From: an uncultured Bacteroidales bacterium
GTDB taxonomy: Bacteria > Bacteroidota > Bacteroidia > Bacteroidales > Paludibacteraceae
Length of the DNA: 39,727 nt
Reading direction: 5' to 3'
Assembly (NCBI GenBank): GCA_900321005.1
Contig: ONUF01000016.1
Location: 1-39,727 of the forward strand
In this document: positions 1 to 39,727 of the stretch, one piece after another
How positions within the stretch are numbered: position 1 is the first letter of the stretch
Layout of the letters: each line of letters begins with the position of its first letter
The notes under the pieces: model-generated
What the model was told of the DNA's origin: nothing
The model's input: only the letters and a program-made list of their open reading frames with translations
Databases searched by the model: none
Translations under genes and position numbers: made by a program

Positions 1-249
1 GTCCTCGCCGAGTCCGTCGTCGGCAACCTCTGGCTGTGGAAGTACCACGGCGACCTCGAGGCGCCGGACCGCGCCCTGTCCACCTGGGCCTACATCCGCG
101 ACAACCTCGTGGACTTCGACAACGGAGAATGGTTCTGGGCCGTCGCCCCCGACGGCACTCCCGACAAGGACTCCCCGAAGGCCGGCTTCTGGAAATGCCC
201 CTACCACAACACGCGAATGTGTCTCCAAGTGCTGGAGCTCCTCTTTTAA
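1..249 (+). CDS. AGE-family sugar 2-epimerase, C-terminal fragment (contig edge)
   Basis: Frame 1 is open from the first base to TAA at 247-249 and encodes 82 residues. The end reads GEWFW...DGTP followed by KAGFWKCPYHNTRMCL, which matches the C-terminal end of the N-acylglucosamine 2-epimerase/cellobiose (mannobiose) 2-epimerase superfamily. These cytosolic alpha/alpha-barrel enzymes isomerise the reducing sugar of disaccharides or amino sugars. The conserved GEW and KCPYHN segments are seen directly; the substrate cannot be told from a fragment. Codons are almost all C- or G-ending and the GC content is far above the rest of the window. The last residues (LELLF) and the stop lie in sequence that also encodes the start of greA on the other strand, so this piece probably belongs to another genome joined in assembly. 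The true C-terminus is therefore uncertain. Confidence 0.8.
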   Translation, partial: VLAESVVGNLWLWKYHGDLEAPDRALSTWAYIRDNLVDFDNGEWFWAVAPDGTPDKDSPKAGFWKCPYHNTRMCLQVLELLF

Positions 250-250
250 T
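220..250. other. Probable chimeric assembly junction
   Basis: Left of this point the DNA is GC-rich and codes for a sugar epimerase on the plus strand. Right of it the DNA has the composition of the rest of the window and codes for the N-terminus of GreA on the minus strand. The ~21-24 bases around 223-246 are meaningful in both genes (epimerase LQVLELL, GreA KEELQHLE). Left of about 220 the GreA frame stays open but no longer resembles GreA. A short shared word joining two unrelated genomes is the simplest explanation; this is inference. Confidence 0.7.
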
Positions 251-288
251 TTTTGCAGACCTTCTTCGGTCATGTACGTTACTGCCAT
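223..288 (-). CDS. greA: Transcription elongation factor GreA, N-terminal fragment
   Basis: ATG at 288-286 starts a minus-strand reading that begins MAVTYMTEEGLQKLKEEL and continues QHLE, which is the start of the GreA N-terminal coiled coil in Bacteroidota. GreA binds in the RNA polymerase secondary channel and stimulates cleavage of backtracked transcripts. Only about 22 codons look genuine. Beyond base ~220 the frame remains open to the window edge but the translation loses all GreA character and the DNA becomes GC-rich, so the gene is cut by the presumed chimeric junction. It lies 31 nt downstream of a 35-aa ORF and probably shares its transcript. Confidence 0.75.
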
Positions 289-293
289 ATTGT

Positions 294-324
294 ATATCAA
301 TTTATCATTTCACCATTTATCAAT
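294..324. repeat. Imperfect short tandem repeat (7-8 bp units)
   Basis: The gap between the 35-aa ORF and greA is made of related TATCAAT / TATCATT / TCACCAT / TATCAAT words spaced 7-8 bp apart on the plus strand. It is the weakest member of the heptamer-repeat set seen across the window. Confidence 0.45.
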
Positions 325-427
325 ACTTACGAGTAAGTATCTCATTCGCGATGATAGCCTTGCGAACTTCTTCCGGATCCGTCAAATCGGGAACCTGTAT
401 GTCTGTATTTTTCGTTTCGTCAGTCAT
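320..427 (-). CDS. Small hypothetical protein (35 aa) upstream of greA
   Basis: ATG at 427-425 to TGA at 322-320 encodes an acidic, soluble 35-residue peptide beginning MTDETKNTDIQVPDLTDPEE and ending in NEILTRKY. There is no signal peptide or membrane segment. The pattern 'D(L)TDPEEVRKA(I)...EIL.RKY' reads like a real short protein, and its ending reminds me of other short Bacteroidales hypotheticals, but I cannot name a family. The start codon directly follows a run of seven T residues that closes a terminator-like hairpin in the leader, so expression may depend on read-through. It is likely co-transcribed with greA, 31 nt downstream. Confidence 0.55.
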   Translation of the reverse strand: MTDETKNTDIQVPDLTDPEEVRKAIIANEILTRKY

Positions 428-554
428 AAAAAAATAAGGCATCCGCCTCAAGGTTTTGTTGGCTTTTTCGCCTTTTTTCTAAAAACAATAGGAAACTTCA
501 CAGCCTCCTATTGCCATTAAACCTAAACCTTAACTATGAAAATTTATTTGTTTT
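428..554 (-). ncRNA. Structured mRNA leader with attenuator-like hairpins (upstream of the small ORF and greA)
   Basis: From the predicted start near 554 to the AUG at 427 the leader contains, in order: a hairpin at 513-486 (8 bp CAATAGGA/TCCTATTG, extendable by two G-U pairs) followed by five U; a GGC(GAAAA)AGCC hairpin at 472-461; and a hairpin at 449-436 (GAGGC GGAU GCCUU) followed by A and seven U that run straight into the AUG. The AAGGC beside the second hairpin could instead pair with GCCUU of the last, giving mutually exclusive folds. A 12-codon ORF (517-479, MAIGGCEVSYCF) spans the first hairpin exactly. This suggests transcription attenuation. I do not recognise the RNA family. Confidence 0.4.
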
Positions 555-560
555 CAAGTG

Positions 561-592
561 CAAAAGTACTGCTTTTATTTGAGATACGCAAA
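561..592 (-). promoter_or_regulatory. Bacteroidota-type promoter for the leader/small ORF/greA transcript
   Basis: On the minus strand TTTG (592-589), a 20-nt spacer and TACTTTTG (568-561) fit the Bacteroidota primary-sigma consensus TTTG-N~20-TAnnTTTG. The spacer and flanks closely resemble the antitoxin promoter at 33816-33847 (both read TTTGCGTAT at -33 and GCAGTAC before the -7 end). Confidence 0.7.
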
Positions 593-636
593 TTTTTGCA
601 CAAAAAAATGCAAAATATTTCTTTTTTTCTTTCTTT

Positions 637-1974
637 TTATGCTATTTTCCCCTTTAACGTAGCTGCTGAGGCCTCAACAATAGTTACTTGGACAAGATCG
701 CCGATCTTCTGATTGGTGCGCGGGAAGACTACCGTCTTGTACTGCTCGGTGCGGCCGAACATATCATCATGGCTGCGTTTGGAGAAGCCCTCCACCAGCA
801 CCTCGACGGTCTTGCCTATCTCGCGTTGGTTGGACTCCAGCGACAGCTGGTTCTGCAGCGCGATGATCTCGTTGAGACGTCTTACTTTCTCTTCCTCGGA
901 GATATTATCGGGCAGGTGCTTCTGCGCGTACGTACCCGGTCGCTCGGAGTACTTGAACATAAAGGCGGAGTCAAAACCCACCTCACGCATGAGGCTCAAG
1001 GTCTGAGCATGATCCTCCAGCGTCTCGTCATGGAAGCCGCAGAAGATATCTGTACTGATAGCCGCGGTAGGCAGGATACGACGAATGGCGGCGATACGCT
1101 CCAGATACCACTCGCGCGTATATTTGCGGTTCATCAACTTAAGAATATGATTCGATCCGGACTGCACCGCCAGATGGATGAACTTACAGAGGTTCTTATG
1201 GCGGCTAATGGCCTCTAAGGTCTTGTCACTCATGTCCTTCGGATGACTCGTTGTGAAGCGGATACGCATGTCCGGAACAGCGTCCGCGACAATCTCTAAC
1301 AGGTCCGCAAAATCCACCACCGAACCATCTTCGCGTACGTACTTATACGAGTTGACGTTCTGACCTAACAATGTCACCTCTTTATATCCGCGCGCTTGCA
1401 GATCGCGCACCTCGTTGAGGATAGACTCCACGTCACGACTGCGCTCGCGTCCACGGGTATAAGGTACCACACAATAGGAGCAGAAGTTATTACATCCGCG
1501 CATGATGGACACGAAGCCGCTGATAGACCGACCGATACGGGCCGGTATGATCTGTCGATAGGTCTCGGTGGTACTCAGTTCTACATTCATCGCTTTATGG
1601 CCTTGCTCGCACTGCGCAAGCAAGTTCGGAATATCGAGGTAGGCATCAGGACCCGCCACGAAGTCCACACCGAAGTCTTGAATCAACTCCTGGCCCATGC
1701 GCTCAGCCATGCAACCGATGACGCCGATGATCTTGTCCCGATTATCAATGTTCGATTTGCGATTATGGAGGTGGGCTTTGAGTTCGCGGAGGCGAGCTTC
1801 GACTTTCTGCTCGGCATTATCGCGGATGGAGCAGGTGTTGAGAAGGAGGATATCCGCCTCTTCCCAGCGCTCCGTCAGAACGGCATCCGTGGTCTGCATA
1901 ATCGCCGCCACGACCTCACTGTCCGCCACGTTCATTTGGCAGCCATAGGTCTCTATGTAGAATTTTTTTGTCAT
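637..1974 (-). CDS. miaB: tRNA-2-methylthio-N6-dimethylallyladenosine synthase MiaB
   Basis: MiaB is a radical-SAM methylthiotransferase that adds the 2-methylthio group to isopentenyl-A37 of tRNAs reading UNN codons. The 445-aa protein shows the full layout: an N-terminal UPF0004 domain with the three cluster cysteines (C12 in YGCQMN, C48 in LLNTCSIRD, C88 in GVIGCMAER), the radical-SAM motif CNNFCSYC (C161, C165, C168) followed by VPYTRGRERSR, the HLAVQSGS segment, and a C-terminal TRAM-like RNA-binding region. I chose ATG at 1974, giving MTKKFYIETYGCQMN; an in-frame TTG at 1983 is less likely. Residues ~69-80 (HNRKSNIDNRD) are an extra loop before IIGVIGC, encoded by a heptamer repeat at 1739-1766. 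It is divergent from the tRNA-Pro gene. No clear promoter of its own is visible. Confidence 0.95.
   Translation of the reverse strand: MTKKFYIETYGCQMNVADSEVVAAIMQTTDAVLTERWEEADILLLNTCSIRDNAEQKVEARLRELKAHLHNRKSNIDNRDKIIGVIGCMAERMGQELIQDFGVDFVAGPDAYLDIPNLLAQCEQGHKAMNVELSTTETYRQIIPARIGRSISGFVSIMRGCNNFCSYCVVPYTRGRERSRDVESILNEVRDLQARGYKEVTLLGQNVNSYKYVREDGSVVDFADLLEIVADAVPDMRIRFTTSHPKDMSDKTLEAISRHKNLCKFIHLAVQSGSNHILKLMNRKYTREWYLERIAAIRRILPTAAISTDIFCGFHDETLEDHAQTLSLMREVGFDSAFMFKYSERPGTYAQKHLPDNISEEEKVRRLNEIIALQNQLSLESNQREIGKTVEVLVEGFSKRSHDDMFGRTEQYKTVVFPRTNQKIGDLVQVTIVEASAATLKGKIA
1739..1766. repeat. Heptamer tandem repeat inside miaB (4 units)
   Basis: Four in-phase 7-bp units on the plus strand: CGATTAT, CAATGTT, CGATTTG, CGATTAT. 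They encode an extra loop (NRKSNIDNR) in MiaB just before the third cluster cysteine. Confidence 0.7.
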
Positions 1975-1998
1975 TTTCGTCAAAAAAAGCGCAATAAA

Positions 1999-2030
1999 TT
2001 TGCGTATATCATTTTTTTGTAGTAATTTTG
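1999..2030 (+). promoter_or_regulatory. Promoter of the tRNA-Pro gene
   Basis: TTTG (1999-2002), 20 nt, TAATTTTG (2023-2030) is an exact match to the Bacteroidota promoter pattern. The predicted start lies about 14 nt before the tRNA. A small hairpin (CGCTTT TGAA AAAGCG, 2035-2050) fills the leader. Confidence 0.75.
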
Positions 2031-2050
2031 CACCCGCTTTTGAAAAAGCG

Positions 2051-2124
2051 CGGGAAGTGGCGCAGCCCGGTAGCGCAACGGTCTGGGGGACCGGAGGTCG
2101 CGTGTTCGAATCACGTCTTCCCGA
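2051..2124 (+). tRNA. tRNA-Pro (anticodon GGG)
   Basis: A 74-nt cloverleaf: acceptor arm CGGGAAG/CTTCCCG (2051-2057 with 2117-2123), discriminator A2124, a D arm with GCGC/GCGC, an anticodon arm ACGGT/ACCGG (one mismatch at the top) with loop CTGGGGG giving anticodon GGG, and a T arm GCGTG-TTCGAAT-CACGT. The 3' CCA is not encoded. The anticodon decodes CCC and CCU. The gene has its own promoter and a strong terminator, so it is a monocistronic unit between the divergent miaB and the convergent porW-like gene. Confidence 0.95.
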
Positions 2125-2128
2125 CAGA

Positions 2129-2155
2129 GAACAGTTTCGACTGTTCTTTTTTTTT
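2129..2155 (+). terminator. Intrinsic terminator of tRNA-Pro
   Basis: A perfect 7-bp stem GAACAGT/ACTGTTC capped by a TTCG tetraloop, followed by nine T (2147-2155). The last two T of the tract are part of the stop codon (minus-strand TAA, 2156-2154) of the convergent porW-like gene. Confidence 0.9.
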
Positions 2156-4748
2156 ATTTAACCAGCGGGAGGTTCACTTCGGCGAGGGCTTGGATCACGA
2201 CGCCGACGAGGACGGGTTGCATATCGGTACTCTTTTGGATCATATCGACCCACCACTCCGCTTCGTCCATATCGGCGAATCCGCTCACGCGCAATGCGCA
2301 TCCTTCACCCAGTACCGGCATCTTCTGCAGGTCGAAATCACGAATGAGGAACTGCGAGAAGTTAAAGAGCGCCACCTGGTAGAGCAACTCATTGAGTGTT
2401 TCTTCGTCCGGTTTGGGCAAGCGCAAGAGCACGATGCTCGGTTGCTTGCGGTCTTCGCTCCACTGCTGTTCTTGCGCTTCCTCCTCCTGCGTCTCTTCCT
2501 CTATCTGTCCACGGCGGTCAGCCAACGAACCGGTGGATCCACCGGTCTGACTCTCCATACCCTGCCCCATCATCGCGAGCATGTCCTTCGCCATCGATCC
2601 TAATTCGGTCGTCGGATAGCGGTTGACGAGTTCCTTCAGTTCGGCTACAAAAGCCGTCTGTCCTTCGGTACGCGCCACCGAGACGGCGTTCAAGAAGAGG
2701 AAGCGGGGAGCAAGTGACCATTGGCCACTTGTGATTTGCGATTGGTGATTGGTGATTGTTGATTTTACCTCCGCATAGCGACCATGCTTATACGCATCGT
2801 AGACAGCGGCATAGAGCGAGTCCTGCTCGGCAAGCATCCGACGCATCTGCGCGATATATGCTTCGTCATGGCGCAAGGCGCGTAACCGGAGGTCTTCGAA
2901 GATGCCATCCAGCGAGGGGTGTCCTGTGAAGCGCTCTATGAGTTCGTGCAGCGTCTCTTCGGCCAGGAACTCCTCCTCCACCTTGTCGCGGTAGATATAA
3001 TAGAGCGCGATCATCGCTTCGCGCCACAGGCTGTCGCTCGCAGCGAAGTCTTGCGGCGTACGCGGTATCTGCTGGAGGTAATATTCGGGTTTGTGATTGT
3101 CGGTCTCAATGGGTGCGGGCCGCGGGATGGAATCCTGCGCCAGATTGAGGGTATCCGTGCCTTCGGCCATCATCTCTTCGGGGAAGGCGGACACGACTTG
3201 TTTGTTCTGCCGGCGCCAGTTATCTTCGAGCGGACGGTTGCCCCAGCGGCGACGCCACTCCTGCTGTCCGGTTCGTATCAGTTGCGGGTTATAGAAATAC
3301 CACTCGGCTTTCTGCGGTCCGCCGCCACCTAACATATTGGCGGTATTGACGCTGCGCGGTCCGCCGTTTTTTCTACCGGTCGCCACATCGCGCGCTTCCT
3401 GCGCCTGCTTGATAGAGTCCGCTTTCTCGGCTTCTATGAGGTCGGCAATGATCTTATCAACAATAGCGCGCTGCTCTTCTTCGGTCTTATGACTGAGAGC
3501 TTGCAACGAGTCCTGCAATTGGGCTTGGTTATACGCCAGCACCAGTTCGTCGAGCACTTCCGAGCGCTTCTGGATACGCGCATAATCGGGGTGCTCCATC
3601 GAGAGAATCGTTGCCGCTTCGCGGTAGCACGGTTGCGCCTTATCGTACGCGCGTTTCTCGTAATAGATATCGCCTGCGCGCACGAGTACCGCTGCCTTGG
3701 CCATACCGGCCTGGGTAGCTTCTTCGATGGCTTTCTCGTACATCTCCAGCGCCGCCGCCGTATCGTGCTGCGCCAAATAGATATTTCCCATCGAGCCGTA
3801 GAGTTGATCCAGACGGTCCTGATACTTGGACTGCTTGGTCATGGTGCGCAGTTTGCGGATGGCGTTCTTGCCGCCTAACTCCGCCATGCGTACACGCGCA
3901 TTGAAGTCCATCTCCGTAGGAGGTGCCAGACGCACAACGGTCTTATACGCATCGATGGCCTCGGATTTGTTGCCCTCCAACTCATACAACTGACCCAAGA
4001 CGTACGCAAAGCGAGGACGGTATATCTTACGCTTCTCGTAAGGGATAGCGATCTTGACGAAGGGTATGGCCTCATGATAATGTTCGCCCTTGAGCAGCAC
4101 ATCGGCTTTGACGGCCGAATAGAGGCGCGCGTGCTTCTTGGTGAGCGCATCGATATTGACGCGCTGCAGCATATCTTCTGCCTCGTACTGCCAGTCCATC
4201 TCAGCGTACGCACGCGCGATCCATAACTGGCATTGCGCGATCATGTCGGCATCGTTGGAGTAATGGTTGATAATATAGTTAAACGTACTGACAGCCCCGA
4301 GGAAGTCGCCTTTATGGAACTCCGCCTCGCCCAGACGAATCCACGCCAGTCCCATGTTGGCATTGAACTCTTCGGACTTGAGCCACAGTTTATATTTCGG
4401 ATCGTTCGCCTTTTTCGGGTCACGTTTCGGTTTTGCTTTGATAGAATGCAGCTTGATGCACTTACGGCACTTGTCGATGGTCTTATCCATCTGTGAAGCA
4501 CTGGCTTCCGCTGCTTTGTGGTTGGAAACAGGATAGAGGTTTAGGATTTGGGTATAGTCATCGGTATTGGCATCGCGTATGGCCTTCAGACCTTCATCGT
4601 ACGCGAGGTTACCGTTATAGAGGATGTTATATTTGACTTTCGTCTGATGGAACGACCGCGTCGCCCATGTATTTTTCTGGGTAGAGCATGAAGAAAGCAG
4701 CACGACCAGTGCTGAAATCCAAAATACTATGTGCTTCCCTCTAATCAT
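2154..4748 (-). CDS. porW: PorW/SprE-like TPR lipoprotein of the type IX secretion system
   Basis: An 864-aa lipoprotein. The signal peptide ends in the lipobox LLSSC (Cys21), followed by STQKNTWATRSFHQ and YNILYNGNLAYDEGL, the N-terminal signature of SprE (Flavobacterium) and PorW (Porphyromonas), outer-membrane-anchored T9SS components needed for cargo secretion and gliding. Several TPR-like helical repeats follow (for example GLAWIRLGEAEFHKGDFLGAVSTF, split here only for length, and the region near residues 250-380). A long charged/Gln-rich linker and a C-terminal helical domain come next. ATG at 4748 is used; it sits inside a heptamer repeat that also contains the tsaB stop. A Thr/Asn/Gln-rich stretch near residues 661-672 is encoded by a heptamer repeat at 2731-2765. 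It is the last gene of its operon, convergent with tRNA-Pro. Its presence fits the secreted-protein genes around it. Confidence 0.82.
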   Translation of the reverse strand: MIRGKHIVFWISALVVLLSSCSTQKNTWATRSFHQTKVKYNILYNGNLAYDEGLKAIRDANTDDYTQILNLYPVSNHKAAEASASQMDKTIDKCRKCIKLHSIKAKPKRDPKKANDPKYKLWLKSEEFNANMGLAWIRLGEAEFHKGDFLGAVSTFNYIINHYSNDADMIAQCQLWIARAYAEMDWQYEAEDMLQRVNIDALTKKHARLYSAVKADVLLKGEHYHEAIPFVKIAIPYEKRKIYRPRFAYVLGQLYELEGNKSEAIDAYKTVVRLAPPTEMDFNARVRMAELGGKNAIRKLRTMTKQSKYQDRLDQLYGSMGNIYLAQHDTAAALEMYEKAIEEATQAGMAKAAVLVRAGDIYYEKRAYDKAQPCYREAATILSMEHPDYARIQKRSEVLDELVLAYNQAQLQDSLQALSHKTEEEQRAIVDKIIADLIEAEKADSIKQAQEARDVATGRKNGGPRSVNTANMLGGGGPQKAEWYFYNPQLIRTGQQEWRRRWGNRPLEDNWRRQNKQVVSAFPEEMMAEGTDTLNLAQDSIPRPAPIETDNHKPEYYLQQIPRTPQDFAASDSLWREAMIALYYIYRDKVEEEFLAEETLHELIERFTGHPSLDGIFEDLRLRALRHDEAYIAQMRRMLAEQDSLYAAVYDAYKHGRYAEVKSTITNHQSQITSGQWSLAPRFLFLNAVSVARTEGQTAFVAELKELVNRYPTTELGSMAKDMLAMMGQGMESQTGGSTGSLADRRGQIEEETQEEEAQEQQWSEDRKQPSIVLLRLPKPDEETLNELLYQVALFNFSQFLIRDFDLQKMPVLGEGCALRVSGFADMDEAEWWVDMIQKSTDMQPVLVGVVIQALAEVNLPLVK
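2731..2765. repeat. Heptamer tandem repeat inside porW (5 units)
   Basis: Five in-phase 7-bp units on the plus strand: GTGATTT, GCGATTG, GTGATTG, GTGATTG, TTGATTT. They are read in frame as STITNHQSQIT in the PorW-like protein. Confidence 0.75.
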
Positions 4749-4766
4749 TACACATTACACATTACA
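4746..4766. repeat. Heptamer tandem repeat at the tsaB-porW junction (3 units)
   Basis: Three perfect copies of CATTACA (minus strand TGTAATG). Each minus-strand unit contains an overlapping TAATG. The first unit carries the tsaB stop codon and the last carries the porW start codon. Confidence 0.8.
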
Positions 4767-5454
4767 CGAGTCCTTTCACGTGACTCTGCGCGGCAATAAA
4801 TTCTTTCAAGTAGAAAGGTTCGTAATAGGCCAAATCTACCGATTTGGCATTGGTGATTTTTGATTGATGATTGATGATTTGCTCCGCTAACGCACCCATG
4901 TACTGCGCTTCGGGAACAATATCGGGGATATAGTGCCAATTGGGTTTGGTAAAGATCAGTGCACATTTGGCTGCTCCGTCGCCGAAGTAATAGACGTCTT
5001 CGTCTCCCTCGTACAGGCTGGCTTCATTCTCCACGACCACGGCTTTGGTCTCGCCATTGATCACCGTATAGACTTCCATTCGCCTTGCATCCAGCAAGGG
5101 AATGAGGATGGATGATGGCTGATTGATGATTGATGATTGCTGTCTTGCTGACTCTTTAAGCACCTCCAAAGTAGGGATGGGGATGAGGGGGATATTGAGT
5201 CCGTAGCACAGCCCTTTGGCGGTACTGGTTCCGATACGCAGGCCGGTATAGCTACCCGGTCCTTCGGACAGCGCTACCGCCTCTATAGAGAGGTCATGCT
5301 CCCGCGCGAACGAGAGCAATTCCTCTATATAGCGAGGTAGCAACCGGGCATGGTTGCTACCTTCACGGCATATACATTGGTTCATCGGCACGCCATCCTT
5401 GCAGATGGCGGCCGAACAAACCGATGTACTAGTTTCGATACATAGTATCGTCAT
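4762..5454 (-). CDS. tsaB: tRNA threonylcarbamoyladenosine biosynthesis protein TsaB
   Basis: A 230-aa ASKHA-fold protein that partners TsaD and TsaE in placing threonylcarbamoyl on A37 of ANN-decoding tRNAs. Visible family features: N-terminal MTILCIETSTSVCSAAI, then SNHARLLPRYIEELL, ALSEGPGSYTGLRIG, STAKGLCYGLNIPL and LLDARRMEVYT. The start at 5454 gives the canonical MTILCIETS; an upstream GTG/ATG extension is out of family. The gene begins 7 nt after the barrel-protein stop and ends 13 nt before porW, so it is in the same operon. Two segments absent from typical TsaB (QSSIINQPSS before the LLDAR motif and INHQSKITN near the C-terminus) are encoded by heptamer repeats at 5103-5144 and 4852-4879. 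Confidence 0.93.
   Translation of the reverse strand: MTILCIETSTSVCSAAICKDGVPMNQCICREGSNHARLLPRYIEELLSFAREHDLSIEAVALSEGPGSYTGLRIGTSTAKGLCYGLNIPLIPIPTLEVLKESARQQSSIINQPSSILIPLLDARRMEVYTVINGETKAVVVENEASLYEGDEDVYYFGDGAAKCALIFTKPNWHYIPDIVPEAQYMGALAEQIINHQSKITNAKSVDLAYYEPFYLKEFIAAQSHVKGLV
4852..4879. repeat. Heptamer tandem repeat inside tsaB, C-terminal (4 units)
   Basis: In-phase 7-bp units on the plus strand: GGTGATT, TTTGATT, GATGATT, GATGATT. They encode INHQSKIT in TsaB. Confidence 0.75.
5103..5144. repeat. Heptamer tandem repeat inside tsaB, middle (5-6 units)
   Basis: In-phase 7-bp units on the plus strand: TGAGGAT, GGATGAT, GGCTGAT, TGATGAT, TGATGAT, TGCTGTC. They encode QQSSIINQPSSIL just before the LLDAR motif of TsaB. 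Confidence 0.75.
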
Positions 5455-5461
5455 AAGCGTA

Positions 5462-6874
5462 TTAGAACAACTTATCCTCGCGAACTGCAGCTTTCTTCTT
5501 CGGCCAGTTGAAGTGGTAAGCCAACTTGATACCGGCGTCAAAGAAACCAACACGGCCTGCATAGGTGTCCGTAGCGGAGTGCACATCCAATTTAGCTACG
5601 CTACCGGAACCTGCGTTGCTCGGCGGGTTAGCGATATCCACCAAGGAAGCATACTTAGACGCATTCAGCACCGGACGGGAGTTATATACGCAGTAGTCTG
5701 CATATACACCCAGACCCAGCGAGTTACCGCTCTTAAGGAGCCACTCGTAACCGAGTTCTGCGGTCAGCATGATGTTGATCTTCATTTGCAGGTTATTGCC
5801 CTCCGTCGAAGCCTCACCGTTGTATTTACCGGTAACAGCATCGTCAATAAACGTTACACCGGTCAAATCGCTATACGCGGAGATGTGGGTGTTTGCTTGG
5901 TCAATAGTCTGCTTGAACGGAGTATATACCGGCAACATGAAGCGCGGACCTACGTTGAAGAAGAAACCGCAATCATGGATCAAGGAGAACATCAACGGGA
6001 TCTCGAGTTGAACCTGGTGGTCCACTTCTTTGATCTTCGGAGAAACCACGGTGTAGTCCAAGTCACCTCTTCTGAAGGAGTTGTTCACATTACCTACGAA
6101 GCTACCTTGTGCATAACCTACGCTCAGGCCTACGATAAGACCGAGGTCAACCGTGCGACCGTCTTTTGCCCAATAGTGAGCATACTGGAGATCGAGCAAT
6201 GCGTCGCCGCCGATACCCCACTTCGCATCAGAACCGGCTACGGCCTTGTGCAATTGGGAAGATACACCGCCGCGAACACCGATAGTGAAGCGGTGATAGT
6301 TATGCTTGAAGTTCTGCTGCGAGTGAATCGAGTCACCCTTAGCAGCCTCATGCTTAACGGTATCTGCAGGAACAACGGGCGCTGCCGGCTGCGGCTCTTC
6401 AGCCTTAGCCTCTTCTTCCTTAGCGGGCTCTGCAGGTTTTGCAGGTTCAGCTTTCTTAGCCTCTTCAGCCTTCTTAGCTTGCTCTGCAGCAGCGTTCGGG
6501 TTTTTGCCTTCCTTCACTGCCTGCTCGTAAGCCTTCTTCTGACCGGCTTGCTCTTTCTTAGCTTGCTCTGCTTTCTCTTCTGCATTGCCGTTTACCGGGA
6601 TCAAGCAGTCCTCGCACATCCACGAATAGATGTTCATCAACAGAACACCATCAGCGAAGCGCTTGGTACCTAACTGACGTACTGTATGTACTTTATCCCA
6701 TACCCAAACAGAAGGTGTCTCACCCGTGCAGTACTTTTGGCACTCACGCTTAATCATTACGGAGTCGCCGATTGCCACCTTAAACTCATGTTTCGGAGCT
6801 TGTGCTTCTTGAGCCGATACGGCCGTTGCACAAATCAGGGTGGCTGCAATTAAAATTGATTTAATAGTTTTCAT
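5462..6874 (-). CDS. Outer-membrane beta-barrel protein with N-terminal SH3-like domain
   Basis: A 470-aa protein with a signal peptide (MKTIKSILIAATLICATAVS-AQ). Residues ~30-95 (VAIGDSVMIKRECQKYCTGE, then WVWDKVHTVRQLG and DGVLLMNIYSW) resemble bacterial SH3-type cell-wall-binding domains of the 'GDxVxIK...YxTGxxxxxWV...HTV' pattern. They carry four cysteines (C45, C49, C87, C90). Residues ~97-180 form a charged EAK/PAP-rich linker, and ~190-470 are alternating beta strands of an outer-membrane barrel ending with a charged tail (EDKLF). The simplest reading is a barrel tethered to peptidoglycan from the periplasmic side; this is inference. It starts 17 nt after the 1694-aa gene behind an AGGAGG sequence and is followed by tsaB. 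I do not recognise a named family for the whole protein. Confidence 0.75.
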   Translation of the reverse strand: MKTIKSILIAATLICATAVSAQEAQAPKHEFKVAIGDSVMIKRECQKYCTGETPSVWVWDKVHTVRQLGTKRFADGVLLMNIYSWMCEDCLIPVNGNAEEKAEQAKKEQAGQKKAYEQAVKEGKNPNAAAEQAKKAEEAKKAEPAKPAEPAKEEEAKAEEPQPAAPVVPADTVKHEAAKGDSIHSQQNFKHNYHRFTIGVRGGVSSQLHKAVAGSDAKWGIGGDALLDLQYAHYWAKDGRTVDLGLIVGLSVGYAQGSFVGNVNNSFRRGDLDYTVVSPKIKEVDHQVQLEIPLMFSLIHDCGFFFNVGPRFMLPVYTPFKQTIDQANTHISAYSDLTGVTFIDDAVTGKYNGEASTEGNNLQMKINIMLTAELGYEWLLKSGNSLGLGVYADYCVYNSRPVLNASKYASLVDIANPPSNAGSGSVAKLDVHSATDTYAGRVGFFDAGIKLAYHFNWPKKKAAVREDKLF

Positions 6875-6887
6875 AGAGCTACCTCCT
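6875..6887 (-). promoter_or_regulatory. Strong Shine-Dalgarno before the barrel gene
   Basis: AGGAGG (6887-6882) lies 7 nt before ATG 6874, just after the stop of the 1694-aa gene. Such strong sites are uncommon in Bacteroidota. The spacing equals that before the two small peptides at 16603 and 27052. Confidence 0.6.
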
Positions 6888-6891
6888 ATTC

Positions 6892-9800
6892 TTATTTAAC
6901 AATATAACGTAAGGTGGACTTATCTTCACCGCTCGTCAGCTCTACCAGGTAGAAGCCATGATCGTTCGCAGCCTTGATCGTGAAGGTTGCTTCGCCACGT
7001 ACGTTGTATGTACGCTGGAGCAGGCCCTCAGTCGTGAAGACGCGGATCAGTGTCTCTTTCTCCGGATCGAGGTTGAGCACCTTGATATCCTCACCCGGCA
7101 TTACGATGCTCGGAGCGAGAACCGGAGCGATACCGGAAGCTGCAGATCCCAGAACGATGTCCTTTGTGCGACCGTACAGACCGCAATCGGTTCCGTTATC
7201 TACGGTGATAACTGCATAGAACGTACCTACCAGCGGTGAACCGTCTCCGTTGTTGTGGAAATAATCCCAAGCTACCGCGTTAGACGGATCGTTGGCGTTG
7301 AACCACTCTACCGTTACTTTACCGCCTCGAGTGTAGATCGAATCCAGTACGTTATGCCAACCACCATCCATGAGGTTGATCTTGTTACGGTTGAGAACCA
7401 ACAGACGGTTACCGTACATCACTTCGTACGGGAGATCCATCTTAGCAGGATTGTTCACCGTAAGTTTGAGATAGACGATACTATCACCCCATACGCCTTG
7501 GCCGTCAGCAACTTTAACCGAGTCAAATGTAGATTCAACATAGGTCGAATCATTCACACCCGTCCATGTAAAGGAGTTACATGCAGCATCTTCACCTATT
7601 AACTTAACAGTATCGCGCGCGGTATTCAGATAATTCTTATTTACTACTACGGTCGGATCCAGTTGCGAACCTTCCTCGTAACATTCCGTTAATGCGAAAT
7701 ACCGTATGATAATACGCTCAGATGCTACAGTCGGCGGAGTTGCCAAGTCAATATCTATAAAGTCCTTGTCATCTTTATTAGGATAAATAGCATATTGCCA
7801 CTTGATACTCTCCAATGTCTGAATCGTATCGTTGTCATCATCTTTATACTGCTCTTTCAACCAAGCGTCAGCAGCACTCAGGTCGAGCACTTCACCGCGC
7901 TTGATATCCTGCAGTTTATCGGAGAAGTCATAAGCCTGCGGCTCACGGAGAACGAAGACATTAACGGTGTAAATAGAGTCAATGATTCTGAAGTTCTCTT
8001 CGTCCTTAATGTTGCTGACGGTATCGTTCCATACGGTATCTTGATGGATGATACGGCCTTTCACATCATCGCCCAAACATGCAAAGATGGTGGTGTCTCC
8101 ATAGAGCGTGTCGCGCTTGTAGTCGATCTTCTCAATCCATACATGGACGTCCTGCGTCGAGATGAAGTTGAGGAACATTAAGCCCGGCTTAGCGGCCTTG
8201 ATGTAGTCGAGCGAGATATCCTTCGTCAGGGTGTCGCCGGCTGCGATGGACTTGTTCTTGATATCGCCTTGCGACGGGTCACCGCACTTGAAGAAGAGCG
8301 AACCGGATACATTAGCAGCCTCTGTATCGGACCAGTTGTGAGCGAAGAGACGCAAGCTCTTGTTCTCCTCATACAACTTCGTCGTATCCAGTGCAGCTAC
8401 ATACCAAGTGCTCTGGTCTTTCGGGTTCACATTACCGTGCTCCCAGTCGAACGACATAGCGTTCATACAGTCATCACCGGTCGTTTGCGGAGTGATCAGT
8501 TTACCCTTAATCTCTCTATCCGACTTAACACGAACATACAGCGTGATGGAATCCTTCGTTACGAAGCGATGGAGCATGCTGTCGATGAAGTCAGGAGCGG
8601 TACTGGAGAGGTCGAACGAATAGCCGGCTCTCTTAATACCCTTCTCGATAATCTCGCGGAGCGGCTTCGTGTCTTTATAACTCTTTCCGCTCTTATTGAT
8701 TTTACGCTGACGAACAGGCATCTTGCAATCCATTTGATCCTGGAAGGTAGCGGTTACTTCGATGGTAGCCGTGCTGTCCAGTTCATATGTGAGGCTGGAT
8801 GCATCTACATACTTATAGTTATTCTGGATATACGGAACGCATACCTGATACCAATGCGGTTTGTTGTCACCCGGCAGCGTGTATTCTACGTTCGGAACAA
8901 CGAGTTTAGCTTTTGCTTGCTCCGGATCTACAGCCTGCGCTTCGTACTCACCGTTGAATTTGGACTCGACTACGAGGGAGTCGGTCGTGCGAACCTTGAT
9001 ATACAGTTCTACATCACCTACGCCGTAGATAGCCTGTGCAGGAATGTTATGCGACTTGCCTTGACCTTTCTTAATGGTCTTCTCGCCGCGATCCATGAGC
9101 AGATCATCATCTGTCGTGTAACTCGGCTTGTAACCATCGAATACGGCTACTTTCACTTTCGCATCGCCCTTGCCGACATTCTTACCTCTGACGAACAGTA
9201 CCTTGTTGAACAAGTCCTTATCCTTCTTCAGATCAGCGGTCTTTACCTTATACCACATCTCGGTGTTCGGCGCTTGCGTATAGAGTGCATTAAGACGAAC
9301 AGGGAGTGCATCTTTCGGGCTGTTACCGTTGAATGCTTTCACGAGTTCAGTTCTGAACTGGAAGGCGCCGGCACCCTTCGTACGGATGATGCGTACGATG
9401 ATTGAGTCATGCTTGAGTACTTGGTCGAACGTTCCGGCAGGGATCGTATCCGAGAAGTGCTGGTTAGCCTTCAGTTCTTGCGCTTTACCCATCATCTTCT
9501 TTCCGATCGGGAAAGCGAATGCAGCCTCAGCGAAGATGGTCTTCGCGGACGAAGAAGCATCAATCAGGTGAAGTACCGGTTTTACCTTCTCATCCAATTG
9601 ACCAATGAGTTCAATCTGCGATTGCGGAATGAGATACCATGCGGTATCAGCCGTCTGGGTATAGAGCGAATCCCACATCAACTCGGTGAGTTTGATGCCG
9701 TCACCAAAGATGGTATCAAACGGCTCTACCGGGAGTTTGTCAGCCCAGAAGCGGAGACCGGTCGAACCGTAAAGATTCACATAGACCACACCGTTGGTCA

Positions 9801-11976
9801 TCGCCTCAATAGCGCTGTTGCGGATGGTTGCATCCTTCTGACCGTTCGGACCCAAGGTGAAGTTCTGGAGTGAAGTAGCGTCCTCAAGCGGGCAGTTGTA
9901 TGCCAGTTGGATGAAACCTTCGCACTTCTTATTCTCGCGGTTCTCCAAGTGGAGTCTCAGGTCATTACCGTTCTTGATAATCGAATCCAGTTCGATTACA
10001 TACCAGAGGTTAGCGTTAGCAGCTTGCGTGTTACCGGAAGTCCAGTTAAACGGAATAGCGGAAGCACAACTGCTACCGGCAGCCTCTTCGGTCAAACGGA
10101 TCTGAATCGAAACAGACTCCGTAGCAACGACGCGGAGGTAGATCTCCGGTTGCGTAATATTCTCAAAGAGGTTACGTGCGATTTGCTTGGAGTAAGATCC
10201 GTTAGCCGCAATCGTCAGCGAACGGGATTGATTCTCAATCGAATCCGGACACTCCAGCGAGAGTTCTGCGGTGATCTTCACAGCATTCGTCGAACTGAGG
10301 TTCTGAACGAATACGGTCGGGAACTTAGCAGCTTTATCGCGTACTTCCTTCATGTCGATCTTATACCATACGGTGTCGTTCTTCGGTTGTACTACACCGT
10401 CGTCCCAGTTGAACGGAACAGCTTGCTCACAAGCCTTATCCGGTTCTTTGGTCTTAGCAGCCTTCGTATCAGCCCAGAACTTAATATCCTGGCTGGTCTC
10501 CAAACCAACCCAAACGGTATCAGACATCAACGCGTAGGACGAGAAACTGAGCGTACGGTGTTCTGTCTTGCCGGCAGGAATCGAATGAGATACCTCCTGG
10601 AGATCGATGTACGGGCAAGAGAATGCCAACGATGCTTTTACATTAGCAGTAGCAGTACTGAGGTTCTGCAGGTGAACAACGATATCTTGAATGTTGTCAC
10701 GTGCGTCAGCTACATTGATAGCATACCACTGTGTGGTACGAGCCTCTTGGGTATGACCGGGCTCTCCCCAGTTGAAGTCGATGTTCGTCTTACATGCTTT
10801 ACCTTCACGTACGTGTTTGAAGCGGCCGTAGAAGTTAACTTCCCCTTCTACTTCGGTCAGCAGGTAGATGTACTTCACACCCTCCAGACCATCAAGCATG
10901 TTCTTCTTGTAAACTACGACTTCTTCCGCACCCGGTGCCAAGTTATACTCAGCATCGCTGGTGGAGAATGCCGGCACATCAAATGCCATCTTCACAGTTA
11001 CTTTCGCATTAGCGGAACTCTCGTTGCGGTAGGTGAACTCAGGCTCAAACTTAGACTGCGAATTCATCTCCGATACAAGGATACGATAGTAGGTCTTGCC
11101 TACAGGCAGCGATTTGATGGTGTCGATAACATGGAGATCTTTGAATTCCTCATCTACCTTAATCACCGGAATAGTGGGTTGAGCTACTTTCTCTACCTTG
11201 AGAGATACAGGAGACTCTACGTTCTCAACACCGAAATAGAGTTCATCCGCCAGTACAGACGCGATCATGTCGCGCGGTACTTTCTTCTGGATGGACTCGC
11301 CGGCAGCAAGCGTGTACTCACGTTTGGTCATACCGGACGCAGGACAGTCAAGCGACTGACCGATTTTCAGGTTCACTTTCTTGGAACCGACGTTCTTGAG
11401 GGTAATCAACGCATCGAAACCCTCTGCGTCTTTGATCGGTTTCAGGTCCACTTTCCACCATGCAGAATACGTCGGACTCTGCGTAGTCTCGGTGTTCCAA
11501 CTCAGGACACGAGCGTCCTTACAGGTCTCGTCGAGGTCTGTAGACTCGACAACTTTTGCATTCAGTCTGATTTCACCTGTCGACTGGAGCGTCAGGAAAA
11601 TCTCCGTCTGATGCATACGAGCCAATGCGGACGCGTTGCCAGTAGTACTCTTGCATTGACGTGCAGCAATGGTGTAGTCTTTCGACACATCTTGACCTGC
11701 AATCTTCGCGCGCATACTCACTTTGACAGACGTTCCGACTTCATTACTCGGGTTGACCAGATAAAGGGTAAAGGACGGGTTCTCCTCTTCATACATCGGA
11801 GCCAGGTCCACACGATACCAGAGTGCACCCGGTTGGGTACCACCGGCATTGTGAATAATGCCCTTGTCCCAATCATAGTCGATGGCATTCGCTTGCGTAC
11901 TACCATCGTTACGTCCGATAGCCATCATTGAGATGGTCAGCATTGACGCCATGATAAGCAATAAAAACTTCTTCAT
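6892..11976 (-). CDS. Giant secreted repeat protein with type A-like T9SS C-terminal domain (1694 aa)
   Basis: After a signal peptide (MKKFLLLIMASMLTISMMA) the protein has about ten copies of a ~115-150-residue module, starting near residues 30, 150, 275, 395, 510, 630, 760, 890, 1015 and 1165. Each copy reads roughly C..A..F.W..G..Q....WY.(I/V).L, then a beta-rich stretch with (L/F).CP and an (I/L)PAG turn. A region rich in DTVW/DSIY segments follows, with a CNSFTWTGVNDSTY unit. The last ~75 residues (VLNLDPEKETLIRVFTTEG, then DHGFYLVELTSGEDKSTLRY, then IVK) have the form of a T9SS type A sorting domain, which fits the nearby porW. Export by T9SS to the surface is inferred. It lies 54 nt after the 431-aa gene and probably in one operon. 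I know no name for the repeat module; it also occurs in the 431- and 617-aa proteins. Confidence 0.8.
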   Translation of the reverse strand: MKKFLLLIMASMLTISMMAIGRNDGSTQANAIDYDWDKGIIHNAGGTQPGALWYRVDLAPMYEEENPSFTLYLVNPSNEVGTSVKVSMRAKIAGQDVSKDYTIAARQCKSTTGNASALARMHQTEIFLTLQSTGEIRLNAKVVESTDLDETCKDARVLSWNTETTQSPTYSAWWKVDLKPIKDAEGFDALITLKNVGSKKVNLKIGQSLDCPASGMTKREYTLAAGESIQKKVPRDMIASVLADELYFGVENVESPVSLKVEKVAQPTIPVIKVDEEFKDLHVIDTIKSLPVGKTYYRILVSEMNSQSKFEPEFTYRNESSANAKVTVKMAFDVPAFSTSDAEYNLAPGAEEVVVYKKNMLDGLEGVKYIYLLTEVEGEVNFYGRFKHVREGKACKTNIDFNWGEPGHTQEARTTQWYAINVADARDNIQDIVVHLQNLSTATANVKASLAFSCPYIDLQEVSHSIPAGKTEHRTLSFSSYALMSDTVWVGLETSQDIKFWADTKAAKTKEPDKACEQAVPFNWDDGVVQPKNDTVWYKIDMKEVRDKAAKFPTVFVQNLSSTNAVKITAELSLECPDSIENQSRSLTIAANGSYSKQIARNLFENITQPEIYLRVVATESVSIQIRLTEEAAGSSCASAIPFNWTSGNTQAANANLWYVIELDSIIKNGNDLRLHLENRENKKCEGFIQLAYNCPLEDATSLQNFTLGPNGQKDATIRNSAIEAMTNGVVYVNLYGSTGLRFWADKLPVEPFDTIFGDGIKLTELMWDSLYTQTADTAWYLIPQSQIELIGQLDEKVKPVLHLIDASSSAKTIFAEAAFAFPIGKKMMGKAQELKANQHFSDTIPAGTFDQVLKHDSIIVRIIRTKGAGAFQFRTELVKAFNGNSPKDALPVRLNALYTQAPNTEMWYKVKTADLKKDKDLFNKVLFVRGKNVGKGDAKVKVAVFDGYKPSYTTDDDLLMDRGEKTIKKGQGKSHNIPAQAIYGVGDVELYIKVRTTDSLVVESKFNGEYEAQAVDPEQAKAKLVVPNVEYTLPGDNKPHWYQVCVPYIQNNYKYVDASSLTYELDSTATIEVTATFQDQMDCKMPVRQRKINKSGKSYKDTKPLREIIEKGIKRAGYSFDLSSTAPDFIDSMLHRFVTKDSITLYVRVKSDREIKGKLITPQTTGDDCMNAMSFDWEHGNVNPKDQSTWYVAALDTTKLYEENKSLRLFAHNWSDTEAANVSGSLFFKCGDPSQGDIKNKSIAAGDTLTKDISLDYIKAAKPGLMFLNFISTQDVHVWIEKIDYKRDTLYGDTTIFACLGDDVKGRIIHQDTVWNDTVSNIKDEENFRIIDSIYTVNVFVLREPQAYDFSDKLQDIKRGEVLDLSAADAWLKEQYKDDDNDTIQTLESIKWQYAIYPNKDDKDFIDIDLATPPTVASERIIIRYFALTECYEEGSQLDPTVVVNKNYLNTARDTVKLIGEDAACNSFTWTGVNDSTYVESTFDSVKVADGQGVWGDSIVYLKLTVNNPAKMDLPYEVMYGNRLLVLNRNKINLMDGGWHNVLDSIYTRGGKVTVEWFNANDPSNAVAWDYFHNNGDGSPLVGTFYAVITVDNGTDCGLYGRTKDIVLGSAASGIAPVLAPSIVMPGEDIKVLNLDPEKETLIRVFTTEGLLQRTYNVRGEATFTIKAANDHGFYLVELTSGEDKSTLRYIVK

Positions 11977-12030
11977 GTGATTGATTGTTGTTAGTTAATA
12001 AATAGAGTTAATTAGTTGTTATTATTGAAT

Positions 12031-13326
12031 TTAATCAATTTGTTGCCCCACGATGTTGTATTTTCGCTCATCAACAAAGATGATTATTCTTCCGTTTTGT
12101 ATCTGTTTGCGGGCGCCTTTCTGCTCCGCATCTACATTCTCAATCGGGGTCGGGTCTTTCACCGTCACCTGATAGCGTTTGGTGCACTTCTTGGGAGCTA
12201 CGACATCAATAATCGTATCGCCATAGTTAAACAGCACCGCTTCCGTCAAAACATGTACCACGCCGTGCTTCAAATCCTTCGGATCAACATATACCGTGTC
12301 GTATATCGGCGTCGGTTCGGTAAAGACCAGCGTCACATGCTGCGTCGACAGAGTATCGCGATTCACGTAGAGACCATCTACAAACGTGGTATCCGAAGCG
12401 TATTCGCGACCATTGACGGTGATCGTCTTACCCAAACAGGTTGACTGGTTGATATCGGGCAAACTCTCTCCATACTTAGGACGAGCGTAATAGCGTAAAC
12501 GTCCTACAGCTCCTTCCTCATGCGACACATGAACCCACATGTCTCTTTTTGCCTGGCGAGCGTCCACCAGCATAGCCGAGTCGAAAACATACACATGCAT
12601 CGAGTCTATCAACGTGGTGCGGCCCACCTCTTCGCCGTTGCAGCTATCCAGGGTCAAGCGGATATCGGCCGGCTTACTCTTCTTATTCACATTGTTAGGC
12701 TTCTGAACCCAACGCAAAAAGGCTGCGCCATTCGACGGCATATTCTTCCACGGCAGACGATATACATTCTCCATCTCCTCGCATATGTACGTCATTCCGG
12801 AGCGCATCTCCAGCGCCTTGTCGCAGGTCGAGTGCGGGCCATGGTTATACGGATAGCAATATACTTGTCCGGTACCGCCATGAAGCGTATAGGCATGAAT
12901 ACGCGGCTCCAGCGCTGTAAGGAATCCCGCACTACCGGGCAGCGCATCAATGCGTCTATTGATTTCCTCTATCGGCATTTCGTACATACGGTTCGGCGGA
13001 ACAATCATGGAGAACGCCGGGCCATGGCTGATGCAGAAAGCATAGATATCCAAAGCTACGGAGTCATCCGAGAACCAATAAGCCGATATTCCCTGCCGAA
13101 TGTCATCCATCGTAGCGGAGAACCATACCGGCTCGGTCAATACCGTATCCACCGGAGATACAAACGGCGTCGTATTATAAGTACACTCGCAGTAGGTCTC
13201 AGGCAGCGAATCCTTGTATTTATGCCAAAAATCATCCTCGGCGCATGACGTCGGATTCTCTACCGCGAATAGCGGCAGTAGCGATGAGAGCATCAGCACT
13301 CCTATGAGCCATTTGGTCGTTTTCAT
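12031..13326 (-). CDS. Secreted protein with Cys/Trp modules and short C-terminal tail (431 aa)
   Basis: A signal peptide (MKTTKWLIGVLMLSSLLPLFA) is followed by two divergent copies of the module seen in the 1694-aa neighbour. One begins TSCAEDDFW, with a PVWFSATMDD segment; the second begins STCDKALEM and runs through AAFLRWVQKP to a CNGEEVG turn. A domain follows with TCLGKTITVNGREY and repeated DTVYVD/DTIIDV strands. The last ~35 residues (RKQIQNGRIIIFVDERKYN, then IVGQQID) match the tail shared by five other proteins in this window. The gene starts 7 nt after its upstream neighbour's stop, so it is co-transcribed with it. Function unknown; a surface or exported role is inferred from the signal peptide and tail. 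Confidence 0.7.
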   Translation of the reverse strand: MKTTKWLIGVLMLSSLLPLFAVENPTSCAEDDFWHKYKDSLPETYCECTYNTTPFVSPVDTVLTEPVWFSATMDDIRQGISAYWFSDDSVALDIYAFCISHGPAFSMIVPPNRMYEMPIEEINRRIDALPGSAGFLTALEPRIHAYTLHGGTGQVYCYPYNHGPHSTCDKALEMRSGMTYICEEMENVYRLPWKNMPSNGAAFLRWVQKPNNVNKKSKPADIRLTLDSCNGEEVGRTTLIDSMHVYVFDSAMLVDARQAKRDMWVHVSHEEGAVGRLRYYARPKYGESLPDINQSTCLGKTITVNGREYASDTTFVDGLYVNRDTLSTQHVTLVFTEPTPIYDTVYVDPKDLKHGVVHVLTEAVLFNYGDTIIDVVAPKKCTKRYQVTVKDPTPIENVDAEQKGARKQIQNGRIIIFVDERKYNIVGQQID

Positions 13327-13333
13327 CGTTCGA

Positions 13334-14512
13334 TTAGTGTATTCTGGTTCCTAAAACATCGTATTTCGCACCGCCACGGATGATCACCACGCGGCCATTC
13401 TCGATTCGTTTGCTCGATACCGTTTCCGTCGATACCTCGTCGATATCGGTGGGGAATTCGGTATTATACATCTGCCCGCAGAGGAAGTATATCTGTACCG
13501 CCACTTGACCGGCAGCAACCCATTGCGGCTCGTTCGTTACCGTCAGCGGCACATACTTGCCTTTCCCGTCGTACATCACGCTCCAGCGGATGGAGCTAAT
13601 CGGCGTCAGTTCGCCGCTGTAGTGCGCATGGAGATTCTCCTCCGCACGGTGCAAATCCAGCAATGTACGGTCATGCTCTCTCTCTACAATCACACCCTCC
13701 ATATAATCCCAGTCTGCCGGCGACTCGAAGATGTAAGGACGATAGCGAAGAGTGATGCCGCCCGCCATCGGCTCGTCATGCTCGGTATTGAATCCGCTGC
13801 AGAAATAAGCCGTTTGGTATGTGCCGCAATTATGCTCTATCGTAAGATACAGTGTCACAATCGAGTCACAACCTGCCGCATTGGTCAGCGTATATGTCGG
13901 CGCTGCGCTTTCCGTATAGGTAGTACCGTGCCATACGAACGATTCGCATGCCGTGGCCGTCGTATCGCCCTTCGTTGCCTGATGAATCGTCAGATGCAGC
14001 GTCACGATCGAGTCACAACCGGCCGCATTGGTGAGCGTATAGGTCGGCGCAGCGCTCTCCGTATAGGTGGTACCGTGCCATACAAACGATTCGCATGCCG
14101 TAGCCGTCGTGTCGCCGGTCGTCGGCGTACACATATGCGGAACGGCCAGGATAGTAGCATCTTCGTGCGACTTGATCTCCACGATCTTAGTGCCCTCGCC
14201 TTTCTCTATCGACCATAGCCATGTCATACTGCACTCGGCAAAGGCCAACTCCGCCTCAATCGTGTCACCCGTCGCCAAGGCTGTCGGTATCGTACCGAAC
14301 GGCGCAGAGGGGATATAGGTCACCACCGCCGGCAGGCGCTCCTCGTCGAAACGGATATAATTGCTTCCGCTCTGAACCGTCAGCATCGTCGGCTCGGTGA
14401 TGGGATTCGCCTTATCCGCCGTGATGCCGGCAGGCACCAACTGCTGCGCACAAAGCATACTCGACACAACGAGCAGCAAGCCAATCACGATATGTGTACG
14501 TATATTACGCAT
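13334..14512 (-). CDS. Secreted protein with two near-identical 49-residue repeats and short C-terminal tail (392 aa)
   Basis: First gene of the operon: its ATG at 14512 lies about 14 nt after the predicted transcription start. A GTG at 14518 gives two extra residues but is less likely. A signal peptide (MRNIRTHIVIGLLLVVSSMLC-AQQ) and a beta-rich domain precede two tandem 49-aa units beginning GDTTATACESFVWHGTTYTE and ending GCDSIVTL(H/Y)LTI. This Cys-pair 'CDSIVTL' unit is common in secreted Bacteroidota proteins. A further beta domain follows. The last residues (SKRIENGRVVIIRGGAKYD, then VLGTRIH) are the tail shared by several proteins in this window. Role unknown. Confidence 0.7.
   Translation of the reverse strand: MRNIRTHIVIGLLLVVSSMLCAQQLVPAGITADKANPITEPTMLTVQSGSNYIRFDEERLPAVVTYIPSAPFGTIPTALATGDTIEAELAFAECSMTWLWSIEKGEGTKIVEIKSHEDATILAVPHMCTPTTGDTTATACESFVWHGTTYTESAAPTYTLTNAAGCDSIVTLHLTIHQATKGDTTATACESFVWHGTTYTESAAPTYTLTNAAGCDSIVTLYLTIEHNCGTYQTAYFCSGFNTEHDEPMAGGITLRYRPYIFESPADWDYMEGVIVEREHDRTLLDLHRAEENLHAHYSGELTPISSIRWSVMYDGKGKYVPLTVTNEPQWVAAGQVAVQIYFLCGQMYNTEFPTDIDEVSTETVSSKRIENGRVVIIRGGAKYDVLGTRIH
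13838..14116 (-). repeat. 147-bp tandem repeat (two copies) encoding the 49-aa units
   Basis: Two adjacent copies, offset by 147 bp, differ at only a modest number of mostly synonymous positions. The second copy lacks the last five residues of the unit (HQATK replaced by EHNCG). This suggests a recent in-frame duplication. Confidence 0.9.
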
Positions 14513-14532
14513 ATACACGGAAATTCAGGGCG

Positions 14533-14564
14533 CAAAGGTAGCAAAAAGTTTTCAAATACACAAA
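14533..14564 (-). promoter_or_regulatory. Promoter of the 392/431/1694-aa to porW operon
   Basis: Minus strand TTTG (14564-14561), 20 nt, TACCTTTG (14540-14533). Predicted start about 14526, leaving a leader of only ~14 nt. No other promoter is visible between here and 2154, where all gaps are 54 nt or less. Confidence 0.72.
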
Positions 14565-14600
14565 TATTTTGTTGCTTTTTGTTGTTTTTCGTCGATTTTT

Positions 14601-16454
14601 CTACAAATTTAAGACAATTTCGTCCTTTTCTCCCGTCAATGTGTATTTTCCGGCGGACAAATCAGAGAGGGAGTACTTCGTATCAGGCTCCGCATCTTCG
14701 ATGGTTTTTACGACTGCACCCGACTCATCTTTGATGATAACCGTTTGCGTTTTGCTGACCTGCACGAAAGGCTTTTTCGCGTCATCGCACGCCACGGAGA
14801 TAGTCGTCATCGGATATTCCGGATCGGTGTCTTCCTGAGGAACAGTAGTTGTGATCGTCAGCTTACGGTTGGTACCATTCGCAGACGTATAGAAGAGTGC
14901 GTAAAAATGTCCTTCATCATCTATTCGGTCTGCCCATGATGCAATCTCTTCGGCGGGGATAACCAATGGAGCAGAACTTTTCACAATCTGCTTATATTTC
15001 AGCCAATAAGGAGCATCCGACTTGGATCTATTCATACCGCATGTATCCGCCAGATAGATCTCACAATCCGAATTGATGGCGAAATTAATCGTCATGTCGC
15101 CTCCCTTCCATTGAGAATAGATAAAGCGATAAATCGCGGAAGAAGTTTTTGTTATGGTAAACGGATCACCCGGACTAACGAGTAGATTTTGCGTTTTCTT
15201 AAAGCACTCCGACACAAACCATCGTTCAGGGGTTACTACGGTCGCCTCTGTACATATAAAGCGGATATAGATATAATTCTTGTCTCCCGACATTTTTTTC
15301 CACATATCCGTCATATCCTTAGAGGTTAAGCCAACCCATCGTCCTGTTTCCGATTTCTTCAACGGACAGGTAAGCAATGTATCCGATGGTCCGAAATCCG
15401 CTGATTTAGCGAACACGATACTGAACACGTGCTCTGTCGGCGCATTGAACTGTAAATCTACGTTCCACGAACGCGGAATAGCATAGATACCTTTGGAATT
15501 GGCCTCTATAGGATAGGACTTGTCATACCGCAGCAAGATAGCATCCTTTTCCAAGGGAGCAGGAGCGGCTTTAATAACTTTCAGGTTTCCCGGAGCAGCA
15601 CTATATACCTTCGCAAAATACATACCTGCCTCATTCGGATACCGCGCATCATGCACCCATGTGTACAAATCCTTGGCCGTTACTTTAGCCGAATCACCCG
15701 GGGCGATATTCTCTCGTTCTATAATATCACCATTATTATGATCATATCCCAAGAAATCACACGTGTTCGCTACCACCACTTCGCATGGGGCCGATCCCGT
15801 CCATTTGTAATAGATAGTATCTTCCTGCCATTGCAAGTAAGGTACAATGATATGACGAAGCGTATCGTATGCGGCAAAATGCTCCGTATCACCATACTTC
15901 ATGAATCTCGCACTGTCCACACAATTGGTAAACAAATTATCGGGTTGCAAACTGAGGACACCGTTGCTCTTATAGGTCACCTTCACATATGCTTCCACAT
16001 TATAACTGATACCTGCCTGCAACATAAGATCGCGATATCGCTTACCCAACGAAAGATAGTAGTAAAACTTTCCATCCTTCGTCCCGCTGCTCAGTTTCGG
16101 CTTATGCGGAAGACCCATATCGATACCACTACTGCCGCTTGTCTTGCAGAACAAGCTACATAAGATACTATCCTTATAATATCCCGGAAGACAGGTAAAA
16201 TCCATCTCCACTTCCGGCGCAGGATCGCTCTCTCCGTTATCCGGAGCAAAGGTCACCGTCAACGGAAGATCAAAGGTCCAAGCCGAATACCATATCGTCT
16301 GACCTTTCTCCACGCGCGCCTCATAGTTCTTTCCCATCGGAATAGCATCGGAGCACGAGGATCCCGGGAGCCCTGCGTACGCGGGCACGCACGTTCCTAT
16401 TAATAATAGGGCGCATGCGCATATGAATGCACTATACAATCGCTTCATAACCAT
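14601..16454 (-). CDS. Secreted beta-rich protein with CTD-like end (617 aa)
   Basis: Begins MVMKRLYSAFICACALLLIG with a signal peptide ending near PAYA; an in-frame ATG two codons later is equally possible. The mature start (SSCSDAIPM...GQTIWYS) matches the module of the 1694-aa protein. Later segments repeat a pattern of C, GD, IY.F.YS.W and C(E)(I/V)....TC (for example SDCEIYLADTC and APCEVVVANTC). The last ~50 residues (VIIKDESGAVVKTIEDAEPD, then LSAGKYTLTGEKDEIVLNL) look like a small Ig-like C-terminal domain of the T9SS/DUF3244 type. The gene starts 5 nt after the stop of the 47-aa peptide and so is translationally linked to it and to the 3340-aa adhesin. No clear terminator follows it. 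Function unknown. Confidence 0.7.
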   Translation of the reverse strand: MVMKRLYSAFICACALLLIGTCVPAYAGLPGSSCSDAIPMGKNYEARVEKGQTIWYSAWTFDLPLTVTFAPDNGESDPAPEVEMDFTCLPGYYKDSILCSLFCKTSGSSGIDMGLPHKPKLSSGTKDGKFYYYLSLGKRYRDLMLQAGISYNVEAYVKVTYKSNGVLSLQPDNLFTNCVDSARFMKYGDTEHFAAYDTLRHIIVPYLQWQEDTIYYKWTGSAPCEVVVANTCDFLGYDHNNGDIIERENIAPGDSAKVTAKDLYTWVHDARYPNEAGMYFAKVYSAAPGNLKVIKAAPAPLEKDAILLRYDKSYPIEANSKGIYAIPRSWNVDLQFNAPTEHVFSIVFAKSADFGPSDTLLTCPLKKSETGRWVGLTSKDMTDMWKKMSGDKNYIYIRFICTEATVVTPERWFVSECFKKTQNLLVSPGDPFTITKTSSAIYRFIYSQWKGGDMTINFAINSDCEIYLADTCGMNRSKSDAPYWLKYKQIVKSSAPLVIPAEEIASWADRIDDEGHFYALFYTSANGTNRKLTITTTVPQEDTDPEYPMTTISVACDDAKKPFVQVSKTQTVIIKDESGAVVKTIEDAEPDTKYSLSDLSAGKYTLTGEKDEIVLNL

Positions 16455-16459
16455 AGGAT

Positions 16460-16603
16460 TTAGAATACCTTGCTGTCACTTTTTTTCGGAGCAGGAGCAA
16501 ACGGATCAATCGGCATACTTGCCGGGCCGAAAGCATCCATTATCACATCCGGACCTAATTGCGTCACCTCGCTCAGAGGGATTATATATGTTTTCTTGGC
16601 CAT
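16460..16603 (-). CDS. Small adhesin-linked peptide (47 aa), paralogue of that at 26900-27052
   Basis: ATG 16603 to TAA 16460 encodes MAKKTYIIPLSEVTQLGPDV, then IMDAFGPASMPIDPFAPAPK and KSDSKVF. It has no signal peptide or membrane helix: a basic start, an amphipathic strand-like N-terminus, then a Pro/Ala/Asp-rich tail ending in Phe. The 50-aa peptide at 26900-27052 shares the M.KK.Y..PL.EV start, a proline/aspartate-rich middle and the final Phe, and each follows a giant adhesin gene by 12 nt. It has a strong Shine-Dalgarno overlapping the adhesin stop codon. The paralogy, position and ribosome-binding site argue for a real gene. I know of no function; short Bacteroidales peptides of this style occur elsewhere in my experience but I cannot name a family. 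Confidence 0.75.
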   Translation of the reverse strand: MAKKTYIIPLSEVTQLGPDVIMDAFGPASMPIDPFAPAPKKSDSKVF

Positions 16604-16618
16604 AATTCTTCCTCCTTA
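16604..16618 (-). promoter_or_regulatory. Shine-Dalgarno overlapping the adhesin stop (25-bp conserved junction)
   Basis: TAAGGAGGAAGAATT precedes ATG 16603: the adhesin stop codon supplies the first bases of the AAGGAGGAA site, with 7 nt between GGAGG and ATG. The 25 bp 16600-16624 are identical to 27049-27073. Confidence 0.75.
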
Positions 16619-19600
16619 TTTAACCAGTTGTCCGTCAACCGAATAAACCTGATCACCGCGGATGATGAATACCTTATCATTGATAATCACCTTACGCGTC
16701 TCGCCCTTCGCGTCAACGACAGCTTCATCCACACCGGTAGCGATCTGCGGAGCTTTCTTCGCCAGACGAATGCCATATCCATTGACCGTACCCTTGTTGA
16801 ACGTCATCGTGTACGGGCTATCACTCAGGTTCCAAATAGCCTCGCCGTCACGCGTCAGATAGGCGGTATACTCATCATCGGGCGAGAAGGCATTAGCGAT
16901 AGTGTATTCGCCTGCCGTCGGAGCATAGAGGTTAATCGGGAACTCAGCCTCGCCGTTTGTCGGAGCGATAGTATGCAGGCCCAAGTTCGCATCATAGCGT
17001 CTGATCCAGATCTGAGCCTTCTTGGTACTCATGCCGAACTTAGCAAGGTCGTGGCCGACCACATACTTATCCTCCTTGCCCTCTTCCGGCAATACATAGA
17101 CGCTACCGCCATCGGCTGTCGCACCCGAGATACTTATCCGGTAATAGTCATTCAGCGAAAGATACTCCTTGTCTGTTACCGCTTTGCGACGAGCAGGTGC
17201 CAAAGTCTTACTTATCGGAGCAGCATTCGACTGAGCTATAGCCACTGTGGTATTGCTCTGTACTTGTATATAAACCGTCTTACCTACGACATAACTCTTA
17301 CCTTCAATGTCGTACTCTTCATATCCGTCGCTACCGATCTCACCGCCATCATGTACATAACCTACCGCAGGACCGGCATTCAACGTAGCATGATAAGCCA
17401 TCGGGTTAGCAAGTGCATTGATACCTTGGTTATTACCCTCACCTACGCCCGATACCGTCACCGCTTGGTCGTAGAGAATCGGTGCACCGTCTGCTTTGAC
17501 GAAGCGAACCGTCTGGACGTCACGGGTAAAGGCAATCATGTACCCTTGTCCCGGAGTGAGCTTCTTGTCATGATGCGCCACATACTCCCAGCAGTGAGCA
17601 CCCGGACCGGACGATGCACGAGTCTCGGTATTGTACCAAATGATGTCGTAGTCATTACCAAGAACGAATGTACGGCCGGTCTCTACTTCCGTCAACGGAT
17701 TTGCAGCCAGATCTACTGCCCAAGGCACACCAAATGCATGCCAGTGGCGGCGCGGCGAATTCAACTTCAAGTCATAATATACATGCTCCGCTTCGATCGT
17801 ACCGTCTTCAATAATCTGACCGGAAGCGTTTGCCGAAGCCTCCAAAATGAAGGTAGTTGTGGTGAGTGCCTTACCAGCCTGTACTTTCAACATACCGCCT
17901 TCATGTACGGTAGTAGTTGGTGTGGTGATATTGGTTGTGATATTCTTGGTTTCGCCGTTTGCCACTTCAACAGGAGCTGTCATTTGGGTATAAACTGCTG
18001 TATAAGTCTCATTCCCTGCTACTCCAGGAAGATCAACATCTTTCTTATATTCACCTCCTGTCCGCTCATATTTCCAACCACGGAATACATATACTTTACT
18101 TGGGTCGGCGTCTGAATACTCAGGATCGCTACTTCCGGGGAAGCTCGGTTGGACACCCCATGTGTACTCGCTCACTTCCTTCGCAATGAGCGTGCCATCC
18201 ATGTTATTCCATGTCACATCGTATCTGCGCGGGGTAGCATTGAACGAGCCCACATAGGTTTGATCTGCCGTAACCTCAGCGATAGTCGGTGTCCAGCCGG
18301 AGAAGGAATATTCATATCGGTCATCCTGCTCCATAATCGGATCCTCACCGTACGAAGGCATAGCACCGTATCTTAACGTTTCCTCCTTGCTATTAACGGT
18401 TTCGCCACTCAGTTTCACAATCCACGAAATGGTATAAGTAGCTCTATTATAATAGATATTTACTACCGTATTCTCCAAAGCAATCGTTTGTTGATCGAAC
18501 GGCTGCGCTATGAAGCCGGTGTAGCTTTTAGCTACCGCATTAGTAGTTTCGCCGATAGTACCCGACAACGTCTCACTTTCATATTCGGTATAGTTGTTGT
18601 TCGTTATATTCTGCTGCCAATGTTTCACCGTATAGTTCGCGATGTCATAGTCAAACGTAGCCGTAAAGGTTACATTCTCTGCCGGAATGGTCACAGAACG
18701 CTCGGCATTCTCATTACCGTCATTCCACTGCACGAACTTAAAGCCTGCATTCGGCGTAGCCTTAATAGTATGAACCGAGTTGTAATCATACTCTCCACCA
18801 CCGGTTACTGTACCCATACTCGGGTCATTCGCCTGAACAGTCAGTGTATATTGCTTGATGGTCCACGTAGCCGTGTATTCGGTAGCAGCCGCAGGCATCG
18901 TCTCTGCCTTTGCCGGACTCCAGCCCGCAAACGTATAACCCGTCTTCGTCGGAGTGTTAGGAGCCGTGATTGCTGCTCCAAACTTCGTGCTACCGTTTGT
19001 ATAACTACCCGTCAGTGCATCACCGTCCGTTACCCAAGACAGATCATAACTCTTACGCGTGTAATTATAGGTTACCACAAGCGAGCCATCCGCAAGGATA
19101 CTTTCCGTCTGAGCTGCCGGTGCATCAAAGCCTTCATAGGACTTGCGTTCCGGGGTTACACTTGCACCTGTCGTACCCGTCAGATTATCCGTGTCTGCCA
19201 GATCATATCCTTCACCGGCTACATTCTGCTTGTAGTGCTCTACCTTATAAGCAGTGTTCGTGTTTGCTGTCCAGTTTGCAGTAATCGTCAGGTCGGCATC
19301 CGGCATAGACGTTGCATCGCTACTCCAACCGGCAAACGTATAACCTGTCTTGCTCAAGGTCGGATACGTAATCGCACTGCCGTATGCCAAGGCATTGTTC
19401 GCCTCAGTATATGAGCCGGACGGAGTTCCACCATCAAAGTTCCATGCTAACTTGTGCGTATTAATCGTAAACTGTGCGTGGTAGGTAACGTCCGCGGTTA
19501 CTTTGGTTGCAGTTGTAATCTGCGTACCGCCGGTAGCAGAAGTGAACCAGCCATTGAACGTATGGCCTTCCTTACTTGCAACAGGCAACGTACCTATTGC

Positions 19601-22600
19601 GGCATTGTACGAGAAGTCGGAATATTCCGTTCCGCAGGTTCCGCCATTAGTGGCAGCATCCCACGTCACTCTATATTGACGCGGTGTCTCGTTGAACTGA
19701 GCAGTATAAGTAGCCTCGCCAACTACAGCAACAATTGCAGGCGACCATGTATTATTAAACACATAACTATGGTCATTGGTAGATGCTTTCGTCGGCGTAG
19801 CACCGCTATATGACGGAGTAGAACCATAAGCCACTTGATCGGTCTTCAAGGTCGCACCGTTGCCATCTACCCAAGTGATGTCATATTTGCGTTTAGTCTT
19901 GTTGTAATTAGCGACATATGTCTGCGGGCCTTGCACTTCGGAGAAGGTTGCAGGTGTCCATCCTGTGAACGAATAGGTCCATTCGGCCTCCTGTTTGCTC
20001 GGATTAGCCCAAGTATAAGACGGGGTTTGACCGTATTCCAATTGCAGATAGTGGAGCACAGTTTCACCATCATCATCTACAAACGAAATCTTGTATTTCT
20101 TTGTGGTCTGATTGAACTGCGCGATATAGGACTGGTCGCCCTTCACTTGCGCAAAGCCGTTACTGCTTGCACCTTGGAGTCTCCAGCCAGCAAACTCAAA
20201 CGAGAACGCACTATTGTCCGGCTTGTACGGGTCTTCCGTCTTCGGAGCCACCGCTGCCAAGTAGGTAGCATTTGACGGTGTGCCGTTATATGCCACTTCT
20301 GCCGTTCCCAATACAGACATATCATAATTAAGGAACGTGATCGTGTACGCACGCGGGGTAGCCGTATATTGCGCAGTATAAGTAGCCGAACCGCTTACGG
20401 TAGCAATAGCCGGAGTCCATGTTCCGTTAAACTCGTAGGTCTCTGCAGCAGTAGGATTCTTGGTCGGCGTTCCTTCATACGAAGGCGTTGTGCCCGCTCT
20501 CCAGTTACGCGAATCAAGGATAGTACCATCCGAGTTCTTGAACGTAACGTTGTACTCATAGTACTTCTCGTAGAAGTGCGCCGTGAAGGTGGTATTCTCC
20601 GTCACATACGGCAGGTCATCGTTAGCAAGAACAGTAGCATCGCTGCCCTTGGTCCAACCGTCCCATCTCCATACGTAATTGGACGAAGAGGAACTCTTGC
20701 TCGGCGTGGCGCCCAACCATTCCGGCTTGGTACCATAACCTACGGAATAATCGGTGGTACTGCCATTTATATTCCACGTAACGGTAATTTTCTTGATCTT
20801 CCAACAAGCGGCAGAACCGTCATAGTAATAGTAATTATATTTACCATTATAGTCCGGATTAATAGATTGATAATAGCCTTCTGCAGTCGGAGTAGTTACC
20901 ACCTCCCACCAATAGCAATCCGCATCCCATACAAAATTACGCGTTCCGGTAGCTGCATCGTGAAGTAGGTGGTTTGCATCCGGTTGATCTGAGGTCAATT
21001 GTACATACGCTGCAGGTTTCGCATACGGATGGTTTTGGGCATCATATGTATAGCAACCGTTCTCTTCCCAGCATTGCCATTGGTTGTCCACATAAACATA
21101 TTGTTTACCGGCTTCTGTTCCTGATGATTGTACGTATGTACCATCACCATTCGTCAGGTGCGCCGGATATGCCGTAGTCTGTCCACCGTAAATCATATCC
21201 GACCAACTGTTATTCGCTTCAGAAGCTCCTATTGCGAAACATACTTTATACAATGCCTTCGAACCGGTAACTTTCGTATTAAATTGAATCTTTCCTGCAT
21301 CTTCGTTGGTGGAGTGAATATTCGCATTTCTACCGATAGATGAAGCATTTCCATCTCCGGAAGTATAGAGCGAACCATTTACAATCATCTTACCATGTAC
21401 AAATAATTCAGCATCTGGTAGAGGCGTAACACCCTTGTCTAGGCTGGCCTTGTCTCTTGCATAAACACTCTTGCGCGGATTGGTGGTGCCCCACGTTGGA
21501 GAATAAGTCGCAGGATAGTAATAATAGCCACAGGTTTTTGCTTTGCTCCAACCAGATGCTTGAACAGAAACATGTCCCAACCCGGTAAACCAATCCTCAG
21601 CGTCATAGAAGAACAATAATTTTCCGGATTTGAGGATACCTGTTGCCTCTTTGTTAATAATTAACTGTGAACCCGGAAGGAATATCACATCATTGTTGAT
21701 GTTCATTTCTCCATAGTTCAATGTGATTCTAAAGTTCGATGTGATAGGTAGATAAAAATCAGCAGAATTAACGTTAACACCAACATTCATGGAGATACCG
21801 GAAATGGAGGCTCCACTATTCATGATCCAATTCGTGATATCCGTTTCCGGATCATATACCTTCTTGACCCATGTATTGGCACTGGCTTCGGCAGTAGTCA
21901 TCTTAAACATAGAGTTATCTGCCGTACCAACCAACATGGCTGATGGTGTCTGCATAGAACTATAAGAAGATGGTTTAACCGCCACACGACCGTATGCAGA
22001 AGATCCGGGATAATAAGTAATCGGACATTCAATATTCTGGTAAGAATAATCCGTCATCGGGAATATTTTGTAACTACTCTTATTGGAGTTAATGTCTGAT
22101 GTAGTATTACCTCCCTTATACCAACCAAATTGGAACATTTCGTAGGATTTTCCTCCATTCTTCAAAATTATCTCACCTTTACCGGTTACATATCCCCACG
22201 CGTATAGACTGGCTCCTGATTCTACAGTAATACTGGAACCTTCACGCAAATAGATATGACCATACGATCCATAAACCTGACCTGTTAATTCCGAACTACC
22301 TTGTCCAGTTTGTTTGGCGCCACATTCAATAACACCTTGGGACACAAGATGCACACCTTCTCCGAATGTTAACTTCAAATTGAGTGTAGCAGCCGATGTT
22401 CCCTCAACATATTCCAAATTTGTCTCTTTGGTAGCAGTTTGTCCAGAATACGGCACAAGCAGTTTAGCTCCGCTTGGTAAAATATAATCACCAGGAGTAG
22501 CCATAATATAGTTGGCAATCATTATAATCGTCTCTCCCGACTTAACAACCTGCAGTGCCTCTTCCAACGATTTGTATTTGGTAGAACCAATCTTACATAC

Positions 22601-25600
22601 ATCAATACCATGGAAGCCTTCTTCTGCTACTTCATAGCGATAGCCTTCCGTATATTCCGGTCTGTCGCTTGCGAGAGGCACTTCTTCGTAACCTTCAGGG
22701 ATATGCTTCGAAAGCGTGGTGTTTACATTATAAACTCCACCCTTAAAGAGGATACTGCCCGCTACGCCGTTGGTCGTGCAAATACCCGTCGTACCGCCGT
22801 CTGCCTTTGCCCAGAACTTACCGCCTTCAATCGTACAAGACGGCTGAGAAATTGCGCTACCTTGTACTTGTTGAGCAGAAAGGTTAAGCACATAAGACGT
22901 GGTTCCTGTTGCTGTAGCCTTGTACGCACCACCTGTAATAAGCGCCGTGGCAGCATTGGCATAATCGCCCATAAAGCGTCCGCTGGCAACATTTTTCTTT
23001 GTCGCAATCAGTGTCAGTACATGAGAGGTGTTACCACCAGTAGCCGCTGCTGTCAGATCATTACCTTCGCCTAACTCAAACTCACCGTGATAATCCCAAC
23101 CGGTGGTCGAACCAATAGCCGCATTAGCATACAGGCCATATACGGTAGCAGTACCCTTTACATCGAACTTCGTATTGGTGATGGCTGTTTTCTTATCATA
23201 CACATACACGCCATACGCACTCGAAGTCTTTGGCTGAACCGTAAAGTCACATCCGTCAATCGTTGTCGGACCACCGGCATACATACCATACGCAGTCGTT
23301 GTTCCTGTTGATGCATCTGTCTTAACGGTAAACTTGGTATTCTTAATATTTACAATCGGCGATGCACTTGCATCCGCTGAAGCAGGAACAGAAGTAGCGG
23401 TCGAATAAACACCGTATGCGGTAGTCGTTCCTGCCGTAACCTTGATATCACAACCGTTAATAGTTGCCTTCGCAGCAATTGCGACACCTACACTATCATG
23501 CCCCGCGACCGTACACGGGAAGACACTCTTGTAAGCATTGTAAGTTGTGGTTGCCCATTTATAAGAAGTGCTATCTGCTTGGAACTGCTTCCAGTTATGC
23601 ATCTTATTCGTTGCATTCACAACCACACCACGCGCTTCAGTGCTTGTACGGGTAGTAGCAGTAATGTCGCAGTTGTTCAGTTCCATTTCCGCGGCATACG
23701 CAAAACCGGGTTGCGCTTGATTGCTACCCGGGACACCACAATCAGCATACGCACCGTAAGCATACTGCGTTGCATTCGCAGAAATAGTTACACCACTTGC
23801 AGTCAGTTTTCCACTAACCGCATATAATCCATACGCAGTAGTGGATGTAGAGAATGCTTCGAACGTACCACCATCAATCGTGGTGTATCCACCGCTGGAC
23901 ACGGCACGAGAAGTAGTGGTAGTAGCCTCACCGCGGAACGTACCGCCATGAATAATCAAAATCGGATATGCCTCTGCATTACCACCCGGTTTACGATTGG
24001 TTTGCACGGTCGTCTCCGAATCATAGATCGTCTTTGCACGCGTTGAGGAAGCGACAGCGAATGCAGTAGTCGTTTTCGTCTTGGCAGTATAGGTTCCGCT
24101 ATTGATAACCGCCTTTGCAGCCGTTGCATACTCGCCGTAATAGATAGGTGCAGTCGTCGTATTGGCGTCTTTGAAAACGGTAGAAGAAGTAGCTGACACC
24201 AAAACAGCATGGGCAGTGTGACTCGTCACACTCTCTGCGGTAACCGTGTTACCGGTCAATTCCACATCTCCCCAATATTTACCACCATAGGTGCCATTGA
24301 CAGCAGCGTTGGCACATATAGCATACGTATAGAGATAGGCTTGCACATCAATGTTACAATTCTTAATCGGAACAGTGAAATACTCATTATCGTACGAGTT
24401 ATAACTACCATAGACGATAATACCATAGCTGTAATACGTATTGGAATGTACAGTGATGTTAGCATTTTCAATGCTTGCTTTAGCAGATGCTTTTTGCGAA
24501 AGCGTACCATCCGTTGCCGTTTTACCTGCGCCTACACCGGTAGCAGTAGCTTCCAAATAAATACCATAGTTATACAGAGAGGCTGCTTTCGTGCGGTCGC
24601 TGATGACATTAATCGTACCGCCGGTCATATTAAGCGTACCATAATAACAACTGGAAGCTGTTGCACTAACCGACACTTTCATTTGAATACCATAGCCGTA
24701 ACCGTTATTCGTATTATTAGTATTGTCGGCAGCGTAAGCAGCATCAATCAAATCTGTGGTAATATGCGTATTGATCACACCGGCACTCATATTGACTTTA
24801 CCGTACGCATAGATACCTAATGCATTATACGGAGCCTCCACTGCTATCTCACCTCCGGTAACATTCAGCACCGTTGTGCCGGCTTTATTCGTTGATGCGC
24901 TACTTCCCTGCACGATACCATATACCGAACGCGTTCCCTTGGCATCTAACTTACCACCGTTGATATTGACGGTAGATCCGGCAACCTGGTGAATGACACG
25001 GGCGGAACAAGAAGTATATGCAGTAACAGCCACACCATTGACTGTTGCTGCTTTAGAAGCGTATTGACCAAGGTTGTTCACCGCAAGAGTACCACTCTCA
25101 AGGGTGAGCGAGGCACCTGCTGCATTAACAAAGATAGTACGGATTTCGCTATTACGGGCAATCTCGTTGATAATCTTACCACCTGTTTTCGAGTCCTTGA
25201 TAGTAACTGCCACTGCCTTGGTGATGGTCAAGATACCTACCGAAGTAGCATTCACTGCCGCACGCAACTCCTTACCGTTCAGGTCAATGGTCATCGCTTT
25301 GGTAATATTGTTGGTTGCGGTAATCGTACCGAGATCCACATTACGCAAAAGGGTCAGCATAGCGCCGGAAGTGGCATTTGCAGCTGCAAGTGCCTGAGCA
25401 AAAGTAGCGTATTCCGTCGTCACGTTAGCTGTGGTTGTTACGCTCGCATCGTTAGTTGCTTCTTGCGTGTTTTCTGCTGTCAGAGTAACAGTTGCCGATG
25501 CTCCACCAGCTGCGCTGGTATCATCCCAGCCTTGACAGTTGGCGGCAGTCAACGTTAAAACAGCAGTATGCGTACCAACCGATTTATTACCATTAAAGGT

Positions 25601-26638
25601 ATAAGTTACCGTTGCTTTCTGGTTGGCTTGATCAACAGAAATACCCGTTACCGTCCATGTACCGCTACCGGTTGCTCCGCTGAATGCAGCCGAAAAGTTA
25701 TTGGCATTATCCGCATACACTACATCAAATATAGCGGTTTTTTCTACTGTCTCCTGCGTTGCATCCGCGGCTTTGAAGGTAGGATAAATCGTAAGGTCGG
25801 TCGCCTCTGCATCACAAGCCACCACCCTCGGATTCGGGTATTTCGCTGTCAAGGTACAAGTCTTTGTGCTGGACGCATCACCCTTGGAGGTCAGTGTTAC
25901 CGTTTTGGTGAAGGTACGGTTGTTTGTTCCGTACGAGCCATTACCCACAAACTTGTAGTTAAACGTAGCACTGGAAGCACTGGCGCGCGTCCATGCAGAA
26001 ATCACCCAACGAGCATCTCCGCTTTCGGCCGTAGTGAAGTCGCCTATCTTATTAGAATTGGCAGTTGTGAAAGATACTACCGTTCCGGCAGCATCATTGT
26101 ACGTAGCCGACGGATCCGTAGCGTTGATATTCACATTACTTGGTGCCGCCGTTACCGTTACAGGTTTAAAGAAACCGTAAATGGTGGTTGTAGTTGGCGA
26201 TCCCGAATTAGTAGAAGACGCACTAAAACTCTTTCCAGTGGAACTTGCTGTGTAGGACGTTGCCGTTGAAGAAGTCGCATATCCGGCAAAATAGTATCCG
26301 TCATTGGCTGTTCCGCGAGCATAATACGTTTTCGAATCGCTTCCCGAAGAGCCTCCACAGTTCCAAGTAATATACGAAGTACTTCCTGCCGCGCCAGCAG
26401 TACCGGTCGTTCCAGTTTGACCAGAATTACTTCCCGATGCCGTAGAAAGGTACACCGTACCATTACCGGTAGCATTGTTTAGCACCGCCTTGCCATAGTG
26501 AGTGCTATGAGAATTTGCCCAGACATTACCTACCCCGAGCAGCAGCACTAATACCATTGCCGTATAGCGGAAGAGGTTTAGGTTTGCCCCGCTAACACAG
26601 CGAATTAAATTGATTGATTTAAATAAATTTGTTTCCAT
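16616..26638 (-). CDS. Giant surface adhesin: beta-solenoid plus InlB-type repeats (3340 aa)
   Basis: A signal sequence with a long n-region (hydrophobic core MVLVLLLGVGNVWA at ~28-41) is followed by four parts. Residues ~45-390 are Ig-like, Thr/Ser/Ala-rich. Residues ~405-1340 form a beta-solenoid of about 18 coils marked by TAYGVY/YGLY/YGIY strands every ~45-60 residues. Residues ~1340-1940 (CKIGSTKYKSLEEALQ, LYAWGYVTGKGEI) are shared with the 2040-aa paralogue. Residues ~1945-2890 hold about 13 InlB B-type (Listeria-Bacteroides/Flg_new-like) repeats with YTFAGW and YTAQF motifs, two of them of the KVEHY/VKHWQQN kind. The C-terminal domain (WHAFGVPWAVDL, CWEY, PGQGYMIAF) ends in the shared tail RKVIINDKVFIIRGDQVYS-VDGQLVK. 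It has its own promoter. Probably surface-exposed and adhesive; the export route is inferred to be T9SS. No Cys-anchored lipobox is seen. Confidence 0.85.
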   Translation of the reverse strand: METNLFKSINLIRCVSGANLNLFRYTAMVLVLLLGVGNVWANSHSTHYGKAVLNNATGNGTVYLSTASGSNSGQTGTTGTAGAAGSTSYITWNCGGSSGSDSKTYYARGTANDGYYFAGYATSSTATSYTASSTGKSFSASSTNSGSPTTTTIYGFFKPVTVTAAPSNVNINATDPSATYNDAAGTVVSFTTANSNKIGDFTTAESGDARWVISAWTRASASSATFNYKFVGNGSYGTNNRTFTKTVTLTSKGDASSTKTCTLTAKYPNPRVVACDAEATDLTIYPTFKAADATQETVEKTAIFDVVYADNANNFSAAFSGATGSGTWTVTGISVDQANQKATVTYTFNGNKSVGTHTAVLTLTAANCQGWDDTSAAGGASATVTLTAENTQEATNDASVTTTANVTTEYATFAQALAAANATSGAMLTLLRNVDLGTITATNNITKAMTIDLNGKELRAAVNATSVGILTITKAVAVTIKDSKTGGKIINEIARNSEIRTIFVNAAGASLTLESGTLAVNNLGQYASKAATVNGVAVTAYTSCSARVIHQVAGSTVNINGGKLDAKGTRSVYGIVQGSSASTNKAGTTVLNVTGGEIAVEAPYNALGIYAYGKVNMSAGVINTHITTDLIDAAYAADNTNNTNNGYGYGIQMKVSVSATASSCYYGTLNMTGGTINVISDRTKAASLYNYGIYLEATATGVGAGKTATDGTLSQKASAKASIENANITVHSNTYYSYGIIVYGSYNSYDNEYFTVPIKNCNIDVQAYLYTYAICANAAVNGTYGGKYWGDVELTGNTVTAESVTSHTAHAVLVSATSSTVFKDANTTTAPIYYGEYATAAKAVINSGTYTAKTKTTTAFAVASSTRAKTIYDSETTVQTNRKPGGNAEAYPILIIHGGTFRGEATTTTSRAVSSGGYTTIDGGTFEAFSTSTTAYGLYAVSGKLTASGVTISANATQYAYGAYADCGVPGSNQAQPGFAYAAEMELNNCDITATTRTSTEARGVVVNATNKMHNWKQFQADSTSYKWATTTYNAYKSVFPCTVAGHDSVGVAIAAKATINGCDIKVTAGTTTAYGVYSTATSVPASADASASPIVNIKNTKFTVKTDASTGTTTAYGMYAGGPTTIDGCDFTVQPKTSSAYGVYVYDKKTAITNTKFDVKGTATVYGLYANAAIGSTTGWDYHGEFELGEGNDLTAAATGGNTSHVLTLIATKKNVASGRFMGDYANAATALITGGAYKATATGTTSYVLNLSAQQVQGSAISQPSCTIEGGKFWAKADGGTTGICTTNGVAGSILFKGGVYNVNTTLSKHIPEGYEEVPLASDRPEYTEGYRYEVAEEGFHGIDVCKIGSTKYKSLEEALQVVKSGETIIMIANYIMATPGDYILPSGAKLLVPYSGQTATKETNLEYVEGTSAATLNLKLTFGEGVHLVSQGVIECGAKQTGQGSSELTGQVYGSYGHIYLREGSSITVESGASLYAWGYVTGKGEIILKNGGKSYEMFQFGWYKGGNTTSDINSNKSSYKIFPMTDYSYQNIECPITYYPGSSAYGRVAVKPSSYSSMQTPSAMLVGTADNSMFKMTTAEASANTWVKKVYDPETDITNWIMNSGASISGISMNVGVNVNSADFYLPITSNFRITLNYGEMNINNDVIFLPGSQLIINKEATGILKSGKLLFFYDAEDWFTGLGHVSVQASGWSKAKTCGYYYYPATYSPTWGTTNPRKSVYARDKASLDKGVTPLPDAELFVHGKMIVNGSLYTSGDGNASSIGRNANIHSTNEDAGKIQFNTKVTGSKALYKVCFAIGASEANNSWSDMIYGGQTTAYPAHLTNGDGTYVQSSGTEAGKQYVYVDNQWQCWEENGCYTYDAQNHPYAKPAAYVQLTSDQPDANHLLHDAATGTRNFVWDADCYWWEVVTTPTAEGYYQSINPDYNGKYNYYYYDGSAACWKIKKITVTWNINGSTTDYSVGYGTKPEWLGATPSKSSSSSNYVWRWDGWTKGSDATVLANDDLPYVTENTTFTAHFYEKYYEYNVTFKNSDGTILDSRNWRAGTTPSYEGTPTKNPTAAETYEFNGTWTPAIATVSGSATYTAQYTATPRAYTITFLNYDMSVLGTAEVAYNGTPSNATYLAAVAPKTEDPYKPDNSAFSFEFAGWRLQGASSNGFAQVKGDQSYIAQFNQTTKKYKISFVDDDGETVLHYLQLEYGQTPSYTWANPSKQEAEWTYSFTGWTPATFSEVQGPQTYVANYNKTKRKYDITWVDGNGATLKTDQVAYGSTPSYSGATPTKASTNDHSYVFNNTWSPAIVAVVGEATYTAQFNETPRQYRVTWDAATNGGTCGTEYSDFSYNAAIGTLPVASKEGHTFNGWFTSATGGTQITTATKVTADVTYHAQFTINTHKLAWNFDGGTPSGSYTEANNALAYGSAITYPTLSKTGYTFAGWSSDATSMPDADLTITANWTANTNTAYKVEHYKQNVAGEGYDLADTDNLTGTTGASVTPERKSYEGFDAPAAQTESILADGSLVVTYNYTRKSYDLSWVTDGDALTGSYTNGSTKFGAAITAPNTPTKTGYTFAGWSPAKAETMPAAATEYTATWTIKQYTLTVQANDPSMGTVTGGGEYDYNSVHTIKATPNAGFKFVQWNDGNENAERSVTIPAENVTFTATFDYDIANYTVKHWQQNITNNNYTEYESETLSGTIGETTNAVAKSYTGFIAQPFDQQTIALENTVVNIYYNRATYTISWIVKLSGETVNSKEETLRYGAMPSYGEDPIMEQDDRYEYSFSGWTPTIAEVTADQTYVGSFNATPRRYDVTWNNMDGTLIAKEVSEYTWGVQPSFPGSSDPEYSDADPSKVYVFRGWKYERTGGEYKKDVDLPGVAGNETYTAVYTQMTAPVEVANGETKNITTNITTPTTTVHEGGMLKVQAGKALTTTTFILEASANASGQIIEDGTIEAEHVYYDLKLNSPRRHWHAFGVPWAVDLAANPLTEVETGRTFVLGNDYDIIWYNTETRASSGPGAHCWEYVAHHDKKLTPGQGYMIAFTRDVQTVRFVKADGAPILYDQAVTVSGVGEGNNQGINALANPMAYHATLNAGPAVGYVHDGGEIGSDGYEEYDIEGKSYVVGKTVYIQVQSNTTVAIAQSNAAPISKTLAPARRKAVTDKEYLSLNDYYRISISGATADGGSVYVLPEEGKEDKYVVGHDLAKFGMSTKKAQIWIRRYDANLGLHTIAPTNGEAEFPINLYAPTAGEYTIANAFSPDDEYTAYLTRDGEAIWNLSDSPYTMTFNKGTVNGYGIRLAKKAPQIATGVDEAVVDAKGETRKVIINDKVFIIRGDQVYSVDGQLVK

Positions 26639-26678
26639 ATCTTTTTGTATCTTAAATGTTTCAATTTAGTTACTCTTA

Positions 26679-26699
26679 TTCTCTCGCTCACGTGCATGC
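26679..26699 (-). promoter_or_regulatory. Leader motif shared with the antitoxin leader
   Basis: Minus strand reads GCATGCACGTGAGCGAGAGAA in the 5' leader of the adhesin. The antitoxin leader has GCATATACGTGAGAGAGAA at 33780-33762, and part of the same word (CGCATGTACGTGAGAGC) recurs in the terminator at 26819-26856. Confidence 0.5.
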
Positions 26700-26708
26700 G
26701 CAAATAAG

Positions 26709-26731
26709 CTTTGCACTTTGAGCGTGCAAAG
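26709..26731 (-). promoter_or_regulatory. Start-site hairpin/possible operator of the adhesin promoter
   Basis: Perfect 8-bp inverted repeat CTTTGCAC/GTGCAAAG with a 7-nt spacer. One arm overlaps the TAACTTTG -7 element, the other lies just inside the transcript. It could be an operator or a 5' stabilising hairpin. Confidence 0.55.
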
Positions 26732-26757
26732 TTACGATATTATTTCGAATTGTACAA
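26727..26757 (-). promoter_or_regulatory. Promoter of the 3340-aa adhesin operon
   Basis: Minus strand TTG (26757-26755), 20 nt, TAACTTTG (26734-26727). The predicted start near 26720 gives an ~80-nt leader to ATG 26638. Confidence 0.65.
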
Positions 26758-26818
26758 CTTTTATGATATAAAAGTGGTAAAAATCTATTTTTTGCTATTT
26801 AAAGATTACAAAACACAC

Positions 26819-26856
26819 AAAAATCGCACATACGCTCTCACGTACATGCGATTTTT
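26819..26856 (-). terminator. Intrinsic terminator after the 50-aa peptide
   Basis: Perfect 10-bp arms AAAAATCGCA/TGCGATTTTT (26819-26828 with 26847-26856), with an inner TACG/CGTA pairing. The T-rich arm lies on each strand's 3' side, so it could act in both directions. It closes the antitoxin-toxin-2040-aa-peptide transcript. Confidence 0.75.
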
Positions 26857-26862
26857 GCAGTC

Positions 26863-26894
26863 GTTAACTCGCTAATTACTTAACTCATTAACTC
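26863..26894. repeat. Octamer tandem repeat between peptide gene and terminator (4 units)
   Basis: In-phase 8-bp units on the plus strand: GTTAACTC, GCTAATTA, CTTAACTC, ATTAACTC. It is the only clear 8-bp member of the short-period repeats in the window. Confidence 0.6.
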
Positions 26895-26899
26895 TTTCA

Positions 26900-27052
26900 T
26901 CAGAAGATATCCGAACCGTAACGTCTTGGAGCTCCCGGATGACTCGGATCCGGCATCGGAGAACTATCATCCGGACTACCTATGAGTAGTGCGGCACTCA
27001 AATTGACTTCCTCCACCTCGGTAAGAGGCATCATATATACTTTCTTTTCCAT
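26900..27052 (-). CDS. Small adhesin-linked peptide (50 aa), paralogue of that at 16460-16603
   Basis: ATG 27052 to TGA 26900 encodes MEKKVYMMPLTEVEEVNLSA, then ALLIGSPDDSSPMPDPSHPG and APRRYGSDIF. It has no export signal. The N-terminal M(E/A)KK(V/T)Y(M/I)(M/I)PL(T/S)EV block, the Pro/Asp/Ser-rich middle, the basic patch near the end and the final Phe match the 47-aa peptide. The C-terminal half differs freely while the start is conserved, which suggests selection on the N-terminus. It starts 12 nt after the 2040-aa adhesin stop with the same Shine-Dalgarno junction, and is followed by a terminator, so it is the last gene of its operon. Function unknown. Confidence 0.75.
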   Translation of the reverse strand: MEKKVYMMPLTEVEEVNLSAALLIGSPDDSSPMPDPSHPGAPRRYGSDIF

Positions 27053-27067
27053 AATTCTTCCTCCTTA
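27053..27067 (-). promoter_or_regulatory. Shine-Dalgarno overlapping the adhesin stop (second copy of junction)
   Basis: Same TAAGGAGGAAGAATT before ATG 27052 as at 16604-16618. The 25 bp 27049-27073 match 16600-16624 exactly, although the flanking coding sequences have diverged. Confidence 0.75.
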
Positions 27068-30000
27068 TTTAACGAGTTGACCATCGATGGTATATACCTT
27101 CTCACCACGGATGATGAGTACCTGATCGTTGACAAGAACCTTACGTGTCTCGCCCTTCGCATCTACGACGGCTTCGTCGATGCCGGTGGTGATTTGCGGT
27201 GCACGCGCACTTACGCGCAATCCGTAGTTAGAGAGTGTACCCTTCGCAAAATTCGCCGTATAAGCGCCGTCGCTCAGGTTCCAAATTGCCTCACCGTTGT
27301 AGGTCAGATAGAGATCATAATCCTCGGTCGCTTTCTCGCGCTCGATAGCGATAGCGTAGTTACCGGCCTTCGGCGCAAAGATAGACATCGGGAAGTTCGT
27401 TGCATCTCCTTCCGGAGCCACGGTATTGATACAGAGTTTCGCATCGTAACGGTCGATCCACATCTGTGCCACTTTCGCGCTCACGCCGAACTTCACGAGA
27501 TCTTGACCGATAACATACGCATTCTCTTCTTTGTCTTCATTAAGCGTGATGCCCAAGTGGTCAGCATACTTGGTTGCACCGGCAGCCGTTATGCTTACCT
27601 CGTACTTGGTCGGAACAGCCTGCGCTTTTGCACGACGTGCCGGAGCGTATGATGCACCATTCGCCACTACAATCGACTTAGCAGCCGGAGCCTGAACATA
27701 GATCGGCTCACCGACTACGAGTTTATGCTCATCCAGGTCGAACCATTCGTAACTATCTTCCGCCGAGTTATAACGCTGTGCCTTATCTTCAGTCGATCCG
27801 GCATTCACAAATGCATGGAAGAGCGACGGGTTCGCAATTGCATTCCAGTTAGCATCAGTAGTCGTTGCAGACGGATATTCTTGTACATTCGTTTCGGTAG
27901 TGAGCAGCGGCTCTTGGGTCTTCTTGCGGAACGTAATCGAACTTGCAGAAGTCTTCAGAAGCGCAATCATATATGCCCTACCCGGCTCCAGAATCTTCTT
28001 CGTGCTCAGGTTCTTCATATATACCCAACAAGAGGAAACCTTACCTTGCGCAGCACGTACAGCACCGTCGTAATAGCAGATATCGATATCCGTACCGAGT
28101 ACCGCCGCTTTACCATTTATGATAATGCCGCCGTTTACATCTACTTTCCAAGGAACAGCGATGCAGTACCATGTGCGTTTTGCAAACTCTTTGCTCAGTA
28201 CGAAGTCGGCATTACCATAGAGCGTAATGTTGTTCGCATTGATAATCTGACCGGAATGCGCCAATCCGTCGGATGTAAGCGTTACATCCATATAGTCGGT
28301 TGCGGACGCTACTGTTTGCGAGCCATTAATACCCACCGTCAGGTCCTCCGGATCCGGTTTAGCCGATTCCTTCACAACCGCCGTCAGCGTGATGTCGCCA
28401 TTTACGGTTACTGAACCGAGGTTGGCACCACCTGTGCGTTCCTGCCATTTCACGAACTCATAACCCTCAGCAGGAGTAGCCGCGATGCTTACGTAGGTAC
28501 CATAATTATAGGTACCTGTGCCCGTGAACGTACATGCGCCGGGGAGGTTACATTTCAGCGTAACGGTATATTTATTCGTCGTCGGCGTAAAGACAGCGCG
28601 ATAGGTAGCCGCAGCCTGTACCGTTTGGATTTGCGGCGTCCAAGCGAACGAATAGGTGAACTCTGCCGTATTCGCTTTCGTCGGAGTAGCGGAGCAAACC
28701 GGCGTCTCACCATAGGAATAGTCATGACGCTCGATCTCCGTACCGTTCTCATCCTGGAAGATAACGGTGTATTTCTTCGCTACCTCGCGGTAAACAGCGG
28801 TGTATGATTTCGCGCTGGTTGCTGAAACGGCTTCCAATGCCGGCGACCAATGGTCAAACTCATACGTAAATTCGTTCGTAGGAGCCTTGCCGGACGGATT
28901 TGCCGGAGCTACAGGCATTGCGCCTACTGCTACCATATACGGCGTTTCGTCCGTCGGTTTGAGTTTGGTGGTACCATTATAGTCGAAGAACGTAACGGCA
29001 TATTCCGTAGGCGGTTCTTCGAGCCATGTAGCACGATAGGTAGCATCGCCCGTAACGGCAGCCACTTCCGGTTCCCACTGGAGCGTGAAACCCGGACGGC
29101 TCGGCGTGTTCTCACATACAGGCTGTGCATTATGGATCAAGAACTGACGCTCAATCTCCGCACCACCTTCTTCGGTAAAGATGATGGTGTACTTACGCTG
29201 CTGCTTCTCATAAGTAGCCGTGTATGTCACATCGCTCGTTACTTTGCCGAGAGCCGGCGCCCAACCGGCGAAGCTATAGGTATAGTCGATATCCGCAGGG
29301 CGTGTCGGGTTAGAACCGAGGTATTCTGCTTGCGTGCCATACGTTACGCTATACTCTACTTCCTCAGGATCACCGGTAACAGGATCGTAAGTATAAGACT
29401 TGATCTCCGTACCATCGTAGTTCTTCCAAGTGATAGTGAAGCGTTGTTCCATCCACTTGCCTTCTGTCTCATCCCAATAATAATAGGTATCATTATTCGG
29501 GTGGAGACAATGATAGAGGTTGTCCACATTCTCTACTTCCCACCATTGGCAATCTTCCATAAGGATAAAGAGACGACCTGTACCTGCTTTGTCGCTGAAA
29601 GTATGGTCTTCGTTACCAACCATCTTTTCGCCATCCCATGTTGCATTAACTGCTACGTATTCTTGCGGTTTTGCATAGAACACACCATAGTTATCTTTCA
29701 TGAAACATTCGTTCTCTTCTGCCACCTTCATGGATGTCCAGCGATCATTCATATAGCAGAATGACGTGCCAGCCTGAGAACCTTCCGTTACGACTAATGA
29801 ACCATCACCATTCTGCAACATAGCCGGGGTACAGAGTTCAAAGCCGTACATGCGAGTATATTTGCCTGAATGCTTCATTTCCTTTTCTATTACAGTGTAT
29901 ATCTGTATCGGATAAGTGGCATCCCCATAATTATTATTATCAAAGTTTACAAGTACACTATTACCAAAACCTGTTAGGTGCTCAATTTGCCCGAAATTAG

Positions 30001-33000
30001 CAGGATCATCCCAATGCACGCCATCAAAAGCAGGCGATGCATCATCGAAAATAAACGTACCTGCATCTTCGTTGGTTGAGATAATAGAGGCGCCACCTGT
30101 ACCGGCCGGATTAATCACAAAGGGATTATCCTCCAGTGTGCTGCCTGTTCCTTTCGTCCAAGTGGTATAAACAGAACAACCGCTCGCGGAACGGAAAGTA
30201 CCATGTACAATCAGTTTGGCATCTCCAAGAGCTTCCGGTGAATCTATGTTGCGCACAGACGGCTGTGCGTTCAGCGTTGCAGAATATGTCACAATAGCAC
30301 CATATTTAGGATTACCTGCTAATCCCACATAACTTCCCAACTTCATATTCATGAAACTCCACTGGTCTGCGTCATAGAAATAAAGCGCACCTGAAACCGT
30401 ACCCGGATCAGAACTCGGAATGATCTGTATTTCCGCCTCCTTATCGACCTCCACTTCCATACCGGGTAAACAAGAGGTACTTTGGGTGAACTCCATCAAT
30501 CCGCTCAACAAATGAATCTTAAAGTTACTTGTCAGCGGAAGGACGAATTTACGAGAATCCAGTTCGATAGGATATTTTCCCGGTAATCCGAAGAATTCAC
30601 CTGGCACTTCACCCAAGTCAATTTTCAACGAACCTAATTGAGCACTATTGTTAACCTCGTAGACTTGCTGATCTTTTTTCGCGTCGTAGTATTTGCGTAC
30701 CCACGTATTCTCTGCATCTGCCGTCTCGTCCATCATAAACATAGACCACTTAGACGGATCGGATGTCTCAACACCAATCAATCTAATTTCATTGGCATAC
30801 GCATTGATATACGACACATCCACCGAAACCGCACAAATCAACGATGCTCCCGGATGATATTTTACAGGAGATTCGATATTCTGGATAAAATATTCATAAA
30901 CAGGGAAGAGACGGGTCATATTCTGCGGCGCTTGATCCATAATCATTGTAAAGGAAATATCGCCACCCTTCCAGTCTCCCATTTGGAACTGCTCGCGCAC
31001 AACAGAACCACGACGTGCATCAATCTCACCGGAGAGGTAGTTACCCGCGCCGTCTCTCGTTCCATCACCGGTCACATATCCCCAAGCACGGAGTTCAGAA
31101 CCGGAAGACAATGTAATATGGCTACCCGGTTTTAGAATCATGTGTCCATAAGGACCACCGGGAATGGATTGCGCTTCATTTCCGGATTTACAATATTGTG
31201 TACATGTCAACTCAATCGTTCCTAAAACGGTCATATTCACGCCGTTCTCCAAGGTCAGCGTACGGAATGCATAGGGAGAAGGCGTGTCTCCACTCTCTCG
31301 AGGAACAATCGAATAGGTTGCATCTTGCTCATCCGACATCGGAATTACCAATGTAGCATTTTCAGGAATAGTGTAATAACCGGCTTTCAGCGTATAATCA
31401 TTCTCCATGAAGATGACTACTTCTTTGCTCGGATTATTATTGGCGTACGCAAATGCCTCCTCCAATGAAGCGTAGGCAGTTTTGCCAATACGGCACACAC
31501 TAACATTCGAGGCCTGTGCTGCCTCTTGGCTTCCCGCAAAAAAGGCATAACCCGCACGAGCTTCCGCTCCTGCCGTATTACGCCAAATTTGCTTACCGAA
31601 AGCCGTAGGAGCTTCGGTTCCATTCATTTGGAAATAACCGGCATTGAAGGTAAATGTTCCTTCCGGATCATCCTCAATCAAGTCCATCGGGTCATAGAAT
31701 TTACCGTTATTGACCGTCAGCGAACCGCCGGTACATTTCATCGCTTTGGTATATCCGAAAACCGAAGCCAACTTCTCGATAGTCGTTGTTCCGGCAGATT
31801 GAATACCATAGGTATCGCCGGTAATCGAGCCTTTCTTGATTTGCGCCGTACCACCGGTAATATTGATAGCGATATTGTCGTCACCAAACGTACCACCCTG
31901 GAACGTACCACCGTTGACAATCAGCGTCTTGCTCGAACTCAGACCGGCCTCAAACGTACCATCGGTCGTGGTCAGCGAACCGTTGTTCGTTGCCAATCCC
32001 GAAATAGTCGCACCATTCTGCTCTACCGTACCGCTTGCGCCAATTGTCATTGAACCGAACGTGCCACCGTTAAGAATCGCTTTACCGCCCGTCACGCTAA
32101 GTGCATCAGCAGAACCACCGAACGGGCTATAAGCCAGAGTTACATTACCGCCGCTGACGGTCAGCGTATTGCTCAGCGTATAACCGTTGAGGTCGAAAGT
32201 AATACTCTTGTTGATCGACACAGCATCGCTGTAATCGCCGTTCAACTTGATAATATCATCCGTTGCGGCATGCGACAACAGGTCCGTCAGATCACCTGCC
32301 TCTTGTTGTACTTTCGATTTGTTGTAACGAATAGCTTGTGCTCCGGCTACCGTGGTACGAGCAGAAAGCACAACATTCATCGTTTTGCCTGCTTTGCTTC
32401 TCAGCTGCAGTGTAGCACTGAATTCGCCTGCATTGTCATCATCCGCGGTAAAAGTAACCGGCACACGGATTTCTGCGTAATCATCATATGTCGTAGAATA
32501 GGTATAGTTTTTCGTTCCAGCGCCGTTTTCATATTCCCATGCCTCAGTAGTATTCGGCACTACCGTCCACGTTCCGGAACCGGTTTGTTTGATAATCTCC
32601 GGCACATTGAAGTCTTTTACATTCGCCAAGGTTCCTGCTACGCGGAAAGTAACTGTCTGAGTACAAGTACGCGATTCCGTTGTATTTGATCCACTGATAG
32701 TATAACTTTCAATGAGCAACGGCATAAACGTAGCATAAATCTCATACTCACGCAAATTGGAATAGCCGTACTTTTTAGACGGGAGAAAGAATTGACGCAA
32801 CTCATATTTTTCCCACTCATACTGTCCTAAGCCTAAATCCGTACCGCCATTACTAAATGACCAGCCTGCAAAATAGGAGCCTTCATCCGGTAGTGCATGC
32901 GCCGTAAGATCCACGGTAAACATATTACCCGCACTTATCTCAAGGTAAATTTGAGAATAACCTTCTGCACGACTTGTGTCTGCTCTCCACGCAGGACTTT

Positions 33001-33187
33001 CGTAGTTGAAAGGTTTACCATCACTGGTTACACATACTTTACCAGAGCCTCCTGTACTTGTAGATGGTTTTGCAATTAGTCGAGCCCAATAATAATCCAA
33101 CATCGGATCATCATCTGCCCATAATACATTTGCTCCGGCCAATAAGCCCAGAAGCAGCATCGATAATTTTAAGAATAGTTTTCTCAT
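27065..33187 (-). CDS. Large surface adhesin, paralogue of the 3340-aa protein (2040 aa)
   Basis: A signal peptide (MRKLFLKLSMLLLGLLAGAN, then VLWA) is followed by an Ig-like N-terminal region with YFAGWSF, a short beta-helix (~residues 290-560; ITFDLNGYTLSN and repeated GGTF), a block shared with the 3340-aa paralogue (~560-1245: VCRIGKTAYASLEEAF, LRAWGYVTGDG, FQMGDWKGGD), and five InlB B-type repeats (~1250-1610). The C-terminal domain (WYCIAVPWKVDV, CWVYMKN, PGRAYMIAL, LSDGAYTANF) ends in the shared tail RKVLVNDQVLIIRGEKVYT-IDGQLVK. It is 26 nt downstream of the toxin gene with no promoter or terminator between, so it is probably read from the antitoxin promoter. Likely surface-exposed and adhesive; export by T9SS is inferred. 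Confidence 0.83.
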   Translation of the reverse strand: MRKLFLKLSMLLLGLLAGANVLWADDDPMLDYYWARLIAKPSTSTGGSGKVCVTSDGKPFNYESPAWRADTSRAEGYSQIYLEISAGNMFTVDLTAHALPDEGSYFAGWSFSNGGTDLGLGQYEWEKYELRQFFLPSKKYGYSNLREYEIYATFMPLLIESYTISGSNTTESRTCTQTVTFRVAGTLANVKDFNVPEIIKQTGSGTWTVVPNTTEAWEYENGAGTKNYTYSTTYDDYAEIRVPVTFTADDDNAGEFSATLQLRSKAGKTMNVVLSARTTVAGAQAIRYNKSKVQQEAGDLTDLLSHAATDDIIKLNGDYSDAVSINKSITFDLNGYTLSNTLTVSGGNVTLAYSPFGGSADALSVTGGKAILNGGTFGSMTIGASGTVEQNGATISGLATNNGSLTTTDGTFEAGLSSSKTLIVNGGTFQGGTFGDDNIAINITGGTAQIKKGSITGDTYGIQSAGTTTIEKLASVFGYTKAMKCTGGSLTVNNGKFYDPMDLIEDDPEGTFTFNAGYFQMNGTEAPTAFGKQIWRNTAGAEARAGYAFFAGSQEAAQASNVSVCRIGKTAYASLEEAFAYANNNPSKEVVIFMENDYTLKAGYYTIPENATLVIPMSDEQDATYSIVPRESGDTPSPYAFRTLTLENGVNMTVLGTIELTCTQYCKSGNEAQSIPGGPYGHMILKPGSHITLSSGSELRAWGYVTGDGTRDGAGNYLSGEIDARRGSVVREQFQMGDWKGGDISFTMIMDQAPQNMTRLFPVYEYFIQNIESPVKYHPGASLICAVSVDVSYINAYANEIRLIGVETSDPSKWSMFMMDETADAENTWVRKYYDAKKDQQVYEVNNSAQLGSLKIDLGEVPGEFFGLPGKYPIELDSRKFVLPLTSNFKIHLLSGLMEFTQSTSCLPGMEVEVDKEAEIQIIPSSDPGTVSGALYFYDADQWSFMNMKLGSYVGLAGNPKYGAIVTYSATLNAQPSVRNIDSPEALGDAKLIVHGTFRSASGCSVYTTWTKGTGSTLEDNPFVINPAGTGGASIISTNEDAGTFIFDDASPAFDGVHWDDPANFGQIEHLTGFGNSVLVNFDNNNYGDATYPIQIYTVIEKEMKHSGKYTRMYGFELCTPAMLQNGDGSLVVTEGSQAGTSFCYMNDRWTSMKVAEENECFMKDNYGVFYAKPQEYVAVNATWDGEKMVGNEDHTFSDKAGTGRLFILMEDCQWWEVENVDNLYHCLHPNNDTYYYWDETEGKWMEQRFTITWKNYDGTEIKSYTYDPVTGDPEEVEYSVTYGTQAEYLGSNPTRPADIDYTYSFAGWAPALGKVTSDVTYTATYEKQQRKYTIIFTEEGGAEIERQFLIHNAQPVCENTPSRPGFTLQWEPEVAAVTGDATYRATWLEEPPTEYAVTFFDYNGTTKLKPTDETPYMVAVGAMPVAPANPSGKAPTNEFTYEFDHWSPALEAVSATSAKSYTAVYREVAKKYTVIFQDENGTEIERHDYSYGETPVCSATPTKANTAEFTYSFAWTPQIQTVQAAATYRAVFTPTTNKYTVTLKCNLPGACTFTGTGTYNYGTYVSIAATPAEGYEFVKWQERTGGANLGSVTVNGDITLTAVVKESAKPDPEDLTVGINGSQTVASATDYMDVTLTSDGLAHSGQIINANNITLYGNADFVLSKEFAKRTWYCIAVPWKVDVNGGIIINGKAAVLGTDIDICYYDGAVRAAQGKVSSCWVYMKNLSTKKILEPGRAYMIALLKTSASSITFRKKTQEPLLTTETNVQEYPSATTTDANWNAIANPSLFHAFVNAGSTEDKAQRYNSAEDSYEWFDLDEHKLVVGEPIYVQAPAAKSIVVANGASYAPARRAKAQAVPTKYEVSITAAGATKYADHLGITLNEDKEENAYVIGQDLVKFGVSAKVAQMWIDRYDAKLCINTVAPEGDATNFPMSIFAPKAGNYAIAIEREKATEDYDLYLTYNGEAIWNLSDGAYTANFAKGTLSNYGLRVSARAPQITTGIDEAVVDAKGETRKVLVNDQVLIIRGEKVYTIDGQLVK

Positions 33188-33213
33188 ATTTTTTTGTTTT
33201 TAAAAATGTTTGC

Positions 33214-33489
33214 TTATTTATCTTCATAGTGCCCGTAAGCTGCAAGCACAAGGACTACTACTTCCGTCTCGTAAATACGATATACAAGCCTGTGTTTCTT
33301 CGTTATCTCACGACTCCAGCGCCCTTCCGGTTTGCCCTTTAATGGTTCCGGATGGCCAAGACCGGTCTTCGGATGCTCCTTGAGTTCTTCGATAAAACGC
33401 TCAGCTTTCTTAAACACTTTCGGCTCATCTTTAGCAAGACGCAACAAGTCCATTTTGGCCTGTTCCTTAATCTCGATATTATATATCAT
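33214..33489 (-). CDS. Txe/YoeB-family toxin of a type II toxin-antitoxin module
   Basis: A 91-aa RelE-fold protein. Family features: GLGHPEPLKGKPEGRWSREI, split as GL.HPEPL and GRWSREI, the HRLVYRIYE strand, and the C-terminal AAYGHYEDK containing the His-Tyr pair that in YoeB takes part in ribosome-dependent mRNA cleavage. Its length fits the family. It overlaps the antitoxin gene by 11 nt, the usual coupling for such pairs. Unusually, a 6-kb adhesin gene begins only 26 nt downstream on the same strand. Activity is inferred from family knowledge. Confidence 0.88.
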   Translation of the reverse strand: MIYNIEIKEQAKMDLLRLAKDEPKVFKKAERFIEELKEHPKTGLGHPEPLKGKPEGRWSREITKKHRLVYRIYETEVVVLVLAAYGHYEDK

Positions 33490-33727
33490 AGCCTTGTCTT
33501 TTAAGGAAAGCCGTTACATCCTCCCCAGGAAGCATTCGATAAGTTGGTCCTTGCTCTGCACGATCCAGCATGGCGAAATATTCTTCCTTCGTCATACACG
33601 TTGGATCTTTCTCCACTTGTTTTACCAAGCGGCGGATATACTTAGCAGCTTTATTAAGCATAGACTCATGCTCCGACAAGACTGCCAGATTCTGATAGAT
33701 GTCTGCATTTAATTGTAACGCTGTCAT
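33479..33727 (-). CDS. Antitoxin partner of the YoeB-like toxin (82 aa)
   Basis: ATG at 33727 (MTALQLNADIYQNLAVLSEH) to the stop at 33479. The frame can be extended upstream to 33901, but that extension runs through the promoter and is not credible. The N-terminal half is a short strand plus helices (NKAAKYIRRLVKQVEK) and the C-terminal half (MTKEEYFAMLDRAEQG, LPGEDVTAFLKRQGYDI) would be the toxin-wrapping part. It does not look like classical YefM/Phd in sequence but fits the small antitoxins paired with YoeB/RelE toxins in Bacteroidales. Assignment rests mainly on its position and the overlap with the toxin. Autoregulation at the upstream hairpin is plausible. Confidence 0.7.
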   Translation of the reverse strand: MTALQLNADIYQNLAVLSEHESMLNKAAKYIRRLVKQVEKDPTCMTKEEYFAMLDRAEQGPTYRMLPGEDVTAFLKRQGYDI

Positions 33728-33761
33728 ATTTTTGTCCCTTTCGTTTGTTTCAACTATTGCT

Positions 33762-33780
33762 TTCTCTCTCACGTATATGC
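33762..33780 (-). promoter_or_regulatory. Leader motif shared with the 3340-aa adhesin leader
   Basis: Minus strand GCATATACGTGAGAGAGAA, ~35 nt before the antitoxin ATG; compare 26699-26679. Confidence 0.5.
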
Positions 33781-33795
33781 GGGCATTGCGCACAT

Positions 33796-33816
33796 GCGCC
33801 GACCAAAAAGCGGCGC
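33796..33816 (-). promoter_or_regulatory. Start-site hairpin/possible operator of the antitoxin promoter
   Basis: 6-bp GC-only inverted repeat GCGCCG/CGGCGC (33796-33801 with 33811-33816) overlapping the -7 end. A second symmetric word (GCGCACATGCGC, 33788-33799) lies next to it. Likely autoregulatory site or 5' hairpin. Confidence 0.5.
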
Positions 33817-33847
33817 AAAGGTACTGCTTTTTTTCGACATACGCAAA
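33816..33847 (-). promoter_or_regulatory. Promoter of the antitoxin-toxin-adhesin transcript
   Basis: Minus strand TTTG (33847-33844), 20 nt, TACCTTTG (33823-33816). Predicted start about 33809, ~80 nt before the antitoxin ATG. Confidence 0.72.
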
Positions 33848-33904
33848 ATTTTTATGTATAAATCGCAAAAATAATACCAAAATGCAATTTTTACTTAACA
33901 AAAC

Positions 33905-33916
33905 GCACGTACGTGC
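33905..33916. repeat. Perfect 12-bp palindrome GCACGTACGTGC
   Basis: Lies between the 1449-aa gene stop and the antitoxin promoter, flanked by A- and T-rich runs. It could be a weak terminator or a protein-binding site; the core resembles the ACGTGAG leader motif nearby. Confidence 0.4.
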
Positions 33917-33963
33917 TAATTTTCGTGGATTAGTACTGCCCGGACGAAGTTGCCGGTCAACAT

Positions 33964-36900
33964 TTACTTAATGAGGTTACCCATGGCGTCGTACAGGTGG
34001 CCGTTGGTACGGATATACAGTTTGTCGCAGATGAGCAGTTTTTGTGCTTGCACTTTTCCTTGCGTGGAGGCATCGGAGACAGGGTCGATATCCAAGGTGC
34101 TTGGCGGAATCGTAAAGCGGCCCCGGAGGAAGAGTCGTCCGCGGGTAGTGCCCTCGTCGGTGTCGAAAGTATAATCCGAATCGAACAGGTCGGTCTCAGA
34201 GCCCGTCTGCATATCAATCAGCCACACTTCCTCCAGGCGGTCGAGCCACTCGTTGTCGCACAGCGAGACGGTTAGAGACTGCGATTTCGGGCTATAGAGG
34301 GTGAGCGCTATACCTTGGTCAAGCCGTACATCGGACACGCCGGCAAAGGCCATGTCTCCATACTCGAGCGAACTATACAGCAAGGGGCGCGAAGCCTCGA
34401 GCGACTGCTTGGCGACATCGATACCCGTTTGGTAGGTCTGTGTATAACGCGTGGGATGGCTATAGACCGTCGTTTGGTCGATGGCGCCATCGGCATCCGT
34501 GATATCGAGACGGAGCCACTGAACCGATTGATCCACGAGGGCTTGGTCTTCAAAGGACAGATAGCCGTTATCTGCCGCCTGGTAAGCAAAGGGCTTTGCG
34601 GGCGGGATGGAGGTAGGCATCTCTTGGTAGAACGAGCCATCCGGCTGCATCCAGGCCACAACTATACCCTCCGGCGCGGGCGTATGGGTATAAGTATGGG
34701 TGAAAGGCGAGACGAGCAGGTTCCATCCGGCTTCCGTCGGTTCGCCGTCGCTATGCGTTACCGCCACTCGGTTCGTTAGTTGAGACAGGTCAATCGGGAA
34801 ATAGAACTCCCGGTAGTAGTCCACACCCGAAAACATCTCGTATCCCACCCCGCCGGCGATGGTACCTACTGTCGGCAGCGTCTCCCAGTTATAGCCGGCT
34901 GCGCCATTCACGGCACGGCTGCTCTCGCTGTAGGAGCGGAGTACCCAACCGCTTCCGGAGAGATAGTTAATCGGAGCTCCGTTGGATAAGCCGACGGTGC
35001 TCAGTTCGCAGTTCACGGGAAGGCCGAAGGGGAAGTAAGCGTCCTTGGAGGTAATGATACGCGTGTAATACACGGGACCGGCGACAGCGCCGGCATTCTC
35101 CAGCTCGGCTGCGTGCTCGGGGTTCGTTCGTAAGACGAGTGCTTCCGCAGTCAGTTTGTTGCCGCTATTGACCACTATCTTCGCATCCGGCGCGACATAG
35201 ATCTTCTGCGTAGAGATATTACCGTCCACCGTGAGCGTTGCGCGTTTGACAAAGAGCGGTCGGTGTTGATCCGTAGTGATGGTGGTATCGGAAGTGATCT
35301 CCTGCGGGATGACATAGGTATGATGACTGGCGACGGCGCCGTCTGTGCGGTACTTTTGGACCAGTATATAGGCGGTGTCGCCCGGTTCGCCGGTATAAGC
35401 GATTTTCATCGTCTGGTCAGCCGCACGCGCCGTCTGAGCATATGCCGTCTTGTTCACATGATAAGGCCAGCCGGCTAAGTCCCAATGGGACACATTGAGC
35501 GTGAGGGTATGATTCGTATTATCGACATCGACGATGTCGGCGCGGAAGCCCTTTTCCGACAGTTCTTCCACTTTCCATTTATACTCCGCTCCGTAGGCCG
35601 ATCGTTCGGCATTTGTAGTCGGGAAAGAGTAATACGGCGGGGCAAAGAAGTGCTCGATTTGATGGCGAAAAGTCTCGTCGGACAGTTCGTTAAAATATCC
35701 TCCGCGCAGCGCGATCGTAGCGTCGTCGGCGCGATAGGCTATTTGTCCTTTTACGGCAGAGAAGCGTCCACCTTGAACGTCTATCGTTCCACCCGGCTCT
35801 GCGCGCAGCGCTTGCGTTTCGTAAGTTGCATCGGTAGCAGAGATCTTTGGGGCGCCCGTGACGGTGATTTTTCCTCCTGAAGCAGCCGTAAGCCCGAAGG
35901 CATATCTTCCCGTACTGGAAGCTTCTACCTCTCCGCCGGAAACGGTTACCAAGGATGCCGCTTGATCCGACATATTTTTCGCGAGCACGGCATAGGTACT
36001 GCTCGCAGAAGCCGCTTGGATCTTACCGCCTTTTATCTCCATGACGGCATCGTTCGTTCCGTTTGCTACCACCTGGACGGTGTACATCCCGGTGGATGTA
36101 TTCTCGCTAAACAGCGTTCCGCTTTCCAGGATGGCTTTACCCTTCCGGAGCACCAGCAAATAGCCATATCTCGACGAACCGGTGATTCCGAAGAGTCCAC
36201 CTGTTCCGCTGTCTTTGATGGTTAAGGTCGTATTATCCTTATCCACGACGCAGAACGTGGTAATCAGGTCTTTTACTACGAGGGAATGGCCGTTGAGATC
36301 GAAGGTAGTGACCGCATTGTCGGGCGCGGCGTTGTAATTTAAGGTCTCGCCGATATAGTCTATATCAGAAAGGAGTGTGATTGTTGCCTTCGGGTGTTTC
36401 TGCGCTTGGCTGAATGCGCGAGCGAAAGAGGAATAGAAGCGCTCCGTTGAACCGGTGGTCACTTTCGCCACTCCGGGTCCGGGAGCTACGGTATAGCGAT
36501 AGCCTTCGGCATACTCGGGATCGGCTTCCGTCAGCGGGATGACACAACAATCATCGTTCGCATGGGTAGCCAATTGGCTATAATTGACATAGTATCCTCC
36601 GGCAAGGTATGCCAACTCGAGGGGGGAGATGATGTTTCTTCCGTTAGGCGTATTCTCGGTTTCCGTACCCGTTAAGGCGCGAATTTTGCCGTCATAAACG
36701 ATTATTTTTGCCTCTGCCGTACCATACGCACCTGTCTTCGTGTCATCTTGGCGGAAGATATAAGCATAGTTTTCATGGGGATGAATGGACGTGAACTGCC
36801 CGTTATGGATGGTTACCGTAGCCTGCATGGCATAACCGGCAGCTCCGTTATCGGACTCAGCGGATAAACCTCCGGATGCCCATGCCGCGATACTATTGCC

Positions 36901-38313
36901 GTCAATAGAGTCACTGACGACATTAAACGTTCCGCCGAAGATCTCTATTTCGGCTTTGTTTTTCGATGCGTCCGCGTCGCAATAGTGCTCGTGGTTCCAA
37001 GGACCGGCTATTACTCCTCGGGGACTATACGCACCATAGATATTAAAGGTCGGATTACCGGTTACGGTTACTTTATTCCGGTAGCATCCGATACCGGTTG
37101 CTCCCTTATACTGATAAATAGTAAATGTACCGCCGCTTATATCGAGTTTTCCCCAGTTGCGCAGTAAGTCGATATTACTCTCATTGGGCACGTAGTTTCC
37201 TTCGTCATCGCGCGTATCGACGAGAAAAGTGCCGCCGGAAATAGTCATTTCGCTCAGGCTCTCTTCGAGTAGATGGTGGGGTGTCTGATCATCAAAGAGA
37301 CGTGACCCGTTGGAAACGGCTGCAAAGATCTGGCGGGCAGAAGGGTCGGATGCGCGCGCCGTGAAGGTCCCCCCGCTGATATGCATCTTACCGCGCGCTT
37401 TCACGATGCGGTCGCCGAATTTCTTTATGTCGGCTTCCGTCCGCACTACACATACGTTGTTCGTCTCTGTTTCAGCAAGGAAAGTACCGCCGGAGATATA
37501 CACTTCTCCGCTATATACCACATCCTCCGTAGTACCAATCCAGCCCGTTGCCGCCACGGTATAGGAGGAAAGAGCCGTTCCTACTGCAAAGGCTTCCAAT
37601 GTGCCTCCGTAAATATAAGCTATCCCCCGTTGCTGGGAAAGCGCACGCGCGTTCTTATACTTGGTTACGGTAGCGCGCATATGTCCTCCGGTGATATAGA
37701 GCGAACTATAACTGGAGATAGCATAGGCTGTCATTGTAGCGACCGACTCCACCATTCCGCCGGTTACGCGTATAACGGCATCCGGACTGGAAGTGCTATT
37801 CAAGGCTACCGCCGGATGCCAATTATCTTCATCGGGATCATCGATGGTGTTCTCGCAGTAGAGCTTGCCTCCGGCCATCTCCAGTTCGCCTTGATAGACA
37901 GCGACCGTATAGATATTGACATCGCTCTCCATCCGCTTATAGAGGCATCCTCCTTGCGTAGCAGAATGATCGGTGATGGTCAGTTTGGCATCCGCTTTGT
38001 TGACCACCAGCAAGCGGTCCGAGGTATTGTCTGTGATGGTGTGATTGTTCAGGTCAAAGATATGGCGAGCATCCGCCGCAGCAGGGCGACAGTTGATTGT
38101 CTGCGTACGGGTGATATCGGCAAGCAAGGTGATTGTTGCTTCCTGCTGCGTCATCGCGAAAGCCCATCCTGTATCGAAATCGGCAAACTCTATCGGGTCG
38201 GCAGCATCCACCTGCACGCTAAGCACGTTCTGCGCGTGAGCGGCCGCCCATCCAAACAGGCAACATACAGCAGTCAGGATAGCGAAAATATGCCGATGCC
38301 CGACCTGAACCAT
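33964..38313 (-). CDS. Large secreted beta-helix surface protein with short C-terminal tail (1449 aa)
   Basis: A signal peptide (hydrophobic core IFAILTAVCCLFGWAAAHA) is followed by two right-handed beta-helix regions. The first (~30-640) opens with ITLLADITRTQTINC and FDLNNHTIT; the second (~655-960) with ITLLSDIDYIGETLNY and FDLNGHSLV. Both carry repeated ISGGTF/GGKL/GGTLEA turns. A C-terminal domain (YYTRIITSKDAYFPFGLPVN, GVGYEMFSG) parallels the FGVPW domain of the two adhesins. There are no InlB repeats. The last residues (QKLLICDKLYIRTNGHLYD, then AMGNLIK) are the shared tail. Its ATG overlaps the stop of the preceding gene (TAATG). Probably a surface or exported protein; no substrate or partner can be named. 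Confidence 0.78.
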   Translation of the reverse strand: MVQVGHRHIFAILTAVCCLFGWAAAHAQNVLSVQVDAADPIEFADFDTGWAFAMTQQEATITLLADITRTQTINCRPAAADARHIFDLNNHTITDNTSDRLLVVNKADAKLTITDHSATQGGCLYKRMESDVNIYTVAVYQGELEMAGGKLYCENTIDDPDEDNWHPAVALNSTSSPDAVIRVTGGMVESVATMTAYAISSYSSLYITGGHMRATVTKYKNARALSQQRGIAYIYGGTLEAFAVGTALSSYTVAATGWIGTTEDVVYSGEVYISGGTFLAETETNNVCVVRTEADIKKFGDRIVKARGKMHISGGTFTARASDPSARQIFAAVSNGSRLFDDQTPHHLLEESLSEMTISGGTFLVDTRDDEGNYVPNESNIDLLRNWGKLDISGGTFTIYQYKGATGIGCYRNKVTVTGNPTFNIYGAYSPRGVIAGPWNHEHYCDADASKNKAEIEIFGGTFNVVSDSIDGNSIAAWASGGLSAESDNGAAGYAMQATVTIHNGQFTSIHPHENYAYIFRQDDTKTGAYGTAEAKIIVYDGKIRALTGTETENTPNGRNIISPLELAYLAGGYYVNYSQLATHANDDCCVIPLTEADPEYAEGYRYTVAPGPGVAKVTTGSTERFYSSFARAFSQAQKHPKATITLLSDIDYIGETLNYNAAPDNAVTTFDLNGHSLVVKDLITTFCVVDKDNTTLTIKDSGTGGLFGITGSSRYGYLLVLRKGKAILESGTLFSENTSTGMYTVQVVANGTNDAVMEIKGGKIQAASASSTYAVLAKNMSDQAASLVTVSGGEVEASSTGRYAFGLTAASGGKITVTGAPKISATDATYETQALRAEPGGTIDVQGGRFSAVKGQIAYRADDATIALRGGYFNELSDETFRHQIEHFFAPPYYSFPTTNAERSAYGAEYKWKVEELSEKGFRADIVDVDNTNHTLTLNVSHWDLAGWPYHVNKTAYAQTARAADQTMKIAYTGEPGDTAYILVQKYRTDGAVASHHTYVIPQEITSDTTITTDQHRPLFVKRATLTVDGNISTQKIYVAPDAKIVVNSGNKLTAEALVLRTNPEHAAELENAGAVAGPVYYTRIITSKDAYFPFGLPVNCELSTVGLSNGAPINYLSGSGWVLRSYSESSRAVNGAAGYNWETLPTVGTIAGGVGYEMFSGVDYYREFYFPIDLSQLTNRVAVTHSDGEPTEAGWNLLVSPFTHTYTHTPAPEGIVVAWMQPDGSFYQEMPTSIPPAKPFAYQAADNGYLSFEDQALVDQSVQWLRLDITDADGAIDQTTVYSHPTRYTQTYQTGIDVAKQSLEASRPLLYSSLEYGDMAFAGVSDVRLDQGIALTLYSPKSQSLTVSLCDNEWLDRLEEVWLIDMQTGSETDLFDSDYTFDTDEGTTRGRLFLRGRFTIPPSTLDIDPVSDASTQGKVQAQKLLICDKLYIRTNGHLYDAMGNLIK

Positions 38314-38750
38314 TATTCTTTATTATCAGTCCATCCTGCTTTCCGAATGATTACTTTTTTCGTTACGCCATATGCCATGGAGAGGAGGATGAACAGGAGC
38401 CACGGGGTGTCGCCGAGGGGTTGCTGTTCGCCTTCTTCCTCCTCATCGTCACCCGGCGTACCGGGGTTACCTGCACGTCTGGGACCTATGTTCGCACGGC
38501 CAATGCCATATGCCTCCGCGTTCACGGTACCATCCTCGTTGAGTACAGACTGCTGTTCATCTTGGTTCCACTGCACCGAATAGGCACTCGTAGATTGAAA
38601 AGCCACCGATGGTGCTTCTATCCCTTGTACATTGTACATTGTTCTTTGTACTTTGTACTGGTTCTTGTATTCGACAGCTGTTGCCTGCATGGCGCCCAAG
38701 AGCACCAGCAGAACAACTATCCATATATTTCGCAACATATTCATTCTCAT
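38313..38750 (-). CDS. Small envelope protein with C-terminal membrane helix (~145 aa)
   Basis: From the ATG at 38750 (MRMNMLRNIWIVVLLVLLGA) there is a signal peptide, then APSVAFQSTSAYSVQW, a Gly/Pro/Glu-rich spacer and PLGDTPWLLFILLSMAYGV, a C-terminal transmembrane segment followed by a basic tail. An in-frame ATG at 38777 would add nine residues. The FQSTSAYS...LNEDGT...PLGD...LL.L..AYG layout is one I associate with short Bacteroidales envelope proteins located beside large surface proteins, but it has no function that I know. Residues following VEYKNQ (YKVQRTMYNVQG) are encoded by the heptamer repeat at 38624-38658. Its stop overlaps the start of the 1449-aa gene by one base, so the two are coupled. 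Confidence 0.68.
   Translation of the reverse strand: MRMNMLRNIWIVVLLVLLGAMQATAVEYKNQYKVQRTMYNVQGIEAPSVAFQSTSAYSVQWNQDEQQSVLNEDGTVNAEAYGIGRANIGPRRAGNPGTPGDDEEEEGEQQPLGDTPWLLFILLSMAYGVTKKVIIRKAGWTDNKE
38624..38658. repeat. Heptamer tandem repeat inside the small envelope protein gene (5 units)
   Basis: In-phase 7-bp units on the plus strand: CTTGTAC, ATTGTAC, ATTGTTC, TTTGTAC, TTTGTAC. They encode YKVQRTMYNVQ in the mature N-terminus. Confidence 0.75.
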
Positions 38751-38767
38751 AATGTTTCTACTTAAAT

Positions 38768-38795
38768 CATTCAACATTCAAAATTAAACATTACT
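38768..38795. repeat. Heptamer tandem repeat at the gene boundary (4 units)
   Basis: In-phase 7-bp units on the plus strand: CATTCAA, CATTCAA, AATTAAA, CATTACT. They span the stop codon of the right-edge gene and the start region of the next. Confidence 0.7.
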
Positions 38796-39727
38796 TAACT
38801 GCTTTTCCTGTTGCGTCAAAGAGTTTGCCGTCAACCATGATAAACATCTTGTCCTCAATAATCAGCTTGCGAGCCTTCGTACCTTGTACATCGTCACTTT
38901 GTACATTTCCGCCTCCTGTCGCAATCTGCGGACTCTTGCGGGTGATGATAAAGCGATCGTGCTTCTCGTTATCGTTGGTCATGAACCAATAGATACCGCC
39001 TGTTTCTATCCGTGTGTAGATATTGGCTTCAATATCGTACAGATAGATAGCTTCATCGCTATTGAGGTAATCGAAGTACATCGTGTAGTTGTTGTCTTCG
39101 CCGGCGCGGAAGCCGATTACTGTTCCTTCCAACTCAGGTATAGCGGAAACGCTGTTCTCCGTTCCTTCGCTGTCGGTGGTGTAGAGATAGAGGGCAGACT
39201 CATTGCCGTCCCATTTGTCGCCGTCCCATCCGTTATCGAAGCCTGTTGAGAAATCTTCGCGCTCTAACAACAACAGTTTGTCATCATAGTTCTCACCGCT
39301 CACTTTGATCTTCAATACCACCGGTTCTTCTGCTTGCGCATGTTTGGGAGCATGCAGCGCATCACCGATAATCGAACCACGTGTTGTACTGCGAACGTGA
39401 CGCTCGTAGTTGAGATGCAACGTACCTTCGTTCGATTTATCCGTATTCTTCACGAAGAATCCTTGCATGGAGTTGATGTGGTCATCGCCGTCTTTATAAG
39501 GAGCCGCGTGAATAGGAACGGTCACATAGGTTCCACCGGCATACCGTGCTTCGGCTTCGGAGCCTGATCCTGTCTTATCCACACCGGTGTTGAAGAAGTA
39601 GATATTAGCTAACAGGCCTTCCAAATCATCAGTTGTCAAGGCATTGATGTCAATCGGCGCCGTCCAGCTGTTGCCTACCACCATGTTCTCGTCAGCAGGC
39701 ACGGTTATATCCTTCGTGGTGGTCGGA
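38791..39727 (-). CDS. Large surface protein, C-terminal part (5' end beyond window)
   Basis: The frame is open to the right edge (PTTTKDITVPADENMVVGNS and on); the GTG at 39702 is internal, not a start. The visible ~312 residues hold a beta-sandwich region (LKIKVSGENYDDKLLLLERE, YTMYFDYLNSDEAIYLYDIE) and end in the shared tail ARKLIIEDKMFIMVDGKLFD-ATGKAVK. The region matches in kind the C-terminal part of the 3340- and 2040-aa adhesins, so the missing part is probably a large repeat protein. It ends near the small envelope protein gene, in the same direction. The GNVQSDDVQGTK stretch just before the tail is encoded by a heptamer-type repeat. Confidence 0.75.
   Translation of the reverse strand, partial: PTTTKDITVPADENMVVGNSWTAPIDINALTTDDLEGLLANIYFFNTGVDKTGSGSEAEARYAGGTYVTVPIHAAPYKDGDDHINSMQGFFVKNTDKSNEGTLHLNYERHVRSTTRGSIIGDALHAPKHAQAEEPVVLKIKVSGENYDDKLLLLEREDFSTGFDNGWDGDKWDGNESALYLYTTDSEGTENSVSAIPELEGTVIGFRAGEDNNYTMYFDYLNSDEAIYLYDIEANIYTRIETGGIYWFMTNDNEKHDRFIITRKSPQIATGGGNVQSDDVQGTKARKLIIEDKMFIMVDGKLFDATGKAVK
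38876..38904. repeat. Heptamer tandem repeat before the C-terminal tail (4 units, one slipped)
   Basis: Plus-strand units TTCGTAC, CTTGTAC, ATCGTCAC (one base longer), TTTGTAC. They are the same GTAC-type word family as 38624-38658 and encode NVQSDDVQGTK. Confidence 0.6.

Follow-up and report, generated by a model that had tools for sequence, protein, structure and literature searches.

Heptanucleotide long simple sequence repeats have been described as over-represented in prokaryotes, in intergenic DNA (Mrazek 2007, as quoted in PMC4679880 and PMC4692102), and an excess of heptamers is reported for many prokaryotes (PMC4692102; SPADE survey, PMC6344855). TAACTGA direct repeats occur in Beggiatoaceae, Cyanobacteria and some Bacteroidetes, with two sets in Paludibacter propionicigenes (PMC4679880), a report that corrects the statement of an earlier note on the present DNA that heptamer repeats had no description for Bacteroidales. 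In forward orientation TAACTGA carries stops in all frames and, according to the same source, copies within ORFs are therefore read in reverse; between close Cyanothece strains these repeats differ mostly by 7-nt steps (PMC4679880). GGGNATC repeats of Xanthomonas and Nostoc are described with a preference for four units (PMC4692102), and the tandem heptamers of Geobacter metallireducens comprise a four-unit GGGACCG and a five-unit MTYCTGA, the four-unit element being found also inside genes (PMC2700814). A survey of short tandem repeats across the tree of life places Bacteroidota high in genome-wide and genic repeat density and finds that bacteria are on average not enriched; the term heptanucleotide is absent from its text (PMC12699852). 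Palindromic elements have been documented in Rickettsia (PMC2694212). Here we describe a large genus of uncultured Bacteroidales whose genomes hold many short tracts of 7-base period, often in frame within essential genes.

Results

The window, i.e., the whole stretch of 39,727 nt that was analysed, contains six clear lag-7 arrays; at a score of 10 or more, six segments were observed compared to a mean of 0.06 in 100 Markov-3 shuffles. The earlier note had listed ten sites and counted seven as perfectly in phase, which is too many, and four of the ten are not above chance when taken alone. Its gene names agree with curated models: MiaB, a tRNA methylthiotransferase (637..1983, minus strand; TIGR01574, 479.9 bits, cut-off 355.3), the type IX secretion lipoprotein PorW/SprE (2154..4748, minus strand; NF052312, 577.3 bits, cut-off 250) and TsaB (4762..5454, minus strand; TIGR03725, 132.4 bits, cut-off 69.3), all three with extra segments in frame. 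Judged from the alignment with relatives, TsaB likely starts at the conserved MTILCIETS methionine and not at the first ATG of the ORF at 5586.

The array at 2729..2764 on the minus strand (TTGTGAT TTGCGAT TGGTGAT TGGTGAT TGTTGAT T; lag-7 score 17) lies in frame inside PorW/SprE, where its sense peptide is ..STITNHQSQITSG.., and the genome holds 12 more places resembling it. A perfect CATTACA x3 (4746..4767, minus strand; score 15) covers both the stop of TsaB and the nominal start of PorW, and the relative G188 (locus L140) has another word of equal length at this site. Two arrays are in frame in TsaB, namely TGATTTT TGATTGA TGATTGA TGATT near the C-terminus (4854..4879, minus strand; score 13), where many relatives are heptameric too, with other words, and GATGGAT GATGGCT GATTGAT GATTGAT GATTG (5107..5139, minus strand; score 17). 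The array of TTGTACA x2, TTGTTCT and TTGTACT x2 (38625..38659, minus strand; score 19) lies in frame within an ORF of 154 aa, for which there was no Pfam match at 0.001 and no NCBIfam match at 0.01; the sense peptide of the array is ..NQYKVQRTMYNVQ... The sixth, CATTCAA CATTCAA AATTAAA CATTA (38768..38793, listed without a strand; score 10), sits at the junction of ORFs ending at 38777 and 38791. As the earlier note had observed, the repeats are openly readable in all three frames. The four sites not above chance are 294-324 and 38876-38904 (lag-7 identity 0.50 each), 26863-26894, a site of period 8 (best score 7), and the degenerate array CGATTAT CAATGTT CGATTTG CGATTAT in the MiaB loop (1739..1766, minus strand), which reaches an identity of 0.62 and is nevertheless orthologous to heptamer arrays of relatives.

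The notion of one period with many words held genome-wide. Over 366,668 bp, the same assembly had 54 strong lag-7 segments vs. none in one Markov-5 shuffle, and other lags gave 0-11 segments each, multiples of 7 excepted. The coding DNA (386,520 nt of ORFs) contained 35, compared to 0 after codon shuffling and 0 after protein-keeping synonymous shuffling (one shuffle of each kind), and the lag-7 signal is not a codon or protein effect. Across the genus stretches examined, array density per 100 kb lay between 0 and 35, and for 73 named loci (seven treated as genus members excluded) the count at lag 7 was 49, compared to 19 at lag 8 and 17 at lag 9.

The loosest threshold yielded 217 arrays, whose length peaked at 28-34 bp (95 arrays), corresponding to 4-5 units; 40 were of 14-20 bp, 22 of 21-24 bp, 22 of 25-27 bp, 21 of 35-38 bp and 17 above 38 bp, and the Markov control produced 10 arrays of 16-23 bp. 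The arrays are AT-rich (32% GC). At least 96 of 169 lie wholly inside ORFs; such coding counts are lower bounds because the greedy ORF caller labelled both TsaB arrays of the window intergenic, apparently since the TsaB ORF overlaps its neighbour by slightly more than 15%. Per base, spacers remain enriched in arrays relative to ORFs. Of the 96 in-ORF arrays, 77 have a unit without stops on the sense strand and 33 one without stops on the antisense strand.

The own genome has 46 different canonical words among its 74 arrays, 35 of the 46 occurring once. Hence the words do differ, as had been claimed; however, they are not unrelated, and conceal one circular, phase-locked pattern, approximately TGAWWKN, in coding and non-coding arrays alike (the ORF caller leaves a few coding arrays in the non-coding set). 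The pattern cross-validates between genomes of the genus and not outside it; the matched-word nulls take no account of orthologous arrays being related, a problem from which the own-genome-only test is free. A universal heptamer motif across bacteria was rejected, since for 63 outside-genus arrays (loci L145-L218, minus L149, whose contig is that of G024) the genus motif was not clearly above matched words (-0.15 vs. -0.28, sd 0.125); these arrays have their own pattern (log-likelihood 46.7, null 17-31). Six of seven published heptamer words tried on the genus motif were not significant singly, TAACTGA scoring no higher than matched words; for the Nostoc-type word GGGGACT, 4% of matched words were as good. 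In arrays of clear strand, the TGA strand opposed the gene 54:19 when coding and agreed with it 25:10 in co-directional spacers, but stop-codon selection and the manner of ORF calling can explain both ratios, and a strand or replication bias of the motif was discarded. Words are shared more within a genome than between genomes, also by pairs that do not lie less than 5 kb apart on a single stretch; within one mismatch, sharing was 12.3% for distant arrays of one genome compared to 7.5% for arrays of different genomes.

Among relatives, a given site may carry a tract, lack it or have another in its place. The MiaB loop is of equal length but differs in word in 9 of 18 distinct genomes, and the TsaB alignment has a match in 39 of 41 genomes, four incomplete rows (G032, G035, G014, and G011) being left out. 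Whole-tract differences amount to 30 bp at L021:748 compared to two relatives, to 36 bp, in frame, in G015 compared to G030 and G032, and to 35 bp at an ORF edge; the differences at ORF edges include 30 and 33 bp. Since the majority of the remaining genomes show, at the 36-bp site, a form without repeat and of intermediate length, insertion is there indistinguishable from deletion, and the two are not separable at most sites.

Usable orthologues were available at 66 of 166 sites. Coding length differences were multiples of 3 in 287 of 305 pairs, and in 90 of 90 when both sides carried an array; all 18 exceptions fall in six sites called coding. Multiples of 21 made up 37 of the 242 non-zero coding differences, a count that also takes in indels beside the array, and a pure 7n slippage ladder inside genes was rejected, as many different multiples of 3 occur among the differences. 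Outside ORFs, multiples of 7 made up 21 of 55 differences where about 8 were expected, and therefore unit-step change does occur. In a pair of genomes 97.2% identical, four of seven array sites differed by 0-1 bases and three by 7, 19, and 27 columns; the flanks of these three were more diverged (4.0, 4.5, and 8.5% vs. 0.5-1.5% at the others), for which reason imported alleles could explain the three bursts. Some sites thus vary in word, length and presence between genomes 97% identical, the data being at species level. At 53 sites, array-free orthologues fitted the unit of their own site (5.89 of 9) better than the other units of the genome (5.60; p=0.003), and the same held with the nearest relative alone (5.72 compared to 5.48; p=0.016), a small signal of which decayed older arrays could be the source.

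One site in isoleucyl-tRNA synthetase (IleRS) was compared in 70 of 175 matching species (the 30 best loci and 40 down the list, mostly in order). Some species are non-repetitive there, others carry one of several arrays in frame, and in G158, G112, and G076 the same peptides are encoded without the repeat. Supported sister species carry different words here, in a grouping of 13 labels with unsettled bootstrap, one label being G004, which has no usable IleRS segment. In the 45-bp set 22 of 23 were kept, G076 having no lag-7 score, and label permutation does not keep relatedness. A pure concerted change from CTTTCAA to CTTTCGA is not proven, as the alleles have linked flanks, with which two origins and recombination fit too.

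Discussion

The earlier note had proposed copying in 7-nt steps as one origin of the repeats, and given the strict period of 7, the 28-34 bp length peak and the whole-tract differences between species, this is the reading that we favour, at a probability of roughly 0.45: the arrays would be neutral products of a copying error advancing by 7 nt, made as tracts of about 30 bp (4-5 units) that are inserted or replace a similar length. Other words occur at the same length and place, the frame is kept, and the same peptide is found with and without repeat. The underlying event may be a 7-nt slip of the primer on its template, or a template switch of the same length, which recurs a few times while a gap or an end is being filled, with the nearby sequence partly seeding the tract and AT-rich, TGAWWKN-like units being favoured. 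Selection would remove frame breaks and sense-strand stops, so that tracts survive in tolerant loops and spacers; recombination between species would spread finished alleles, and point mutation would erase the repeat while the new peptide remains. The repeat itself would need no function.

Ordinary replication slippage would let a chance 7-bp duplication gain or lose single units, with 7 nt favoured as the stretch of DNA that the polymerase holds and with selection retaining outcomes that spare the frame. It is a published suggestion for the heptamer excess (quoted in PMC4679880 and PMC4692102) and agrees with the multiples of 7 outside ORFs and with the mild local-seed signal. However, a length peak with a short tail, the few multiples of 21 in genes (adjacent indels also counted) and the 30- and 33-bp differences at ORF edges speak against it, and TsaB and IleRS would lose their frame with a single step of +7 or -7; we consider slippage an unlikely, though serious, account. 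Tracts may instead have been copied from place to place by gene conversion or by RNA- or DNA-templated insertion, their words drifting as families within a genome. The higher word sharing within a genome also fits such dispersal, and the motif is common to sites and species, but most words of the own genome occur there once, sister species differ in word at one site, and no terminal repeats, conserved ends or target duplications came to light in the alignments inspected, which makes dispersal distinctly unlikely. A non-autonomous mobile element, the other origin named in the earlier note, could likewise have made the tracts, with the same negative result from those alignments. As to possible agents of either, REP-type transposase (PF01797) had no match in the array-rich G034, G015, and G001 and weak partial matches (21-26 bits) in G035, G030, G022, G018, and G000, and reverse transcriptase (PF00078) was lacking in G034, G035, G022, and G001 and present in G000, G015, G018, and G030 as well as in G012 and G008, which have 0 arrays in the stretches examined. 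By inspection neither family follows array density, and both were rejected as makers, no maker gene being found among the transposase and reverse-transcriptase families compared in this way.

A metagenome assembly artefact or chance is hardly credible. The named records of the genus are indeed metagenome assemblies, but the arrays (16-67 bp) are shorter than usual sequencing reads, assemblies from different projects carry them (L139-L142), shuffles give 0 or near 0, and the frame is kept in essential genes. Selective maintenance as serial binding sites of a protein that recognises DNA or RNA would suit the preferred array size, the phase-locked motif of both coding and non-coding arrays, and the intergenic TAACTGA arrays of a Beggiatoaceae genome, which lie mostly just upstream of starts (PMC4679880); nevertheless, the presence, absence or replacement of tracts at the same site among species and the IleRS peptide kept without repeat render it very improbable. 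Returning to the copying error, it is improbable that a genus-specific enzyme, e.g., a gap-filling or end-joining polymerase copying a 7-nt template several times over, writes the ~30-bp tracts, in which case TGAWWKN would be its imprint and the tracts a continuing source of in-frame peptides in essential proteins, passed on by recombination.

Heptamer repeats are a known, unexplained feature of prokaryotes; what is new is that here they lie within genes, share a hidden motif and visibly turn over. With 178 species genomes in the genus, arrays in conserved genes allow gain, replacement and decay to be traced and counted through alignment and frame, and the seven-base periodicity of bacterial DNA is opened to testing by comparing species in which tracts appear, swap and fade. 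Our data also suggest that essential enzymes acquire new peptide from short repeats. In this the arrays are similar to the Rickettsia palindromic elements, which insert in frame inside genes and add peptide to coding genes while the protein is not destroyed, although those are families of palindromic sequences whereas the present arrays are tandem and have many different words. Phase-variation contingency repeats are short tandem repeats that include 7-bp units, e.g., the promoter heptamers of Haemophilus; in contrast, the arrays described here are in housekeeping genes with conserved frame and no apparent on/off switching, and the prevalence of multiples of 3 among coding length differences argues against frame switching. 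With array-rich genomes among those that have no match to transposase (PF01797) or reverse transcriptase (PF00078), they appear to differ from REP/RAYT or transposon-borne elements and from retroelement-made repeats.

Like heptanucleotide long simple sequence repeats, the arrays are tandem beyond chance, exceed other periods, are scattered over the genome and have no known function, but more than half lie inside genes rather than mainly between them, with many words per genome, and the shared motif and the turnover in orthologues go beyond what has been described. The TAACTGA/STRR type is likewise a heptamer in few copies; it is, however, a single word found mostly just upstream of starts in its main genome, whereas the own genome has 46 words, the common pattern is only a degenerate motif, and more than half of the arrays lie wholly inside ORFs. 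The 28-34 bp peak is close to the four-unit preference in Xanthomonas and Nostoc and to the four or five units in Geobacter, whose four-unit element is also genic, although GGGNATC and the four-unit Geobacter repeat are G-rich and the genus arrays AT-rich. This length peak and TGAWWKN are concrete clues, and a model of open-ended slippage predicts neither.

Heptamer Arrays Exceed Chance Expectation

When identity at a 7-base offset was scored (match +1, mismatch -2), six lag-7 segments with a score of at least 10 were found in the window, compared to 0.06 expected from 100 Markov-3 shuffles. Six of the ten window sites listed in the earlier note were recovered in this way, while those at 294, 1739, 26863 and 38876 did not pass on their own. 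The assembly comprises 2.12 Mb in 54 contigs, the window being contig C12, and 366,668 bp from other contigs contained 54 lag-7 segments with a score of at least 12; lag 11 gave 11, the remaining lags except multiples of 7 gave 0-4, and one Markov-5 shuffle of the same DNA gave no lag-7 segment. The note had also proposed a codon-preserving shuffle as a refutation, which the period survived, as 35 lag-7 segments lay in ORFs (386,520 nt) compared to none after codon shuffling and none after synonymous-codon shuffling (one run each). The window further carries a 147-bp tandem duplication (13839-14116; 1.9 copies, 90% match) within the ORF at 13334-14518.

Within the genus (178 species genomes), array density per 100 kb reached 35 in genomes G034 and G015 and 22 in G035 and G030; the window's genome had 14.5, and many other relatives had less. 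With 16-49 kb sampled from each relative, against 406 kb from the window's genome, the small samples place each genome only roughly. The portions sampled from ten congeneric species, and from four genomes belonging to other families, contained no arrays. Lag 7 was also the top short period in 80 named loci (1.42 Mb; titles almost all Bacteroidota, with L200 titled Bifidobacterium), with 62 compared to 22 for lag 8 and 17 for lag 9, and without seven loci treated as genus members (1.28 Mb) the values were 49, 19 and 17. L189 alone, titled Paludibacteraceae from roe deer cecum, was another dense case with 14 arrays in 20.7 kb. A broader heptamer tendency thus seems to be amplified in the genus.

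Anatomy and Shared Word Pattern of the Arrays

Of 169 arrays placed in 16 genomes (992 kb), 96 lay wholly within ORFs of at least 100 aa, 51 crossed an ORF edge and 22 lay between ORFs, the coding count being a lower bound, as both window arrays in TsaB were labelled intergenic by the ORF caller. Since ORFs from the same caller cover approximately 94% of these bases, spacers are still array-enriched per base. The unit of the coding arrays was stop-free on the sense strand in 77/96 and on the other strand in 33/96, and GC content was 32% in arrays compared to about 50% in the own genome. With the loosest threshold, which gave 217 arrays, lengths peaked at 28-34 bp (95 arrays), with 40 at 14-20 bp, 44 at 21-27 bp, 21 at 35-38 bp and 17 longer; the Markov control gave 10 arrays of 16-23 bp.

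Aligned over rotation and strand, the seemingly unrelated array words gave one circular pattern, approximately N-T-G-A-W-W-K. Its log-likelihood was 120, compared to 31-46 for composition-matched genomic words and 47-68 for matched words that additionally lacked stops on one strand (10 sets each); for the window's genome alone it was 83.6, against null maxima of 42.1 and 57.7 (20 sets each). Compared to composition-matched words, the pattern cross-validated from the own genome to others and between non-coding and coding arrays in both directions. It did not hold outside the genus, and published heptamers lent it little support. Words within one mismatch made up 12.3% of pairs within a genome and 7.5% between genomes (pairs within 5 kb excluded).

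Gain, Replacement and Decay Across Orthologues

In TsaB, arrays occupied the same positions in many species with differing words. The MiaB loop was identical in length in 9 of 18 distinct genomes, six of which carried heptamer arrays of five different words and three of which scored none; in G002, G026 and G035 (loci L074, L060 and L063) the loop held a longer GC-rich repeat instead, with a unit of approximately GACCGCTTCGCTGTAA (15-16 bp). Whole-tract differences measured 30 bp (L021:748 compared to two relatives), 35 bp at an ORF edge, and 36 bp, in frame, between G015 and both G030 and G032; the last may be an insertion or a deletion, since a non-repetitive form, intermediate in length, is present in most other genomes. 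Among coding pairs, 287/305 length differences were multiples of 3 (63 zero, 37 non-zero multiples of 21), and outside ORFs 21/55 were multiples of 7, above chance.

The 97.2% identical genomes G098 and G143 differed by 0-1 bases at 4/7 array sites and at the others by 7/26 columns (equal length), 19/44 and 27/52 (array in one genome only). Divergence was higher in the flanks of these three sites as well, and imported alleles may therefore play a part. Array L250:767-792 of G098 and its G143 orthologue lie at a synteny break: in G000 and other relatives, the sequences on its left and right map to separate contigs. G164 and G188 differed by 0-2 bases at 5/7 sites and by 3 at one; the seventh changed from period 7 to period 8, with flanks 13% diverged. 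G188 and G194 carry an 8-bp array (GAGATCAC) at the place of the 7-bp array of G164.

One site was read in 70 species, within the DUF5915 part of a gene that also has class-I tRNA synthetase and anticodon-binding domains, from which we read it as a probable IleRS. Seventeen species had a 33-bp non-repetitive form (ADGQFTLLDYT in 11), 20 belonged to a 39-bp class in which words varied and some members lacked an array, and 23 to a 45-bp class based on CTTTCAA or CTTTCGA; four longer mosaics, one unusable sequence and five hairpin-like inserts made up the remainder. These inserts (L323, L324 and L342 in G077, G171 and G035; L329 and L355 in G104 and G015) are GC-rich, approximately 30 bp, of the form CTCCC...GGGAG, and stand in frame where other species have heptamer arrays; a loose pattern for them had no match in the own-genome sample. 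Heptamer-hosting loops also hold 11-bp repeats of the type CCGACGGTCAA (IleRS L295 and relatives, near L295:1863; G000 at L013:7013-7045 and L017:11269-11313).

The same peptide also occurs without the repeat, as NYQLSTVNYQ in G158 and G112 and AFDFRLSTFDYT in G076, all with a lag-7 score of 0, which we read as synonymous decay. At unit position 6, 22 of the 23 sites in the 45-bp class showed AAAA in 11, GGGG in 9 and a mixture in 2; since these letters occupy codon positions 1, 2, 3 and 1, protein selection is unlikely to explain why they agree. In a tree built from adjacent IleRS sequence, 13 form labels required 34 changes (minimum 12; shuffled labels 46.9), and the well-supported sister pairs G075/G018 and G072/G034 differed in form. 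Species with a common form had near flanks more similar than expected from the remainder of the gene (residual difference 0.053, reached in 0/500 permutations of the labels, a null that does not preserve relatedness). This suggests that alleles have been exchanged through recombination.

Origin of the Arrays

We favour a neutral copying error with a 7-nt step as the source of the arrays. Such an error would generate tracts of approximately 30 nt, with local sequence as a partial seed; seeding is suggested because array-free orthologues were matched better by the array's own unit (5.89 of 9) than by the genome's other units (5.60 of 9; p=0.003, 53 sites). Plain slippage by one unit at a time accounts for period 7 and for the 7n differences in spacers, but not for the length peak, the remaining length differences and the survival of reading frames. 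The shared words would also follow if heptamer tracts were dispersed, a reading that we likewise do not favour; no ends were noticed in a non-systematic reading of the alignments, and no partner gene was found among the transposase and reverse-transcriptase families compared with array density. Turnover and decay speak against a function of the repeat itself, which is disfavoured.

A full-text literature search for heptamer tandem repeats in Bacteroidales found no paper under those terms; widened to Bacteroidetes and heptanucleotides it found PMC4679880, and for in-frame heptanucleotide repeats of bacteria it found two papers, one of them on Geobacter. A prokaryotic heptamer excess is known and unexplained (PMC4679880; PMC4692102; PMC6344855), and a broad survey of short tandem repeats describes bacteria as lacking average enrichment, with high density in Bacteroidota, also in genes (PMC12699852). 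Published work further reports a four-unit preference for Xanthomonas and Nostoc heptamers (PMC4692102), four- and five-unit heptamers in Geobacter, the four-unit kind also within genes (PMC2700814), and two heptamer sets listed for Paludibacter (PMC4679880). Since heptamer excess, four-unit preference and the Paludibacter sets are already published, we place the arrays among the known heptamer repeats, as a variant of these.
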